Source of the DNA: Sporosalibacterium faouarense
GTDB lineage: Bacteria > Bacillota > Clostridia > Tissierellales > VENL01
Assembly: GCF_016765695.1 (NCBI RefSeq)
Contig: NZ_JAETGO010000089.1
Span: forward strand, 1-64,000
Reading direction: 5' to 3'
DNA: 64,000 nucleotides
The notes under the pieces were generated by a model that saw only the letters and a program-made list of their open reading frames with translations, was not told the origin of the DNA and did no database searches. Each line of letters begins with the position of its first letter. The first letter of the stretch is position 1. The position numbers were made by a program, and so were the translations under genes. This document shows positions 1 to 64,000 of this stretch, in pieces.

Positions 1-65
1 TTCTTAGATAAGACTAAGAAGCCACCGCTTCTAAGCCGATAGGTGAAAGTGGTGGAGGTTCACAT
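1..65 (+). mobile_element. Right end of an IS200/IS605-type element, with 3' part of the TnpB guide (omega) RNA
   Basis: The segment opens with a perfect hairpin (TTCTTAG, 6-nt loop, CTAAGAA), followed by a CCACC/GGTGG pairing and the terminal TTCAC. This hairpin, GC-rich stem and TTCAC arrangement is typical of right ends of TnpB-bearing IS200/IS605 elements, where the same bases form the 3' scaffold of the omega RNA and the flank just outside supplies the guide. The rest of the element lies upstream of the window, so it cannot be judged intact. The flank beginning at about 66 is the untranslated leader of the next gene. The family is inferred from structure only. Confidence 0.55.
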
Positions 66-98
66 ATTTATATTAGGACAAATCAAGGAGGAAGACAT

Positions 99-860
99 AT
101 GAACGATTGGTTTACAATAGAACAAATTGACGAACAAACTTATATTATCAGCGAATATCGCCATTGGGAGGAGACACATTGTTATCTTTTAAATGGGAAT
201 AAATACAGTTTGCTGATTGATACCGGACTTGGAATCTGTAATATTCATGATGAAGTCATCAAGCTGACTGACAATCCTATTATCGCTGTAGCAACACACA
301 TTCATTGGGATCATATTGGAGGACATGAATTCTTTCCTGACTTTTACGCTCATCAGTATGAGTTGAATTGGCTTAATGGAGAATTCCCTCTAACAATGAA
401 GCAGATTAAGGATATGGTGGTTGATCGTTGTGACCTTCCAAAGGGTTATGACGTAAATGAATACAAGTTTTTTCAGGGAAATCCAACAAGGATCCTGAAG
501 GATAATGATATGATAGATATAGGTGGTCGCTGCATTAGAGTTCAGCATACACCTGGTCATTCACCAGGACATATGTGTTTCTGGGAAAAGGATTGTGGTT
601 ATCTTTTTACCGGAGATTTAGTTTATAAAGACACGTTATTTGCTTATTATCCATCCACCGATCCAGAAGCATACCTCAACTCTCTTGAACGGATATCGGC
701 ACTACCGGTGAAGCGTGTGTTTCCAGCACATCATTCTCTGGATATTGGCCCTGAGATTTTGAAGAGAATGCGTGATGCTTTTCGGCAGTTGCAAAGTGAT
801 GGTAAATTGCACCATGGTAGTGGAACATTTGACTATGGTGATTGGGCTGTTTGGTTATAA
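99..860 (+). CDS. MBL-fold metallo-hydrolase
   Basis: 253-residue metallo-beta-lactamase-fold enzyme. The metal-binding signature THIHWDHIGGH (HxHxDH) lies near residues 67-77; a later HTPGHSPGH histidine block and a TGDLVY aspartate block complete a two-metal site, and a PAHHS histidine follows. No signal peptide is visible, so it is probably cytoplasmic. The substrate cannot be told: the family includes glyoxalase II-like thioesterases, lactonases and nucleases. The start is fixed by AAGGAGG seven bases upstream. The gene begins about 35 bases after an IS right end and is followed by a tnpB remnant; its codons look richer in G and C than neighbouring genes, which suggests it arrived by transfer. 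Confidence 0.85.
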   Translation: MNDWFTIEQIDEQTYIISEYRHWEETHCYLLNGNKYSLLIDTGLGICNIHDEVIKLTDNPIIAVATHIHWDHIGGHEFFPDFYAHQYELNWLNGEFPLTMKQIKDMVVDRCDLPKGYDVNEYKFFQGNPTRILKDNDMIDIGGRCIRVQHTPGHSPGHMCFWEKDCGYLFTGDLVYKDTLFAYYPSTDPEAYLNSLERISALPVKRVFPAHHSLDIGPEILKRMRDAFRQLQSDGKLHHGSGTFDYGDWAVWL

Positions 861-977
861 TCGAAAATACTGAAGTAAAATACTCATTTTCGTTTAGACT
901 TCATGAAAGAGTTATTATTGCACTTTGGTGGGAATCAGATGTCTTTGCTAACTTAGGAAATGAAACAACCTATTTGA
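861..977 (+). other. Short unassigned open frame, possible gene fragment
   Basis: Between the hydrolase and the tnpB remnant an open frame runs to a TAG at 993-995 and would encode about 40 residues with the stretch RLHERVIIALWWESD. It has no convincing ribosome binding site or start. It looks like the tail of a lost gene caught between two mobile-element remnants. I do not recognise it. Confidence 0.2.
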
Positions 978-1469
978 GCAAGGATAAAGCAAGATAGACT
1001 TTCTAAGGAATGGTATATTTTGATTATCTACAAGACAGAAGAGATGGAAGAGAATAACCATCTTAATACAATGGCAATAGACTTAGGTTTAGATAATTTA
1101 GCTACCTTAACATTCAAAGATAACTCCGAAAGCTATATCATAAATGGTAAAACTCTTAAGTCTAAAAATGCTTATTTCAACAGAGAAATAGCTAGGTTAT
1201 CAAGTGTCAGAATGAAACAAGTAGGTAGTGACAAATTCAAGAATACCAAGCAGATTAAGAGATTAAGACTAAAGAGAAGAAACTATATTAAAGATTATCT
1301 ACATAAAGCCAGTAAAATAATAATTGACTTAGCAATAAAACATAAGGTATCTACTATCGTCATTGGTGATATAAAGATAGTCTTAATCAATGAAAGCTAT
1401 ACAAGTGGTTGCTCTGCCATAGACTTAGAAGAATTAAATAAATCTAACTTAGAAGGCATGGCGATATAG
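978..1469 (+). pseudogene. tnpB: Decayed tnpB (IS605/IS607-type RNA-guided nuclease fragment)
   Basis: The frame opens after a stop at 975-977 and reads through WYILIIYK, typical of the TnpB WED/beta-barrel region, then MAIDLGLDNLATL, the RuvC-I motif with its catalytic aspartate. It continues through a basic helical stretch and IVIGD, and then jumps almost directly to ESYTSGCSAIDLE, the region of the zinc-finger CxxC cysteines. The part normally between these two motifs is missing, as are the N-terminal half and the C-terminal RuvC-III aspartate. It has no usable start or ribosome binding site. It is not the partner of the right end at 1-65, which lies upstream of it, so it is a second remnant. 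Confidence 0.8.
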
Positions 1470-1567
1470 TGGATGTTCTTCATAAGTTATATTTAAGACA
1501 AAATATTATATATAATGGTTGTAGTACTGTAAGTAAGATTATTAAAGTTGAATATATAAAATAGGTA

Positions 1568-1598
1568 TTGACTATCACCTTAGGTTATGGCTTATTAT
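1568..1598 (+). promoter_or_regulatory. MerR-type promoter with 19-bp spacer
   Basis: A -35 TTGACT (1568-1573) and a -10 TATTAT (1593-1598) are separated by 19 bp. The spacer carries the dyad ACCT-T-AGGT. Overlong spacers with a central dyad are the hallmark of promoters twisted into activity by MerR-family regulators, so the MerR gene directly downstream is probably autoregulated. Confidence 0.6.
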
Positions 1599-1616
1599 TA
1601 TATTGAGGTGAAAAAT

Positions 1617-2504
1617 ATGTTAATTAAAGAAGTATGCGAGAGTTGTAAACTCACAAAAAAAGCAATTGAATACTATGAAAAGCAGGGATTAGTAAAACCC
1701 AAAATTCTTCCAAATGGATACAGGGATTACGATGAGAGAGATGTTGCCATATTGAAAGAAATATCTGTCTTAAGAAAGCTAGATATTAGCATACATGATA
1801 TACAAAACATTTTAAATAATACAGATAAAACAGCGGCTTTATCAAAATGTATGTATCTTTTAGACTTAAAAATAGAAAAAGAAAAAGTTCAGAGAAGTTA
1901 TATGAAGCATTTAATAAATGATTATGACATCGAAGGAGTATTTGATTCTCTACAAGAAAGCACAGATAAATTTTTTACAATAAGAGAAAAATTAGTTCAA
2001 GCATTTCCAGGAGCCTATGGAATATATCTAAGTATTCACTTTGGACAATTTTTAAATGGGAAAATAGATGATTCCAAAAAGGAAGATGCTTACAGAAAAA
2101 TTATCGATTTTCTTGATGGAGTTAATAGCTTAAATTTTTCATCAGAGCTAGAAGAGTATCTTGAAAGTGTTTTTACTATGATGGAGAAAGCAGACATAGA
2201 AAAGATGAATACTACCCTTATAAATGCAATATCAGACGTAGATAACTATATGGATAATAATAAGGAAATTATAGAAGAATACTTGAAGTTTAGAACTTCA
2301 ACAGAATACAAAGAAACACTAGCTTACAAAATTCAAAAGTTGCTCTTAGATTTTCAGGAGAGTAGTGGCTATTATGATGTGTTCTTAACTAACTTAAAAA
2401 TTATAAGTCCATCATATCAAGAATACATCAAAAGATTTGAGAAAGCAAATCAGGCTTTTATTAAAAAATATCCGAATTCAGAAAACTTATATAAACATGA
2501 TTAA
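1617..2504 (+). CDS. MerR-family transcriptional regulator
   Basis: 295-residue regulator. Residues 1-70 form a MerR winged helix: LIKEVCESCKLTKKAIEYYE, then GYRDYDERDVAILKEI, then a dimerisation helix. The remaining ~220 residues are a long helical effector domain that I cannot assign to a ligand class. The ATG at 1617 is preferred over an upstream in-frame ATG at 1587 because GAGGTG sits seven bases before it and because 1587 falls inside the promoter spacer. MerR regulators usually act on their own promoter or a neighbouring efflux or resistance gene; no such partner follows, so the target is probably itself or distant. Confidence 0.85.
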   Translation: MLIKEVCESCKLTKKAIEYYEKQGLVKPKILPNGYRDYDERDVAILKEISVLRKLDISIHDIQNILNNTDKTAALSKCMYLLDLKIEKEKVQRSYMKHLINDYDIEGVFDSLQESTDKFFTIREKLVQAFPGAYGIYLSIHFGQFLNGKIDDSKKEDAYRKIIDFLDGVNSLNFSSELEEYLESVFTMMEKADIEKMNTTLINAISDVDNYMDNNKEIIEEYLKFRTSTEYKETLAYKIQKLLLDFQESSGYYDVFLTNLKIISPSYQEYIKRFEKANQAFIKKYPNSENLYKHD

Positions 2505-2559
2505 GATTCAATAAACATGAGTTACACAGTAATATAAAAAACTAATGAAAATGAAGTGT

Positions 2560-2670
2560 AAACAATGATAAAAAAATTAATAAGCTTGAGGAAGCAATTG
2601 ATTTTGCGTGGGAATTGAGTCAGAATGATTTGAATGCTAGTTATCATAGGAATGTATACTTTAGTTAATA
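2560..2670 (+). pseudogene. Possible N-terminal fragment of a GNAT-type acetyltransferase
   Basis: An open frame reads NKLEEAIDFAWELSQNDLNA and continues for about 10 residues to a TAA at 2668-2670. It resembles the first helix of small GNAT acetyltransferases. The nearest ATG (2564) is out of frame by one base at a run of seven A residues, and the rest of the domain is absent. Family assignment is weak; the frame break and short length argue for a remnant. Confidence 0.25.
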
Positions 2671-2684
2671 ATTATTAACTAAAG
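2659..2684. repeat. Perfect 26-bp palindrome
   Basis: Arms CTTTAGTTAATAA and its exact reverse complement meet with no spacer. It lies 45 bp before the zinc-ribbon gene at 2729 and just upstream of an AT-rich -10-like stretch, so it could be an operator for that gene. It lacks a GC-rich stem and a following T-run, so it is unlikely to be a terminator. Confidence 0.6.
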
Positions 2685-2728
2685 ATTCTTATACTATATA
2701 TAAATTTATCAGAGAGGGGGTAATTAAT

Positions 2729-3373
2729 ATGAGAGAGCGACTCAAAAGGCCTTCAGGTGGAAGACTTTATCAACGACCTGACAAAGTAGAGATATGTAGA
2801 AGTTGTGGAGCGCCTATTGGTAGAAATTATAAAGAATGTAAATCTTGTTATAATGCAATTGAAAACATATGGTTATCAGATTGGAATGAGTTAATTCAAA
2901 AAGAGAATATTAGTCAGGGGAGTGAAGAGGAAAAACTTCTTGCACATATAGTTTTTGAACAACAGGATAGATATTCTTGGACTCTTGTAGATATAGCAAT
3001 GACGATGATACATTGTGATACTTGTGGAGGAGAAATTGGAGGTGGAGAATTAGAGTGTCTTGATTGCAAATTTGCTTTTGAAAACCTTTGGGGATATGAT
3101 GTTGAAGCAATGAATCAAGGTATTATGACAGAAAATGAACATGCATTGAGAGTAGGACGTCGGGTGTTAAGACATTCTCACAGGCAAAAAAAGAATATTG
3201 TAAAGTCTTGGAAGTTTTCAATGCCTATTGTATTAGCTAACGAACTTCCTTCAAATAGACAAGCAGGGTTCTTTAAGAAAATAATTGATGAAAATAAATT
3301 TGATTTATCTTCTAAAGTTTATCAAAACTTTGAAGAAGCTTATATAGATGTTATAAATAATATAAAAGAATAA
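2729..3373 (+). CDS. Double zinc-ribbon protein of unknown function
   Basis: 214 residues, not assigned to a named family. Two similar units are visible. The first has CRSCG and CKSC followed by IENIWLSDW (about residues 23-55); the second has CDTCG and CLDC followed by FENLWGYD (about residues 98-130). Each is a four-cysteine zinc ribbon followed by an aromatic helix, so the gene probably arose by internal duplication. The C-terminal part is basic (GRRVLRHSHRQKK) and then mixed alpha/beta, which could suit nucleic-acid binding, but this is inference. AGAGAGGGGG precedes the ATG. No signal peptide or membrane segment is seen. It is a single gene; peptide deformylase follows 38 bp later. Confidence 0.7.
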   Translation: MRERLKRPSGGRLYQRPDKVEICRSCGAPIGRNYKECKSCYNAIENIWLSDWNELIQKENISQGSEEEKLLAHIVFEQQDRYSWTLVDIAMTMIHCDTCGGEIGGGELECLDCKFAFENLWGYDVEAMNQGIMTENEHALRVGRRVLRHSHRQKKNIVKSWKFSMPIVLANELPSNRQAGFFKKIIDENKFDLSSKVYQNFEEAYIDVINNIKE

Positions 3374-3411
3374 ATTGATTTTTTGATATAATTTTGAACG
3401 GAGGTTTTCAT

Positions 3412-3867
3412 ATGGCATTAAGAAATATAAGATTTTTAGGTGATGATATTTTAAGGAAAAAAAGTAGAGAAATAGAAAAGTTTGATAATAGGATTTTGAC
3501 TCTACTTAAAGATATGGCAGACACATTGCATAGTACAGATAATGGAGCAGCAATAGCAGCTCCACAAATTGGTATTTTAAAAAGAGCTGTTGTGATAGAT
3601 ATGGGTGAAGGAATAATATATCTAGTTAATCCAGAAATTATTGAAACTAAAGGTATACAGGAAGTTATAGAGGGATGTTTAAGCATACCTAACCGATACG
3701 GAAAGTTAGTAAGACCTTCATGGGTCAAAGTAAAGGCGCTAAATGAAAAAGGTGAAGAATTTGTAATAGAAGGTGAAGGTGATTTAGCAAAGTGTTTATG
3801 TCATGAGATAGATCATTTGGATGGTATACTATTTATAGACAAGGTAACAGAATTCTTAGAAGAATAG
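3412..3867 (+). CDS. def: Peptide deformylase
   Basis: 151-residue metalloenzyme that removes the formyl group from the N-terminal methionine of new proteins. All three family motifs are present: [11 protein letters not shown] (motif 1, with I in place of the usual L), EGCLS with metal ligand C89, and HEIDHLDG with ligands H131 and H135 and catalytic E132. The ATG at 3412 is chosen over one at 3394 because ACGGAGG ends five bases upstream. It is not beside fmt or priA, so it may be a second def copy in the genome. A terminator follows. Confidence 0.93.
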
Positions 3868-3905
3868 TAAAAAGAGATATTAATAAAATAATGAGATAAA
3901 TCCAA

Positions 3906-3936
3906 ACATCACTTATTTAAGTGGTGTTTTAATATT
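3906..3936 (+). terminator. Rho-independent terminator after def
   Basis: Stem CATCACTTA paired with TAAGTGGTG (one G-T pair) around a short loop, followed by TTTTAAT. Confidence 0.7.
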
Positions 3937-3981
3937 ACTAAAAAACAAATGATTAAAAAGCGTTAATAATTAATATATTCA

Positions 3982-4010
3982 TTGACAAAGATAGATAGGA
4001 AACGTATAAT
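3982..4010 (+). promoter_or_regulatory. Sigma-A promoter of the metal ATPase gene
   Basis: Perfect -35 TTGACA (3982-3987) and perfect -10 TATAAT (4005-4010) with a 17-bp spacer. Such a consensus promoter needs a repressor, and an operator lies just downstream. Confidence 0.85.
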
Positions 4011-4021
4011 AATATTAAACA

Positions 4022-4039
4022 TATGAATATATGTTCATA
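4022..4039. promoter_or_regulatory. ArsR/SmtB-type operator
   Basis: Inverted repeat TATGAA-N6-TTCATA immediately downstream of the -10 box, where it would span the transcription start. It matches the metal-responsive SmtB/CzrA/CadC operator pattern. No such repressor gene adjoins; the regulator must be encoded elsewhere. Confidence 0.65.
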
Positions 4040-4110
4040 CATAAAATCAAAATATATTTCATGACAAAGACTTGATTTAATTATAAAAAAGGCGTAAGGA
4101 GGTTCTAACT

Positions 4111-6492
4111 ATGGAAGGAAATAGAAGAGAGCTAGTCTTAGAAGGATTAGATTGTGCCAATTGTGCAAATAAAATTGAAGATAGAGTCAATAAGTTAGAT
4201 TATGTTAAGGAAGCATCTCTAAACTTTGTATCTAAAACTTTAAGTATAGAAATAAATGATATAGAGAATTCCGAAGATGTTATTTCAAGTGTAAGAGGCA
4301 TTGTAAATAAACTAGAACCACATGTTCAAGTAATAGAAAAAACTATGAATAAAAATAGTGAAAAGTCCCTTATATTAATGGGATTAGTGTGTAGTAGTTG
4401 TGCCAACAAAATAGAAGAAAAGATTAAAAGTATGAAGGGCGTTAAAAATGCATTTATAAATTTTTCAACAGGGAAATTAACTTTAGAAGTATATGATAAA
4501 GGGGATCTTGATAAGATAATTAACCAAGCAAAGAAAATTGTTAAACAAATTGAACCTGATGTAGATGTTATAGAAGAAGATAATAAAGAAACTAAGGATA
4601 AAAGTAATACTAAAGTATCTAGAAAAGACAAGTTAGAATTAGTTAGGATTGGAATTGGTGCTATAATCTTTGCAATAGCAATAGCTTTTAATTTTCATGA
4701 GGTAGCAGAGTTTACTCTTTTCTTCATAAGTTATGTATTAATAGGTGGAGAGGTACTATTAAAAGCAATTAAAAATATATTAAGAGGAGAAGTATTTGAT
4801 GAAAACTTCTTAATGAGTATTGCCACTATTGGAGCATTTTCCATTGGAGAATATCCTGAAGGTGTTGCTGTTATGTTATTCTATCAAATCGGAGAATTTT
4901 TCCAAAATTTAGCGGTAAATCGTTCTAGAAAGTCAATTAAAGATCTAATGGATATTAGACCAGACTATGCAAATATTAAGAAAGATAATGGTATAGTACA
5001 AGTAGCACCTGAAAGTGTATCGGCAGGAGATATAATAATAGTTAAACCAGGAGAAAAGGTGCCTTTAGACGGTAAAGTAATAGAAGGTAGCTCAATGCTA
5101 GATACCTCAGCATTAACTGGAGAATCGGTACCTAGAGATGTTAGTGTAGGAGATGAAATAATTGGTGGATTTATAAACAAAAATGGAGTTTTAACAGTAG
5201 AAGTAACTAAACCATTTAAGGAATCAACAGTATCTAAAATTCTTAATCTAGTGGAAAATGCAAGTAGCAGAAAAGCTCCAACTGAACAGTTTATAACCAA
5301 ATTCTCTAAATACTATACACCTTTTGTAGTATTCTCAGCACTAGCTTTAGCCATAATCCCACCATTGGTAATACAAGGAGCATTGTTCTCTGATTGGGTT
5401 TATAGAGCGTTGATATTTCTTGTAGTATCTTGCCCTTGTGCTTTAGTAGTATCAATACCTTTAGGATTCTTTGGAGGGATAGGTGGAGCATCAAGAAAAG
5501 GTATCTTAATCAAAGGTGGAAACTATTTAGAGGCATTAAATAATGTTGATATAATAATCTTTGATAAAACAGGAACATTAACTAAAGGAGTCTTTGATGT
5601 AACTGATGTTATAAGTGCAAATGATAATATTACTAAAGATGAGATATTAGAATATGCTGCTATAGCTGAGAGTTATTCTAATCATCCAATTGCATTATCA
5701 ATAAAAAAAGCTTACGGTAAACAGATTGATAATGATATTATAGAAAGTTATGACGAGATATCAGGTCATGGTTTGAAGGTTAAGCTAAAAGATAAAGAAA
5801 TTCTAGCAGGAAATTTTAAATTGATGGATAAAGAAAATATTGAATTTGAAAGTATTGATACTCTAGGAACAATTATTTATTTAGCAATTAACAATGAGTA
5901 TTCTGGATATATAGTTATATCTGATGAAATTAAAGAAGATTCAAGAGAGGCAGTCCAGAGTCTGAAAGATTTGGGTGTTAGCAGGACTGTTATGTTGACT
6001 GGTGACAATAAACAAGTTGGAGAAAAAATTGGTTATGAGCTTGGATTAGATGAGGTGCATGCAGAATTGCTACCAGATCAAAAAGTAGAAAAATTAGAGG
6101 AATTAGATAAAACTAAAAGCAATAAAGGGAAATTGATTTTTGTAGGTGATGGAATTAATGATGCTCCAGTATTAGCTAGAGCAGATATAGGAGTGGCAAT
6201 GGGTGGACTTGGTTCAGATGCTGCAATAGAAGCTGCTGATGTAGTTTTAATGACAGATGAACCATCTAAATTGATTGACGCTATAAGAATATCCAAGAAA
6301 ACTAGAAAAATAGTCTTACAAAATATCATTTTCGCTTTAGGTATTAAAGGAATTGTTTTAATTCTTGGGGCAATAGGTGTGGCGTCTATGTGGAGTGCAG
6401 TATTTGCTGATGTAGGTGTAGCGTTAATTGCAATTCTCAATGCATTAAGAGTATTGAATACTAAGAGGATTAGAAAAAGAAATAAAAAATAA
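4111..6492 (+). CDS. cadA: Heavy-metal-exporting P1B-type ATPase (CadA/ZntA type)
   Basis: 793-residue inner-membrane pump, probably exporting Zn/Cd/Pb. Two N-terminal HMA domains carry DCANC (C15, C18) and VCSSC (C94, C97). The membrane core holds the CPC motif C441-P-C443 followed by ALVVSIP, and TGES marks the actuator domain. The phosphorylated aspartate D485 is in DKTGTLT, SNHPIA is the HP locus, and GDGINDAP is the hinge. A late transmembrane helix has VFADVGVALIAI; this aspartate and the CPC context are features of the Zn/Cd/Pb (P1B-2) subgroup rather than the copper pumps. GGAGG precedes the start. Regulation is by a strong promoter with an ArsR-type operator; a terminator follows. 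Confidence 0.92.
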   Translation: MEGNRRELVLEGLDCANCANKIEDRVNKLDYVKEASLNFVSKTLSIEINDIENSEDVISSVRGIVNKLEPHVQVIEKTMNKNSEKSLILMGLVCSSCANKIEEKIKSMKGVKNAFINFSTGKLTLEVYDKGDLDKIINQAKKIVKQIEPDVDVIEEDNKETKDKSNTKVSRKDKLELVRIGIGAIIFAIAIAFNFHEVAEFTLFFISYVLIGGEVLLKAIKNILRGEVFDENFLMSIATIGAFSIGEYPEGVAVMLFYQIGEFFQNLAVNRSRKSIKDLMDIRPDYANIKKDNGIVQVAPESVSAGDIIIVKPGEKVPLDGKVIEGSSMLDTSALTGESVPRDVSVGDEIIGGFINKNGVLTVEVTKPFKESTVSKILNLVENASSRKAPTEQFITKFSKYYTPFVVFSALALAIIPPLVIQGALFSDWVYRALIFLVVSCPCALVVSIPLGFFGGIGGASRKGILIKGGNYLEALNNVDIIIFDKTGTLTKGVFDVTDVISANDNITKDEILEYAAIAESYSNHPIALSIKKAYGKQIDNDIIESYDEISGHGLKVKLKDKEILAGNFKLMDKENIEFESIDTLGTIIYLAINNEYSGYIVISDEIKEDSREAVQSLKDLGVSRTVMLTGDNKQVGEKIGYELGLDEVHAELLPDQKVEKLEELDKTKSNKGKLIFVGDGINDAPVLARADIGVAMGGLGSDAAIEAADVVLMTDEPSKLIDAIRISKKTRKIVLQNIIFALGIKGIVLILGAIGVASMWSAVFADVGVALIAILNALRVLNTKRIRKRNKK

Positions 6493-6576
6493 CAGTTCAT
6501 TTGAAATAGAAAGTATTTTGATTTGCATAAAAGATGATAACTATCTATAATATTAGAATAAGTAAACATATTAAGG

Positions 6577-6607
6577 ACCTGCTTAGAGTTAAAGCAGGTT
6601 CTTAATA
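6577..6607 (+). terminator. Terminator after the metal ATPase
   Basis: ACCTGCTT (6577-6584) pairs perfectly with AAGCAGGT (6592-6599) around a 7-nt loop, then TTCTTAATATTT. Confidence 0.8.
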
Positions 6608-6671
6608 TTTAAGCTATGCTTATGCGAATTATGTTTATGATTTTACGTACTATAAAATTAATATCATTGTA

Positions 6672-6776
6672 TTAATAATTAAATAAATATGGATAAATGT
6701 AGTAGCCAATGATACCCCATACTAATAAGAATAGTATAATCTCATCCTCTCGACATCTTTCATATCCGAAGCCCAT
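6672..6776 (-). CDS. 34-residue membrane-type microprotein
   Basis: The minus strand encodes 34 residues starting MGFGYERCREDE, then a hydrophobic stretch IILFLLVWGIIGYYIY (about residues 13-28) and a short tail. GTGAGGTG lies five bases before the ATG, which is strong support for translation. The MGFGY start and single hydrophobic helix recall small YjcZ-like sporulation proteins, but similarity is only in general form. It stands alone, convergent with the metal ATPase and divergent from the gene at 7010. A GTGGAA-CA-TTCCAC dyad (6800-6813) lies just upstream and could be an operator. Confidence 0.6.
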   Translation of the reverse strand: MGFGYERCREDEIILFLLVWGIIGYYIYPYLFNY

Positions 6777-6799
6777 GATTTCACCTCACTTTACTTTTG

Positions 6800-6813
6800 G
6801 TGGAACATTCCAC
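6800..6813. promoter_or_regulatory. Short dyad upstream of the microprotein gene
   Basis: GTGGAA and TTCCAC separated by CA, 24 bases upstream of the microprotein start on the minus strand. The position suits an operator; no regulator is identified. Confidence 0.35.
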
Positions 6814-7009
6814 TTATTTTAGTATATTCAAGATTTAAAAATGTGTGAATGAGTAAATTTATTATTGTTAACAGATGAGGTGCGTAAATTATTAAGAAGG
6901 ATTATTAGAAAGAATGTCTAAATATTATAGTTAAAACAAGGTTAACTAATGAATTATATTTTAAAATTATATTATATTATGTTATATAAATTTATTCGGG
7001 GGAATGGCA

Positions 7010-8572
7010 ATGAAATTGATAGATAATATTGAAGAGATACTATTAATTGGTGGTAATAATATTGATAAGAAAGAGTTTAGAAATATTCAAAAGAAAATTT
7101 GTAAGGATAAGGACATTAAAAAACTAATATCTAGAGGAAAAGAACCATTTATCATCAGTTTATTAGTGTTTATATTAGGATTTTACTTAGGAGTATTAGA
7201 ACTATTAGATAATATTAAAGTAATATCAAATGTTGTACAGAACTTTTCGTTCAATCTATTTATAGCTATATCAACAATATACACAACTATACAAATCTCA
7301 GGATGGATTAAGACTGTTACTAAAAATACATTTAATCTTCCAAAGTATTTAAAGTATATATTTTCATCAAAGTCTCCAAAGAATCCATTGGAAATATGGA
7401 ATCCTATAAATGCAAATCTATCTGATGCACAGATTATTATACCGGCAGAAAGAATGTTCAATGATAAGGTGTCCTTTATCTATACGGGAATCCCTTATTA
7501 TCAGATAAAAATGATTGATAGTATAACAATTGGGTGGGACCATAACTTTATTAGTTTTGCTAAAGAAAAGTATAGATATTTTAAGTTTTTCACTAAATTT
7601 GCAGTACAAACCTTAGTAGGAAATGCAGATGAAAAATATTATGATAGAGGCAATAGGAAATTAAAGGTAAGTAGCTTCGTATTTGGAATACACTTTTTAA
7701 GTCGCTATTTGAAGGAATCTATAAACTGGAATGGATTTGGTAATAAGATAATGTTAAATATTGATAACAAAATAGAGAATAAAGAAAAGAAAGAATTCTC
7801 TAGACTATTTATTGAAATGTGTACTTCACCTGATATTTTTGAATGGAAAAATAATTCCTCTAAAAATCCAATGCTAACAATTTTTGATATTAATTTCGTA
7901 AGTGAAGATAATAAAAGGTATTATTTTAAAACTAGAATTACTAATTTACTTAAGAAAAGAATCAGAATTCCAGTAAAGAGATTTATTGCAGTTCCATTAA
8001 ACAGTATAGGCATTTTGCCAGAAATGTATCAGGAAGGGTTGTCAAAAAAAATAAGTATACTTTTAGGTGGAGGAGAACAAAACCTAGCTCTCCTATATTT
8101 AATTAATAATTATCGTTGGACAAATAAATCTAATTTTAACATAGGAATTGCAGAAAATGTGTTCGATGATTATCACAATACAAAATTTCAATTGGGGACA
8201 GAAGAATTAGTGTATGGCATCACGAATGAAATTAAGGGAAGAGGATTAGAAGGTAAAAATCAGGGCAAAGCAGAAATATTTTCTTTTGTAACTGATGAAC
8301 TTAGGGTAGTAAGTATATATGGGTATAGTGCAGCAATGACAAAAATATCAGCTTTAAAATTCTTGAAGTACATAAAGGAATGTCAGGAAGAAAACATACC
8401 TTGGAAACGGAAAGAGGTGTGTAATCATTTATTGTATGAAGTAGTAGCAGATGGAGATTTTTATGAATCAAAGGTTTTGAAAGAGTTTAATAAAGAGGAT
8501 ATGATGAATTCTAAAATGACTAACTTTGATAATATATCATCACTTAATATAAAAATTTCTAATAGCAATTAA
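7010..8572 (+). CDS. Orphan membrane protein with two TM segments, function unknown
   Basis: About 520 residues, not recognised. A cytoplasmic-looking N-terminus of ~40 residues is followed by two hydrophobic helices (about residues 45-65 and 78-98). A large soluble part of ~400 residues follows, rich in aromatic and basic residues; it includes a glycine-rich LLGGGEQNLALLYLI stretch and a C-terminal GYSAAMTKISALKFLKYI helix. No catalytic motif is obvious. ATG 7010 is preferred to ATG 7004, because CGGGGG ends only one base before 7004 but seven before 7010. The gene is monocistronic, preceded by an AT-rich region and closed by a strong terminator that it shares with the convergent gene. Confidence 0.65.
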   Translation: MKLIDNIEEILLIGGNNIDKKEFRNIQKKICKDKDIKKLISRGKEPFIISLLVFILGFYLGVLELLDNIKVISNVVQNFSFNLFIAISTIYTTIQISGWIKTVTKNTFNLPKYLKYIFSSKSPKNPLEIWNPINANLSDAQIIIPAERMFNDKVSFIYTGIPYYQIKMIDSITIGWDHNFISFAKEKYRYFKFFTKFAVQTLVGNADEKYYDRGNRKLKVSSFVFGIHFLSRYLKESINWNGFGNKIMLNIDNKIENKEKKEFSRLFIEMCTSPDIFEWKNNSSKNPMLTIFDINFVSEDNKRYYFKTRITNLLKKRIRIPVKRFIAVPLNSIGILPEMYQEGLSKKISILLGGGEQNLALLYLINNYRWTNKSNFNIGIAENVFDDYHNTKFQLGTEELVYGITNEIKGRGLEGKNQGKAEIFSFVTDELRVVSIYGYSAAMTKISALKFLKYIKECQEENIPWKRKEVCNHLLYEVVADGDFYESKVLKEFNKEDMMNSKMTNFDNISSLNIKISNSN

Positions 8573-8595
8573 ATATTAAAGGGTAGAATGTAATG

Positions 8596-8640
8596 AAACA
8601 CCTTTATTCATTTTCTATGTTTAAAGGTGTTTTCTTTTTT
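8596..8640 (+). terminator. Terminator after the orphan membrane protein
   Basis: AAACACCTTTA (8596-8606) pairs with TAAAGGTGTTT (8622-8632), then a T-rich tract. The last codons of the convergent gene run through it. Confidence 0.85.
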
Positions 8641-9177
8641 AATAAAAAATTCAGTAATCAATCTGCAAACAATGGCAATAGCTATATAGATTGGAAAAGA
8701 ATAGATAAATCTCCACCCATGAAGTTCGTAAAAACCTATCCATATAAGTAAAGGTTCAGCTATAAAAGAAAAAATAGCTGATAGTAGAACATTAGCAAAG
8801 ATAAAGCTAGACCACTTTGAGTATTTTTGATATATAAGCATATAAGCTACTGGTAAAATAGAGTAATCAGTGTCAATTAATATATAATCCATTGGAATTA
8901 TCAAAAATGGATATTCCCATAAGACTAAGGTTTCTCCTATTATATCAAATAAAACTGCAAAACCGCTGGCAAAAAAACCATAAACCATAATATTTATTAA
9001 TTTAGATTTATTTACTAACTTCCACCATAGAATTAAGGGAAGAATTAAAGTGCCTATGTTCACCCACCATTGCCAGGTATTGAATACGTAATCTTTCCAG
9101 TAATCAATGCTAGTTGCTACTAAAAGTCTTTGTAATTCTGACATTTTATCTAAAATGGCTTCCATGAATTTACTCAC
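8608..9177 (-). CDS. CBO0543-like multi-pass membrane protein
   Basis: 189 residues with about five hydrophobic segments and many conserved-looking tryptophans (WQWW, LILWWKL, LVLWEYP), plus acidic residues between helices (IPMDYILIDTDYS). The pattern fits the clostridial/bacillar CBO0543 family of small integral membrane proteins, which has no known function. It is a single gene, convergent with the previous one. A related protein is encoded at 21826-22269. The C-terminus is basic (KKENTFKHRK). Start context is ordinary: AGGTGAGTA precedes the ATG. Confidence 0.6.
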   Translation of the reverse strand: MSKFMEAILDKMSELQRLLVATSIDYWKDYVFNTWQWWVNIGTLILPLILWWKLVNKSKLINIMVYGFFASGFAVLFDIIGETLVLWEYPFLIIPMDYILIDTDYSILPVAYMLIYQKYSKWSSFIFANVLLSAIFSFIAEPLLIWIGFYELHGWRFIYSFPIYIAIAIVCRLITEFFIKKENTFKHRK

Positions 9178-9298
9178 CTATTTTTACTAATTTTAACACA
9201 AATATATTATTAGTATAGCTCTTAAGTTAAGTTTCATACCTGATAAATATTTCTAAAACTAAGTTACTACTATAGTTCATAAAAAATAGCAAAAGAAA

Positions 9299-9323
9299 AA
9301 AAGCCCAATATTGAGCTTTTATA
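9299..9323 (-). terminator. Terminator after the ABC-F gene
   Basis: On the minus strand AAGCTC and GGGCTT pair around AATATT, followed by a run of T residues. Confidence 0.75.
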
Positions 9324-9325
9324 CT

Positions 9326-10954
<1,629 letters not shown>

Positions 10955-11154
10955 CTATTATATCATAATATTACGTTAGTTGTATATCTTTTATGATGTT
11001 AAATACCAGTAATAAAATCGTTTTTTGCAATGTGATTTTTAATATAATATAGTAAAATTGCATGATATAATTAATAGAAAAGTAATGGCTAAACTGTTTG
11101 ATATTGAAAAGAAGATTAATTTTACTATATTTTTTATAAGGGAGGAAGGGTTAT

Positions 11155-11985
11155 ATGGCTAGAAAACTATTCTGTGAAATAAATCCATTGACTTATAGAA
11201 TATCTAGAATTAAAGGTATATTTCTTAGGAAATTAAAATGGATTATTGATAATAAAAGATATATAAATACATTTAACGCGCAAAAGCTATCTACTAAGAT
11301 ATATAAACATAAATCTTTGATAAGAAGACAACTGGGAGACGTAGATATGAGACTACAAGAGAATAAGGCAATAAACCTTAATCTGGCAGCTCCTCAAGTA
11401 AATAATATAATCATTAAGCCAGGCGAAATATTTTCATTCTGGAAATTGGTAGGTAATTGCACTGAAAAAAAGGGTTATAAAGAAGGTTTAGTAATTAAAT
11501 CTGGAAGATCAAGCAAAGGAATAGGTGGAGGACTATGTCAATTTACAAATCTAATACATTGGATGGTGCTACACAGTCCTTTAGAAATAATTGAACATCA
11601 TCACCATAATCAAATAGATATGTTCCCAGACTATGGAAGACAAGTTCCTTTTGGGACTGGAACCTCTATTCTGTATAATTATCTCGATTATCAATTTGTC
11701 AACAATACAGACCAAGAATTCCAACTTATTACTTATACAACTGAAAAATATCTATGTGGCGAATTAAGAAGTGAAAGAAGTTTAAAGTATTCATATCATA
11801 TAGTGGAAGAGAATAATCACTTTGTTAAAGAAGGGGATACATATTACAGAAAAAATGAGATTTATAGAAAAATAATTGATAAGCGGACTGGCAAAATGGT
11901 CAAAAAAGAATTAATTAAGAAGAATTGTTCAAAAGTTCTCTATGATTCAAAGTATATACCTATTGAAATGATAAGCTCTAATTAA
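11155..11985 (+). CDS. vanW: VanW-family protein
   Basis: 276 residues. The central part has the VanW-family features GEIFSFWKLVGNCTEKKGY, GIGGGLCQFTN and HHHHNQIDMFPDYGRQVPFG, with the GGGLCQ core intact. Named after an accessory gene in some vancomycin-resistance clusters, the family is widespread in Firmicutes without linked resistance genes, and its biochemical role is not settled. No resistance genes (vanH/A/X-like) adjoin, so resistance should not be inferred. GGGAGGAAGGG precedes the ATG. No clear signal peptide is seen. A terminator with a competing upstream pairing follows. Confidence 0.85.
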   Translation: MARKLFCEINPLTYRISRIKGIFLRKLKWIIDNKRYINTFNAQKLSTKIYKHKSLIRRQLGDVDMRLQENKAINLNLAAPQVNNIIIKPGEIFSFWKLVGNCTEKKGYKEGLVIKSGRSSKGIGGGLCQFTNLIHWMVLHSPLEIIEHHHHNQIDMFPDYGRQVPFGTGTSILYNYLDYQFVNNTDQEFQLITYTTEKYLCGELRSERSLKYSYHIVEENNHFVKEGDTYYRKNEIYRKIIDKRTGKMVKKELIKKNCSKVLYDSKYIPIEMISSN

Positions 11986-11988
11986 TAT

Positions 11989-12072
11989 TATCTCATTATT
12001 CTTGAAAATATGATAATGCAAACAACTAAGGTAAAAGATTCTATTAATGAGATAGAGTCTTTTTGTTTTTTG
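11989..12072 (+). terminator. Terminator after vanW with possible alternative fold
   Basis: AAAAGATTCTAT (12033-12044) pairs with ATAGAGTCTTTT (12052-12063), then a T-tract. In addition TATCTCATTA (11989-11998) is exactly complementary to TAATGAGATA (12045-12054), overlapping the loop and 3' arm, so two mutually exclusive hairpins are possible. Confidence 0.7.
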
Positions 12073-12091
12073 AAAAAGTGTATACTTAATA

Positions 12092-12119
12092 TTGACAATT
12101 TAGTCTGGTAATATATAAT
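12092..12119 (+). promoter_or_regulatory. Sigma-A-like promoter of the ECF operon
   Basis: TTGACA (12092-12097) and TATAAT (12114-12119), both perfect, with a 16-bp spacer, about 110 bp before the sigma gene. Confidence 0.65.
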
Positions 12120-12229
12120 TCACATGTACATAGGAAAACTAAGGTTAGCATATTTTCTTCAAAAATTCAAAATAAGAATGAACCTTTTAGGCATGTATAT
12201 ACTCTTATATATGAAAGTGAGGTGTTGGA

Positions 12230-12757
12230 GTGGATACAAAGCAGCTAATTAAAAGAGCAAAAAAGGGAAATAAAGAAGCTTTAGTCAAACTTATAATGGC
12301 TCAAGAAAAAGAATACTATAAGCTAGCTTATGTATATATGAAGAATAAAGATGATGCTTTGGATGCGCTGGAAGATATGATTTTAGTGCTGTATGAAAAT
12401 ATAGGGAAATTAAGAAATGAAGATAAATTTTATAGTTGGAGTAAAACCATTTTAGTGAATCGTTGTAAAAAGATGTTAAAGGACAGAAGCAAAGTAGTTT
12501 TGATAGATGGATTAAGTTCTGAAAGTTATGAAGGAAATCTTTATAGAAAAGAAGATCAAATTCTATTAGATAAGCATATGTCAAAGCTTAGTGAAAAACA
12601 TCAAGAAGTACTTAAATTAAGATATTTTCTAGATTTGGAATACAACACTATTTCTGAGATGTTGAAAGTACCATTGGGAACAGTAAAATCTCGAATATCC
12701 ATCGGCCTTAATAAACTAAAAGAGAGTCTTGGAGGTGAAGGTTATGAAAGAAGTTGA
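12230..12757 (+). CDS. ECF RNA polymerase sigma factor
   Basis: 175 residues. Region sigma2 is at about residues 10-90 (EYYKLAYVYMKNKDDALDALEDM, then FYSWSKTILVNRC), and region sigma4 at about 115-170 (LSEKHQEVLKLRYFLDLEYNTI, then LGTVKSRIS). This is the minimal two-domain ECF form that directs polymerase to stress or envelope genes. The GTG start is set by GTGAGGTG seven bases upstream. Its 3' end overlaps the next gene by 14 bases, so the two are translationally coupled; the neighbour is a membrane anti-sigma-like protein that probably holds this factor inactive. Confidence 0.9.
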   Translation: MDTKQLIKRAKKGNKEALVKLIMAQEKEYYKLAYVYMKNKDDALDALEDMILVLYENIGKLRNEDKFYSWSKTILVNRCKKMLKDRSKVVLIDGLSSESYEGNLYRKEDQILLDKHMSKLSEKHQEVLKLRYFLDLEYNTISEMLKVPLGTVKSRISIGLNKLKESLGGEGYERS

Positions 12758-14054
12758 AAATATACTTAAGAATAGAAAAAAAGAAATGGATAATATTGAA
12801 GTTCCAAATGATTTAGAAGATAGATTATTAAGAGCTTTAAGACATAAGAAAGTTATTAAGAAGAAAAGAGCGAATTGGAAAGTAAGAGTTGCAGCCTTAT
12901 TGATAATATTCCTATTAGTTGGATATAATTTTGATACTCTAGCCTATTATGGAAAAAAGCTCATAGGATATGATACTGTTATGAACGGAACATTGAGAGA
13001 GTTGAATGAGCTTGAAAAAGGGCAGATTATAGGGAAAAAATATACTTTTGATAATGGAATAATTTTAACCTTAGATGGAATTATGATAGATGAAAATCAA
13101 ATGTTAGCATTTTACAGTTTAGAAGACCCCAGTGGAAAAATTGATGTAACGGACATGACAATGAGTCAAAATAATTTTAAAGGGTTAATAGAAACATATG
13201 ATAATTCAGGGGGAAAAGGCAAATCTAGTGAAGATGGCACTGAAATAAAATGGATATCTAGCTTTGAACCACCAAGGTTTTTTGAAAGAAACTTAAGCTT
13301 TAGATTCAATCTTATTGGAGAAGATATAAGCGAATTAGGGGAAATAAGTTTTAAAATAGATAGAGATAAGGCCATGGGTTATAGTATCAAAAAAACTATT
13401 AATAAGAAGGTTGAAATAGAAGGGAAAAATATTCTTTTTAAATCAATAACAGCGTCTCCAACAACTACGGTTATTAAAGGTTCGATTGATGATATTATTT
13501 CACTTGCTATTGATGAAATAAAGGGAGAAAGATATAGAGCTAATCAACTGAACTTTGACTTAATTGCTAATGGAAAAGTGATAGATAATCAAGGTAGTGG
13601 AATGAGTACCAATTTGAAGGGAATCACTTTCCATAAAGAATTTGATACTTTGCCAACTGATTTAGAGTCCCTTAAAATTAAATTCAAATCCCTTTCAGTA
13701 GTTGAAGATGTCGGCAAAAAAGTAAGTCTTAAAAAAGGTAAAGATAATGGAAATATTGAAATTTTAGGTGAAACTATTAGTATTGATGATGTTTATGAAA
13801 AAAATGGAGAGACTTTTATATCATTAACAACTGAGGAAGATACTATTTTAACAATTGTATATTTATTAGCAGATGGTAAGAAAGTGAAGATTGAAGAAAC
13901 TTTATCAGATGACTACGAGAAAAAGGATATGGGAAGTATTCTCCATAATCGAACTTTTCGATTTAAAGGAACAGGAAATGAGCTAAAATTATATATTGAG
14001 AAAATGACCTATACGAAAGAATCAGATAAGGAAATAAATATCCCAATAGATTGA
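12744..14054 (+). CDS. DUF4179-type membrane anti-sigma protein
   Basis: 436 residues. A cytoplasmic N-terminus (~45 residues, MKEVENILKNRKKEMDNIEV) precedes one transmembrane helix (VAALLIIFLLVGYNFD, about residues 50-66) and a large extracytoplasmic beta-rich domain of ~370 residues. This layout, directly after and overlapping an ECF sigma gene, is that of DUF4179 anti-sigma factors found beside SigV/RpoE-like sigmas in Firmicutes. ATG 12744 is chosen over the 12729 ATG because GGAGGTGA precedes it by six bases. The sensed signal is unknown. A very strong terminator follows. Confidence 0.82.
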   Translation: MKEVENILKNRKKEMDNIEVPNDLEDRLLRALRHKKVIKKKRANWKVRVAALLIIFLLVGYNFDTLAYYGKKLIGYDTVMNGTLRELNELEKGQIIGKKYTFDNGIILTLDGIMIDENQMLAFYSLEDPSGKIDVTDMTMSQNNFKGLIETYDNSGGKGKSSEDGTEIKWISSFEPPRFFERNLSFRFNLIGEDISELGEISFKIDRDKAMGYSIKKTINKKVEIEGKNILFKSITASPTTTVIKGSIDDIISLAIDEIKGERYRANQLNFDLIANGKVIDNQGSGMSTNLKGITFHKEFDTLPTDLESLKIKFKSLSVVEDVGKKVSLKKGKDNGNIEILGETISIDDVYEKNGETFISLTTEEDTILTIVYLLADGKKVKIEETLSDDYEKKDMGSILHNRTFRFKGTGNELKLYIEKMTYTKESDKEINIPID

Positions 14055-14061
14055 ATTTAAG

Positions 14062-14097
14062 AAGATACTACTGGTGAATCAGTAGTATCTTTAAATA
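14062..14097 (+). terminator. Terminator of the ECF operon
   Basis: Perfect 12-bp stem AAGATACTACTG / CAGTAGTATCTT with a 6-nt loop (14062-14091), then TTAAATAT. Confidence 0.85.
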
Positions 14098-14214
14098 TAA
14101 TTCAGAAAAGTATAAAATATATTGATTTTAACTAGTAGATTTTGATAGAGTTGTATGTAATGATTGGTAATTAGATATTGCAAAAAATATTTGAACTAAG
14201 CTTGGAGGGATTAA

Positions 14215-15129
14215 ATGAAGGCAATTGAAGTTTATGGTCTTAAGAAAGAGTATAACTCTATTGTAGCAGTGGATGATATTTCATTTTCCGTTGAAGAGGG
14301 TAGCATATTTGGGATGTTGGGACCTAATGGAGCAGGTAAAAGCACAACAATTGAATGTATTATTGGATTAAGAAAAAAAGATAATGGAGATGTGAAAATC
14401 TTAGGGCTAGACCCTATTAAAGACAATAGTAAACTGTATAATTTAATAGGAGTTCAATTGCAAGAAACTTCATATCAAGATAAAATTAGAGTTTCTGAAT
14501 TATGCGATTTGTTTATGTCGATGTATGATGAACCATTAGATTATATACCTTTATTAGAGCGTTTTGGTTTATTAGAAAAAAAGAAAAATTATATGTCTGA
14601 ATTATCAGGAGGTCAAAGGCAAAAAATTGCAATAATATTAGCATTAATTGCAAATCCAAAGATTGTATTTTTAGACGAATTAACTACAGGTCTCGATCCT
14701 AAAGCTAGAAGGGAAATGTGGAAGTGTATAAGGGAACTGAGAGATGAAGGAAGAACTATATTTATGACTACCCATTATTTGGAGGAAGCAGAATATCTTT
14801 GTGATGAAATTTGTATAATTAATAATGGTGAAATAGTCGCTATAGATAATATTAGTGGAATTATTGATAGGGCAAATATTGATATAATTGTTTCTTTTGA
14901 GACTAAAGAAGAGGTTGCTTCTCTTATAAAGGAAAATATCACTGGAGTTAGCAAGATTGAAAGATTAAATAATATGGTTAAGGTCTATTCAAAAAGAGAT
15001 GATATCATTTCGGACATTGTTATATTACTTAGGAATAAAAATATAGATTATAGCAGAATTGACGTAATAAGACCTACCTTAGAGGATGCTTATCTAAAGT
15101 TAACAGGTAAAGAATGGGAGGTTAAATAG
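14215..15129 (+). CDS. ABC transporter ATP-binding subunit (DrrA/CcmA type)
   Basis: 304 residues. Walker A is GPNGAGKSTT (about residues 38-47), the signature is LSGGQRQK, Walker B is IVFLDELTTGLD, and the H-loop histidine is in TTHYLEEAE. A C-terminal ~85-residue domain follows, as in drug- and antibiotic-type ABC-2 exporters. It pairs with the permease that starts at the very next base after its stop codon, forming a two-gene exporter. The substrate cannot be read from sequence. CTTGGAGGG precedes the ATG. The operon lies downstream of the ECF terminator and ends in its own terminator. Confidence 0.92.
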   Translation: MKAIEVYGLKKEYNSIVAVDDISFSVEEGSIFGMLGPNGAGKSTTIECIIGLRKKDNGDVKILGLDPIKDNSKLYNLIGVQLQETSYQDKIRVSELCDLFMSMYDEPLDYIPLLERFGLLEKKKNYMSELSGGQRQKIAIILALIANPKIVFLDELTTGLDPKARREMWKCIRELRDEGRTIFMTTHYLEEAEYLCDEICIINNGEIVAIDNISGIIDRANIDIIVSFETKEEVASLIKENITGVSKIERLNNMVKVYSKRDDIISDIVILLRNKNIDYSRIDVIRPTLEDAYLKLTGKEWEVK

Positions 15130-15873
15130 ATGAAAAGATTTATGAAAGTTGTCCTAGTTGAATGGAAATTAAATAACAGGAATTTTTTAAATCTATTCTT
15201 TGCTTTAGTTTTTCCAGTTATGATGTTAATGCTATTTGGAACAATGTATGGTAATGAGCCTACTGAATTTATGGGTGGCTTTGGAGGAGTAGATGCATCT
15301 GTACCAGGATATATTTGCATGATAATTGCCGTAACAGGACTTATGACTTTACCCTTAACATTATCTCAATATAGGGAAAGAAAAATTCTTAAACGCTTTA
15401 TGATAACACCAGTAAAGCCTATTGAACTATTAGTGTCACAGTTAGTAGTAAATACGATAACAACAGTAATTGGAATGATCATACTTTTAATTGTTGGTAA
15501 GATAGTGTTTGACTTGCATTTCTTTGGTAATATTTTATCAGCCATAATTTCTTTCTTCATTATTTTATTGAGTATTTTCTCTATTGGATTATTGGTGGCT
15601 GGATTATCTAAGAATGTAAAAGTGGCAACAGCTATATCATATATTATTTATTTTCCAATGCTATTTCTATCAGGAGCAACTATGCCTCTCGAGGCTATGC
15701 CTGAAAGCATAGTCAACATTTCGAAAGCTTTACCACTTACATATGGGGTTAGATTGTTTAAAGGGGTTTGGTTAGGTAATGACTTTTTTGATTATACAGG
15801 TGAAATATTTATTTTGTTAGGTATAATAGTCATTTTTAGTTTACTTGCTACTAGATTCTTTAAATGGGAATAG
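15130..15873 (+). CDS. ABC-2 type exporter permease
   Basis: 247 residues with six predicted membrane segments. The first lies near residues 19-37; the others follow a basic loop (QYRERKILKRF). The sequence PMLFLSGATMPLEAMP before the last segments is typical of ABC-2 permeases. Its ATG follows the TAG of the ATPase gene with no gap, so the two subunits are translationally coupled and form one exporter. Confidence 0.9.
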   Translation: MKRFMKVVLVEWKLNNRNFLNLFFALVFPVMMLMLFGTMYGNEPTEFMGGFGGVDASVPGYICMIIAVTGLMTLPLTLSQYRERKILKRFMITPVKPIELLVSQLVVNTITTVIGMIILLIVGKIVFDLHFFGNILSAIISFFIILLSIFSIGLLVAGLSKNVKVATAISYIIYFPMLFLSGATMPLEAMPESIVNISKALPLTYGVRLFKGVWLGNDFFDYTGEIFILLGIIVIFSLLATRFFKWE

Positions 15874-15893
15874 GATATGAAACTTTAAAAGAG

Positions 15894-15920
15894 AAAGGTG
15901 GGCAATTGCCCACTTTTTCA
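15894..15920 (+). terminator. Terminator after the ABC-2 exporter
   Basis: Self-complementary GTGGGCAATTGCCCAC (15898-15913) flanked by AAAG and TTTTTC. Confidence 0.85.
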
Positions 15921-15992
15921 TATTTCTGAGTTATGGCTGGGAGATACATGTAAATGTGCTAGACAAAATATAAATTTCTAAATAGAGATATG

Positions 15993-15999
15993 TTCGACA
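15993..15999. promoter_or_regulatory. Possible Spo0A box
   Basis: TTCGACA matches the consensus 0A box. It lies about 160 bp before the lipoprotein gene. A 7-bp match occurs by chance, so this is only a candidate. Confidence 0.25.
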
Positions 16000-16157
16000 A
16001 AATATAACAAAATGAGGAAACTTATAATGATATAATGATTAAGAATTTATTTATTAATTAAGACTCTGTAGGCATGAATTTATGTAGTCAAAAATAAGTA
16101 TGATAGATTTCTAAGTAAGGAAATTTCTTTTTTAAATATAATAGGGGGTAGAGAAAA

Positions 16158-16601
16158 ATGCATAGTCATGGTTCTAAAATAGTTATACTTCTTGTGTGTA
16201 TTATTTTAGTAGTTGGGGGATGTAACGATAGTGAAGGCTTAAAGGTAACCGAGATAAAAATTGATAAAGCTAAAAGTAAAGTTAAGGAAGTTATTGAGAA
16301 TAGTATAGATAAAAATGGCATTTACCTTCTTCAACAGGGTGATAATACCATATTTTTATATTTAAATGGTTCAATTGTAGAGACTGGTGAGAAGGCTCCT
16401 TATTATGAGAATATAGAAGTGGTGTCTAATGAAGATTCTTTGGAAATTTATTTTGAAGAAAAGTTCTCTTCTGACTATAGTGAATCGATACCCAATAGAG
16501 TATTATATGAAATCGTAAAAGACAAAGATTATGAGTACTTGAAAGTTTTTAAGAATGGAACCATGACTCATTTTGATACGATTTATTTGATTGGAAAGTA
16601 G
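16158..16601 (+). CDS. Small lipoprotein of unknown function
   Basis: 147 residues. A type II signal peptide is visible: basic HSHGSK, hydrophobic IVILLVCIILVV, then a VGGC lipobox with the lipidated cysteine at about residue 22. The mature part is a ~125-residue charged domain of mixed beta character without a recognised motif. It should be anchored to the outer face of the cell membrane. ATAGGGGG precedes the ATG. It is monocistronic, with no functional clue from neighbours. Confidence 0.7.
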   Translation: MHSHGSKIVILLVCIILVVGGCNDSEGLKVTEIKIDKAKSKVKEVIENSIDKNGIYLLQQGDNTIFLYLNGSIVETGEKAPYYENIEVVSNEDSLEIYFEEKFSSDYSESIPNRVLYEIVKDKDYEYLKVFKNGTMTHFDTIYLIGK

Positions 16602-16776
16602 ACTTTGAAGGAAGTATCTATGAATAGAGTTATTCTAATTTTAATGGCTACATTAATTCTAATTTAGATTAAAATCAAGAAATATTAACATTGGTAAAAA
16701 TGGACTTAAATATTTATTTATTGAATAGTATCATAAGGTTATAAAAGGGTTAACAAATTAAAGGAAGTGATAAAAT

Positions 16777-17397
16777 ATGGACAATTTTATAGATTTAAGT
16801 CATGATATAATTAACAATATGCCTGTTCATCCATATGATGATCCAGTGAAACTATACCAGGATAAATTCTTAGACAAGGATAAGTATAATAACTTTAAGT
16901 TAGAAATTGGAATGCATGCAGGGACTCATATAGATACACCTATGCATTTAACTAATAAAATAACATATATAAATGAAATACCGTTAGATAATTTCATGGG
17001 TAATGGATGCCTATTAGATGTTAGGGGACAAAATGTAATAACCTATAAAGAAAAATATGCTGATATGGTTTTAGAAAATGATGTAGTTATTCTATATACA
17101 GGCTGGTATGAGAAGTTTGGTGCTAAAGAGTATTTTAGTGAACATCCAGTAGTTAATAAAGAATTAGCAGAGTTTTTTATTCAGAGAAAGATAAAAATAC
17201 TTGGTCTTGATTTACCTTCACCAGACCAATATCCATTTGATATACATAAGATGCTTTTTCATAATGATATACTAATTATAGAGAACTTAACAAATTTATC
17301 GAAGCTTATATCAGCTAAAAAATTCGAAATTATGTCATTTCCATTGAAAATTCGTTCAGAGGCCTCAATGGTTAGAGTTGTAGCTAGAGTTAAATAA
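16777..17397 (+). CDS. Cyclase-family metal-dependent hydrolase (kynurenine formamidase-like)
   Basis: 206 residues. The metal-binding signature HAGTHIDTPMH (HxGTHxDxPxH) lies near residues 46-56, and the N-terminus DLSHDIINNMPVHP is typical of the cyclase/formamidase family. Members hydrolyse N-formylkynurenine or other amides; the actual substrate is not shown here, and no tryptophan-catabolism genes adjoin. Start supported by AAGGAAGTGA. It ends 32 bp before the promoter of the AspRS T-box leader. Confidence 0.8.
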   Translation: MDNFIDLSHDIINNMPVHPYDDPVKLYQDKFLDKDKYNNFKLEIGMHAGTHIDTPMHLTNKITYINEIPLDNFMGNGCLLDVRGQNVITYKEKYADMVLENDVVILYTGWYEKFGAKEYFSEHPVVNKELAEFFIQRKIKILGLDLPSPDQYPFDIHKMLFHNDILIIENLTNLSKLISAKKFEIMSFPLKIRSEASMVRVVARVK

Positions 17398-17429
17398 TAA
17401 TATCAAATTGTAAAATCAAATAAAAAAAG

Positions 17430-17458
17430 TTGACAATTATAAAATTAGCATATATAAT
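17430..17458 (+). promoter_or_regulatory. Promoter of the AspRS T-box leader
   Basis: Perfect TTGACA (17430-17435) and perfect TATAAT (17453-17458) with a 17-bp spacer. Confidence 0.88.
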
Positions 17459-17483
17459 AATCAACAAATTAAAGATTAAATAT

Positions 17484-17717
17484 TGAGATGGAAAAAGTAG
17501 GTATTAGTAATCCAATAGAGAGTCGGGATTGGTGGGAACCGATGGATGCATAATATTGAAAGACATTCCTGAATAGATTATCTGAAAGTGTTTATGCATT
17601 ATTAGGATAATACGGTATTCCCCGTTATAGGAATCTGAGAAAACTATTTTTAATAGTTAATAAGAATGGCACCGTGGGAACTATCTCGCTTCTTTTACAG
17701 AAGGGAGATTTTTTTAT
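17484..17717 (+). ncRNA. T-box riboswitch with aspartate (GAC) specifier
   Basis: Stem I landmarks are visible: AGAGAGTC, the distal GGTGGGAACC loop, then GAAAGACATTCCTGAA. Aligned on the same segment of the well-known glyQS leader (GAAAGGCATTCTTGA), the specifier triplet is GAC at 17562-17564, an Asp codon. The antiterminator T-box core TGGCACC is at 17667-17673. Its TGGC pairs with a GCCA tRNA end, which fits the G73 discriminator of tRNA-Asp. A terminator follows (ATCTC and GAGAT arms, 17683-17709, then seven T residues). The Asp signal agrees with the AspRS gene downstream. Confidence 0.9.
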
Positions 17718-17780
17718 TATACACCACAAATATAAGGTTGTGCACACTTTATATGCATTTTATTATTATATTAATTATAG

Positions 17781-17837
17781 TTAAAAAGAGTGGTACCGCG
17801 GTTAAATCGCCTCTTTAAGTAGAGGGGATTTTTTTAT
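17781..17837 (+). ncRNA. Second T-box antiterminator/terminator module without a stem I
   Basis: A second canonical core GAGTGGTACCGCGG lies at 17788-17801, with its own terminator (AATCGCCTCT 17805-17814, AGAGGGGATT 17821-17830, then T7). Only ~65 AT-rich bases separate it from the first terminator, far too few for a stem I. It therefore has no specifier of its own. Its TGGT would pair with an ACCA tRNA end and only wobble with GCCA, so it is not an exact copy of the first module. Confidence 0.85.
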
Positions 17838-17884
17838 TTTAGGACGTCCTTGTAAAAAAAAGAAAAATATAAGGAGGTTTCACC

Positions 17885-19174
17885 ATGAAAAGAGTATTAG
17901 TAAAGGAATTAAAGAATAGGATTGAGAATGAAGTTGTAATAAAAGGTTGGGTACACAGAATAAGGAAATTAGGAAAAATTGCATTCTTATTAATAAGAGA
18001 TAGAAGTGGGATAGTACAATGTGTTGTTAATTGTAAGGAGATTGATATAAGTAGATTAAAGATTGAGAGTGTAGTCAGCATATCAGGTAAGGTCGTAGAG
18101 AATAAAACTGTTAATAATAATCTAGAGATACATCTAACTGAACTAGAGATAATCTCAAAAGTTACAGAAGACTTGCCTATGGAGATAAACAAAGAGAATA
18201 TTGAGGCTAATTTGGACACGATTTTGGACAATAGAGTAATTAGCTTTAGAAATCCTAAAATTAATGCTATTTTTAAAGTTCAAGGAGCCATTGCTAGAGG
18301 TTTTTCACAATTCTTATTGGAAGAAGATTTCACAGAGATATTTACTCCTAAAATTGTTGCTGAAGGTACAGAGGGAGGTACAGAATTATTTAAGGTGAAG
18401 TACTTTGAAAGAGAAGCTTACCTTGCCCAAAGTCCTCAGTTTTATAAGCAGATGATGGTTGGAGCTGGTTATGAAAGAGTTTTCGAAATTGGTCATGTAT
18501 ATAGAGCTGAAAGTCATGATACTAAAAGGCATATTAACGAATATGTAAGCCTAGACCTAGAAATGGGATTTATTAAAGATGAATATGAAATAATGGAATT
18601 AGAGACTAGACTTCTTAAATATATCTTTAACTATGTGAATGAAAAATGCTCAGAGGAGTTAGAATTGCTCAATGTAAAAGTACCTGAGATTAGAAGTAAT
18701 ATTGTTACTATGAAGCTATCAGAAGCCATTGATATATTAAAAGAAAAATATAATAAAAGAAATCTTAATAAAGATATTGACCCAGAAGGTGAAAAGTTAA
18801 TATCAAAGTATGTTAAGGAAACCTATGATTCAGACTTTGTATTTTTAACCCATTATCCTAAGGAGAAGAGGCCTATGTATACATTGTCAGAACCGAATGG
18901 CGAAACTCATAGCTTTGACTTGATTTTTAGAGGGCTAGAAATTACAACAGGTGGACTGAGAATTCATAACTATGAAGAATTAAAGAATGCCATGATTGAT
19001 AAAGGATTAAACCCACAAAGCTATGAAGGATATTTATCAACTTTTAAATATGGTATGCCTCCCCATGGTGGCTTAGCAATAGGTCTAGAAAGATTAACAG
19101 CTATGCTATTGGGATTTGAAAATATAAGGGAGACAACTATGTTTACAAGGGATAAATTTAGATTAATACCATAA
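17885..19174 (+). CDS. aspS: Archaeal-type aspartyl-tRNA synthetase (possibly non-discriminating)
   Basis: 429-residue class IIb synthetase. It has an N-terminal OB-fold anticodon domain (GWVHRIRKLG, then IRDRSGIVQ) and a catalytic core with motif 2 RAESHDTKRHINEY and motif 3 GLAIGLERLTAMLLG. It lacks the ~120-residue GAD insertion of ordinary bacterial AspRS, so it is the short archaeal type. At the position where discriminating archaeal enzymes have Trp (W26 in Thermococcus), this has H24, the residue of relaxed enzymes that also charge tRNA-Asn. AGGAGG precedes the ATG. Expression is controlled by the T-box leader. AsnRS is a related alternative, but the overall match and Asp specifier favour AspRS. 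Confidence 0.85.
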   Translation: MKRVLVKELKNRIENEVVIKGWVHRIRKLGKIAFLLIRDRSGIVQCVVNCKEIDISRLKIESVVSISGKVVENKTVNNNLEIHLTELEIISKVTEDLPMEINKENIEANLDTILDNRVISFRNPKINAIFKVQGAIARGFSQFLLEEDFTEIFTPKIVAEGTEGGTELFKVKYFEREAYLAQSPQFYKQMMVGAGYERVFEIGHVYRAESHDTKRHINEYVSLDLEMGFIKDEYEIMELETRLLKYIFNYVNEKCSEELELLNVKVPEIRSNIVTMKLSEAIDILKEKYNKRNLNKDIDPEGEKLISKYVKETYDSDFVFLTHYPKEKRPMYTLSEPNGETHSFDLIFRGLEITTGGLRIHNYEELKNAMIDKGLNPQSYEGYLSTFKYGMPPHGGLAIGLERLTAMLLGFENIRETTMFTRDKFRLIP

Positions 19175-19236
19175 AATTATATTTCATAGATAGAAGCTCA
19201 TATTAATTAAAAATTTAATTTGTTGAAAGAATAAGG

Positions 19237-19281
19237 GCACAGGAAAACTATATAAAAATAGTATTTTTCTGTGCTTTTAAT
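19237..19281 (+). terminator. Terminator after aspS
   Basis: GCACAG(G)AAAA pairs with TTTTTCTGTGC (ends 19274) through an AT-rich inner stem, followed by TTTTAAT. Confidence 0.75.
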
Positions 19282-19329
19282 ATTTTGAATTTAATACAAG
19301 GGATATTGGAAATAGATAGAAATAGATAG

Positions 19330-19358
19330 TTGACATCAATCGAAAGTGATGATACTAT
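19330..19358 (+). promoter_or_regulatory. Promoter of the ArsR-MFS pair with internal dyad
   Basis: TTGACA (19330-19335), 17-bp spacer, TACTAT (19353-19358). A CATCA-N8-TGATG dyad overlaps the -35 and spacer, where a repressor would block polymerase; autoregulation by the following ArsR protein is plausible. Confidence 0.6.
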
Positions 19359-19402
19359 ATTAATAGAATAAGACATATCAAATATATAGAAGGAGGAATC
19401 AA

Positions 19403-20458
19403 ATGTACAAAATTGTTGATAATATTTACGTAGAGAGCTCTGATGTATATGAACTTTTAAGCTCAATGTTAAGAGTAAATTGTCAAGAAGAGATGATATT
19501 AAATGATTCAAGGCATAAGAAAATTATTAGACAAGATATAATCCAATGGGTAGACTCCGTTAGAAATTCACTTTCAGAGAATATGAAAAAAGAACTATCG
19601 GTTTTTTTTAACACAGAAAGCTTTTTAGGGTTAGGATTAGTACCATTAATATGGGAAAAGGAAAAACATAGAAATATTGAAGATTTTATAGAATTTTTTA
19701 AGAAAGAAGTATTAGCAAAAGAAATAGTGAAGGGTTTTTTTAATAACGGATATAAGAAAGATACAGAAAATCATGAAGAATTAGATGATTTTCCTAGTCT
19801 AAAAGATGCTATAGACTTTATAGATGAATTAAATGTTCCTAAAGAAGATAAATGGAACCTGTTACATTTTTACCAGAATCCAGAGGAAGCTAAGGAAAGA
19901 CTTTTTAATTTAATAGAAGAATTTTATAATTTGTATTTTATACATGAGTTAGACAAGATTAGAGAAAAACAAGTAGAAAATATCGAAAAGATAAGAAAAG
20001 AGCTATCGGAAAACTATTATGAAAAAATGAGAAAAATATTAACCTTTGATTTGAAGTTTATAGATGATTTAGATGAGTTTGTTTTTATCCCATCTTATTA
20101 TCATGGTGTAGGCGTGACCTCTAGCCAAATGGATAAAGATACTTTTCTTGTCGTATTTGGAATTGGTAGACTAGATTTGTTTTTAAAAGAAGAAGAGATA
20201 GATATTATCGAAGCTCTAAAAAGTTTTTCCGATGAGAAGAGATTTAAAATGATCCAGCTCTTGAAAGAAAACTCATATTATGGATATGAACTAGGTCAAA
20301 AATTAAATTTATCTAATTCTACAGTTTCACATCATTTGGGTATACTTGCAAACCATGAAATAATTAACCCGATTAGGTTAGAAAATAAAATTTATTATGA
20401 AGTAAACAAAGATAAAATTAGAGAAATACTAAAACTTGTTGAAGAAACATTAATCTAA
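19403..20458 (+). CDS. ArsR-family regulator with long N-terminal domain
   Basis: 351 residues. The last ~80 residues form an ArsR winged helix: ALKSFSDEKRFKMIQLLKEN, then YGYELGQKLNLSNSTVSHHL, then the wing LENKIYYEV. The preceding ~265 residues are a helical, acidic domain that I cannot name; classical ArsR proteins are only ~100 residues, so this is presumably a ligand or partner domain. No cysteine metal site is evident in the HTH part. AGAAGGAGG precedes the ATG. The MFS transporter follows after 64 bp with a strong palindrome between, so the pair probably forms an efflux gene and its regulator. Confidence 0.8.
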   Translation: MYKIVDNIYVESSDVYELLSSMLRVNCQEEMILNDSRHKKIIRQDIIQWVDSVRNSLSENMKKELSVFFNTESFLGLGLVPLIWEKEKHRNIEDFIEFFKKEVLAKEIVKGFFNNGYKKDTENHEELDDFPSLKDAIDFIDELNVPKEDKWNLLHFYQNPEEAKERLFNLIEEFYNLYFIHELDKIREKQVENIEKIRKELSENYYEKMRKILTFDLKFIDDLDEFVFIPSYYHGVGVTSSQMDKDTFLVVFGIGRLDLFLKEEEIDIIEALKSFSDEKRFKMIQLLKENSYYGYELGQKLNLSNSTVSHHLGILANHEIINPIRLENKIYYEVNKDKIREILKLVEETLI

Positions 20459-20473
20459 ATTTTTTTAAAATGA

Positions 20474-20493
20474 CATTCGATATAAATCGAATG
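20474..20493. promoter_or_regulatory. 20-bp inverted repeat before the MFS gene
   Basis: CATTCGAT and ATCGAATG separated by ATAA, a perfect 8+8 dyad between the ArsR gene and the transporter. The size and place suit an operator; there is no T-run, so it is not a terminator. Confidence 0.55.
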
Positions 20494-20522
20494 ACTGTTA
20501 CGAAAACAAAGGGAGGTAAGAT

Positions 20523-21752
20523 ATGAAAAATAAATCATTATTTAGAAATTCAAATTTCATGTTACTTTGGATAGGTCAGTCAGTATCACAATTAGGAACT
20601 CGTCTCTACAGTTTGGCAATAATGTGGTATATATTGGAGAGGACAGGTTCTTCAGTGGCCATGGGTATTAGCGTATTATGCTTTACATTACCTACTGTTA
20701 TTATAGGACCAATTGCAGGAGTTTTTGCAGATAAATATAGCAAGAAAAAAATTATAGTTGTAACTGATTTACTTAATGGAGTAATAATGTTAACTTTATC
20801 GTATATGGTTTTTCGTAATAATATATCTTTAAATGTGTTATATAGTATGATGGCATTAGCAGCCTGCGTCTCTGCAGTGTTTTCGCCAGCAATAAGTTCT
20901 AGTTATCCGCTTATAGTAGATGAAAAGAATCTAACCAAAGCTAATTCCTTATCCCAGTTTACTTCAAGAATTATTTCAATACTAGGACCAGCAGTAGCAG
21001 GAATATTAATAGCTATATTAAATATGTGGGTACTATTTTTCTTAAATGGAATTTCTTATATAATTTCATCCATATCAGAAAGTTTCATCACAATTCCTAA
21101 GATAAATGAAAAAAAACATATGATAAATCAAAAATTCATATTACGATTCAAGGAAGGTTTAGAAAGTGTGTGGAGTAATAAGTCTGTTCTTTATCTAGTA
21201 ATATCCGGTGGAATCATCATCAATTTCTTTTTAGCACCTTTATCAGTATATTTTGCAATTATAAGTGAAAATTTAGGCAAAGGGTCTACTGGATTAGGAA
21301 CAATTGAAGCATCATTATCTATAGGGGCTCTTATTGGAAGCTTAATAATATTGACTGGGATCGTTAAAAACAAATACAGAATGACTATATTTGGACTAAC
21401 ACTTGAAGGGGTAGCACTCGTAGTATTTGGAGGATTTGTTGAAAGTTATTATTTAATATTATTGTCTCAAGCTGCCCTAGGATTTGGAGTAGCATTTGCT
21501 AGTGTAGGTATATCTACCTTATATCAAACACTGATACCCAAGGAAAAGATGGGTAGGGTAATGAGTATTGTAGGAACTCTATGTAGTATATCTGTACCAT
21601 TAGGAGCATTGTTTGGATCATGGGCAATTAGTTATTATTCAATACAAAGCGTACTAATTATTTCAGGAGTTATAGTTAGTTTTTCAGGGATATCCCTTAT
21701 TAGTATATTAAGGATGGCTAAGAAAGAGAAAACTCAACTAAAATTAGTTTGA
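20523..21752 (+). CDS. MFS efflux transporter
   Basis: 409 residues with twelve predicted membrane segments in two halves. The cytoplasmic loop 2-3 motif GVFADKYSKKK matches the MFS motif A (GxxxDRxGRR), and a mirrored region in the second half contains PKEKMGRVMSI. It belongs to the MFS_3-like/macrolide-type exporters, so a drug or metabolite export role is likely; the substrate is unknown. AGGGAGGTAAG precedes the ATG. It is preceded by a regulator gene and followed by a bidirectional terminator. Confidence 0.87.
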   Translation: MKNKSLFRNSNFMLLWIGQSVSQLGTRLYSLAIMWYILERTGSSVAMGISVLCFTLPTVIIGPIAGVFADKYSKKKIIVVTDLLNGVIMLTLSYMVFRNNISLNVLYSMMALAACVSAVFSPAISSSYPLIVDEKNLTKANSLSQFTSRIISILGPAVAGILIAILNMWVLFFLNGISYIISSISESFITIPKINEKKHMINQKFILRFKEGLESVWSNKSVLYLVISGGIIINFFLAPLSVYFAIISENLGKGSTGLGTIEASLSIGALIGSLIILTGIVKNKYRMTIFGLTLEGVALVVFGGFVESYYLILLSQAALGFGVAFASVGISTLYQTLIPKEKMGRVMSIVGTLCSISVPLGALFGSWAISYYSIQSVLIISGVIVSFSGISLISILRMAKKEKTQLKLV

Positions 21753-21760
21753 TAAAGTTT

Positions 21761-21796
21761 AAAAATACTATATAGTTCAAACTATATAGTATTTTT
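21761..21796. terminator. Bidirectional terminator between the MFS and CBO0543-like genes
   Basis: 17-bp perfect arms (21761-21777 and 21780-21796) beginning AAAAATACTATATAG, giving a T-run in both directions. It sits between two convergent genes. Confidence 0.85.
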
Positions 21797-21825
21797 AATG
21801 GTATTATAAGGCTTTAATTATATTT

Positions 21826-22269
21826 CTAGTAAGCTTCCTTTTTTAAAAAAGCAATTGTGAACCAAGTTAAAGAAGAAAAAGCGAGCAAATCTGCAGTAAG
21901 GCTTGCAAGAATATGCCATCTAACATATTCAGCAGTGCCTGTTCGAATAATTAAATTTTCTAAGCAAAGAAAAAGTATAGACTGAACTATTATATTTAGA
22001 CCTTGTAGCTTTTTCTTTCTAGGGAGATATTGAGCAAAAAGAATTCCAATAACGAAAACTGGGCCAAACTTATAAAATGCAGAACATCCAAACCAAGGAA
22101 TAATAAGGTCATGAAATTCATATAATCCAAGCTTTTGACCTCCCCAGTCTACAAATGAGGCTAATATTAATGCTACAATTCCACCCCAAATATTGGTTTT
22201 TAGTTGCTTAAAGTCTATTAAAAGGAAAAATAAAATCCAAGAGAGTATAAATGATACAATCCATGGCAT
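21826..22269 (-). CDS. CBO0543-like small membrane protein
   Basis: 147 residues with about four hydrophobic segments, starting MPWIVSFILSWILFFLLID and including VDWGGQKLGLYEF and VRWHILASL. It resembles the protein at 8608-9177 in size, tryptophan use and helix spacing, and fits the CBO0543 family, whose role is unknown. The start at 22269 is preferred over an upstream ATG at 22353 because GAAGAGGAG lies nine bases before it and because the extra residues look non-native. It is monocistronic. Confidence 0.55.
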   Translation of the reverse strand: MPWIVSFILSWILFFLLIDFKQLKTNIWGGIVALILASFVDWGGQKLGLYEFHDLIIPWFGCSAFYKFGPVFVIGILFAQYLPRKKKLQGLNIIVQSILFLCLENLIIRTGTAEYVRWHILASLTADLLAFSSLTWFTIAFLKKEAY

Positions 22270-22339
22270 AGTTTTTTGCTCCTCTTCTAATTTACTATTA
22301 GTATTATTAGAAAAATATAAAGATATTCTCTTTTTAAAA

Positions 22340-22378
22340 AAACAGATAATCAAAATTAATTGATTATCTGTTTTTTCT
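22340..22378 (-). terminator. Terminator after pflA
   Basis: AAACAGATAATCA pairs with TGATTATCTGTTT (22340-22373 overall) just beyond the pflA stop; the minus strand continues into a T-run. Confidence 0.8.
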
Positions 22379-22385
22379 TAATCCA

Positions 22386-23117
22386 CTATTGAATTTTTAA
22401 TTTAAAATCACTAAAAATCTTTTTCACATTTTCAATTGTTTTATTTGAAGGAGTTTCTGTGTCCTTTAATTTGTATTCATATCCGAGCTCCTCCCATTTG
22501 TATTCACCCATTTTATGAAATGGAAGCAGTTCAACTTTTTCTATACTTTTAAGAGTAGATAAGAATCTTGCTAAGTCTCTAATATCTTCAGTTTTATCTG
22601 TTAAATTAGGAACTAATACGTATCTAATCCAAATAGGGATATTTGCTTCAGATAAATATTTAGCTAACTGAATAGTGGGTTCATTGGACACTCCAGTCAA
22701 GTCTTTATATAGTTTGCTATTAAAGGACTTTATATCTAGTAATACTAAATCAGTGTATTCAAGCACCTTTTTAGCAGTATTTAGATTTACAAATCCTGAT
22801 GTATCTAGAGCAGTATGAATGCCTTCTTCTTTACATCTTTTGAATAATTCTTTTATAAAATCAGACTGGAGAAGGGGCTCACCACCACTGGCAGTGATTC
22901 CACCTCCAGAAAAATTCATATATGATTTGTATTTCTTTATATCTGCCATAAGCTCATCAACAGAAACCTCTTTCCCATCTTCAAGTTTCCAAGTATCTGG
23001 GTTATGACAGTACTGGCACCTAAGGGGACAACCTTGAGTAAAAACAACAACCCTAATACCTGGACCATCTACGGTTCCACAAGTTTCTATAGAGTGAATT
23101 CTTCCTTTAATACTCAT
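22386..23117 (-). CDS. pflA: Pyruvate formate-lyase activating enzyme
   Basis: 243-residue radical-SAM enzyme that installs the glycyl radical on PflB. The iron-sulfur motif CPLRCQYC (CxxxCxxC) lies near residues 30-37, followed by HNPDTW, the glycine-rich SGGGITASGGEPLLQ, and DIKSFN. Length and motifs are normal for PflA rather than the longer glycerol-dehydratase-type activases, which carry extra ferredoxin clusters. It lies 31 bp downstream of pflB on the same strand, so the two are co-transcribed. GGATGGGAC is a weak-looking ribosome binding site upstream. Confidence 0.95.
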   Translation of the reverse strand: MSIKGRIHSIETCGTVDGPGIRVVVFTQGCPLRCQYCHNPDTWKLEDGKEVSVDELMADIKKYKSYMNFSGGGITASGGEPLLQSDFIKELFKRCKEEGIHTALDTSGFVNLNTAKKVLEYTDLVLLDIKSFNSKLYKDLTGVSNEPTIQLAKYLSEANIPIWIRYVLVPNLTDKTEDIRDLARFLSTLKSIEKVELLPFHKMGEYKWEELGYEYKLKDTETPSNKTIENVKKIFSDFKLKIQ

Positions 23118-23148
23118 AAAGTCCCATCCTTTCGTAATTTACTTTAAA

Positions 23149-25380
23149 CTATACTCTTTCATGGAAAGTTCTATTTATTACATCTAACTGCTGCTCTCTA
23201 GTTAATTTAACAAAATTAACAGCATATCCAGAAACACGTATTGTTAATTGAGGATATTTTTCAGGATGATCCATAGCGTCCAATAACGTTTCTCTATCAA
23301 ACACATTGACGTTTATATGATGTCCTTGATCATGGAAATATCCATCAAGCATTCCAGCGAGGTTAGAAGCTCTGTTATCTTCGTTTTTTCCTAATGCATT
23401 TGGAACAATTGAAAAAGTATATGAAATTCCATCTTCTGCATGCTCATAAGGAAGCTTAGCTACTGAAGCCATTGAGGCAATAGCTCCATTTGTATCACGG
23501 CTATGCATTGGATTTGCACCGGGGGCAAAAGGTTCTCCCGCTTTTCTGCCATCAGGAGTGCTACCTGTTTTCTTACCATAAACAACATTTGAAGTAATTG
23601 TTAAGATAGAAAGAGTAGGAACTGAATTTCTATATGTCTTATGTTTACGTAACTTATTCATAAAAGTTTTAACGATTTCGCTGGCAATACTATCTACTCG
23701 GTCATCATTATTACCAAAAGCAGGATATTCACCTTCAACTTCATAATCTATTGCTAGACCATTCTTGTCTCGAATAACTTTAACCTTACTATGCTTAATA
23801 GCAGATAAAGCATCAGCTACAACGGAAAAACCAGCAATACCGCAAGCAGAAGTTCTTAATACATCTTTATCATGTAATGCCATTTGAATTTTTTCGTAAC
23901 AATATTTATCATGCATATAGTGAATAATATTTAGAGTGTTAATATATAGTTGAGATAACCAATCCATTACTAAGTCAAATTTTCTAACTACTTCATCATA
24001 CTCTAAGTATTCAGATGTTATAGGAGCGAATTCTGGTCCAATTTGTTCACCAGACTTTTCATCTTTACCACCATTAATAGAGTATAATAATGCTTTGGCA
24101 AGATTTGCACGAGCTCCAAAGAATTGCATTTGCTTTCCTATCCTCATAGCTGAAACGCAGCAGGCTATACCATAATCATCACCATACCATCTTCTCATAA
24201 GATCATCATTTTCATATTGAATAGAACTTGTGTCGATTGATACTTTAGCACAATACTTTTTGAAATTTAAGGGTAATCTTTCTGACCATAATATTGTAAG
24301 ATTTGGTTCAGGTGCTGCACCAAGATTATATAAAGTATGAAGAACACGATAACTGGATTTAGTAACTAAATGTCTACCATCTTCACCCATACCACCTATA
24401 ACTTCTGTTACCCAAGTAGGATCTCCTGAGAAAAGATCATTATAATCTGGGGTTCTAAGGAAACGAACGATTCTTAATTTCATAACAAAATGGTCCATTA
24501 TTTCTTGGACTTGTTTTTCAGTTAAATTACCTTCTTTTATATCTTTTTCAAAATAAATATCAAAGAAAGTTGAAACACGACCAAGTGACATAGCAGCACC
24601 ATTTTGTTCCTTTACAGCACCTAGATAAGCAAAATATGTCCACTGAACTGCTTCCTTTGAATTCTTAGCTGGCTTACTAATGTCGTAACCATATGAAGAA
24701 GCCATCTCTTTTAATTCCTTTAAAGCATTTATTTGCTCGTTGATTTCTTCTCGAGCTTGAATTATTGATTCTTCCATATATTCCATTTTTAATAAGTCTA
24801 ACTGTTCTAATTTATCTTCTATTAGTCTATCAACACCATATAAAGCGACTCTTCTATAGTCACCAATAATTCTACCACGACCATATGCATCAGGAAGACC
24901 AGTAATAATACCAGAATGTCTAGCTTTTCTCATTTCATCTGTATATGCATCAAAAACTCCATCATTATGAGTTTTTCTATATTTAAATATTTCTTCAGTT
25001 TCTGAATCTAGCTCATAACCATAAGATTTTAGGGCTTTTTTTACAACCCTAAGTCCACCAAAAGGCATAATAGCTCTTTTAAGGGGTTTTTCAGTTTGTA
25101 ATCCAACTATTTGTTCTAAGTCCTTATCTATATAACCTGCATTGTGGGAAATAATAGTTGAAATTACCTTTGTATCTGTATCTAAGATTCCATTTTTCAT
25201 TTCTTCTTTCATCAAATGACTTAATTTATCCCAAAGTTTAGTAGTCCTTTCTGTTGGTCCAACTAAAAAAGAGCTATTACCATCATATGGAGTATAATTT
25301 TTTTGAATAAAATCACGTACATTTATTTCTTTAGTCCATTTGCCTTGATTAAAATCCTTCCATTCATTAAACAATTTCAT
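23149..25380 (-). CDS. pflB: Formate C-acetyltransferase (pyruvate formate-lyase)
   Basis: 743-residue glycyl-radical enzyme converting pyruvate and CoA to acetyl-CoA and formate in anaerobic fermentation. Adjacent catalytic cysteines C407-C408 are in [13 protein letters not shown], and the glycyl-radical site G718 is in RVSGYAVNF near the C-terminus. The tandem cysteines and full length mark true PFL rather than other glycyl-radical enzymes. AAAGGAGGA precedes the ATG. The activase follows in the same operon. A CRP/FNR-type palindrome lies 278 bp upstream in the divergent intergenic region, a plausible oxygen- or fermentation-linked control site. Confidence 0.96.
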
Positions 25381-25735
25381 TCCTCCTTTTAAAATTATAT
25401 ATGGAAATACTTATATCAATTTAAAATAGTAACTATTGGTTGACTTTATTTTGTACAACTAGAATAGAAAAGTCAATAGAGATTTAATAAGTAAAAATCT
25501 TAAGAATATTTCAGAAATATAACTTAATTTTATAGGTCAATTAGAGTACTTATTCACATATAAATTGTTAAATATTTCTGATTATGTCTTGATTAAATGT
25601 CACAGGGAAAACCAAGTCTTTTACATATTTATATTAGTTTAAAAAGTATTAGTGGTATGTGATTGAAGTCACATAAATAAAGAGTTTAAAAAAACGTAAT
25701 AGATTAGTTGTTGCAAAAAAATTGAAGAAGACTTA
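25381..25735. other. Divergent intergenic region between pflB and the riboflavin leader
   Basis: This AT-rich stretch has no credible gene. It must hold the pflB promoter on the minus strand; TTGACT with a poor -10 about 60 bp upstream of pflB is a weak candidate. The only strong signal is the CRP/FNR-type palindrome at 25656-25675. Confidence 0.6.
25656..25675. promoter_or_regulatory. CRP/FNR-family binding site
   Basis: Perfect dyad TATGTGA-N6-TCACATA. The core TGTGA-N6-TCACA is the exact consensus bound by CRP-type regulators and by Bacillus-type Fnr. It lies 278 bp upstream of pflB and about 60 bp before the rib promoter; a role in pflB control is more likely on functional grounds. Confidence 0.65.
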
Positions 25736-25764
25736 TTGACAGTAGTTTATTTATATGATAAATT
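25736..25764 (+). promoter_or_regulatory. Riboflavin operon promoter
   Basis: TTGACA (25736-25741), 17-bp spacer, TAAATT (25759-25764); transcription would start just before the FMN riboswitch. Confidence 0.75.
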
Positions 25765-25782
25765 AGTAACAAATTTAATATG

Positions 25783-25893
25783 TTCTTCAGGGCAGGGTGA
25801 AATTCCCGACCGGCGGTATAGTCCGCGAACCTTAATTGGTTGACTTGGTGAGATTCCAAGACCGACAGTAAAGTCTGGATGGGAGAAGAAGAA
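25783..25893 (+). ncRNA. FMN riboswitch (RFN element)
   Basis: The conserved RFN segments are all present in order: CAGGGCAGGGTGAAATTCCC, GACCGGCGGTATAGTCCGCG, GATTCCAAGACCGACAGTAA, AGTCTGGATGGGAGAAG. It binds FMN and in this position should shut off the rib operon through the terminator at 25963-25992. Confidence 0.97.
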
Positions 25894-25962
25894 TATAATT
25901 ACTGGATTTATATGTGTCATTTTTTTGGCATATATTATTTTGTAATTGTTATTTAGAATTTT

Positions 25963-25992
25963 AGCTCTGAAGATTATCTTCAGAGCTTTTTT
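25963..25992 (+). terminator. Riboswitch-controlled terminator of the rib leader
   Basis: AGCTCTGAAGA (25963-25973), TTA loop, TCTTCAGAGCT (25977-25987), then TTTTTT. It lies between the FMN aptamer and ribD. Confidence 0.9.
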
Positions 25993-26046
25993 ATGCTTTT
26001 AAGTAGTTAATATAGTTAATAAAAATATTAAAACGGAGGTGAGATT

Positions 26047-27165
26047 ATGAATATTAAATTTATGGAAAGGGCAATTGATCTTGCTACTAGGGGATCAGGA
26101 TACACTAACCCAAATCCCTTAGTAGGCGCTGTGATAGTAAAGAACAATAAAGTTATTGGTGAAGGTTATCATAAGTATTATGGAGGGTCACATGCAGAAA
26201 TAAATGCTTTTAATAATTCAACGGAGCAAGTGGAGGGCGCAACAATGTATGTAACTTTAGAACCCTGCTCTCACTATGGAAAAACTCCGCCATGTGTTAA
26301 GGCAATAGTTGATAAAGGAATTAGAAAAGTTGTTATTGGTATGGAAGATCCTAATCCTGTGGTTGCAGGAAGAGGAATTAAATTTTTAAAGGAAAATGAT
26401 ATAGAGGTTGTATCAGAAGTTATGGTGGATGAAGTAAAGAAACTTAATGAAATCTTCATTAAATATATTACAACTAGAAAGCCCTTCTGTATATTAAAAA
26501 CAGCTATGACTTTAGATGGAAAAATTGCAACTATAACTGGAGACTCAAAGTGGATTACTAATAAGAATTCTAGGAAATATGTACATGAAATTAGACATAG
26601 AGTTTCTGGAATAATGGTAGGAATAGGTACTGTTCTTAAAGACGATCCAATGCTAACAACTAGGTTTATACAAACAGAAGCAAGAAATCCAATAAGAATA
26701 ATAGTAGATTCTAAATGTAGAATACCATTAGATTCAAAGGTACTAAACATTAATTCGAATTCAAAAACAATAGTAGCAACTACAAAACAAGCTGATAATA
26801 AAAAGATCGAAAAAATCAAAGAAAGAGGAGCTGAAGTATTAGTAGTTCCTATGAAAGACAGAAGGGTAGATTTGAATAGTTTAATAGGCACACTTGGAGA
26901 AAAGGGTATTGATAGTGTTCTAATAGAAGGAGGATCTACTCTGAGCTCCAGTGCAATAAACGAAGACATAGTAGATAAGTATATGTCTTTTATAGCACCT
27001 AAAATTATTGGAGGTAAAAATGCTAAAACTCCTGTTGCTGGAAAAGGTTGTTCAGTAATGAAGGATGCAATTATATTAAAAGATCTAAATATAAAAAGAT
27101 TTGGTGATGATTTAATGATAGAAGGCTATATAAGAAAGGACGATTATAAATGTTTACCGGATTGA
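26047..27165 (+). CDS. ribD: Bifunctional riboflavin biosynthesis deaminase/reductase
   Basis: 372 residues. The N-terminal deaminase domain (1-145) has the zinc site HAEINAF and PCSHYGKTPPC; the C-terminal reductase domain (from about 146, KPFCILKTAMTLDGKIAT) contains GDSKWIT and the late VLIEGGSTL. It performs the deamination and side-chain reduction steps between the GTP cyclohydrolase product and the ribityl-pyrimidine. First gene of ribD-ribE-ribBA-ribH; GGAGGTGAG precedes the ATG. Its last 16 bases overlap ribE, so translation is coupled. Regulation is by the FMN riboswitch. Confidence 0.96.
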   Translation: MNIKFMERAIDLATRGSGYTNPNPLVGAVIVKNNKVIGEGYHKYYGGSHAEINAFNNSTEQVEGATMYVTLEPCSHYGKTPPCVKAIVDKGIRKVVIGMEDPNPVVAGRGIKFLKENDIEVVSEVMVDEVKKLNEIFIKYITTRKPFCILKTAMTLDGKIATITGDSKWITNKNSRKYVHEIRHRVSGIMVGIGTVLKDDPMLTTRFIQTEARNPIRIIVDSKCRIPLDSKVLNINSNSKTIVATTKQADNKKIEKIKERGAEVLVVPMKDRRVDLNSLIGTLGEKGIDSVLIEGGSTLSSSAINEDIVDKYMSFIAPKIIGGKNAKTPVAGKGCSVMKDAIILKDLNIKRFGDDLMIEGYIRKDDYKCLPD

Positions 27166-27800
27166 TTGAAGAAATAGGAATAATACAATCAATAAAAAGA
27201 GGTGTTAATTCAGCTCAAATTTCTATTAAAGCCAATGAAGTACTTAAAGATATTAGTGTGGGAGACAGTATAAGCACAAATGGTGTTTGTCTAACAGTAA
27301 TTTATTTCAATAAGAATGAATTTGTAGTTGATGTCATGCCTGAAACTATGAGAAGAAGTAATCTTAAGCATCTAAAGAATGGGAATGAAGTTAACCTTGA
27401 AAGGGCATTAAAGGTTGGAGATAGATTTGGTGGACATATAGTTTCTGGTCATATCGACGGTATGGGTACTATATCTGAGTTTAAAGAAGAAGATAATGCA
27501 ACATGGGTAACAATAAAAGCTTGTGAAAAAATCATGAAATATATCATTGAAAAGGGCTCAATAGCAATAGATGGTACAAGTTTAACAGTTGCATATGTAG
27601 ATTTAGAAAAGTTTAAAGTTTCAATAATCCCATTAACTAAAAATGAAACAATATTATTAAGAAAAAAAATAGGAGAAGAAGTAAATATTGAATGTGATAT
27701 GGTAGGTAAATATATCGAGAGAATTAGCAATTTTAATAATAAAGAAATGAATAAAAGTGCTTTAGATATTAATTTTTTAAAAGAAAATGGATTCGCATAA
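27150..27800 (+). CDS. ribE: Riboflavin synthase alpha subunit
   Basis: 216 residues forming two lumazine-binding repeats. The first starts [10 protein letters not shown] and holds [13 protein letters not shown]; the second starts [11 protein letters not shown] and holds [13 protein letters not shown]. It dismutates two 6,7-dimethyl-8-ribityllumazine molecules into riboflavin. The start overlaps ribD by 16 bases. Its C-terminal tail overlaps an upstream in-frame ATG of the ribBA frame, but the true ribBA start lies after the ribE stop. Confidence 0.95.
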
Positions 27801-27816
27801 TAGAGAGGTGATTATA

Positions 27817-29028
27817 TTGGTAAATTTCAATAGTATAGAAGAAGCCATAGAGGATATCAAAGAAGGAAAGATGGTAGTGGTTGTAGACGATGAAGATAGG
27901 GAAAATGAAGGAGATTTGTTAATGGCTGCAGAGAAGTCTACTCCTGAAGCAATTAATTTTATGGCAAAGTATGGAAGAGGATTAATATGTACTCCAATGA
28001 TGAAAGAAATGCTTGATAAACTAAGTATATTTCCAATGGTATCAAACAATACAGACCCTAAAGAAACAGCCTTCACAATTTCAGTTGATTCCATAGTTAC
28101 TACCACTGGAATATCAGCGGAAGAAAGATCAATAACAATAAAGAAATTGATTGATGAAAATTCGAAGTCAAGGGATTTTACAAGACCAGGTCATGTATTT
28201 CCCCTTGCGGCTAAAGAAGGTGGGGTGTTGAAAAGAGCTGGACATACAGAAGCAGCTGTCGACCTTGCAAGGTTAGCTGGTCTTTATCCTGCAGGGGTTA
28301 TATGTGAAATAATGAATGAAGATGGTACTATGGCAAGGGTTCCTCAATTAATGAAATATGTAAAAAAACATAATCTCAAAATTATAACTATTGCTGATTT
28401 AATTGCATATAGGAGTAAAAATGAAATCCTAGTTAAAAGAGTTGCAGAAGCAAAGATGCCAACTAAACATGGTGACTTTAGTATGGTAGGATATATTAAT
28501 AAATTAAATGGAGAGCATCATGTAGCTCTTATAAAGGGAGAAATCACTGACGGATCATCTGTATTAGTGAGAGTTCATTCAGAATGTCTAACTGGAGATG
28601 CCTTTGGCTCATTAAGATGTGATTGTGGAGAGCAATATGTAGCTGCAATGAAAGAGATAGAAAAGGAAGGAAGAGGTATACTGCTTTATATGCGACAAGA
28701 AGGAAGGGGAATTGGCCTTATAAATAAAATTAAAGCATATTCTTTACAGGACCAAGGCATGGATACAGTTGAGGCAAATTTGGCATTAGGATTTCCAGAG
28801 GATATGAGAGACTATGGAATTGGCGCACAAATACTTGCAGATTTAGGTGTGAAAAATATTAGACTAATGACTAATAATCCTAAAAAGCTATCAGGTATTT
28901 CAGGATATGGAATAGATATAGTTGAACGAGTGCCGATTCAAATGAATCATAACGAGAAAAATGCCAATTATTTAAAAACTAAAAAAGAAAAAATGGGACA
29001 TATTTTGAATTTTAAGGAGGATAAATAA
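27817..29028 (+). CDS. ribBA: Bifunctional DHBP synthase / GTP cyclohydrolase II
   Basis: About 403 residues. The N-terminal DHBP synthase half has [18 protein letters not shown] and HTEAAVDL; the C-terminal GTP cyclohydrolase II half has the zinc site in [18 protein letters not shown] and RQEGRGIGL. It supplies both starting compounds of the pathway. A TTG start at 27817 is preferred over the ATG at 27787: GAGAGGTG ends six bases before the TTG, the length then matches the family, and the ATG lies inside ribE with no ribosome binding site. Confidence 0.95.
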
Positions 29029-29490
29029 GTGAAAATATATGAAGGAAAGTTAATTTCAAAAAATCAGAAGTTTGGTATTATAGTTGGGAGATTTAATGAA
29101 TTTATTGGTAGTAAGCTATTATCTGGTGCCGTTGATGGATTGAAAAGGCATGGTGCTAATGAAGAAGATATAGAGATAGCATGGGTACCAGGTGCCTTTG
29201 AGATTCCTTTAGTAGCAAAAAAAATGGTTAAATCAGGAAAGTATGACAGTGTGATATGCTTAGGAGCAGTAATTAGAGGAGCTACGCCACATTTTGATTA
29301 TGTATCTAATGAGGTAACTAAGGGGGTTGCAAATGTATCACTAGATGCTGAGATTCCTGTTATTTTTGGTGTTTTAACCACAGATACTATTGAACAAGCT
29401 ATAGAAAGAGCGGGTACAAAATCAGGTAACAAAGGATATGAAGCAGCAGTTACAGCTATAGAAATGTCTAATTTATTAAAAGAATTCTAA
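29029..29490 (+). CDS. ribH: 6,7-dimethyl-8-ribityllumazine synthase
   Basis: 153 residues, a normal full-length lumazine synthase: [16 protein letters not shown], then [10 protein letters not shown], then the active-site loop [16 protein letters not shown] and [21 protein letters not shown]. It joins the ribityl-pyrimidine to dihydroxybutanone phosphate. The GTG start follows the ribBA stop directly and is set by AAGGAGGA. Last gene of the operon; a terminator follows. Confidence 0.96.
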
Positions 29491-29561
29491 ACATCTTGAA
29501 GGCAATTAGATATAAAATTTTCACTGGTAAAAAAATAGAATATTTTTATATCTTCGATATG

Positions 29562-29600
29562 AAATATCCTAGGAAGCTTTCCTGGGATATTTTCATTGTA
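29562..29600 (+). terminator. Terminator of the riboflavin operon
   Basis: AAATATCCTAGGAA (29562-29575) pairs with TTCCTGGGATATTT (29579-29592), followed by TTTC. Confidence 0.8.
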
Positions 29601-29887
29601 ATAAAATCATAATAGAGCTTATCATAAATGATAAACAAAAAGATTAATAATATACTATTTTTAGAGGAATATAGAGGTGATTATTAAATAATGTGGAAAT
29701 ATATACATAATAATACATAAATTGAGCTATTAAGTTTCTTTAATTTTAAATTTTATTATATGTCAGGAAGATAGCTCTGTATTTTTATTTAAAAATTAAA
29801 AATGGGGAGGTGAATAAATATAAGATTTTATGATTCCTATAACTGGAAATTTGATTTGACAGCATTAAAAAATGGGGGAGTTTTTTT
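29601..29887. other. Leader region of the sensor kinase with unexplained structure
   Basis: No gene of ordinary size is present. The region holds the palindrome TTATCATAAATGATAA (29619-29634), also found at 45460, and a 9-codon mini-ORF (29691-29720) with GAGGTG upstream. A 7-bp pairing GAGCTAT/ATAGCTC (29724-29777) spans a 40-base AT-rich loop. No known riboswitch class was matched. Confidence 0.5.
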
Positions 29888-31714
29888 ATGTTTATCACTT
29901 TTTTTAGAATAATTTCTACATATGTTATCTTTATTTATTTTTCAGTGAAAATTCAAAACTGTATATTTTATAGAACTAAAAACATAAGGCATCTAATAAT
30001 AATGGTAACTATAACTCACACTATATTATCTTTAGTTTCAATGTACTTAATAATAGATTATAAGGGACTTATTATTAATTTAAGGAGTGTGCCAATATAT
30101 GTATTGTCATATTCTCTAGGCTGGGGCTATGGTTCAATAGTTATAATTACTAATATTCTATTTGATATTTTAAGTGGAAATAGTATTTTTAATTTACTTT
30201 TTATTTGTTGTGTAGTTTTCCCATATATTATAGGATCAAGTTTTTACTATATAAATAATCGCCCTAATAACAAAATTCATGATTTAACACCAATGAATTT
30301 TAAAAAGGTATTTCAACCATTCCTTATCATTGTGGCTTGTAAAATTTTAAATATTAGGATCGTGGAGGATTTTTCAACCAAAACATGGTTGATTTCTAGC
30401 TTAATAGTAAGTGGTTTATCTATTATAGCTCTTGCAATTATAATTACAGTAATAAATGATTTAATATATAAAAATTTATATAAAAATAAAAGTATGTCTG
30501 TAGAAGAAAGATTTGATAAGCTAGTTGAAAACCTTACTGATTCTGTAATAATACATAGATATGGGATTATTAAATATGTTAATCCAGCAGGACTAAAGCT
30601 TTTAGGAGGTCATCAACCTGAGGATATAATAGGAAAATCAATACTAGATTTTGTTCCTAAAGAGAGAAAGGAAAAGGTCGTTAAAATTTATAAAACCTTT
30701 GAGATTAAAAAGTCAGATTTACGTAGAGAAACAGAATTTAAAAAATTAAGTGGCCAAACTATTCAGGTAGAGTTGTATGTAAATATAGTAACATATGATA
30801 ATGAACTTGCTAGGTTGTTAATTGTACGGGATATAACAAAGCATAAAGAAAATGAAAATAAGCTAAGAGAGTTGCTTAGTGAGAATAGAAAATTACTAAG
30901 GCAGACAATAGAGTATGATAATTTAAAAACTGAATTTTTTGCTAATATATCCCATGAGTTAAAAACACCTCTAAATATAATCTTGGGAGGAATTCAGTTA
31001 GTTGGAAATAAAAATGACAGTAATACCAATTGTCGAAATTATAATAGCTATAAAAAGAACTTAAAAATGATGAGACAAAACTGTCTTAGATTATTGAGAT
31101 TAATCAATAATCTTATAGATATAACTAAGTTAGATACTGGATATTTGAAATTAGAACGTAAAAATTACGATCTAATTCAGGTAGTAGAAAATATCACATT
31201 ATCAGTAGTTGAGTATGCAAAAAATAATGGAATAACAATAATATTCGATACAAATATTGAAGAGAGAATAATGTCTTTTGATATAGATAAGATTGAACGA
31301 GTGATGTTAAATCTTCTTTCAAATTCAATTAAGTTTTCAAAGGATGAAGGAAACATTGAAGTAAATATACAAGATATTGATAACTATGTATTAATTACGG
31401 TTAAAGATGATGGTATAGGAATACCGCCAGATAAACTAGATTCTATCTTTGAAAGATTTAGAAGGGTTGATCCTCTTATGACTAGGAAAAATGAAGGTAG
31501 TGGCATAGGATTATCACTAGTTAAATCAATAGTTGAAGCTCATGAGGGGAGAATATATGTTAATAGTGAGTATGGAGAAGGTACAGAATTCACAATAAAG
31601 TTACCTATTAAGTTTGTTAAGTCTAATGAGGTATGTATGGAGAGTGCAATTGCATTAGACTCTAATAGCAAGATCGAAAAAATTTCAATTGAGTTTTCTG
31701 ATATATATAAATAA
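29888..31714 (+). CDS. Orphan PAS-domain sensor histidine kinase with LytS-like membrane domain
   Basis: 608 residues. The N-terminal ~200 residues form about six membrane helices; INLRSVPIYVLSYSLGWGYG and the following helices resemble the 5TM LytS/YhcK sensor module. A PAS domain follows (about 208-315, LTDSVIIHRYGIIKYVNPAG). The HisKA domain has H356 in NISHELKTPLN, and the HATPase has N, G1 (DDGIGIPPDK) and G2 (GSGIGLSLVKS) boxes. The ATG is set by GGGGGAG eight bases upstream. No response regulator adjoins; in clostridia such orphan kinases often phosphorylate Spo0A, which is an inference here. Confidence 0.88.
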   Translation: MFITFFRIISTYVIFIYFSVKIQNCIFYRTKNIRHLIIMVTITHTILSLVSMYLIIDYKGLIINLRSVPIYVLSYSLGWGYGSIVIITNILFDILSGNSIFNLLFICCVVFPYIIGSSFYYINNRPNNKIHDLTPMNFKKVFQPFLIIVACKILNIRIVEDFSTKTWLISSLIVSGLSIIALAIIITVINDLIYKNLYKNKSMSVEERFDKLVENLTDSVIIHRYGIIKYVNPAGLKLLGGHQPEDIIGKSILDFVPKERKEKVVKIYKTFEIKKSDLRRETEFKKLSGQTIQVELYVNIVTYDNELARLLIVRDITKHKENENKLRELLSENRKLLRQTIEYDNLKTEFFANISHELKTPLNIILGGIQLVGNKNDSNTNCRNYNSYKKNLKMMRQNCLRLLRLINNLIDITKLDTGYLKLERKNYDLIQVVENITLSVVEYAKNNGITIIFDTNIEERIMSFDIDKIERVMLNLLSNSIKFSKDEGNIEVNIQDIDNYVLITVKDDGIGIPPDKLDSIFERFRRVDPLMTRKNEGSGIGLSLVKSIVEAHEGRIYVNSEYGEGTEFTIKLPIKFVKSNEVCMESAIALDSNSKIEKISIEFSDIYK

Positions 31715-31885
31715 GGAAACTGTATATTTGCAAATTAAGTATATTTTCACATGATTTCATCCTAGATAGAAATGACTTAGTAAACCACTTTTTCTATAGA
31801 TTTAATAGACAAAGACCCTAGAAAATAATAATATATATAAGTGTGATAAAACACAAAGTATTTATTAGTAAAAGGGGGAACAAGG

Positions 31886-32902
31886 ATGAGTGAATCAACT
31901 GAGATAAATATTAAGAAGTTAATAGTACATATTCTAGATAATAGTTTAGATATTCCTGTGCTTTCAGAGGATGAACATCCAAAGGATGATGATATTACTG
32001 ACTTCGTTCAGAAACATATAATAAGACTCTTTAATGATGGAGCTTTAAAGCCTGCATTTTTTAATAATGATAATAGAATAAAATCTATTTGTGAAAGTTT
32101 AAGGCAAAGTTATGATGGATTTATTGACTATACTAAAGATATGAGTTCACTATTATTTCAGATTTTAAAGACGCAACCTGATATACCTTCAGGAGATATG
32201 ATGTTCTCAATTTTTGACTACGAGAAAGCTAGATATTTAGGTATATTTAAATTGAACTATAAGGCATCATATATTCATTTTGTCAATCAGTTTGAGGACA
32301 AAACTGTAAACTCAATTATAAAGCAAAAGACTTCTTTACCAAATGAAAAACAAAAAATAGATGAATGTATTTTAATCAATCTTGATACCTTAAATATTCA
32401 ATTAATGGAAAAAAAGTATGAAATAGATGGGGAAAAGAGATTTTATCTTTCTGAACTTTTTTTACACTGTGAAAGCAAAAAGTCTGAAAAAGAAAAAATA
32501 AAAATTTTAAAGAAGACAACTCAAGACTTTATCAAAACCTATTATGAAGATGACTTTGAAAAAATGGGAACAATGAAAAAAGCCGTATCGGAGTCTTTAA
32601 AGGCCGATGAAGTAGTGGACGTTGAAAGAGTTGCAGATAATTTATTTAAAACTAATCCAGAGTTAAAAAATGAGTATGTTAAATCAGTAGAGGAGAAAGG
32701 CTTAGAAGAGAAAGCTTTTCAAGTAAGTGAAAAAAATGAAAAAAGAAATTTTAGGAAGCAGAAACTTGTCACAGACACAGGAATAGAAATAAACTTACCA
32801 GTTGAGCTTTTTAATGATTCTGAGAAAGTTGAGTTTATAAATAATCCTGATGGAACAATTTCAATTATGTTGAAAAATATAGGTAGCGTAAAAGATAAAT
32901 AA
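31886..32902 (+). CDS. Nucleoid-associated protein (NdpA/YejK family)
   Basis: 338 residues. The start MSESTEINIKKLIVHILDN, the central DYEKARYLGIFKLNYKASYIHFV and the LFLHCESKKSEKEKIKIL segment fit the NA37/NdpA family of ~37-kDa nucleoid-associated proteins. The family is abundant in proteobacteria and patchy in clostridia. Its exact activity is unclear. AAAGGGGGAACAAGG precedes the ATG. It is a single gene upstream of the type IIA topoisomerase pair, so both neighbours act on DNA topology or organisation, though a terminator and 270 bp separate them. Confidence 0.7.
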   Translation: MSESTEINIKKLIVHILDNSLDIPVLSEDEHPKDDDITDFVQKHIIRLFNDGALKPAFFNNDNRIKSICESLRQSYDGFIDYTKDMSSLLFQILKTQPDIPSGDMMFSIFDYEKARYLGIFKLNYKASYIHFVNQFEDKTVNSIIKQKTSLPNEKQKIDECILINLDTLNIQLMEKKYEIDGEKRFYLSELFLHCESKKSEKEKIKILKKTTQDFIKTYYEDDFEKMGTMKKAVSESLKADEVVDVERVADNLFKTNPELKNEYVKSVEEKGLEEKAFQVSEKNEKRNFRKQKLVTDTGIEINLPVELFNDSEKVEFINNPDGTISIMLKNIGSVKDK

Positions 32903-32942
32903 AGTCTTATTTTTTATATTTAAAAGGATTAAAAAGTATTTG

Positions 32943-32985
32943 GAAATCCTATTATCTTACTATAGGATTTCTATTACTTTTTTGA
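32943..32985 (+). terminator. Terminator after the nucleoid-associated protein gene
   Basis: GAAATCCTAT (32943-32952) pairs perfectly with ATAGGATTTC (32962-32971), followed by a T-rich stretch. Confidence 0.7.
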
Positions 32986-33048
32986 TATTATAATTATTGG
33001 AGAATTTAGGATGCTTAACAATCTTTTGGATTAAGTTAAAGAGGCATT

Positions 33049-33079
33049 ATTTTGCAACAGGAACATATGTTTGCAAAAT
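33049..33079. promoter_or_regulatory. Inverted repeat upstream of the topoisomerase pair
   Basis: ATTTTGCAA (33049-33057) and TTGCAAAAT (33071-33079) with a 13-nt gap, about 90 bp before the GyrB-like gene. It could be an operator or a leader hairpin; no T-run follows. Confidence 0.4.
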
Positions 33080-33170
33080 TTAATAATGTATTGTAGAATT
33101 AATATATATTTTGCTGAAATTAAATAATGAAATTTTATAAAATAACAAATAGGAAGAAGGTGTTCAACTG

Positions 33171-35156
33171 GTGGCTAAGAAGAATAATAGCTATGGAAAT
33201 GAGAGTCTTTCTACCCTTGAAGAAAAAGAAAAGGTTCGACTGAGACCAGGTGTTATTTTCGGTTCAGATGGAATAGAGGGATCTAAACATACAGTAAGGG
33301 AAATTGTAGGAAATAGTAGGGACGAAGCCTCAGAAGGATGGGGAGATTTAATTGAGGTTACTAGGTTTAAAGATAAATCTATAGAAGTAAAGGATAGAGG
33401 TAGAGGTATTCCCATAGAGTGGAATTCAAATGAAGAAAAGTATAATTGGGAGATAGTATTTACTATATTATATGGTGGCGGTAAATATGATAATAATGGG
33501 GATAGCAACTATCAGTTTAGTATTGGACTTAATGGTTTAGGTACAGCTGCAACTCAATTTGCCAGTGAATATATGGATGTTATAGTTTTTAGAGATGGTT
33601 TTAAATATGAGTTGAATTTTTATAAGGGAGATAATGTTACTGAAAGTGAAAAGGGATACATAAAAAACAAATGTAATTATGAGCATACAGGTAGTATTAT
33701 TAAATGGAAGCCTGATTTAGAAGTTTTTAATGATATAGATATACCATTATCCTTTTATCAAGATATATTAAAAAGACAAGCTATAGTAAATAAAGGTATT
33801 ACATTTAAGCTTTATGACGAAGAGTCAGATAATACTTTCACTTACTATTATGAGAATGGAATCGTTGACTATGTTAAAGAATTGAGTGGAGATAAAGGTT
33901 TTACTGATGTTCAATATTATGAGCTAGAGACTAAAGGTAGAGATAGAGAAGATAAACCTAAATATAAAGTAAAAGTTGAGGTGGCATTTTGTTTCAACAA
34001 TGAAGTGAATCTTCTTGAGTACTATCATAATAGTAGCTTTTTAGAGCATGGTGGCAGTCCTGATGATGCAGTAAAAAATGCTTTTCGGTATGAGATTGAT
34101 TCTAAACTAAAAAGTGATGGTAAGTATAATAAAAATGAGAAAGGAATTAGCTTTACCGATATAGAAGATAGCTTAATTTTAGTAGCAAATACCTATTCTA
34201 CAGTTACTAGCTACGAAAATCAGACTAAGAAGGCAATTACAAATAAGTTTATTAAGGATGCCATGAATGAATTTCTTAAAGAAAAATTAGAAATATATTT
34301 TATTGAAAATCAAATGGAAACTGATAAGGTTATTAATCAGATATTGGCCAATAAAAGAAGTAGAGAAAAGGCTGAAAAGACCAGAGTTGATATTAGGAAG
34401 AAGCTTAGTAAAAATGTAGATAATATTTCAAATAAGGTTGAGAAATTTGTTGATTGTAGAACTAAGGATAAAGATAGAAGAGAGATATTCATAGTTGAGG
34501 GTGATAGTGCCTTAGGCAGTACAAAAATGGGAAGAGATGCAGAGTTTCAAGCCATAATGCCTGTTAGAGGTAAAATAAGAAATTGTTTAAAGTCTGACTA
34601 TAATAAGATTTTTAGAGATGATTTGATAATAGATCTTTTGAAGGTTCTAGGCTGCGGTGTAGAAGTTAAAACTAAACATCAAAATCTTGGAAATTTTGAC
34701 CTAGACAATCTTAGGTGGAATAAGGTTATTATATGTACTGATGCAGATTATGATGGTTATCAGATTAGATGTTTAATACTAACTATGCTCTATGTTTTAA
34801 CACCTACTTTAATTGAAAAGGGATATGTCTATATAGCTGAGTCACCTTTATTTGAAATAACAGAAGGGGATAAGACTTATTTTGCTTATTCAGAAGGAGA
34901 AAAAGAAAAGATCATTAAAGGAATAAAGGGAAAATACCATATGCAAAGAAGTAAGGGACTTGGTGAAAATGAGCCTGAAATGATGTGGGAAACAACAATG
35001 AATCCTGAAACTAGAAGATTAATACAAGTAACTCCTACTGATGCAGAAGAAACTAAAATAGCATTTGATTTATTCCTTGGTAATGACCTGGACGGAAGAA
35101 AAAAGTTTATTGCAGAGCATGGTCATGAGTATATTGATCTCGCAGACGTAATGTAA
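33171..35156 (+). CDS. Divergent type IIA topoisomerase ATPase subunit (GyrB/ParE-like)
   Basis: 661 residues. The GHKL ATPase has E44 and N48 in REIVGNSRDEA, DRGRGIP and GLNGLG. The TOPRIM domain has E443 in EGDSALGS and acidic D524/D526/D528 in DADYDG. The usual forms are EGDSAGGS and DADVDG, so it is a divergent branch, but catalytic residues are retained. The C-terminal RSKGLGE and WETTMNPETRRL motifs are present. Length fits ParE more than GyrB. A GTG start with AGGAAGAAGGTG upstream is used. The partner A subunit follows after 33 bp. Clostridia often carry such a second pair besides gyrase. Confidence 0.88.
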   Translation: MAKKNNSYGNESLSTLEEKEKVRLRPGVIFGSDGIEGSKHTVREIVGNSRDEASEGWGDLIEVTRFKDKSIEVKDRGRGIPIEWNSNEEKYNWEIVFTILYGGGKYDNNGDSNYQFSIGLNGLGTAATQFASEYMDVIVFRDGFKYELNFYKGDNVTESEKGYIKNKCNYEHTGSIIKWKPDLEVFNDIDIPLSFYQDILKRQAIVNKGITFKLYDEESDNTFTYYYENGIVDYVKELSGDKGFTDVQYYELETKGRDREDKPKYKVKVEVAFCFNNEVNLLEYYHNSSFLEHGGSPDDAVKNAFRYEIDSKLKSDGKYNKNEKGISFTDIEDSLILVANTYSTVTSYENQTKKAITNKFIKDAMNEFLKEKLEIYFIENQMETDKVINQILANKRSREKAEKTRVDIRKKLSKNVDNISNKVEKFVDCRTKDKDRREIFIVEGDSALGSTKMGRDAEFQAIMPVRGKIRNCLKSDYNKIFRDDLIIDLLKVLGCGVEVKTKHQNLGNFDLDNLRWNKVIICTDADYDGYQIRCLILTMLYVLTPTLIEKGYVYIAESPLFEITEGDKTYFAYSEGEKEKIIKGIKGKYHMQRSKGLGENEPEMMWETTMNPETRRLIQVTPTDAEETKIAFDLFLGNDLDGRKKFIAEHGHEYIDLADVM

Positions 35157-35189
35157 ATAAAGGCACTAAGAGTTGAGAGGAGAATTGAT

Positions 35190-37379
35190 TTGAGTAATAT
35201 ACAAGTTAATAGAATAGATGTAATAAATACTTTGAAACAAAACTATATGCCTTACTCCATGAGTGTTATAATGTCCAGAGCGCTACCAGAAATAGATGGT
35301 CTTAAGCCTTCCCATAGGAAACTATTATATACGATGTATAAAATGGGGTTGCTAAAGGGAGGTAGAACCAAGTCTGCAAATATAGTTGGGACTACAATGC
35401 GACTTAATCCCCATGGAGATGGTGCTATATATGAAACTATGGTTAGGCTCACTAGGGGTAATGAGACCTTATTGTTGCCTTATATAGATAGTAAGGGTAA
35501 CTTTGGAAAGGTATATTCTAGGGATATGAGCTATGCAGCTGCAAGGTATACCGAAGCAAAGCTAGAAAAAATTAGTGAAGAACTGTTCAAAGATATCAAT
35601 AAAGAAACGGTTGACTTTATACCTAATTATGATAATACAACAACTGAGCCAACTTTATTACCAACTACATTTCCAAACATATTAATTAATCCCAATATTG
35701 GGATAGCTGTAGGTATGGCATGTTCAATTCCTTCCTTTAATCTTAAGGAGGTATGTGAGACTACCATTAAATTCCTAGAAAGCAAGACTGGTAACATAGA
35801 CCTAATGAAATGGTTACCTGCACCTGATTTCTCAACGGGTGGAGAGTTAATATATAATAAAAAGAAAATGGAGAGAATATATAATACAGGTAAAGGTAGT
35901 TTCCACATTAGAGGTAAATACACATATGATGAAAAAAATAACTGTATTGATATTACAGAAATACCATATACAACTACAGCAGAAGCAATAATTGAAAAAA
36001 TCACTAGTCTTGTTAAAAGTAATAATATTAAGGATATAACTGATATTAGAGATGAGACAGATAAAAATGGTTTAAAGATTACTATTGATTTAAAGAGAAA
36101 TTCTGATCCTGATAAATTGATGAAAATATTGTTTAAAAAAACACCTTTAAAAGACAGTTTTTCATGTAATTTTAATGTCTTAATAAATGGCAACCCAAAA
36201 GTTTTAGGAATTAAAAGTATTTTAAAGGAATGGGTAGAATTTAGAATAGGATGTATTAAAAGACAGCTTAGATATGATATAGATAAGAAGTCGGAAAGAT
36301 TACATTTATTAAGAGGCTTAGAGAAGATACTTTTAGATATTGATAAGGCTGTTCAAATTGTTAAGGATACGAAAAAAGATAAGGAAGTAATTCCAAACCT
36401 GATGAAGGGTTTTGCGATTGATGAATCACAGGCTGAGTTTATAGCTGATATAAAGCTTAGAAACTTTAATCAAGAGTACATTTTAAATAAAACTAAGGAT
36501 ATTAAAGATTTAGAAGAAGAGATTAAGGATTTAACAGAAACCTTAAATGAAGAAGAAAGAATAAAAAATATAATTAAAGAACAGTTAAAAGAAATAATAA
36601 AAAAATATGGTAAGGATAGGAAAACAAAGTTAGTTGATGAAGATGATATCGAAAAGTTAACTGAAGAGCAAATGATTGAAGATTACAATCTAAAAATTTT
36701 CCTTAGTAATGAGGGATATTTGAAAAAAGTACCATTAGTATCTTTAAGAGGAGCAACTAAGCAAAAGTTAAAAGATAGTGACTATGTAATTCAAGAAATT
36801 GAAGCTACTAATAAATCTGAGTTACTATTATTTTCAAATAAACACATAGTTTACAAACTAAAAGGATATGATTTGGAAGATACAAAGACAAGTAACTTAG
36901 GGGATTACTTACCCAATATATTAGGACTAGATGAAGACGAAAGAATAATTTATATTACTGGAACTACAGATTTTAAAGGTCATATGCTTTTCTTTTTTAA
37001 AAATGGTAAATGTGCTAAAATTGATATGTCTAGCTATGAAACTAAGACGAACAGAAGTAAACTAGCGAATGCATATTCTAACAAAGAACCACTTGTATAT
37101 TTATCTTTTATAGAAGAAGATAAAGAATTTGTTGCAATTAGTAGTATTAGGAAGGTATTAATTTTTAATACAGATCAAATTAATCCTAAAGGTACTAGAA
37201 GCTCTCAAGGGGTTCAGGTTCTTAAATCTAAGAAAGGTAGTACCTTAAAGGAAATAAAAGAGATTGATGATGTTAAATATGGCGATCTTGAATACTATAG
37301 AGGTAATATTCCAGCTATAGGAACTTACTTAAAAAAAGAAGATGAACAAGATACTGGAGAACAAATAAAACTAGTTTAG
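35190..37379 (+). CDS. Divergent type IIA topoisomerase cleavage subunit (GyrA/ParC-like)
   Basis: 729 residues. The winged-helix and tower part starts MPYSMSVIMSRALPEIDGLK, with the catalytic R119-Y120 in AAARYTEAKL. A coiled-coil stalk lies near 440-480. The C-terminal beta-pinwheel region is present (about 510-720), but no canonical GyrA box (QRRGGxG) is seen, so wrapping-type supercoiling activity is not expected; decatenation or relaxation like topo IV is more likely. TTG start with GAGAGGAG upstream. It forms an operon with the B subunit and ends in a strong terminator. Confidence 0.87.
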   Translation: MSNIQVNRIDVINTLKQNYMPYSMSVIMSRALPEIDGLKPSHRKLLYTMYKMGLLKGGRTKSANIVGTTMRLNPHGDGAIYETMVRLTRGNETLLLPYIDSKGNFGKVYSRDMSYAAARYTEAKLEKISEELFKDINKETVDFIPNYDNTTTEPTLLPTTFPNILINPNIGIAVGMACSIPSFNLKEVCETTIKFLESKTGNIDLMKWLPAPDFSTGGELIYNKKKMERIYNTGKGSFHIRGKYTYDEKNNCIDITEIPYTTTAEAIIEKITSLVKSNNIKDITDIRDETDKNGLKITIDLKRNSDPDKLMKILFKKTPLKDSFSCNFNVLINGNPKVLGIKSILKEWVEFRIGCIKRQLRYDIDKKSERLHLLRGLEKILLDIDKAVQIVKDTKKDKEVIPNLMKGFAIDESQAEFIADIKLRNFNQEYILNKTKDIKDLEEEIKDLTETLNEEERIKNIIKEQLKEIIKKYGKDRKTKLVDEDDIEKLTEEQMIEDYNLKIFLSNEGYLKKVPLVSLRGATKQKLKDSDYVIQEIEATNKSELLLFSNKHIVYKLKGYDLEDTKTSNLGDYLPNILGLDEDERIIYITGTTDFKGHMLFFFKNGKCAKIDMSSYETKTNRSKLANAYSNKEPLVYLSFIEEDKEFVAISSIRKVLIFNTDQINPKGTRSSQGVQVLKSKKGSTLKEIKEIDDVKYGDLEYYRGNIPAIGTYLKKEDEQDTGEQIKLV

Positions 37380-37386
37380 TTAATTT

Positions 37387-37416
37387 AGACACTGTAAAAT
37401 TACAGTGTCTTTTTTG
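37387..37416 (+). terminator. Terminator of the topoisomerase operon
   Basis: AGACACTGTAA (37387-37397) pairs with TTACAGTGTCT (37400-37410), then TTTTTG. Confidence 0.9.
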
Positions 37417-37557
37417 TGCTAATTTTTATTTTGGTAAAATTTTGATTTTAATAGTTTTTGGGTATATCATTATACATAGTAGAAATATTGCAGGTTGTAA
37501 ATTTAATGTAATTGTTAATAATATAAAGAAATTAAGTTATTATAAAGGAGGATGAAT

Positions 37558-38871
37558 ATGGAAGGTGAAGGTGGGCTATTAACTGATTTTTTGCTTATTG
37601 CTTTACTAATTTTAATTAATGCTTTTTTTGCAGCATCGGAGATAGCAATTGTATCAGTAAAAAGAAATAGGATTGATTATCTAGCTAACACAGGAAATAA
37701 AAAAGCAAAAATACTAATGACTCTAATTAAGGAACCAAGTAGGTTTTTAGCTACAATACAAGTTGGGATTACATTTGCAGGATTTCTAGCTAGTGCATCG
37801 GCAGCAGTGAGTATTTCTGAGGTTTTATCAAATTTATTAGATAAATTTAATATACCTATTATTCAAGCATATAGCAGTCAAATATCTATAGTAGTTGTGA
37901 CTATTCTGTTATCCTTTATTACATTAGTAGTAGGGGAGCTATTACCTAAGAGATTAGCTTTAGATAATACAGAAAAAATAGCTCTTTTTACAGTTACTCC
38001 AATTCAAATGTTTTCAAAAGTTATGAAACCATTTATATTTATTTTGACATCATCAACAAACTTTTTAGCCAAGATATTGGGAAGTAAGACGGACAATGCA
38101 GAAGAAAAGGTCACTGAAGAAGAAATAAGAATGATGGTTCATGTTGGTGAAGAAACAGGTGTAATAAAGGAAACGGAAACAGAGATGATTGATAGTATCT
38201 TTAAGTTTGATGATACATTAGTTAGAGAGGTGATGACACCTAAAAAAGATGTATTTGCGTTAAATATAAATTTTTCCAAGGAAGTGTTTCTTAATAAGCT
38301 CATGGAGAATCATTATTCTAGAATACCAGTCTATGATGAAGATATAGATAATATTATTGGTATCTTATATTTAAAAGATTTATTCTATAAAACTGGCAAC
38401 AGTGAATTTCAAAAAGAAGATATAGATGGTATCCTAAGACCTGCATATTTTGTTCCTGAATCTAAGAATATAGATGTGTTATTTAGAGAATTGCAACTTA
38501 AGCAACAACATATGGCTATTATTATAGATGAATATGGAAGTGTGGCAGGAATTGTAACTATAGAAGACCTTTTAGAGCAAATAGTAGGAGAAATAGATGA
38601 CGAGTTTGATGAGCATATTTTGGATATTGAAGAAATTGAAAAAGATACTTATATGTTAAATGGAATGACTTCAATAAAGCATATAAACGAGGAGTTAGAT
38701 ATTAAACTACCTGCATCAAGGTTTGATACAATTAATGGATTAGTTTTAGACATATTAGGCACAATACCACAAGAGGGATCAAAGCCAATAGTTAGATACA
38801 AGAATATAGAATTTAAAGTTGAAAAAGTTAGTGATAAAAGGATTGAGTTAATAAGAATAACAATTAGATAA
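37558..38871 (+). CDS. CNNM/CBS-domain transporter (CorC/HlyC family)
   Basis: 437 residues. An N-terminal CNNM membrane domain (residues 1-190) has about four helices and includes AFFAASEIAIVSVKRNRI. A CBS pair follows (about 215-340, VREVMTPKKDVFAL and HMAIIIDEYGSVAGIVTIEDLLEQIVGEI), then a C-terminal CorC/HlyC transporter-associated domain. The family exports magnesium or cobalt ions or regulates such export; 'hemolysin' is a historical name and toxin activity should not be assumed. ATG 37558 is chosen because AAAGGAGG directly abuts the ATG at 37552 but lies six bases before 37558. Confidence 0.9.
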   Translation: MEGEGGLLTDFLLIALLILINAFFAASEIAIVSVKRNRIDYLANTGNKKAKILMTLIKEPSRFLATIQVGITFAGFLASASAAVSISEVLSNLLDKFNIPIIQAYSSQISIVVVTILLSFITLVVGELLPKRLALDNTEKIALFTVTPIQMFSKVMKPFIFILTSSTNFLAKILGSKTDNAEEKVTEEEIRMMVHVGEETGVIKETETEMIDSIFKFDDTLVREVMTPKKDVFALNINFSKEVFLNKLMENHYSRIPVYDEDIDNIIGILYLKDLFYKTGNSEFQKEDIDGILRPAYFVPESKNIDVLFRELQLKQQHMAIIIDEYGSVAGIVTIEDLLEQIVGEIDDEFDEHILDIEEIEKDTYMLNGMTSIKHINEELDIKLPASRFDTINGLVLDILGTIPQEGSKPIVRYKNIEFKVEKVSDKRIELIRITIR

Positions 38872-38880
38872 TAAAATTTA

Positions 38881-38987
38881 AAAATCTCCTTTATAACTTT
38901 GAAAAAAAGATTAGTTAGTCTAGAGTGGTTTATACTCACTTTGTATTGATATATTTTTTTCTTAAGGTTTGATAGGAGATTTTTTTA
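38881..38987 (+). ncRNA. Long hairpin structure ending in a T-run (extended terminator or small RNA)
   Basis: Ten bases after the transporter stop, AAAATCTCCT (38881-38890) pairs with AGGAGATTTT (38974-38983). Inside it AACTTT (38895-38900) pairs with AAGGTT (38964-38969, with G-T pairs), and seven A residues (38902-38908) pair with seven T residues (38954-38960). A 45-base apical loop contains a small GAGTG/ACTC hairpin. A T-run closes it. This is much longer than the other terminators in the window. Confidence 0.5.
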
Positions 38988-39066
38988 TTATTTTGTAATG
39001 GGACAAAGAAAAATTCAATATTCATTCTATAAAGATATTTTTCATGATTATGAAGGGGGAAGAAAA

Positions 39067-40347
39067 TTGACTAAGGTAATTGTTATTGGAGGCGGATGGG
39101 CAGGTTGTGCAGCTGCAATTAGCGCTAGGAAAGCTGGTGCAGAGGTTATAGTTATAGAAAGAATGGACATTTTACTAGGTTTAGGAAATGTAGGTGGATT
39201 GACTAGGAATAATGGAAGATATACTGCCGCAGAAGAATGTATCTTATTGGGAGGGAAAGAATTATTTGATATTACTGATAGGTACTCCAGACATAAGAAT
39301 GTAGATTTTCCAGGTCATAAACACGCTAGTATTTACGATGTAAACTTTGTAGAAAGTGCAGTGACTGAAAAAGTAAAGCAAATGGGTATTGAGCTTATGA
39401 CAAATACAAGAGTTACTAATGTTGTCATTACAAATAATCACATTGAGGCCTTAAAATTAGAAAAAGGAGATATAATAAAGGGTGATTCCTTTATTGATAC
39501 CACAGGGTCAACAGGTCCAGTAAATAATTGCTATAAATATGGCAATGGATGTGCAATGTGTATTTTAAGATGTCCTGCATATGGAGGAAGAGTAAGTATA
39601 AGCGAAAAATGTGGAGTGCCGGACATGATAGGGAAAAGAAAAGATGACACTTTTGGATCCTTTAGTGGTTCCATAAAGATAAAAAAAGAAACTTTAAGTA
39701 AAGATATTCAAGAAGAATTAAATAGCAATGGAGTGGTTGTAATTCCTTTACCTAAAGAAGAAGTTAATTCAAGAAAGCTTGATATAAAAATATGCAGACA
39801 ATATGCTACAAAAGAATATGTTGAAAATATAGTGTTATTAGATACGGGCCATGCAAAATTGATGGCACCTTTTTATCCTATACATAAGCTAAGAAAAATA
39901 AAAGGGTTTGAAAAAGTTAGATTTGAAGACCCTTATGCTGCTGGAATTGGCAACTCAATAAGGCATATGTCGGCAGCACCTAGAGATGATTATATGAAGG
40001 TTGATAACGTAGATAATCTCTTTACAGCTGGAGAAAAAAGTGGCTTTTACATAGGTCATACAGAGGCTATCGTTACAGGTTATTTGGCTGGAAATAATGC
40101 TGTTAGGCATATTGTTGGTAGGGATAAGCTAAGAATACCAAGTTCTACTGTAATAGGTGACTTTGTTTCCCATTCAAATTCTGAAATGAGAAAAGATGGA
40201 GGAGATAAAAAGAAATTTACTTTTGCAGGTGCAGATTATTTTGAAAGAATGATGGAATTAGACTTATATACTATAAATGCAGATGCTTTGAGAAAAAGAA
40301 TTAAGAGTGAAGATTTATTGAATATATACAACGAGAAATTAATATAA
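39067..40347 (+). CDS. FAD-dependent oxidoreductase
   Basis: About 426 residues. The N-terminal dinucleotide-binding motif VIVIGGGWAGCAAAISARKAG (GxGxxG type) is followed by an acidic strand end (IVIER). A cysteine-rich stretch GNGCAMCILRCPAYGG lies near residue 160, and a second FAD-contact region FTAGEKSGFYIGHTEAIVTG is near the C-terminus. It resembles the large group of clostridial flavoproteins distantly related to GidA/TrmFO; the substrate is unknown. A TTG start at 39067 is preferred, with GAAGGGGGA upstream, because it opens directly on the FAD motif; the ATG at 38998 has no ribosome binding site and abuts the preceding hairpin. Confidence 0.8.
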   Translation: MTKVIVIGGGWAGCAAAISARKAGAEVIVIERMDILLGLGNVGGLTRNNGRYTAAEECILLGGKELFDITDRYSRHKNVDFPGHKHASIYDVNFVESAVTEKVKQMGIELMTNTRVTNVVITNNHIEALKLEKGDIIKGDSFIDTTGSTGPVNNCYKYGNGCAMCILRCPAYGGRVSISEKCGVPDMIGKRKDDTFGSFSGSIKIKKETLSKDIQEELNSNGVVVIPLPKEEVNSRKLDIKICRQYATKEYVENIVLLDTGHAKLMAPFYPIHKLRKIKGFEKVRFEDPYAAGIGNSIRHMSAAPRDDYMKVDNVDNLFTAGEKSGFYIGHTEAIVTGYLAGNNAVRHIVGRDKLRIPSSTVIGDFVSHSNSEMRKDGGDKKKFTFAGADYFERMMELDLYTINADALRKRIKSEDLLNIYNEKLI

Positions 40348-40424
40348 TGTTTTGTGATTTTAATCAAATACATTATGAACTAATAGATATATTATAAAGA
40401 TAAATTATATATGGAGGGATACGT

Positions 40425-40844
40425 ATGATAAATTTACCGAATTTAAAAAGGCAACATAAAGAAGTGTTAGAGATAGTAAAGTACATAGAAGAAAAAGTAA
40501 AAAATAATAATATTACTGATAATGCCATGGAGTTAGCTAAAAATAATAACATATTAGCAGGCAAGTTAAAATTTCATTTAAAGGAAGAGGATAATAATCT
40601 TTATCCTAATTTAATATCAAGTGAGGATGAAAAATTGAGAGAGTATAGCATAGAATACTCTACTGAAATGGAAGGTATTTTTGATAACTTCATGTCATAT
40701 AAGAATAAATATAATACAAAAACAAAGATTCTAAAGGATGAATCAAGATATATAAAAGACACCAATAAAATTATAGGTAATCTAAAAAAAAGAATATTAA
40801 AAGAAGATGTTCATCTTTATCCAATATTAGAAAAAATTCAATAA
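40425..40844 (+). CDS. Hemerythrin-like domain protein
   Basis: 139 residues, all-helical. Metal-binding positions fit the hemerythrin pattern: H in LKRQHKEV (helix 1), H in KFHLKEEDNNLYP with the following acidic residues (helix 3), and H in KEDVHLYPILEKI (helix 4). Di-iron hemerythrin-like proteins bind oxygen or NO, or protect anaerobes from them. The ATG is set by GGAGGG. It is a single gene and ends at a strong bidirectional terminator. Confidence 0.8.
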   Translation: MINLPNLKRQHKEVLEIVKYIEEKVKNNNITDNAMELAKNNNILAGKLKFHLKEEDNNLYPNLISSEDEKLREYSIEYSTEMEGIFDNFMSYKNKYNTKTKILKDESRYIKDTNKIIGNLKKRILKEDVHLYPILEKIQ

Positions 40845-40894
40845 AAAAAGGTTATCTATTGAAAAAAGCAAACTTCTCAATAGATAACCTTTTT
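40845..40894. terminator. Bidirectional terminator between convergent genes
   Basis: 18-bp perfect arms (40845-40862 and 40877-40894) around a 14-nt loop, giving T-runs on both strands. Confidence 0.9.
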
Positions 40895-40943
40895 AGATTT
40901 ATAATATTGCACTGAATTACTTATCTAGTTATCAAATATAAAA

Positions 40944-41219
40944 TTATAGCTTATCATAAAGATCTTGTAGTGACTCTAAGTTTTCAGAAGAAACGGATAA
41001 AGCCTCCTTTAGGTCACTTAAATCATACTTAAGATGCATAACCTCATCACTATTTGTTTCTTTTTGTATTTTTTCTTGGAGAATAACAATCTCTTCCCTA
41101 AGACTAGATATTTCTTTTCTGATATTAGCAATATTTTCTTCAATATGTTCCTTTGCTTGAGAAATATTATTTTCTTGAATCAATTTCTCTATTTTAGTAT
41201 TTAACTTGTCAATAGACAT
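40944..41219 (-). CDS. Small coiled-coil protein
   Basis: 91 residues, almost entirely heptad-like: IEKLIQENNISQAKEHIEEN and then ISSLREEIVILQEKIQKET and LSDLKEALSV. No other domain is visible, and I cannot assign a function. The start at 41219 is chosen because AAGGAGG ends six bases upstream; a longer frame to 41321 lacks a ribosome binding site. It is convergent with the hemerythrin gene and shares its terminator. Confidence 0.65.
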   Translation of the reverse strand: MSIDKLNTKIEKLIQENNISQAKEHIEENIANIRKEISSLREEIVILQEKIQKETNSDEVMHLKYDLSDLKEALSVSSENLESLQDLYDKL

Positions 41220-41416
41220 ATGAACCTCCTTGTAAGACACTATATAATCGTGCCACTTTATGTATATATATCTTATAGGGTTAAGTATACCCATGATATC
41301 AGAAAAATCACTCTTGTGCAATATAAAAAAAGTATTGTTAAATAAATAGATTATAATGATAAAAAATAAAGAATATTTTATTTGTATATGATAGTAAATT
41401 ATTCAAATAGATTGTA

Positions 41417-41425
41417 TGGTATAAT
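41417..41425 (+). promoter_or_regulatory. Extended -10 promoter of the GNAT gene
   Basis: TGGTATAAT, an extended -10 box with no clear -35, 27 bp before the gene start. Confidence 0.5.
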
Positions 41426-41451
41426 ATTCTTAAAAAGAGGGGAGATTGCTG

Positions 41452-41964
41452 ATGCCTATAAACAAAATCAAGCAGCCTAGTATTTTAAATGTGGACAAGA
41501 ATATTAGGTTAAGAAAAACAGAGGAATCAGAGTGGATAACAGCTTTACCTTGGTATGAGAATCCCAGTGTACTATATTATTCAGAAGGTATAGAGGATCT
41601 TGAAAAAAAATATAATTTAGATACTATAAAACGGATGTATAAATATCTTTCAGAAAATGGAGAACTATACTTTATAGAGTTTTTAGAAAAAGATAAGTGG
41701 ACTTCAATTGGTGATGTAACTCTTTCAGAAAATAATTTTCCAATAGTTATAGGAGACGAAACCTATTGGGGGAGAGGCATAGGTAAAAAAGTAATTGAAA
41801 CTCTCTTATTAAGGGCTAAGAATATTGGAATAAGTAAAATATATATACCAACTATATATAAGTATAACGATAGATCTAGAAACCTATTTACTTCTTTAGG
41901 TTTTAAAAAAGTATCTGAAAGTGATAAAGAAGAGTCTTTCCAATTGGAATTAGACAACTACTAA
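41452..41964 (+). CDS. GNAT-family N-acetyltransferase
   Basis: 170 residues. The acetyl-CoA-binding motif A is YWGRGIGKKVIETLL (R/QxxGxG/A type), followed by the motif B helix YNDRSRNLFTSLGFKKV. The N-terminal part (IRLRKTEESEWITALPWYEN) is the substrate-specific side and is not diagnostic. ATG 41452 is used, since AGAGGGGAG lies seven bases before it; an upstream TTG at 41446 is too close to the ribosome binding site. The acceptor substrate is unknown. Confidence 0.8.
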   Translation: MPINKIKQPSILNVDKNIRLRKTEESEWITALPWYENPSVLYYSEGIEDLEKKYNLDTIKRMYKYLSENGELYFIEFLEKDKWTSIGDVTLSENNFPIVIGDETYWGRGIGKKVIETLLLRAKNIGISKIYIPTIYKYNDRSRNLFTSLGFKKVSESDKEESFQLELDNY

Positions 41965-42067
41965 TAACTAAAATTTTTAAGATACAGGAAATTAAGTAAA
42001 TTAGAGATTCTAAGAAAACTAAAAAAATGAAGATATTTAACAAAATATAGAAAGAAGATGAGAAATC

Positions 42068-42436
42068 TTGAAAAGAGAAGAGGATAAGTCTTTAAGTATA
42101 ACTGAAATGATGGAAATGTCATATGAGCTTTGGAATAAAAATAAAGAAAAATGGTCCCCCATGGAGCCTGAATATGGAAAAAATTTCATTCTTTATATGA
42201 TTGAAGAATTAGGTGAAGCGATAGCGATAATAAAGAAGAAAAAAGAAGAAGAGATAATGAACAATGAAAAAGTGAGGGAAAGATTTATAGAAGAGATGGG
42301 AGATGTACTCATGTATTTTATAGATACCCTCAATAGATATCACATTTCACCAGAAGAATTTTCTCGAGTATATAAAGAAAAATTTTATAAGAATATGAAA
42401 AGAGATTTTACTAAACAATATAAAGAGTACATATGA
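42068..42436 (+). CDS. MazG-like nucleotide pyrophosphohydrolase
   Basis: 122 residues. It has the all-alpha NTP-PPase metal motif EELGEAIAII then EEMGDVLMYFID, with a positively charged linker between. MazG-like enzymes hydrolyse NTPs or dNTPs to monophosphates as house cleaning; short single-domain forms like this are common in Firmicutes. A TTG start is used, with AGAAGATGAG upstream. Confidence 0.75.
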   Translation: MKREEDKSLSITEMMEMSYELWNKNKEKWSPMEPEYGKNFILYMIEELGEAIAIIKKKKEEEIMNNEKVRERFIEEMGDVLMYFIDTLNRYHISPEEFSRVYKEKFYKNMKRDFTKQYKEYI

Positions 42437-42506
42437 AAATATTACCATGGCAATAGTTAAATTTTGATAAAATGTACCATGTATTTCGGAAAATTCATAA
42501 AATCAC

Positions 42507-42614
42507 TTGACTTTTTTAAGAATTTGTAATAATAATTAATTAAGTCGACTATATATAACAAATTTAGAAACAATATGACAAAAACCTCAAAATAACACAT
42601 ATGTTTATAGTCGA
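42507..42614 (+). promoter_or_regulatory. Promoter and widely spaced inverted repeat before the RNPP-like regulator
   Basis: TTGACT (42507-42512), 17-bp spacer, TAATAA (42530-42535). TCGACTATA (42545-42553) near the expected start and its exact reverse complement TATAGTCGA (42606-42614) lie 52 bp apart; paired operators for a dimeric or tetrameric regulator are likely. Confidence 0.5.
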
Positions 42615-42652
42615 AAACTGTAGAATTATATTTTGGTTATAGGGGGATAAGT

Positions 42653-43939
42653 ATGAAAATTTTATCATTAGGACAAAAGCTTAGGAGGCTAAGAAAAGAA
42701 AAAGGATTAACTCTAGAAGCTTTAGGCGGAAATCATGTTTCTAAAGCTCACCTAAGTATCATTGAGAACGGGAAGGCAAGTCCAAGTATTGAGTTACTAA
42801 AATATTTATGTAATAAACTAGATGTAGATTTAGAATTTTTATTAGAGACAGAAAAAGAACAAGCATTGCGATTTACTGGGATTCTATTAAAAGAAATGGA
42901 ACTTAGTATAAAATTAAATAAATTGGAAGATGCAATGAAGGCATATGAAGAAATACAGCAAATTGCAGTGGAATATGATCTTTTGGATGTTTTAGGTGAA
43001 AGTAATATGTTGCTGGCTCAATGCTTTATTAATTTAAAGGATTATGAGCAAGCGTTGAGTTATACACAAAGAGGGATATATTACTCAACTAAGGGTAACA
43101 ATGACTCAAGAATTATTACAGGTTTTACTCAAGAAGGAGATATCTATAAAATCCAAGAAAATCATAGAATAGCTATTCAAAAATATAAACAGGCACTTAG
43201 CTTTTATAATGATTTAAAGCACGAAGATCTTGAGTTAAAGGTTAGAATACTTCATAGTTTATCATCTTGTTATTATAAAATCAATAGTAAAGAAATGGCA
43301 TTTAAGTACGTTGAAGAAGCACATAAAATAAATGAAATAATAAATAATCCTAAGGAATATATTGAAAATTTGATTACTTACTCCCACGATTATGTGTTAA
43401 ACAGAGAATACAATAAGGCTAAAAAGACACTTATAAAGGCACAAAATTTATTAGAAAATGAAGAGCAAGATTATGAAAAAGGATATATTGAGTGCAATCT
43501 TGGAGCCATATATTTAGAAAGTGAAGAATATGATAAAGCTCTTAAACACTTACAAAAGTCAAAGGATATAATGGAAAAAAATAAAATGGAACAGTTGCCG
43601 GAAGTGCTATATCATCTTTATGACTATTACTTGAAAAAAGACCAATTAGAGAAGGCTTTTGAGCAATTAGGTCATGCTATTAGATTTAGTGATGAAATGT
43701 GTCTTATAAATTATAAGATTCAAGGATTGAAAATATACATAAATTATTATTTAAAACAAAATAGATATGAAGAGGCATCTGAAAAACTACTAGAATTATC
43801 AGATACTTTAAATAATATAAATAATAAAAATGATCTTATGAATACTTATCTAAAACTTGGTAATGTATTTAGTGTTATAGGAAAAAGAGATCAATCAATG
43901 ATGTACTTTACAAAAGCACATGATATAAGTAATTTTTAA
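42653..43939 (+). CDS. HTH-TPR transcriptional regulator (RNPP-like)
   Basis: 428 residues. Residues 1-65 are an XRE-type HTH (LGQKLRRLRKEKGLTLEALG, then LSIIENGKASPS). About seven TPR-like helical repeats follow, with typical signatures such as KDYEQALSYTQRGIYY, EYDKALKHLQKS and DQSMMYFTKAHDI. HTH plus TPR is the architecture of RNPP regulators (PlcR, Rgg, NprR), which are controlled by small secreted peptides. No peptide gene is seen next to it, so the ligand is unknown. AGGGGGATAAGT precedes the ATG. The upstream inverted repeat suggests autoregulation. A perfect terminator follows. Confidence 0.85.
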   Translation: MKILSLGQKLRRLRKEKGLTLEALGGNHVSKAHLSIIENGKASPSIELLKYLCNKLDVDLEFLLETEKEQALRFTGILLKEMELSIKLNKLEDAMKAYEEIQQIAVEYDLLDVLGESNMLLAQCFINLKDYEQALSYTQRGIYYSTKGNNDSRIITGFTQEGDIYKIQENHRIAIQKYKQALSFYNDLKHEDLELKVRILHSLSSCYYKINSKEMAFKYVEEAHKINEIINNPKEYIENLITYSHDYVLNREYNKAKKTLIKAQNLLENEEQDYEKGYIECNLGAIYLESEEYDKALKHLQKSKDIMEKNKMEQLPEVLYHLYDYYLKKDQLEKAFEQLGHAIRFSDEMCLINYKIQGLKIYINYYLKQNRYEEASEKLLELSDTLNNINNKNDLMNTYLKLGNVFSVIGKRDQSMMYFTKAHDISNF

Positions 43940-43965
43940 ATCGGGGTCACCCCGATTTTTTATTG
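43938..43965 (+). terminator. Terminator after the RNPP-like regulator
   Basis: AAATCGGGG-TCA-CCCCGATTT followed by TTT; perfect stem. Confidence 0.9.
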
Positions 43966-44072
43966 CAATTAATAGGTATGACTTTTGTCTTAATGAAATG
44001 GGCATAAATATAAGGTATAATAATATGGATATGTGAATTATATTATATGATCTAAAATGAATTAGGGGGAAA

Positions 44073-45416
44073 ATGATGAATTTAAGATTACCTTTGGATG
44101 TAGATATATTAATTAATATGATATATAAGGAAGGTTATGAAGCTTATGCCGTTGGAGGATGTATAAGAGATAGTATTTTAGGAAGAACTCCTAATGATTG
44201 GGATATATGCACAAGCGTAAAACCTGATTTTTTGACTAAGCTTTTGGAATATAAGGGGATAAAAGTAATCCCAACTGGATTAAAGCACGGTACTATTACT
44301 ATATTGTTAAATGAGGAAGAGTATGAAATTACTACTTATAGAATTGAAGGTGAGTATGAGAATAATAGAAGACCTAAGCATGTAAAATTCACACAAGATA
44401 TAGTGCAAGATTTAAGTCGTAGAGACTTTACAATAAATTCTATGGCCTATAATGACAAGAATGGATTAGTAGATCCCTTTGGTGGAAGATTTGACTTAAA
44501 AGATAAATTAGTAAGAACAGTTGGAAATCCCAATAAAAGATTTGATGAAGATGCCCTAAGGATTTTGAGGGGTATTAGATTTGCTACTCAGCTAGAATTT
44601 GTTATTGAATCAAATACACTAAAATCTATGGAGCTTAATAGACATTTATTGTCAAGTATTAGTGCTGAAAGAATAAGGGAAGAGTTAAATAAGATAATAT
44701 TGTCTAGAACTCCTTCAAAAGGATTTAGGCTTTTAAAGGATACTAAAATATTTAAATATATAATCCCTGAAATGCAAGAAACATTTGATTTTGATCAAAA
44801 AAATCCTCATCACCATAAGGATGTTTTTAATCATACAATGGATGTTTTAGATAATACTGAAGAAGATTTGATTCTTAGACTAGCAGCTCTATTACATGAT
44901 ATTGGAAAGCCTAGCACATTTAGTGTCGATACTGATGGGATTGGGCATTTTTATGGGCACCATATGGAAAGCATGAAAATAGCCCAAAACATATTGAAAA
45001 GACTTAAGTATGATAATGAAACGATAGAAAGAGTCTCTATTTTGATAAAGGAGCATATGACAAAACAAGACTTAGTGACGGATAAGGCCATTAAGAGATT
45101 TATAAATAGAGTAGGAGAAAAGGATTTAGGTAGACTATTTAAGCTTCAGAAAAGTGATATTACAGGTTCCAACCCTCCATATGATTTCACTTCTATAGAC
45201 AATATAGAAAAAAAGTGCAAAGAGATATTAGATAGAGAAGATCCTTTAACTGTAAGGGATCTAAGGATAAATGGATATGATTTAATTGATTTAGGAATTA
45301 AACCAGGGGAAAAAATGGGGATTATACTTGACAGTCTGTTAGAAATTGTTTTAGAATACCCAGAAAAAAACAATAAAGAAACTCTATTAAGAATTGTAAA
45401 GGATGATTTAACTTAA
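44073..45416 (+). CDS. cca: CCA tRNA nucleotidyltransferase with HD domain
   Basis: 447 residues. The polymerase head has AVGGCIRDSILGRTPNDWDI (GGxxRD and DxD metal-binding motif), GLKHGTITI and YEITTYRIEG. The neck has RRDFTINSMAYN and FDEDALRILRGIRFATQL. The C-terminal half contains an HD domain (HHKDVFNHTMDVL, then LAALLHDIGKP). It adds or repairs the 3' CCA end of tRNAs; the HD domain is found in many Firmicute enzymes. Two adjacent ATGs (44073 and 44076) are possible after AGGGGGAA. A poly(A) polymerase is an alternative, but the motifs fit CCA-adding enzymes. Confidence 0.88.
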   Translation: MMNLRLPLDVDILINMIYKEGYEAYAVGGCIRDSILGRTPNDWDICTSVKPDFLTKLLEYKGIKVIPTGLKHGTITILLNEEEYEITTYRIEGEYENNRRPKHVKFTQDIVQDLSRRDFTINSMAYNDKNGLVDPFGGRFDLKDKLVRTVGNPNKRFDEDALRILRGIRFATQLEFVIESNTLKSMELNRHLLSSISAERIREELNKIILSRTPSKGFRLLKDTKIFKYIIPEMQETFDFDQKNPHHHKDVFNHTMDVLDNTEEDLILRLAALLHDIGKPSTFSVDTDGIGHFYGHHMESMKIAQNILKRLKYDNETIERVSILIKEHMTKQDLVTDKAIKRFINRVGEKDLGRLFKLQKSDITGSNPPYDFTSIDNIEKKCKEILDREDPLTVRDLRINGYDLIDLGIKPGEKMGIILDSLLEIVLEYPEKNNKETLLRIVKDDLT

Positions 45417-45458
45417 ATTATTAATTATCAAATTTCTAGAAAATTTATCATAACAAAT

Positions 45459-45476
45459 GTTATCATAAATGATAAC
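45459..45476. promoter_or_regulatory. 18-bp palindrome, shared with the kinase leader
   Basis: GTTATCAT-AA-ATGATAAC, perfect. Its inner 16 bp TTATCATAAATGATAA recurs exactly at 29619-29634. It overlaps a second dyad ATAAC-N4-GTTAT (45450-45463). It lies 82 bp before the YqeG gene. Confidence 0.55.
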
Positions 45477-45557
45477 TAAATCATAATATGCAAAATTTAA
45501 ATAATTTAGTGACATACTATAAAGTAGAGTAAAAATAATACTATAAGGAGTGTGACT

Positions 45558-46073
45558 ATGAAGGAGTTATTTGTACCAGATTTCTATGCTGACTCAATAT
45601 TTGATATTGATTTAAGTAAATTACAAAAACAAGGAATACAATCTCTTATAATTGATATAGATAATACCCTAGTAGCTTGGGATAAAAAAGAAGCTCCTGT
45701 ATCTGTATTAGAGTGGTTTGGTAAACTAAAAGAGATGGGTTTCAAACTTTGTCTTGTGTCTAATAATACAGAGGACAGAGTAGTAAAGTTTACTGAGGAT
45801 ATTGATATAGATGCAATACATAAGGCTAAAAAGCCAATTAAGGCACCTTTTAGAAAGGCAATGAATAAAATGGGATCTGATTTAGACAATACTGCTGTAA
45901 TTGGAGATCAAATCTTTACTGATGTTTTAGGTGGCAATAGGACTGGTTTATATACAGTATTGGTGGTTCCAATTGAAGGAAAAGAGTATTGGTGGACAAA
46001 ATTCGTAAGAAATATAGAGAGACATATCGTGAGAGGGTTAAAAAAGGGTGAGAATAAAAGTAGGATTAACTAA
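45558..46073 (+). CDS. yqeG: YqeG-family HAD phosphatase
   Basis: 171 residues. HAD motif I is IIDIDNTLVAWD (DxDxT with both aspartates), motif II lies in LVSNNTEDR, a lysine in HKAKKPIKAPF, and motif III is VIGDQIFTDVLGGN. This is the YqeG class IIIA HAD phosphatase, related to mitochondrial PGP phosphatases; the bacterial substrate is probably a phosphorylated lipid or small molecule. ATG 45558 is preferred over GTG 45552 by its distance to AAGGAG. In Firmicutes yqeG often sits near aro genes, and aroK is the last gene of the next operon. Confidence 0.85.
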   Translation: MKELFVPDFYADSIFDIDLSKLQKQGIQSLIIDIDNTLVAWDKKEAPVSVLEWFGKLKEMGFKLCLVSNNTEDRVVKFTEDIDIDAIHKAKKPIKAPFRKAMNKMGSDLDNTAVIGDQIFTDVLGGNRTGLYTVLVVPIEGKEYWWTKFVRNIERHIVRGLKKGENKSRIN

Positions 46074-46238
46074 ATTGATGAAAAAAAACGAAAAAAATTA
46101 TTAAAAAGAAGGACATTTTAATATGCTAGTAGAATTAATCTATTAGTGGGAAAAGTAAATGTAAATAGGACTTTAGTACTAAAAAATGCATAAAAAGACA
46201 ATTTTCTTATAAATTGAGCTTTATTAGTGGGTGAATAT

Positions 46239-47921
46239 ATGGTTAATAACAAAAAGATGAGATTAGGAGACCTATTGGTTTCTGTTGGTAAGATAAGTGA
46301 AGAACAGTTGATGGAAGCTTTAAAAGAACAGAAATCTACAGGAAAAAAAATTGGAGAATTATTAGTTGAAAAGGGGTATGTTACTGAATTAGATATAATT
46401 CAAGTATTGGAATTCCAATTGGGAATTCCTCATATAAATTTGGACAAGTATTATATTGATCCTGAAATACCACGATTGATAAATGAGAATTTGGCAAGAA
46501 GAAGCGTTCTTATACCTATTAAAAAAATTGAAGATACCCTAACAGTAGCAATGGCAGATCCTCTTAATATATTTGCAATAGATGATGTTAAAATATCAAC
46601 AGGGTTACAGGTAGAGCCAGTAATTTCAACTAAAGAGAATATTGTAAATGCCATTGATCAATATTATGGTAAACAAAGTGCTGAAAAAGCAATTGAGGAT
46701 TTTAAGAAACAATATGATATGGATAATATTGAAGACTTGGATGATGATATATTAAATGAGATCAATAATGCACCGGTTGTTAGACTTGTTAATTCAATAA
46801 TAAAGCAAGCAATTAAGTCAAAGGCTAGTGATGTGCACATAGAGCCATTTGAAGATAAAGTGAGAGTAAGGTTTAGAATAGATGGAGAACTTCAAGAAAT
46901 AATGTCACCAGCTAAATCTACACACTCAGCCATTGTGACTAGAATAAAAATAATGGGTAAAATGAATATTGCTGAAAAAAGGGTTCCACAGGATGGTAGA
47001 GTAGAGACTAGTATAGATGGAAGAGAAGTTGATTTGCGTTTGTCAGTTTTACCAACAGTTTTCGGAGAAAAGATTGTTATAAGGTTGTTAGATAGAAGTA
47101 GCTTCTTATTATCAAAGAAGCAGCTTGGATTTACGGATACAAACTTAACTCGTTTTAATCAAATGTTAAGGAATCCTAATGGTATCATATTAGTAACAGG
47201 ACCAACTGGTAGTGGTAAAACTACTACATTGTATACAGCCCTCAGGGAATTTAATAGTATTAATAGGAATATTATAACTGTTGAAGACCCAGTGGAGTAT
47301 AGGTTAGATGGAGTTAACCAGGTACAGGTTAATGTAAAAAGTGGATTAACCTTTGCAACAGGTCTTAGAGCTATTTTAAGACAAGATCCAGATATAGTTA
47401 TGATTGGTGAAATTAGAGATAGAGAGACTGCTCAAATTGCTGTAAGAGCAGCTATAACTGGACACTTAGTGATTAGTACAATGCATACTAATGATGCACC
47501 TTCAACTACAGCAAGATTATTGGATATGGGAATAGAACCATATTTGATTACTTCTTCAGTTGCAGGAGTAGTTGCTCAAAGACTAGTAAGGAAAATATGT
47601 GATAATTGTAAGATTGAATATAAGCCTACAGAATCAGAAAGAAATCTACTAGATATAGATGAAAATATTTTGCTTTATAAAGGAAAAGGATGTAGTAAAT
47701 GCTATAATACTGGGTATAAAGGAAGAATGGCTATACATGAAATTTTACATATGACCAATGAAATTAAAGATTCGATAAGTATAGGAGCTAGCGTGAATTC
47801 AATTAAAGATAGTGCTATAAAACAAGGAATGATTACCCTTGAGGATAATTGTAAAGAACTAGTAGCTCAAGGAATTACAACCGTAGAAGAATTATTAAAA
47901 GTGACTTATACACTAGAGTAG
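46239..47921 (+). CDS. pilB: Type IV pilus extension ATPase PilB with tandem MshEN domain
   Basis: 560 residues. Two N-terminal motifs matching the c-di-GMP-binding MshEN pattern are seen. The first has R8-L9-G10, L13-V14, G17, I19, L24, A27-L28, Q31; the second has I38-G39, L42-V43, G46, V48, I53, L57, Q60. The GspE-type ATPase follows, with Walker A GPTGSGKTTTLY, an Asp box, Walker B VMIGEIRDRETA and the His box GHLVISTMHTND. A C-terminal zinc tetracysteine has CDNC and CSKCYNTGYKGR. It powers pilin assembly at the membrane. The ATG at 46239 lies after GTGGGTGA. First gene of the pilus operon. Confidence 0.94.
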   Translation: MVNNKKMRLGDLLVSVGKISEEQLMEALKEQKSTGKKIGELLVEKGYVTELDIIQVLEFQLGIPHINLDKYYIDPEIPRLINENLARRSVLIPIKKIEDTLTVAMADPLNIFAIDDVKISTGLQVEPVISTKENIVNAIDQYYGKQSAEKAIEDFKKQYDMDNIEDLDDDILNEINNAPVVRLVNSIIKQAIKSKASDVHIEPFEDKVRVRFRIDGELQEIMSPAKSTHSAIVTRIKIMGKMNIAEKRVPQDGRVETSIDGREVDLRLSVLPTVFGEKIVIRLLDRSSFLLSKKQLGFTDTNLTRFNQMLRNPNGIILVTGPTGSGKTTTLYTALREFNSINRNIITVEDPVEYRLDGVNQVQVNVKSGLTFATGLRAILRQDPDIVMIGEIRDRETAQIAVRAAITGHLVISTMHTNDAPSTTARLLDMGIEPYLITSSVAGVVAQRLVRKICDNCKIEYKPTESERNLLDIDENILLYKGKGCSKCYNTGYKGRMAIHEILHMTNEIKDSISIGASVNSIKDSAIKQGMITLEDNCKELVAQGITTVEELLKVTYTLE

Positions 47922-47930
47922 GTGATTAAC

Positions 47931-48989
47931 ATGATAACTATGAAAGAACTATTGACAAAGACAGTTGAATTAAATGCATCAGATCTTCATATTTCCGTTG
48001 GCACACCGCCAATTATTAGAATTAATGGTCAGTTAAATAGATATGGAGAAGAAATCCTAATGCCAGATGATAACTTAAGATTAGTAAAAGAGATTGCCAA
48101 TGAAGAACAGTTTAGTTCTTTGGAAGAGAAAGGCGAAATAGATATGTCAATTTCTCAAACGGGCTTAGGTAGATTTAGAGTTAATATTTTTAAACAACGG
48201 GGAACCTATGGTATGGCAATAAGGTCCGTTGCCTTGAGTATACCAACTATTGAGGAATTAGGGCTTCCTCCAATAATAAAAGAGTTTTCTAGAAAACAAA
48301 GAGGGCTAATTCTTGTAACTGGTCCAACTGGAAGCGGTAAGTCAACTACTTTAGCTTCGATGATAAATAATATTAATAGAGAAAGAAACTGCCATATATT
48401 AACTTTAGAAGACCCTATAGAGTATCTTCATAAACACAAGAAGAGCATAGTAAATCAAAGAGAAATTGGGAGTGATTCTAAGTCTTTTGCAAATGCTTTA
48501 AGATCAGCATTAAGACAAGATCCAGATGTAATTTTAGTTGGAGAAATGAGAGACTTAGAGACCATGGGAATAGCTATAACTGCAGCTGAAACGGGACACC
48601 TTGTATTATCTACATTGCATACAATTGGAGCTGCACAGACGGTAGATAGAATCATAGATGTTTTTCCAGCCCATCAAAGACAACAAATTGTGATGCAGTT
48701 ATCTACTGTTTTAATAGGTGTAGTATCTCAACAATTACTTCCTAGAAAAGATGGAAGTGGAAGAGAATTGGCAATGGAGAGAATGGTAGCTACTACAGCT
48801 ATAAGAAACTTAATCCGTGAAGGGAAAACTCATCAAATACAAACTGCTATTCAAACTGGAACTAAATTTGGTATGAAGACCATGGATAATTCTATTATCG
48901 ATTTATATAGAAAAGGGCTGATTTCAATGGATACAGCACTAACATATGCAGTAGATAGAGATTTAGTAAAGAGATATATAGGATTATAA
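47931..48989 (+). CDS. pilT: Type IV pilus retraction ATPase PilT
   Basis: 352 residues. The PAS-like N-domain ends near NASDLHISVGTPPIIRINGQL. Walker A is GPTGSGKSTTLAS, and the Walker B region is DPDVILVGEMRDLETMGIAIT, followed by the His box GHLVLSTLHT. The AIRNLIREGKTHQIQ segment is typical of PilT. It drives pilus disassembly and twitching. An AGGTGA five bases upstream favours ATG 47931 over GTG 47922 and ATG 47940. It starts ten bases after pilB ends. Confidence 0.94.
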   Translation: MITMKELLTKTVELNASDLHISVGTPPIIRINGQLNRYGEEILMPDDNLRLVKEIANEEQFSSLEEKGEIDMSISQTGLGRFRVNIFKQRGTYGMAIRSVALSIPTIEELGLPPIIKEFSRKQRGLILVTGPTGSGKSTTLASMINNINRERNCHILTLEDPIEYLHKHKKSIVNQREIGSDSKSFANALRSALRQDPDVILVGEMRDLETMGIAITAAETGHLVLSTLHTIGAAQTVDRIIDVFPAHQRQQIVMQLSTVLIGVVSQQLLPRKDGSGRELAMERMVATTAIRNLIREGKTHQIQTAIQTGTKFGMKTMDNSIIDLYRKGLISMDTALTYAVDRDLVKRYIGL

Positions 48990-49022
48990 TACTATAGATG
49001 GAAAATGAGAAAGGGTGAAAAT

Positions 49023-50234
49023 ATGCCCAATTATAAATATACTGCTTTAGATAAATTAGGCAAAAAAGTGGACAAAACTTATTCTGCAAATAGCAGGGAA
49101 GAAGTATTAAACATGCTTCGTCAAAATGGATATTATCCTGTTAATATTGAGATAGATAGTAAGGCTAAAGATATTAAGAAATTCAGTTTACCTTCTAAGG
49201 TTAAAACTAAGGATATAGCTATATTTTGTCGACAGTTTTATGCTATGTTAAATGCAGGAGTTCCTATAATAAATTGTCTAGAGATTCTTAGAAATCAAAC
49301 TGAAAATAAAAAGTTAAAGAAAACAGTTGGAGAAGTATATGAGGATGTTCAAAAAGGTATGACATTTTCTGAATCTCTAAAAAATCACAGAAATGTTTTT
49401 CCAGATTTGTTAATACACATGGTTGAAGCTGGAGAGGTAAGTGGTAATCTAGACATTATTATGGATAGAATGGCTTCACATTTTGAAAAGGAAAACAAAA
49501 TAAATAATAAAATCAAAAGTGCTATGACATACCCCATAATTTTAGGAATCGTTGCAGTTATAGTTGTTATTTTCTTACTAACGGTAGTAATGCCTACCTT
49601 TATTGGTATGTTTGAAGGCTCTGGAGTTCCTTTGCCATTACCTACAAGAATCTTACTATCAATAAGTGATTTTCTTAAAGGGTATTGGTATTTGGTTCTA
49701 ATAATTACCATAGGACTTTTCTATATACTTACTAAATATATGCAAACTGATAAGGGTAAGTATGCTATGGACAGATTTAAGTTTAGGATTCCTGTTTTAA
49801 GTAGTACTACAAAGAAAGTAGTAACTTCTAGATTTACTAGAACAATGTCAACCTTACTTGCCAGTGGCGTTTCGTTAATAGAAGCATTGGATATTGTGTC
49901 TAGAGTTGTAGGAAATAAGATAGTATCCGATGGTCTGCAGCAATCAAAAGAGGATGTTAGAAAGGGAATAAACCTAGCCGAGCCAATCGGTAATATAGGA
50001 ATATTTCCACCAATGGTAGTATCTATGATAAAGATAGGTGAAGAATCAGGAGCCCTTGATGATATTTTGGACAAGACTGCAAATTTTTATGACGAAGAAG
50101 TAGAAACAGCAATGCAAAGATTGACAACTTTATTAGAGCCAATAATGATAGTTTTTATGGCTGTGATTATTGGATTTATAGTAATAGCTATGATGCTACC
50201 CATGTTTGATATGGTGAATACTATAGATTATTAG
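49023..50234 (+). CDS. pilC: Type IV pilus inner-membrane platform PilC
   Basis: 403 residues. After the N-terminal YKYTALDKLGKKV segment come two T2SSF repeats: the first (about 65-190) contains FCRQFYAMLNAGVPI and MTYPIILGIVAVIVVIFLL, the second (about 265-390) contains RFTRTMSTLLASGVSL and IMIVFMAVIIGFIVIAMMLPMF. PilC couples PilB or PilT to pilin movement. ATG 49023 is preferred to 49005, since AAAGGGTGA lies between them. Confidence 0.93.
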   Translation: MPNYKYTALDKLGKKVDKTYSANSREEVLNMLRQNGYYPVNIEIDSKAKDIKKFSLPSKVKTKDIAIFCRQFYAMLNAGVPIINCLEILRNQTENKKLKKTVGEVYEDVQKGMTFSESLKNHRNVFPDLLIHMVEAGEVSGNLDIIMDRMASHFEKENKINNKIKSAMTYPIILGIVAVIVVIFLLTVVMPTFIGMFEGSGVPLPLPTRILLSISDFLKGYWYLVLIITIGLFYILTKYMQTDKGKYAMDRFKFRIPVLSSTTKKVVTSRFTRTMSTLLASGVSLIEALDIVSRVVGNKIVSDGLQQSKEDVRKGINLAEPIGNIGIFPPMVVSMIKIGEESGALDDILDKTANFYDEEVETAMQRLTTLLEPIMIVFMAVIIGFIVIAMMLPMFDMVNTIDY

Positions 50235-50352
50235 TGTAATTATTAGTAAATAACAGATAATTGATATAATTATGTATCTTAATTGTATGTAAAGATTATG
50301 TTATTTTAAAAGCAAAGATTTATCTAGTACATTTTGAAAGGAGGTGAAAGAT

Positions 50353-50739
50353 ATGATAAATGCCATTAATAAGAAAATTAGAAATAGAAAGGGTTTTACA
50401 TTAATAGAGCTTATAGTTGTAATAGCTATATTAGGAATTTTAGCTGCAATAGCGGTACCAAGGTTAAGTGGATCAACTAAAAAAGCTGAAGAAAGTGCAG
50501 ACCAGGCCTCTATAAGAACAATGGATTCAATGATATCTATTGCAATAGCAGAAGGAAACTTAGATATTGAGTCCGACACAGAGGCAAGTGACGTAAAAGA
50601 TGCTTTAGTTCCAAAATATCTAAAAGATATCCCTAAATCAAAAACTGGAGATGGATGGAGTATATCTATAGATACCACGAATGATGTGGTTACTGTTACA
50701 GTTCATTCTGGAACTGGTACAGCAGATTGGCCAAATTAG
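50353..50739 (+). CDS. pilA: Major type IV pilin
   Basis: 128 residues. The class III leader MINAINKKIRNRKG is cleaved before FTLIELIVVIAILGILAAIA, with the conserved E5 for assembly and a long hydrophobic helix. The globular part is short and ends TVTVHSGTGTADWPN without a cysteine pair. It is the only pilin here of major-pilin form. A near-perfect AAAGGAGGTGA precedes the ATG, suggesting high translation. The prepilin peptidase gene follows. Confidence 0.92.
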   Translation: MINAINKKIRNRKGFTLIELIVVIAILGILAAIAVPRLSGSTKKAEESADQASIRTMDSMISIAIAEGNLDIESDTEASDVKDALVPKYLKDIPKSKTGDGWSISIDTTNDVVTVTVHSGTGTADWPN

Positions 50740-50763
50740 AAATATAAAGATAATAATAAGTGA

Positions 50764-51513
50764 ATGGAAGATTTTATGATCATAATAATTTTTACTTTAG
50801 CACTACTAATAGGTTCATTCCTAAACGTATGCATTTATCGCATACCTAATAAACAATCAATTGCATATCCGCCATCACACTGCCCAAAGTGTGATACCAG
50901 CTTGAAACCGGTAGATTTAATACCGGTTATCAGCTATTTTTTGAACAAAGGTAAATGCAGATACTGCGGGGAGCCCATATCCCCTCAGTATCCAATTGTT
51001 GAGATTATGAATGGACTGCTTTATTTAATTTTATACTTAAAGTTTGGTTTGTCTTTAATATTTGTTAAATATGCCATATTGACAAGTCTCCTTATAGTCG
51101 TTAGCTTTATAGACTATAAATTTGAAATAATTCCTAATGGATTGATGATTTTTGGGATTATCATTGGACTTATATTTAATATAATGAACTTTAACACAAG
51201 TTTTGTAAATGGTATTATAGGACTATTTTTAGGTGGAGGTATTTTTTTAATCATTGCTTTTATTGGACCAATGGGTGGTGGAGACATTAAGCTTATGGGA
51301 GTCTTAGGACTTATTTTTGGAGGGAAAGGTATACTTTTAATAGCATTGCTATCCTTCATAATTGGGGCAATATCCTCAATAATTTTAATATTAATAGGTG
51401 TAAAAGGTAGAAAAGATACAATTCCTTTTGGCCCTTTTATATCAATAGCTACAGTTGTTACGATGCTATACGGTAATGAGATTTTAAGAATGTATTTAGA
51501 AATAATTCTATAG
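50764..51513 (+). CDS. pilD: Prepilin peptidase / N-methyltransferase
   Basis: 249 residues. An N-terminal helix IGSFLNVCIYRIP is followed by the methyltransferase-associated tetracysteine motif (CPKC and CRYC). Six more membrane helices carry the two catalytic aspartates, in FIDYKFEIIPNG and MGGGDIKLMG. It cleaves prepilin leaders and methylates the new N-terminus. The start is uncertain between 50764 and the ATG at 50776, since the upstream AAGTGA is weak. Confidence 0.93.
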   Translation: MEDFMIIIIFTLALLIGSFLNVCIYRIPNKQSIAYPPSHCPKCDTSLKPVDLIPVISYFLNKGKCRYCGEPISPQYPIVEIMNGLLYLILYLKFGLSLIFVKYAILTSLLIVVSFIDYKFEIIPNGLMIFGIIIGLIFNIMNFNTSFVNGIIGLFLGGGIFLIIAFIGPMGGGDIKLMGVLGLIFGGKGILLIALLSFIIGAISSIILILIGVKGRKDTIPFGPFISIATVVTMLYGNEILRMYLEIIL

Positions 51514-51532
51514 AAGTACTTGAGGTGATATA

Positions 51533-52597
51533 TTGTTTTGGAATAAATTATTAGCTATAGATTTAGGAAATAAAAATATAAAAATCGTTGAAGGAAAGCA
51601 ACAGGGTAATCAAGTGATTATAGAAAAAGCTACATCTGTGGCAACTCCTTTGCATTCATATAATGATGGACAGATATTAGATAAAGAAAGCTTAAAAAGT
51701 ATCATTCATGGAACATTAGAGGCTTCTAATATTAAAGCCAAAAAGACCATATGTTCAATTGAAAGCACGTCTATAATTACCAGAGAGATAACACTTCCTA
51801 ATGTTAAGGAGGGAGAAATGGACTCTATGGTTAAATATGAGGTTGAACAGTATTTACCAATAATGCTTGATGATTATGTTGTGGAATATAAGGTATTAAA
51901 TGAGTTTGAAGAAGAAGGAGTTAGTAAATCTAGGATTCTTGTTGCTGCCATACCTAAGCTCATAGTAGAGAACTTTTTGGAGTTATTCAAAGAGATCAAC
52001 TTAAAACCTTATGTATTAGATGTAAATTCAAATGCAATATCAAAAGTATTTTTTAAAAAGCTAAAGGTTAATCAAGATGAATCTAACTTGGAAAAGACCA
52101 TAGGTGTTATAGATATAGGACATAATTTTATTAATGTAGATATTATTTCAAAGGGTATAGTTCAATTTAGTCGACTTATTAACTCAGGCGGGAAAGACAT
52201 AGATATCAATATAGCTAATCACTTTAATCTTTCTTTGGAAGAAGCTGAAAAAAAGAAGATTAATGACTCAAATATTGAAAAAAATATAGGTCTTGCCCCA
52301 TCTACAGAGATATTAAATGATGCGGTTAAATCAAGTATAGATAATTGGATAGCTGAAATAAATAGAGTTTTTCAATATTATACAACACGAAGTACAGGAA
52401 ATAAAATAGACAAGCTATATTTACATGGTGGCAGTTCCAGTTTGAAGGGAATAGCACCCTATATGCATAGTCTTCTAAATATGCCTGTAGAGCAAATTAA
52501 AGACATCGACAAAATAAAGCTTTCAAAGACCAGTGAAAACATAAAAATAGCAAACTATTTAAATGCAATAGGAGCTATTATAAGGTTAGGCAGGTGA
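51533..52597 (+). CDS. pilM: Type IV pilus assembly protein PilM
   Basis: 354 residues of the actin-like ASKHA fold. The N-terminal LLAIDLGNKNIKIVEG is the phosphate-1 loop, GVIDIGHNFINVDII the phosphate-2 loop, and LYLHGGSSSLKGI the adenosine motif. It forms the cytoplasmic ring that binds the PilN tail; the following pilN supports this. TTG start with GAGGTGA upstream. Confidence 0.9.
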   Translation: MFWNKLLAIDLGNKNIKIVEGKQQGNQVIIEKATSVATPLHSYNDGQILDKESLKSIIHGTLEASNIKAKKTICSIESTSIITREITLPNVKEGEMDSMVKYEVEQYLPIMLDDYVVEYKVLNEFEEEGVSKSRILVAAIPKLIVENFLELFKEINLKPYVLDVNSNAISKVFFKKLKVNQDESNLEKTIGVIDIGHNFINVDIISKGIVQFSRLINSGGKDIDINIANHFNLSLEEAEKKKINDSNIEKNIGLAPSTEILNDAVKSSIDNWIAEINRVFQYYTTRSTGNKIDKLYLHGGSSSLKGIAPYMHSLLNMPVEQIKDIDKIKLSKTSENIKIANYLNAIGAIIRLGR

Positions 52598-52601
52598 TAT
52601 C

Positions 52602-53159
52602 ATGAAGGATTTAAACTTTTTTTCTCCCTATATTAAAGTAAACAAAAGCTCCAAGATTAAGAAGACCTATGTTTTTATAACAGTAATTTCTTTAGCATTA
52701 ATTTTTGGTGGAGCTCATTTTTGGACTATTTACAGGATGAATAATATTGAAAAGAACATAACTGAAATGGAAGATTTTCTTAAATCTAATGATGTAGTTG
52801 ATGATATTAAAAATCTCAATGAGAAAAAAAGAGAAGTAGATATAATGAACAAATACTATGATTTAGCTTTAATAATAAATGAAGACATGGAGAGTGTGGA
52901 TAGATTAGGAACAGGGATATTATCTAAAATAACAAATGCTCTTCCAGAAGATATAACCTTTGACATGATATCTATGGACATCAATAATATACAAATCCAA
53001 GGAATATCTAGGAGTAGAGTTTCAATAGCTGAACTTCAGCATAATTTAAAGAATTCTAATATTTTTAGTAAGGTATATGTTATAGATATTTCCAAAACTT
53101 CAAAGGAAATTGATAGATTTGTATTTGCTTTGAAGTGTACATTGAAGGATGTGAATTAG
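52602..53159 (+). CDS. pilN: Type IV pilus assembly protein PilN
   Basis: 185 residues. The short cytoplasmic N-terminus MKDLNFFSPYIK is the PilM-binding type, followed by one transmembrane helix (about residues 22-42), a coiled coil (MNNIEKNITEMEDFL) and a ferredoxin-like domain with NALPEDITFDMISMDINN and IQGISRSRVSIAEL. It bridges PilM to PilO across the membrane. Sits four bases after pilM. Confidence 0.87.
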   Translation: MKDLNFFSPYIKVNKSSKIKKTYVFITVISLALIFGGAHFWTIYRMNNIEKNITEMEDFLKSNDVVDDIKNLNEKKREVDIMNKYYDLALIINEDMESVDRLGTGILSKITNALPEDITFDMISMDINNIQIQGISRSRVSIAELQHNLKNSNIFSKVYVIDISKTSKEIDRFVFALKCTLKDVN

Positions 53160-54404
53160 ATGACGCTGAGTAAACGAGAAAAAGTTATGATTGCCTTTTT
53201 AGTAATATTAATAATCCTTGCTGGATTTTATATAATTTATTTTAAACCTCAGTTAGAAGAGATAGCCACATTAGATAAAGAAGCCGAAGCATTAAAGCAA
53301 AGAGTTGACATTACTAAGACAAACATATCTTTAACAAATCAAGTTGACGAAAAATATAAGAAGCTTAATGAAAAAGTGAATGCTATAGTTTCAGACTTTT
53401 TTCCATCAATAAATCAGGAAAAATTGATTGTTATATTAGATGAATTTATAAATTCATCTGATGTTGAAGCTAAATCAATGAACTTTACTGAGACTGAGTT
53501 AACATCTATAAAAGAATCAGTAGGAAATAATAATTCATCTGATTATGAGAATCAAATAAATGATATAGTTGGAGAATTTAAAGGGGATGTTAAGATAGTT
53601 GATAGCAATAACATCTCTAAAAGTAGTTCAAGTAATAATAATGAACAAGAACAAAAAGAAATTACTTTAAGAAATATGACCACTACTATTTTTTTTCAAG
53701 GAAATTATAATGATGTTGTGGAATTTTTAAGTAGAATTGAAGAATATAATAAAAAAATAATTATTAAAAATTTAAATTTAGTTAAAGAAGAAGAGAACAA
53801 TCAAATAACTGGAAGTGTCATTTTAAAATTCTATGCTGTTCCAAAGTTAGAGTTACAGGATATAGAATATTATCAATGGGATTATGATAATAAATATGGA
53901 AAGGATAATCCATTTTATGATAATGGATTAAGCAAATCTAATGGTAGTGAAAGCAATGGTAATAATGTAATTACTGTAACGGATGGCTATGACTTTGGTA
54001 TGTGGGTCAAACCCATAACTTCAGATAATACTACTGTTGGTGTTGGTTACTATGACGATAAAACAAGAGAGACATATGTATATGCTGATAATATAGGAGT
54101 AGAACCTGTAAAGATAACTTTTAAGAAAGAAAACAATAAATATTTATATAGATATAGTACAAGTGCCGAGGCTTATCCAAAGGATGAAGAAGACTTCCAA
54201 GAGTTTGACCCTAAAGGGAATTTTATAAGCATGAAAATCTTTACAAATAAAAGAAATAGTAGTAATGATATATCAGGGGCAAAAGTTACTATCGATAATA
54301 TAACTGATTTAAAGCTAGTGGTAGATATACCAGATGATGATGAGGAAAGACCTAGAGTTAACATCGTATCTGGTGAAGGAGATATTCTAATTAATAGAAA
54401 TTAA
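53160..54404 (+). CDS. pilO: PilO-like pilus protein with C-terminal extension
   Basis: 414 residues. A single N-terminal transmembrane helix (IAFLVILIILAGFYIIYF) is followed by a coiled coil (LDKEAEALKQRVDITKT) and a PilO-type domain (about 90-220, TTTIFFQGNYNDVVEFLSRI). PilO usually ends near 200 residues; here about 190 more follow a low-complexity linker rich in S, N and G. They form a probable beta-rich domain (GYDFGMWVKPI, TYVYADNIGVEPVKITF). The ATG follows the pilN stop with no gap. The extension is presumed extracytoplasmic. Confidence 0.75.
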   Translation: MTLSKREKVMIAFLVILIILAGFYIIYFKPQLEEIATLDKEAEALKQRVDITKTNISLTNQVDEKYKKLNEKVNAIVSDFFPSINQEKLIVILDEFINSSDVEAKSMNFTETELTSIKESVGNNNSSDYENQINDIVGEFKGDVKIVDSNNISKSSSSNNNEQEQKEITLRNMTTTIFFQGNYNDVVEFLSRIEEYNKKIIIKNLNLVKEEENNQITGSVILKFYAVPKLELQDIEYYQWDYDNKYGKDNPFYDNGLSKSNGSESNGNNVITVTDGYDFGMWVKPITSDNTTVGVGYYDDKTRETYVYADNIGVEPVKITFKKENNKYLYRYSTSAEAYPKDEEDFQEFDPKGNFISMKIFTNKRNSSNDISGAKVTIDNITDLKLVVDIPDDDEERPRVNIVSGEGDILINRN

Positions 54405-54418
54405 CTAAGGTGAGATTT

Positions 54419-55246
54419 ATGAAAAAAATTCTTATGAATAATAAAGGAATTACATTAATTGAAATTATTGTTACAATAGCCATACTATCTATTATTATTA
54501 TACCTGTGTTTTCCATGTTTCTTACCACAGCTAAGGCCAATAGATATTCAGATGATAAAATGAAATCTACTATTATTGGTCAGAAGGTTATGGAGGATAT
54601 TAAAAGTTCTATGGTCATAGAAGAAGGTACTAATAATAGAAATATAGATGATTATTCCGTTGAAATTAATATAGAAGCAGTCTCAGATTATATGTTCCCA
54701 GAGGCTAGTTTATCAGGAGAAGCAGATATTAATGACTATGACATTAGGATTGTAATTAGTGAAGAGGATGATAGTGGAAGTATGAATTTTAACTATGATA
54801 TCTATAGAAATTACCCTGTAGACGAAAACCTTAATAACGATAGCTCTTTTACTAATATAATTCCTAGTGATGAAGCTACTATTAATCTAAAGTACGATGG
54901 CAATATTATTATTTACGATCGTCCTAATAAGGAAAATAGTGTATCATTTAGTATAACCGATGATCCGAAAATCAGGTTAGAAGTCTATAGAGACACAGAT
55001 ATTACTGTAAATGCTGAAAACACTGTTAGTAGTGATGAATTAGTAATATATATGATGAAATCATCGGACTCAAATGCAGAATATAACTTAAAGAATCGTG
55101 GTGGAAATATAAAAACTATAAATAATATTAACATAAGTGATGGAAATAACAATGAAGCTAGAGTCTATAAGATAAATATTAAGGTATTTAGTAAACAAGG
55201 AGAAAAAATTGAAGAGATTACAGGATATAAGACATTCCTTAAGTAG
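54419..55246 (+). CDS. Minor pilin-like protein (PilV-type position)
   Basis: 275 residues. The prepilin signal MKKILMNNKG is cleaved before ITLIEIIVTIAILSIIIIPV, with E5 retained. The following domain of ~240 residues is acidic and longer than a usual pilin. It is probably a minor pilin in the priming complex. TAAGGTGA precedes the ATG at 54419. Confidence 0.78.
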   Translation: MKKILMNNKGITLIEIIVTIAILSIIIIPVFSMFLTTAKANRYSDDKMKSTIIGQKVMEDIKSSMVIEEGTNNRNIDDYSVEINIEAVSDYMFPEASLSGEADINDYDIRIVISEEDDSGSMNFNYDIYRNYPVDENLNNDSSFTNIIPSDEATINLKYDGNIIIYDRPNKENSVSFSITDDPKIRLEVYRDTDITVNAENTVSSDELVIYMMKSSDSNAEYNLKNRGGNIKTINNINISDGNNNEARVYKINIKVFSKQGEKIEEITGYKTFLK

Positions 55247-55257
55247 GATGTGATTTT

Positions 55258-57462
55258 ATGATTAAAAGAAAAATTAATAATAACAAAGGCTCAACCCTTG
55301 TAATGTTATTAATAATACTTACTATATTAATAATGCTAGGTACAGTTATTATGTCTTTGGCTGTAACTAATTATAAGATGAAGATTGTAAACAGTAATTC
55401 AAAACGTAATTTTTATTTTGCTGAGGCGGGAATAGACGAGGCATATGGAATAATAGGAGAAGCTGTTGACGAAGGGATTTCTATGGGGAATGAAGCCGTA
55501 GTAACTTTCATGAATGAAGACTTATCAAAACAAAATATCGAGGAAGCTATTGATAGTATGGAGAATGGTGACTTTTCAAATCCCTATATAGTATATTTGA
55601 ATGAAGATGGTTCTTTAAATATGGATGAAATAAATAAGAAGCAAAATCAGATATTTAAAGCAACTTTTAAGAGCTATATAACTAGTGAAAGTAACGTGTT
55701 TGATGGGATATCTGAACATTCAAACTATAAAATAAAATCTACTAAGAATAATAAACCTATAGTTTATTGTACTCCTGCTAATCCAAGTTTTAATGAAGAT
55801 GTGTTGGAATTTACAATTAATTCAAATTTTACTGAAGAAAATATTGAAAGAAGATTATCTGCAAAGTTTAATTTGATTGTTCCAGACTATAATTCACCAT
55901 ATTATTCCCAAACAACTGTTGCAACAGTAAATAGGAATGTAGGATGGTCTAAAGCAATAGCAGCAGAGGGTGATTTACAAGCTAATGGTGGAAACATTAC
56001 AATAAATGGTTCGGTATATGTTAAAGGAAAATCAAGGGAATTTGGTGGAATTTCTACTATTGGACAGAATACTAATTTAGTGATAAATGGGAATGTTGCA
56101 ACACAAAATAATATTCAAACTGCATCTTCTAATTCTCAAATAGATATTAATGGAAATGCTTATGCAGGAAATTTTAGAACTAAGGCAAAGGATCAAAATG
56201 GAAATAAGATAATAGATTCAAGTTTATTTATAAGAAAAGGTGCAGACGAAAAAGGCGGGTCTTTATATACCCTTGATGATCTCTCTTTGAATGCAGAAAG
56301 TTCTTTAATAGATATTGAAGACAGTTATTATGGTGTATCCGATGGTTCTCACTCTTCTACCCATGATAGCTCCAGTAGTATTATTATTAACTCAAATGAT
56401 ATTGGTTTAGAAGGTGGTTCACAGTTAACAATTGAAGGAAAGGCCTTTATACCTGGGACATCATATATAACTTTGTTAAATCCTAATAAAAAGTATCAAA
56501 CAGGTGAGTCAGTTTCCGTAAAGGGAAATTATAGAGCTTATTCATATCCACTTACTGAAAATGATCCCAATACGGGTGAACCTCCTCAAACTCAGGATGG
56601 TCATAGCTTAAAACAAGACAATGTAGAATTTGAATATTATAATCCACTATTTTTAGTTAGTCAATATTATGATTCACATAGTCAAGCTCAAGACATGAAG
56701 GTAATAGATAAGAGTAAATATTTTATGGCATATGAAAAGGAATATGAGGATAATCAGCTTAATTTAGGCGGAATAAATGGAATAAACATTATTCACCCAG
56801 AGGTAACGCAAAACCTAGGAGTATTAATTCATAATAATCAGGTTAAGGATGCAACCTCTGCAATTCGAATATTAAGTGGACTGGAAGATGTAAAACCAAA
56901 ATACATTATAGAAGCTAATTATATGGGAGTAGATGAAAGTAAAATTTCTGATGGGGATTTAGAATTTGATAAAGAGAAAACCGTTTCTTACTGGGTAAAA
57001 TTTGATGATTTACCTTCACCAACAATGACTCCAACAATTGGAACTGATAGAGAATTAGTATTATTAGATAGGAATATCTATACTGATTACGCAATTATAG
57101 GTCCTAACGCAAATAGTATACCTGAAGGAACCGTGAAGATTCAATTAGGAAGTAATGATTTTTTAAAGGGACTTATAATTACTAAAGGAAATGTTTATTT
57201 CTGTGGAGACATAAATTTTAGAGGAACTGTTATTTCTAATAAAGACATAATCTTCTTTGATTCTAATAATAAACATTTTACCTATGATGAGAATTATGTA
57301 GCAGGTCTAATTATAAATGAAAATCTATCGGACTATTTTAATGATAGCTACGATGATTATATAGAAATTACTACTAATGCCGATATAAAAGAAATCGGAG
57401 TAGCATCTAATATTGTTAGAGATAAAGCAATAAGACTTATTAATTGGAGCATTGAGAAGTAG
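55258..57462 (+). CDS. Large PilX-like minor pilus component
   Basis: 734 residues. A prepilin-like N-terminus MIKRKINNNKGSTLVMLLII carries M rather than E at mature position 5, as in PilX/GspK-type tip subunits, followed by FYFAEAGIDEAYGII, typical of PilX. The middle (about 220-350) has repeated short NGNVAT/NGNAYAG-like strands suggesting a beta-solenoid. The C-terminal part contains FLKGLIITKGNVYFCGDINFRGTVI. A pilus tip or initiation role is likely; the function of the solenoid region is unknown. Confidence 0.72.
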   Translation: MIKRKINNNKGSTLVMLLIILTILIMLGTVIMSLAVTNYKMKIVNSNSKRNFYFAEAGIDEAYGIIGEAVDEGISMGNEAVVTFMNEDLSKQNIEEAIDSMENGDFSNPYIVYLNEDGSLNMDEINKKQNQIFKATFKSYITSESNVFDGISEHSNYKIKSTKNNKPIVYCTPANPSFNEDVLEFTINSNFTEENIERRLSAKFNLIVPDYNSPYYSQTTVATVNRNVGWSKAIAAEGDLQANGGNITINGSVYVKGKSREFGGISTIGQNTNLVINGNVATQNNIQTASSNSQIDINGNAYAGNFRTKAKDQNGNKIIDSSLFIRKGADEKGGSLYTLDDLSLNAESSLIDIEDSYYGVSDGSHSSTHDSSSSIIINSNDIGLEGGSQLTIEGKAFIPGTSYITLLNPNKKYQTGESVSVKGNYRAYSYPLTENDPNTGEPPQTQDGHSLKQDNVEFEYYNPLFLVSQYYDSHSQAQDMKVIDKSKYFMAYEKEYEDNQLNLGGINGINIIHPEVTQNLGVLIHNNQVKDATSAIRILSGLEDVKPKYIIEANYMGVDESKISDGDLEFDKEKTVSYWVKFDDLPSPTMTPTIGTDRELVLLDRNIYTDYAIIGPNANSIPEGTVKIQLGSNDFLKGLIITKGNVYFCGDINFRGTVISNKDIIFFDSNNKHFTYDENYVAGLIINENLSDYFNDSYDDYIEITTNADIKEIGVASNIVRDKAIRLINWSIEK

Positions 57463-57471
57463 GAGGTGACC

Positions 57472-58035
57472 ATGAAAAAAATAAAATCAAATCTGATGTT
57501 AAGTGATCAAGGGATAACTTTGATTGAGCTTTTAGTAACGTTAGCTATTGTAGGAATAGTATTAACTATGGTCACATCATTTTTTATAGCAAATCTCAAT
57601 AATTTCAATAGAGCAGAGGACGAGCTGGATTTACAATATGAAGCCCAAGCTACCATGAATTACATTACTGAAATTGCAATTCAAAGTAGAAGTATCGTTT
57701 CATTAGAAGATAGTGAGGGAGTTAATCAATTATCCTATGATGGAAATGATAAAATAGAACTAGGAGAGATAGCTTTTGACTTTGAATATATTGATGATGA
57801 AACAGATAATGAATCTATAAGGGATGAAAGCTTTAGATTGGACTTAGATAATAGAGTTTTAATCCATGATGGGAAGGAAGTAGGTAGATACATAAACAAT
57901 GTTAAAGTTAATCCAATCCCAAGTGGTACTGAGTTTTCTAAGGCAAGGGGATTAAATATTGTTATAGAAATGTCTGAGGATAATAATACAAAACGTATTG
58001 AGAGTCAGGTATATTTTAGAAATTATGAAGAGTAA
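57472..58035 (+). CDS. PilW-like minor pilin
   Basis: 187 residues. The leader ends SDQG before ITLIELLVTLAIVGIVLTMV, with E5 retained, then LQYEAQATMNYITEIAIQSR, typical of PilW/PilJ-like minor pilins. GGAGGTGA precedes the ATG at 57472. With the two genes before and the VWA gene after, it completes a minor pilin set resembling the pilV-W-X-Y1 clusters. Confidence 0.8.
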   Translation: MKKIKSNLMLSDQGITLIELLVTLAIVGIVLTMVTSFFIANLNNFNRAEDELDLQYEAQATMNYITEIAIQSRSIVSLEDSEGVNQLSYDGNDKIELGEIAFDFEYIDDETDNESIRDESFRLDLDNRVLIHDGKEVGRYINNVKVNPIPSGTEFSKARGLNIVIEMSEDNNTKRIESQVYFRNYEE

Positions 58036-58050
58036 AGGAGGATGGTGCAA

Positions 58051-61000
58051 ATGTTTAGCAATCTAAAAAAGTACAAGCTATTACCTATAATTGCTCTAGT
58101 ATTCATGCTTTTATTATCACAAATTAATATTAACACAGTAATGGCAACTAGCAGTTCACAAGGAGAAGATAATAAGACTGAGGAAGCTATATTAAAACCT
58201 CTAAGACAAGCAATTGGACTTCAAGAAAAAGATGGAGAGTTAATAGAAGTAGAAAAAAATGAATTTAAAGAAGGAGAGGAATTTATACTAGATTATAAAA
58301 TACAGCCAAGGGATATACAATTAGATGAAGTATCTGAGGATGACACTTCTATTGATAAAGAAATTGTATTGGTTATGGATGTCTCTGGTAGTATGGCCGA
58401 TGAAATAGAGTTTACATTTAATGAGGATAATGATTCAGAAGAAAACGAATTTACCGGATTTTATGAAGGGAACAGTGTTAAAAATCTAGAAATACTATTA
58501 AAAGGGAATCAGCATGGAAATAGAATCACTGATTTTAAAGTAGACTTTGATAAACCAGATGATATGAGTAGAGGAATGTCATACTTTATTTGTTATTCAA
58601 AACAGGATCCTGAAACTGTAAAAGATGAGCTATATAGATATAATGGTTATTTTAGTTATCTATCACCCTATAGAGGAAAAATTGTAAACAGAAATACTAA
58701 AACATATCAATTTTCTAATATGACAACGCTATTCGGAAATTATTTCCATGAAAATAATGATTATAATGTTTATATTGCAACTTTAAATAGAAGAGATGAG
58801 ATAGTAGGACTTGCTATGTCCTCTTCAACATCTCAAGCTAATCATGACAGACACTCTAATAATGAAAGAAATGAGTATAGTAAGTTAGAAGTAATGAAAA
58901 TAGTTTCAAAGAATTTTATTGACAAATTAAAAGGTGACTCTACTGTAAAGGTATCTGTAATTCCTTATAGTAATAGGGCAACCACTGAAAAATATAGTGG
59001 GAATAGCTTTGCTAGACCAATTGTGAACAGTCAGTATGATGAAATAATTAATCAGATAGATGGATTTAATGCTGATGGCGGTACAAACATAGGTGATGGA
59101 CTTAGAAGGGCCTTATATACTTTAAGTAATGAAAGCACAAGTAAATATGTAATTCTAATGACCGATGGTGTACCTACTGCGTTTTCTTTTGATGATTTAG
59201 ATTATTCTGACTATTGGTTTTACTCCGCAATAGGATTAGTTTATCATGGAAATAATTATGGAACGGCTACCCATATTGATAATGCAGATTTTCTATTAGG
59301 AGATGGAAGAGCAGAAGATTATTTCGTAAATTATGGTAGTGAAGATGAGCATAGTTATTCAAAAAATTATTCAAAAGAAATCGCAGCTATGTTGAAAGAG
59401 TCAAATAAGGATATAAAGACCTTTATGATAGGATTTAGTAATGGAGCAGATCCAAGTAAGCTTAATGAAATTGCCAATTCTGCCGATGGATATTATAAGG
59501 AAGCAAAAAATGGTAACGCTTTAGACGAAGTATATCAACAACTTGCAGATGCAATAAGTGCTAGCTTCTCAATACCAGAGATAGAATTTGAAGAGACTAT
59601 TCCAAAAGGAATGACAGTAGTAGATACTGAGGGACTTACAGATGTGAAAATCAATAAAGATTCTCAGGATAACACAGTTGTAAGAGGAAAGGCTCCAAGT
59701 GTGGCTTTTAATCTAGTAGAAAAAGTAGATCAAGCAACAGGAGAGATTATTAGATATTATCATGCAAAACCCACTGGTTTTAGAATAAAATTAAAGGCTG
59801 ATGCAGGTAAATATACTTTAAGTCAAGACAATCTTAAGTCCTATATTGAGTATGAAGATATTGATGACTCAGGACTTAGAAGAGAAAATATATCGAAACA
59901 AGAAATCAATGTATACAATGAAGAACCTGCAATGGTATCAGTGTCATTAATTGAGAATGAAGATGGAAGCTATGACTTAAGTGTAACAATAGATAATCCC
60001 GTAAACTTTACTATAAAAGATGATAAAGAAAATGAATTAATGAAGAAAGATACCTTTGACGAATCACATCAAGGTCAATACGAGACCTATGATGAGCCTA
60101 AAACATTTACAAAGAAATTTACTATTAGTGGAGAAAATCTAGCTGAATTAATAAATGAATCTTCAAAGTTGTTCTTTACTGGTACTGATACATCGGGTAA
60201 TCTAATTGAACAACCAATTTCACTTATAAATACTGAGATTTCAGAGGCAAAGGATTATATCCATGATGATAATATGAGACCAGTGACTCTTAAAATAGCA
60301 ACCGATGAAGGAGCTGTTGTTGAAGATTTAATAATTAACGGTTTATCAGACAGTGACTTTATTGAACAAATAACTGATAAGGGTGTATATAAACATAATA
60401 ATGCATTCTTAAAAGATGGTGATAATGATATTGAAGTTACAATTAGAAATAGCTATGGTAATGTCACTACTCAAAGATTTACCTTAGATTTGGATGCAGA
60501 ATCTCCTTTAGTGGATTCCTCTTTTGACTATGATAAGAGTAATGATAAAATAGAATTGAAGTTAAGTTTTAATGAGAGGGTCAATGAAGTATCTTTGATT
60601 GAGTATGTGGAAAAAGGCGATGGAAGTGGTGAGCTAGAAGAAAGAATTTTATCTCAAAAGACTATTGAGGATATGGGAGAAGAAGGATCTCTTACTTCTA
60701 CTATTTTACTAGATGAAGAAAGGTATGAAAAAGAACTATATATTAAGGCTAGAGATATAGCTGGAAATATAAGAATTTCTTCTATTCCAAATCCTGATAC
60801 GGCTCAATTAAATTCAAGTAATCTTATAAGTCATAGTATCTATACTGGATATGATTTAGAAGAAGGCGAAGAATTAAATATTGTAAGTGGTTTCAAAACT
60901 AAGTTTAGAGTGAGTATGGTGCTATCAGATATCGAAACTAATTTAAAAATAAAACTTAATAGTGAAAACAATGAAAATATTTCAGAAATCAAAAGCGTCA

Positions 61001-61278
61001 AGTTTTCTCTATATAGGGCAGATGATATGGATCTGATAGAAGATAGTTTAAATGTAATAGTTGATGAAAATAACGATAACTATTATAACTTAGAGATAAG
61101 TCTTAATGAAAGTTTGACTGATGAAAATTTAATTCTTGAGTATGAATTTGTTCCAGTCTTAAGTAATGAAGTGGATGACGCCGAAAAAGTAGAGCTTATT
61201 AATAGTGTTGGTTTTGAAAATTCTGCAGATGAATTAGAGGGTAAGGTTAATGTGGTTCCTTTGCCAATTATAGACTAA
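58051..61278 (+). CDS. Secreted VWA-domain protein, candidate pilus tip adhesin
   Basis: 1075 residues. A Sec signal peptide (basic NLKKYK, hydrophobic core, cleavage near A32) starts the protein. The VWA domain has a complete MIDAS: D110-S112-S114 in DVSGS, T345 in GGTNIGDG and D372 in TDG. D110 and T345 are ~235 residues apart, whereas simple VWA domains have about 60-70, so ~165 residues are inserted after the first MIDAS loop, and another ~60 follow TDG. Ig-like beta modules fill the rest. There is no LPxTG or C-terminal helix, so it is not wall-anchored; its place beside minor pilins suggests a PilY1-like tip role. ATG 58051 fits AAAGGAGG. Confidence 0.75.
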   Translation: MFSNLKKYKLLPIIALVFMLLLSQININTVMATSSSQGEDNKTEEAILKPLRQAIGLQEKDGELIEVEKNEFKEGEEFILDYKIQPRDIQLDEVSEDDTSIDKEIVLVMDVSGSMADEIEFTFNEDNDSEENEFTGFYEGNSVKNLEILLKGNQHGNRITDFKVDFDKPDDMSRGMSYFICYSKQDPETVKDELYRYNGYFSYLSPYRGKIVNRNTKTYQFSNMTTLFGNYFHENNDYNVYIATLNRRDEIVGLAMSSSTSQANHDRHSNNERNEYSKLEVMKIVSKNFIDKLKGDSTVKVSVIPYSNRATTEKYSGNSFARPIVNSQYDEIINQIDGFNADGGTNIGDGLRRALYTLSNESTSKYVILMTDGVPTAFSFDDLDYSDYWFYSAIGLVYHGNNYGTATHIDNADFLLGDGRAEDYFVNYGSEDEHSYSKNYSKEIAAMLKESNKDIKTFMIGFSNGADPSKLNEIANSADGYYKEAKNGNALDEVYQQLADAISASFSIPEIEFEETIPKGMTVVDTEGLTDVKINKDSQDNTVVRGKAPSVAFNLVEKVDQATGEIIRYYHAKPTGFRIKLKADAGKYTLSQDNLKSYIEYEDIDDSGLRRENISKQEINVYNEEPAMVSVSLIENEDGSYDLSVTIDNPVNFTIKDDKENELMKKDTFDESHQGQYETYDEPKTFTKKFTISGENLAELINESSKLFFTGTDTSGNLIEQPISLINTEISEAKDYIHDDNMRPVTLKIATDEGAVVEDLIINGLSDSDFIEQITDKGVYKHNNAFLKDGDNDIEVTIRNSYGNVTTQRFTLDLDAESPLVDSSFDYDKSNDKIELKLSFNERVNEVSLIEYVEKGDGSGELEERILSQKTIEDMGEEGSLTSTILLDEERYEKELYIKARDIAGNIRISSIPNPDTAQLNSSNLISHSIYTGYDLEEGEELNIVSGFKTKFRVSMVLSDIETNLKIKLNSENNENISEIKSVKFSLYRADDMDLIEDSLNVIVDENNDNYYNLEISLNESLTDENLILEYEFVPVLSNEVDDAEKVELINSVGFENSADELEGKVNVVPLPIID

Positions 61279-61300
61279 AAAACAACTGGGAGTGATGCCT

Positions 61301-61573
61301 GTGAAACTTCATAATTATATGGAAAATACTGTTTTTCATGTACTTAATAACTTATTGTTAAAACGTAATGATATATGCACCTGTGAGAAGTGTAGAATGG
61401 ATATTGCTGCTATTGCTTTAAACAATCTTCCTACTAGATATGTTGTGACTGAAAAAGGAGAGCTTTATACTAAGCTCAATGAAATGGAAATACAGTTTGA
61501 AGCAGATATAATTAAAGAATTAGTTAGGGCAATAGAGAAGGTTTCTAGGGCTACTAAACATGATGTGGAATAA
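61301..61573 (+). CDS. comFB: ComFB-family protein
   Basis: About 90 residues. It matches ComFB in size and form: NYMENTVFHVLNNLL, a cysteine cluster CTCEKC, LNNLPTRYVVTEKGELY and a C-terminal helix IIKELVRAIEKVSRA. ComFB proteins were named for a late competence operon; recent work on cyanobacterial and other members reports binding of cyclic dinucleotides. GTG 61301 is favoured because GGGAG sits eight bases upstream; GTG 61292 or ATG 61295 are alternatives. It is the second-last gene of the pilus operon. Confidence 0.82.
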   Translation: MKLHNYMENTVFHVLNNLLLKRNDICTCEKCRMDIAAIALNNLPTRYVVTEKGELYTKLNEMEIQFEADIIKELVRAIEKVSRATKHDVE

Positions 61574-61582
61574 GAGGATATT

Positions 61583-62092
61583 ATGAGTAAAAATGTAGTT
61601 CTAATTGGATTTATGGGAACTGGTAAGACTACTATAGGCAAGATAATTGCTCAAAAAATTAACTATGATTTTATAGATACTGATAGATATATTGAAGAAA
61701 AATTCAATATATCTATCAAGGGTATCTTTGAAAGTTATGGAGAAGAGTATTTTAGAGAGCTTGAGAAAAGAGCTATTGAAGAGATTTCTTCTAGAGAATT
61801 TAGTGTGATTTCAACTGGTGGAGGAGTAATACTAAATAATGATAACATAATTAATTTAAAAGAAAAGGGAATAATTTTTTTATTAAATGGGAGTGTTGAA
61901 ACAATAGTCAATAATTTAAGTAACTCTAGAAACAAGCGTCCTCTTTTATCAGAGAATAATTGGACTGAGAAGCTAGTATGCTTGTTAGAGAAACGTAAGA
62001 ATATGTATATTAGTAGTGCAGATTATATAATTGATATTAATGATAAAAGCTTAAATATGTTGGCACAGGAAATAATAAACCATTTTAATTGA
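61583..62092 (+). CDS. aroK: Shikimate kinase
   Basis: 169 residues. Walker A is GFMGTGKTTIGK near residues 9-20, the shikimate-binding DTDRYIEE follows, then FRELEKRAI, STGGGVILN and RPLL, all standard for AroK. It phosphorylates shikimate in aromatic amino-acid synthesis. Its link to the pilus operon is positional only; it follows comFB by nine bases and ends in a terminator. Confidence 0.93.
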   Translation: MSKNVVLIGFMGTGKTTIGKIIAQKINYDFIDTDRYIEEKFNISIKGIFESYGEEYFRELEKRAIEEISSREFSVISTGGGVILNNDNIINLKEKGIIFLLNGSVETIVNNLSNSRNKRPLLSENNWTEKLVCLLEKRKNMYISSADYIIDINDKSLNMLAQEIINHFN

Positions 62093-62103
62093 TTTAGTTA
62101 TTA

Positions 62104-62146
62104 AAAAGACTTCCATTAGGGAACAATATACTGGAAGTCTTTTATT
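62104..62146 (+). terminator. Terminator of the pilus-aroK operon
   Basis: AAAAGACTTCCA (62104-62115) pairs with TGGAAGTCTTTT (62132-62143). Confidence 0.85.
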
Positions 62147-62264
62147 GTATAAGTTTGTCTATTCAAATAATAAAAAATATGTTATTATATACTAGGAATA
62201 ATGCCGGAAAGATTTAGTTTAATTGGAAAATATGTAAATTAATTATATTTGAGGAGGTAAAATA

Positions 62265-62822
62265 ATGATTTCAGCAGGAGATTTTAAAAAAGGCATAACC
62301 TTTATGATGGATGGAGAGCTATGCCAAGTAATTGATTTTCAGCACGTTAAGCCAGGAAAAGGAGCAGCATTTGTAAGAACTAAAGTTAAAAATGTTAAGA
62401 CTGGAGCTATTAGAGAAACAGCCTTTAACCCTAACGATAAATTCCCTAAGGCTTTTATTGAAACAAAGGAAATGCAGTATTTATATAGTGATGGTCAACT
62501 TTATTATTTTATGGATAATGAAACATATGAGCAAATACCTTTAAATTATGAACAAGTTGAAGAAGCAATTACATATATAAAAGAAAATGAGCATGCAATT
62601 ATTAGATTCCATGAAGGAAAACCTTTTGATGTTCAGGCTCCTAATTTCGTTGAGCTAGATGTTACTCATACTGAGCCAGGAGTGAAAGGTGATACTGCAA
62701 CTGGAGCAACAAAACCAGCTACAGTTGAAACAGGTGCCACTGTAAATGTGCCACTATTTGTTAATATTGGTGATAAAATTAAAATTGATACAAGAACAGG
62801 TGAGTATTTATCTAGAGTTTAG
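62265..62822 (+). CDS. efp: Translation elongation factor P
   Basis: 185 residues, full-length three-domain EF-P. The tip loop of domain I is [12 protein letters not shown], with the lysine that is modified in many bacteria, and the C-terminal signature [24 protein letters not shown] is complete. It rescues ribosomes stalled at polyproline. AGGAGG precedes the ATG. Its position before a CD1247-type gene and spoIIIAA is the usual clostridial order. Confidence 0.97.
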
Positions 62823-62868
62823 GCAATAATATAAAAGTATTTAAAAAAATTAAAAGGAGGGGCTTTTA

Positions 62869-63279
62869 ATGGAACATTTATATGAAAGAATTTCTTATCT
62901 ACAAGGTTTAGCTGAAGGCCTAGGAATAGAGGAAAATAGTAAAGAAGGAAAGTTATTACTACATATTATTGATGCATTAGAAGACTTTGCAGATGCAATA
63001 GATGACCTAAGTTTTGAACAAGAGGAACTAGGTGAATATGTAGAATATATTGATGAAGACTTAACAGATGTTGAAGACGAAGTGTTTGGTGAATGCGATT
63101 ATGAAGATGACCTCGAAGATTATGATGAGTATGAATTTGAAGATGACATTGATTATGTAGAACTAGAATGTCCACATTGTCAAGAAACATTATATATTGA
63201 AGAAGATTTACTTCATGAAGATGCAACTTGTCCAAACTGCTTAGAATCTATAGTTTGCTGTGAAGAGGAAGAAGAATAA
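62869..63279 (+). CDS. CD1247-type acidic protein with C-terminal zinc ribbon
   Basis: 136 residues. The helical N-terminus MEHLYERISYLQGLAEGLGI is typical of clostridial CD1247-like proteins; a strongly acidic D/E-rich middle and a C-terminal zinc ribbon (CPHC and CPNC) follow. Function is unknown; the conserved place between efp and the spoIIIA operon hints at a sporulation link, which is only inference. AAAAGGAGGGG precedes the ATG. Confidence 0.8.
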   Translation: MEHLYERISYLQGLAEGLGIEENSKEGKLLLHIIDALEDFADAIDDLSFEQEELGEYVEYIDEDLTDVEDEVFGECDYEDDLEDYDEYEFEDDIDYVELECPHCQETLYIEEDLLHEDATCPNCLESIVCCEEEEE

Positions 63280-63302
63280 TAAGAAAAAAATATTTGAAGA
63301 TT

Positions 63303-63343
63303 AAAGACCCAAAATCAAAAAATGATTTTGGGTCTTTTTTTTA
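63303..63343 (+). terminator. Terminator before spoIIIAA
   Basis: AAAGACCCAAAATCA (63303-63317) pairs with TGATTTTGGGTCTTT (63323-63337), then T-run. Confidence 0.92.
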
Positions 63344-63401
63344 TTTATATAGCATATTATTCATATAATGACAATAGTTATATATAAAGGAGGGACATGT
63401 T

Positions 63402-64000
63402 ATGGAGAAACAAATGAGTAATAATTTTATTAGAAAAAGGATAGAAAACAAATCCAGTACTTTTAATAAGGTGTTGAATTATTTAGACCCTAACATTTCA
63501 TCTATATTAAATAGGATACCTGAAGATATTAAAGATAGGATAGAGGAAATAAGAATTAGATCAGGTAAACCATTAATGATATGTATGGAAGGGTCTGACT
63601 TTTTTATAAATAGAGTTGGTAAACCTGAAATAAATAGCAATAACGTATATATCACTACAGAAGAAAATGTTGCTAAATCATTTCAAATTATAAGTAACTA
63701 TTCTGTCTATGCAATAGAGGACGAGTTAAAGAATGGCTTTATAACTATTAAAGGTGGTCATAGAGTAGGAGTTTCTGGTAAGGTGGTATATGGGAAAAAT
63801 GGCTTAGAGACTATAAAGAATATTTCTTCTTTAAACGTCAGAATCGCTAGAGAAAAAATTGGTGTTTCTAATACAATAATGCAGGATATTATAAAAGAAT
63901 TGAATACAATACATCATACTTTGATAGTCTCACCTCCTCAATGTGGTAAGACGACATTGCTTAGAGATATAATTAGAAATCTTAGTAATGGTATGCCTAA
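63402..64000 (+). CDS. spoIIIAA: Stage III sporulation protein AA, partial
   Basis: The first ~199 residues are in the window; the gene runs off the end. Segments EEIRIRSGKPLMI, SVYAIEDELKNGFITIKGGH and the Walker A SPPQCGKTTLLRDI match SpoIIIAA, the cytosolic secretion-type ATPase of the SpoIIIA-SpoIIQ channel linking mother cell and forespore. The ATG at 63402 follows AAAGGAGGGAC. Expression is normally sigma-E dependent; CATATAAT at 63362 could be a -10 but no clear -35 is seen. It shows the organism can probably sporulate. Confidence 0.93.
   Translation, partial: MEKQMSNNFIRKRIENKSSTFNKVLNYLDPNISSILNRIPEDIKDRIEEIRIRSGKPLMICMEGSDFFINRVGKPEINSNNVYITTEENVAKSFQIISNYSVYAIEDELKNGFITIKGGHRVGVSGKVVYGKNGLETIKNISSLNVRIAREKIGVSNTIMQDIIKELNTIHHTLIVSPPQCGKTTLLRDIIRNLSNGMP

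Follow-up and report, generated by a model that had tools for sequence, protein, structure and literature searches.

The window analysed here, a 64,000-nucleotide stretch of DNA from Sporosalibacterium faouarense, contains at positions 46239-61573 a monoderm type IVa pilus cluster with a complete gene set (Table 1). Thirteen co-directional open reading frames run from PilB to ComFB with gaps of 0-24 bp, the only exception being 109 bp before the major pilin, and they encode PilB, PilT, PilC, the major pilin, PilD, PilM, PilN, a PilO-like protein, three prepilin-like proteins, a VWA-domain protein and ComFB. The genes that mark a type IVa set, for an extension ATPase, PilT, PilC, PilD, PilM, PilN and prepilins, occur together, with PilO recognized by a weak match and its position. 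The run of reading frames and their family matches thus bear out the type IV pilus cluster proposed in the initial annotation, which had also held that the operon ends with ComFB; in this it was mistaken. The gene run goes on through aroK, efp and a CD1247-like gene that lies 3' of efp and is followed by a terminator-like site at 63303-63337. Because aroK starts 9 bp after ComFB, the transcript probably runs past ComFB and aroK is probably carried on it. A promoter scan was uninformative (121 hits, against 111.4 with a standard deviation of 9.9 in shuffled sequences).

Table 1. Features of the pilus cluster and its flanks (positions in the window)
Feature	Position	Strand	Basis and remarks
YqeG-type HAD phosphatase, conserved upstream flank	45552..46073	+	PF13242 and other HAD families
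PilB, pilus extension ATPase	46239..47921	+	alternative GTG start 46227; T2SSE 469 bits, PF05157 78.6 bits
Tandem MshEN c-di-GMP motif in PilB	46260-46418	+	NF053729 73.6 bits, cut-off 38
PilT, retraction ATPase	47922..48989	+	TIGR01420 486 bits, cut-off 319.1
PilC, platform protein	49005..50234	+	PF00482 239 bits; NCBIfam PilC/GspF equivalogs all below cut-off
Major pilin PilA	50344..50739	+	prepilin N-methylation motif PF07963; TIGR02532 above cut-off
PilD, prepilin peptidase	50764..51513	+	PF06750 and PF01478
PilM	51533..52597	+	PF11104 158 bits; TIGR01175 165 bits, cut-off 133
PilN	52602..53159	+	PF05137 51 bits
PilO-like alignment protein	53160..54404	+	T2SSM 24.6 bits, under cut-off 27.8; position; same-place homologs in related loci
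Minor pilin (PilV-like)	54410..55246	+	PF07963 27 bits, cut-off 21
Large PilX-like prepilin	55258..57462	+	PilX_N 20 bits, under cut-off 25.5
Minor pilin (PilW-like)	57466..58035	+	PF07963 28 bits
VWA-domain protein, probable pilus tip adhesin	58042..61278	+	VWA_2 34.5 bits
ComFB	61292..61573	+	GTG 61292, alternative ATG 61295; stop 61573; PF10719 93.4 bits, cut-off 25
AroK, shikimate kinase	61583..62092	+	PF01202 158 bits; often adjoins comFB in related loci
Efp, conserved downstream flank	62265..62822	+	our reading of the translation as elongation factor P; same position in related loci

The VWA-domain protein aligns over residues 277-385 (E 6.6e-7) with 7b7p, an entry named type IV pilus biogenesis protein PilB. 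The extension ATPase itself scores 636.2 bits against the PilB equivalog TIGR02538, below a cut-off of 675.65 that is a naming threshold and does not define a pilus, and 632.9 bits against GspE (TIGR02533), just above the cut-off of 630.25; its name therefore rests on the cluster, in which the neighboring PilT, PilM and PilN argue for a pilus.

A c-di-GMP motif in PilB

PilB carries a tandem MshEN pattern at residues 8-31 and 37-60 counted from the ATG at 46239 (12-35 and 41-64 from the GTG at 46227), exactly where the initial annotation had placed it, with the required spacer of five residues. Counted on the translation against the strict consensus given in PMC5013675, which specifies 11 positions, motif I, RLGDLLVSVGKISEEQLMEALKEQ, agrees at 10, with K where a hydrophobic residue is expected, and motif II, KIGELLVEKGYVTELDIIQVLEFQ, agrees at 7, or at 8 once K is accepted in place of R, a substitution proposed in PMC11731258; the pair thus falls short of the strict consensus. 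PMC11731258 also reports that the motif accepts a K in its opening position and that such a K can strengthen binding. The profile NF053729 (NCBIfam, c-di-GMP motif, MshE-related) matches residues 12-64 in the GTG numbering with an E value of 7.9e-21, which together with its score places the match beyond chance; it is the only NF053729 match in the genome and the fifth highest among the matches listed for the order. We preferred this profile to a regular expression, which found both motifs in only part of 49 PilB frames, and we rejected the Pfam family called MshEN (PF05157) as proof of c-di-GMP binding, since its match covers residues 65-151, the C-terminal half.

The tandem 24-residue motif and 5-residue spacer are shared with MshE of Vibrio cholerae and the GSPII domain of Thermus PilF, in whose GSPII-B K is accepted for R; motif II of the window PilB departs from these further, with I replacing the L of RLG, a Y within the hydrophobic pair and I replacing a later L. 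Another parallel is PilB2 of Clostridium perfringens, likewise a clostridial extension ATPase with a c-di-GMP input, which is reported to bind c-di-GMP, more of which leads to more surface pilin (PMC6958937), with a Kd of 1.34 uM tabulated in PMC10519070. The gene layouts differ: in C. perfringens pilT (cpe1767) lies away from the main pil locus (cpe2277-2286), whereas here it lies inside the cluster, and a term search of the main text of PMC6958937 returned no word beginning comF. The window PilB thus carries a well-scoring MshEN c-di-GMP motif, from which we infer that it would bind this ligand.

Control of the pil cluster by a riboswitch was considered and rejected. No cyclic-dinucleotide riboswitch was found in a scan of the whole window, class II c-di-GMP and c-di-AMP types included (only FMN and T-box elements reach gathering scores), and a scan of 45400-46400 at E<=5 returned a single match, a chance snoRNA (E 2.1), in agreement with the earlier statement that no c-di-GMP riboswitch precedes the operon. 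The genome does have four c-di-GMP-I riboswitches away from this cluster, and it has 20 GGDEF matches (two of them in one frame) and two matches to c-di-AMP cyclase (DAC), which suggests that this bacterium probably makes both messengers.

ComFB and its homologs

ComFB is well recognized by its Pfam profile, PF10719. In an alignment of 44 sequences (the window ComFB and 43 of 54 named ComFB frames) N7, E10, C28, C30, C33, D36, N43 and Y49 are invariant and H89 is nearly so; these include the zinc ligands (CxCxxC and a tail Cys or His) and the dimer residues N, E, D, N and Y described in PMC4381287. Sequence homology, zinc ligands and dimer residues are shared with ComFB of Bacillus subtilis (PDB 4wai). 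The two differ in setting, as the B. subtilis gene belongs to a comFA-comFB-comFC operon and the gene in the window lies between the VWA gene and aroK, and also in a loop (Y-V-V-T-E-K-G-E in the window protein) that 4wai lacks. The NCBIfam equivalog for Bacillus ComFB, NF052654, scores 40.2 bits against a cut-off of 120.

The loop is a point of likeness to the Synechocystis pilus and competence regulator ComFB/CdgR (Slr1970; PDB 8hja, which we infer to be the Slr1970 protein from its organism and name), with which the segment Y-x-x-(T/S)-E-x-G is shared. This protein is reported to regulate piliation with c-di-AMP and c-di-GMP as ligands, and its deletion to cause hyperpiliation, less PilN and a lower pilM transcript (PMC12313861). 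A profile built from 44 ComFB sequences, clostridial and related, matches 8hja with an E value of 6.9e-8, and also matches 4wai; the window ComFB as a single sequence gives 0.031 against 8hja. A structural model (mean pLDDT 77, falling to 53 over residues 51-60 in the loop) superposes on 4wai (VIA Z 9.6, rmsd 3.1 A, 86 residues) and on 8hja (VIA Z 8.5, rmsd 4.0 A, 87 residues), both Z scores lying in a range common for helical folds, and a Foldseek search with it gave no match at E<=0.001 (4wai 4.9e-3, 8hja 0.057). Given the weakly modeled loop, these E values and the common Z range, the relation to both structures rests on sequence, and in that sense the window ComFB is a homolog of a reported cyclic-dinucleotide receptor. 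The cyanobacterial protein differs in several respects: it is about twice the length of clostridial ComFB, its stretch aligned to the CxCxxC of the window ComFB lacks this motif and is free of cysteines, and its gene is in an operon with hfq and not, as here, in a pil cluster (PMC12313861).

A second ComFB, without the loop, is encoded elsewhere in the same genome. Within the order the loop pattern is present in 42 of the 45 scored ComFB proteins of the pil- or aroK-linked type (type A) and in 0 of 31 second copies (type B), 20 of which also lack CxCxxC. Frames could be read at all but two of 120 loci, each of the two having an internal stop. From a tree of 93 columns and 162 rows, in which 65 of 156 inner branches are open, we used only clades B (support 99) and D (support 100); 10 of the 54 named rows were dropped because they were near-copies or came from the same genomes, and its loop pattern was slightly wider than that behind the type A and B counts.

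Linkage of comFB to pil genes

Within the order, all 37 ComFB genes near pilM lie 3' of it on the same strand, 4.6-8.7 kb away, and 28 of these 37 loci have an NF053729 motif above cut-off 10.8-18.0 kb upstream (of the order's NF053729 places, those needed for this count were used). In the class outside the order, 30 of 115 ComFB places, from 12 families, are within 20 kb of a listed pilM and all 30 are co-oriented with it; at six of these 57-115 bp separate the comFB match from a pilM match that comes after it. In six genomes of three families comFB stands inside the pil series directly before pilM, with more pil genes seen in one of the six (L235); the same order, with further pil genes, occurs at L171 and L183. 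The linkage comes in several different arrangements. Of the remaining 85 places in the class, 10 are measurably far from a listed PilM (25 kb to 3.2 Mb) and 75 are on other contigs or in genomes without one. PilM here means hand-picked lists of full matches among the rows listed (85 places within the order and 129 elsewhere in the class); they exclude hits confined to profile positions about 183-308, which are other actin-like proteins, as well as further matches that are partial or weak. Thirteen of 133 ComFB places of at least 38 bits, judged by eye to be at contig ends or fragments, were set aside from the reading of loci; context classes A-D were likewise assigned by eye, and outside the order neighborhoods were read at 20 of the 115 places, from 36 chosen.

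PilT is present in 100 of 112 genomes with ComFB as against 87 of 279 without it, and by family in 32 of 33 as against 19 of 54 (taking a best E of about 1e-95 as the cut-off, with the 12 ComFB genomes lacking PilT and the family lists read by eye). ComFB-negative members of ComFB families, also read by eye among the genomes listed, mostly have PilT, and so the co-occurrence is largely one between families or lineages. Three observations speak against a role dedicated to pili. Among 20 control loci chosen for having no ComFB near pilM, 12 have the pil genes followed by efp and no ComFB in the interval, and aroK is kept as well in five of these 12; in one genus (g61) ComFB lies in flagellar and chemotaxis clusters instead; and in three families (f25, f42 and f44) it lies beside yqeG with no pil genes detected, a phrase that may overlook small pilins, since a prepilin-like gene between yqeG and comFB at L173 and L184 was missed by our pilin pattern. 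The survey of synteny proposed in the initial annotation, for which comFB at random loci would have been the adverse outcome, is thus favorable in part: the pil-linked type is non-random, co-oriented at 37 of 37 and 30 of 30 loci, and the yqeG-linked genes of the three families stand outside it. We conclude that ComFB is a pilus-associated gene which, given ComFB without pil genes, pil genes without ComFB, a second copy and a gene run that continues past it, is not bound to act in cis, nor on this operon alone.

Discussion

Our preferred reading, which we put forward with modest confidence as probable, is that this type IVa cluster of a Tissierellales bacterium, probably one of the Thermohalobacteraceae, has two cyclic-dinucleotide inputs at the protein level, PilB and ComFB. 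The observations behind it are the genes present, the match to the motif, sequence homology, and the conservation of both residues and linkage. We predict that the tandem MshEN motif of PilB binds c-di-GMP, which would license pilus extension. ComFB would be a small dimer that, to judge from its conserved ligands, binds zinc, and it is predicted to bind c-di-AMP, c-di-GMP or both, like its Synechocystis homolog. Its effect would be on pilus assembly or on the expression of pil genes, and the probable means is a partner protein that ComFB retains or lets go according to its ligand state; the choice of partner and the direction of control are conjectural.

It is possible, if doubtful in our judgment, that ComFB is instead a resident of an old housekeeping neighborhood (yqeG, comFB, aroK and efp, and in some cases a gene resembling aroE) where pil genes happen to have been inserted, the linkage being positional inertia and the protein acting elsewhere. 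That yqeG, efp and the CD1247-type gene surround several kinds of locus, with yqeG flanking comFB whether or not pil genes are present, fits such a history, as do eight loci (L220, L221, L226-L230 and L236) with yqeG and comFB and no pil genes detected in the stretch read, three of which (L220, L221 and L229) have what we read as an aroE-like gene between the two, and three genomes (G273, G380 and G442) in which the listed pilM is about 1.0-2.1 Mb from comFB on the same contig. Mere residence, however, predicts neither the near confinement of ComFB to PilT-bearing lineages nor the retention of efp in 12 of the 20 ComFB-free control clusters, and comFB inside the pil series in six genomes speaks against it as well.

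The two other readings concern what ComFB does. It could bind zinc and serve pilus assembly or competence structurally or through redox chemistry, binding of cyclic dinucleotides having been acquired only in the cyanobacterial branch. We think this improbable. The conserved three cysteines, tail histidine and dimer residues are in keeping with it, the cyanobacterial protein differs exactly where the cysteines would be, and the Bacillus equivalog is matched, though far under its cut-off; yet the loop after the invariant tyrosine is common to 8hja and clostridial type A proteins and is lost in all 31 type B proteins. Less probable again is that the cluster serves DNA uptake, with ComFB needed for competence at a step later than the pilus: the genome contains a ComEC gene and loss of comFB is reported to lower transformation in Synechocystis (PMC12313861), but neither comFA nor comFC is found among the neighbors examined, and deletion of comFB in B. 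subtilis is reported to have no effect on DNA uptake (PMC4381287).

Published work already covers an MshEN-type PilB from Clostridium, as well as the regulation of pili by ComFB in cyanobacteria. The linkage of comFB to pil genes in Clostridia appears to be undescribed within the literature searched. The 2015 publication of the B. subtilis ComFB structure reportedly came without a function for the protein, and we found none for ComFB in Firmicutes since then in the literature searched.

We can also envisage, as a rather unlikely extension of the preferred reading, that clostridial ComFB responds to cyclic dinucleotides and regulates surface motility machines generally and in trans (pili in most lineages, flagella and chemotaxis in g61), that one pilus integrates c-di-AMP, sensed by ComFB, with c-di-GMP, sensed by PilB, and that the form with the TEKGE loop is the sensing form while loop-less paralogs have changed or lost their ligand. 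The presence of loop-bearing and loop-less paralogs in one genome provides a residue-level control for ligand sensing. That the link between ComFB and pil genes is kept across about 20 clostridial families, in many cases near a PilB that has its own c-di-GMP motif, yields a concrete hypothesis, and the question at stake is whether a single pilus reads c-di-AMP and c-di-GMP together.

The pilus cluster and its candidate sensors

The cluster comprises thirteen ORFs in the window translation, all in one direction and separated by 0-24 bp save for a 109-bp gap before the major pilin. Pfam and NCBIfam profiles support PilB, PilT, PilC, a pilin, PilD, PilM, PilN, a VWA protein and ComFB; the PilO-like protein gives a weak profile match, and one of three prepilin-like genes falls below its profile cut-off. 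The extension ATPase misses the NCBIfam PilB equivalog (636.2 of 675.65 bits needed) and just meets that for GspE (632.9 bits, cut-off 630.25); we read it as a pilus ATPase because PilT, PilM and PilN adjoin. Since residues 277-385 of the VWA protein match 7b7p, listed as type IV pilus biogenesis protein PilB (E 6.6e-7), this protein is likely, judged by that match, to be a pilus tip adhesin. We note that, among the loci compared (the window, L022, L169 and L170), some lineages carry a VWA protein in the slot before comFB, whereas others carry S-layer-homology proteins in that part of the cluster; the pattern is what an exchange of tip or anchoring proteins would give.

ComFB had been annotated initially as the operon's last gene, a placement that we revise: aroK starts 9 bp 3' of it, followed by efp and a CD1247-type gene, and only one plus-strand terminator-like site (Table) is found 3' of ComFB in the stretch scanned to 63500. 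ComFB is therefore probably inside the transcript and not at its end. The comFB-aroK-efp layout is shared with locus L007 (genome G247, of the same family as the window, probably Thermohalobacteraceae in the order Tissierellales) and with the named locus L164.

Table. Coordinates of features in the window and elsewhere in the genome (G000; C, contig)
Feature	Position	Strand	Remark
Pilus cluster	46227/46239-61573	plus	
VWA protein	58042-61278	plus	1078 aa
Terminator-like site	63303-63337	plus	3' of ComFB
FMN riboswitch	25779-25894	plus	
T-box leader	17476-17696	plus	
Second ComFB	G000:C47:30070-30309		locus L102
c-di-GMP-I riboswitch	G000:C17:1309		
c-di-GMP-I riboswitch	G000:C81:20812		
c-di-GMP-I riboswitch	G000:C55:33567		
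c-di-GMP-I riboswitch	G000:C12:53162		

The tandem MshEN motif first noticed in PilB is borne out by the NCBIfam profile NF053729, which scores 73.6 bits (cut-off 38) on residues 12-64 and matches nothing else in the genome. Motif I spans residues 12-35 and motif II residues 41-64 (GTG-start numbering), with a 5-residue spacer, and they agree with the strict consensus quoted in PMC5013675 at 10 of 11 and 7 of 11 positions, respectively. Replacement of the motif's first Arg by Lys is reported to be tolerated, and affinity can rise; a PilF domain with a motif II merely 45% identical is reported as a non-binder (PMC11731258). MshE is reported to bind c-di-GMP but not c-di-AMP (PMC5013675), and in C. 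perfringens PilB2 is described as a c-di-GMP binder and raised c-di-GMP as giving more surface pilin (PMC6958937). Given the profile score, the motif fit and the published binding by PilB2, the window PilB likely takes c-di-GMP input. This predicted input is not new in kind, clostridial c-di-GMP-binding PilB being already known.

The assignment of a ComFB homologue likewise stands, with 93.4 bits against PF10719 and a profile that finds in the PDB 4wai, B. subtilis ComFB (E 1.9e-14), and 8hja, the Synechocystis CdgR-c-di-GMP complex (E 6.9e-8). Across an alignment of 44 sequences (the window's and 43 of 54 named frames), N7, E10, C28, C30, C33, D36, L42, N43, Y49 and G55 never vary and H89 hardly does; among them are the residues that PMC4381287 names as zinc ligands and as dimer residues. 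The predicted model (mean pLDDT 77, pTM 0.69, with 53 across residues 51-60) superposes on 4wai (Z 9.6, rmsd 3.1 Å, 86 residues) and 8hja (Z 8.5, rmsd 4.0 Å, 87 residues), the next row being another fold at Z 6.6. Foldseek ranked 4wai and 8hja first but returned no match at E<=0.001, so the case for kinship comes from sequence more than from the model. After the invariant Tyr, the window protein reads Y-V-V-T-E-K-G-E-x-Y, similar to Y-A-T-S-E-E-G-A-E-Y in 8hja, and our guess is that the loop may contact ligand. Synechocystis ComFB is reported to bind c-di-AMP, with c-di-GMP competing (PMC12313861).

Linkage of comFB to pil genes

The initial annotation named scattered comFB copies in related genomes as an outcome that would count against it; for the pil-linked type, the copies are not at random places. 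In the order Tissierellales, ComFB matches occur in 93 of 249 genomes (91 above cut-off), and 68 genomes also have a listed PilM (85 full matches in 83 genomes, hand-selected). Thirty-seven of 138 ComFB places, each in a different genome, follow a listed, co-oriented pilM at a distance of 4.6-8.7 kb; none of the 138 has another orientation at up to 20 kb from a listed pilM. The chance of a given place landing in such a 20-kb stretch is 0.0025-0.005 for genomes of 2-4 Mb. Nine places share a contig with a listed pilM but are measurably far from it; for the rest, the contig has no listed pilM. Forty-six of 120 fetched loci are of the window's type; 40 have pil genes upstream, and the other six, whose contigs start nearby, show only the downstream aroK and/or efp.

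A survey of the class Clostridia extends this. ComFB occurs in 112 of 391 genomes. Outside the order, 30 of 115 places, in 12 families, have a listed PilM no more than 20 kb away, always co-oriented but variously arranged: six have a comFB match that stops 57-115 bp short of the pilM match, in seven comFB is 1.4-1.6 kb downstream, and in the remainder the distance downstream is 2.4-14.6 kb. The 85 places left over comprise ten at 25 kb to 3.2 Mb from a listed PilM and 75 for which a listed PilM is on another contig or missing from the genome. Linkage thus spans about 20 families (8 in the order, by family labels of the 37 genomes). PilT is above cut-off in 100 of 112 ComFB genomes versus 87 of 279 others, and in 32 of 33 ComFB families versus 19 of 54 others, these and the linkage figures being counts uncorrected for a species tree.

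In 28 of the 37 linked operons an above-cut-off, co-oriented c-di-GMP motif lies 10.8-18.0 kb upstream. Among the other nine, the motif is on other contigs (G200, G207), slightly below cut-off at 37.5 (G202) or unmatched in a degenerate PilB N-terminus (G214), and two PilB frames are short (G211, G232). In three genomes of genus g63 (G189, G190, G191), PilB has 376-403 aa and no MshEN N-domain, and comFB keeps its position, with an internal stop in G190; some operons thus retain the comFB place although PilB there has lost the c-di-GMP domain.

Several observations weigh against a dedicated pilus role. ComFB adjoins yqeG at eight loci in families f25, f42 and f44, where no pil genes were picked up across the fetched stretches, and in three genomes (G273, G380, G442) a listed PilM is 1.0-2.1 Mb away on the same contig. 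A PilD-type peptidase is the sole pil gene detected beside comFB at nine loci, some being the same contig twice, and 27 of 56 named loci (L192 onward, except L195) have no pil gene by the profiles used. In a control set of 20 loci picked for a PilM lacking ComFB in its vicinity, the pil genes are followed by efp without an intervening ComFB at 12, and aroK is also present at five of those 12. Because yqeG-comFB occurs without detected pil genes, and pil-efp without ComFB, the yqeG...efp interval looks like an old neighbourhood from which pil genes and comFB were each lost or moved separately. Deletion of comFB in B. subtilis is reported to leave DNA uptake unaffected (PMC4381287). Nevertheless, because ComFB can stand within the pil series and is almost restricted to lineages with PilT, we favour function over inertia, though not exclusively in cis.

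At two loci (L173, L184) a prepilin-like gene of ~150-174 aa lies between yqeG and comFB with no other pil gene detected. Separately, five f6 loci (L144-L148) have PilM-family frames of about 540-570 aa and no separate PilN detected, which suggests a PilM-PilN fusion type of cluster; these five genomes have no ComFB match.

Other ComFB contexts

Type B ComFB, a single clade (support 99) with 31 of the 118 scored sequences, keeps to a conserved site close to glutaredoxin/DUF1858 genes, in most cases with a glutaredoxin gene on one side and genes that we read as rsmA and rnmV on the other; all 31 lack the loop and 20 lack CxCxxC. The window genome's second ComFB is of this loop-less type. Types C (13 scored, loop in all) and D (11 scored, loop in none; one clade, support 100) come from genus g61 only and lie in chemotaxis/flagellar clusters, type C mostly adjoining PilZ, CheD and CheC genes and type D a ParA-like ATPase and mostly CheW, FlgM and FlgN genes, with domain names taken from one representative each. 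We also note that at fourteen g61 loci ComFB follows an S-layer-homology-type gene and, at most of them, has a PilZ-domain gene and CheD/CheC/flagellar genes as neighbours and not pil genes, and that at eleven a second ComFB, one clade without the TEKGE loop and mostly a long open frame, follows the ParA-like ATPase and in most precedes CheW/FlgM/FlgN. These contexts suggest a wider tie of ComFB to motility machines, types C and D representing one genus.

Implications

Cyanobacterial ComFB-pilus control is already known. That the clostridial tie is little described agrees with the titles and abstract openings of open-access literature naming ComFB, none of which concerns clostridial pil clusters; comFB is listed among the genes of one Clostridium strain (PMC10897056). 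The conserved comFB-pil linkage and the co-location of both candidate sensors thus appear to be new observations.

The window organism's genome carries genes to make both c-di-GMP and c-di-AMP. We propose that c-di-GMP on PilB would set extension, and that ComFB would read c-di-AMP and/or c-di-GMP and adjust assembly or pil expression via a putative partner; these binding and regulatory steps are predictions. Synechocystis without ComFB is reported to be hyperpiliated, with lower PilN and pilM transcript (PMC12313861), and the active form of Anabaena CdgR is reported to be ligand-free (PMC13075795). By analogy with these systems, it is ligand-free ComFB that would act on a partner in the window organism.
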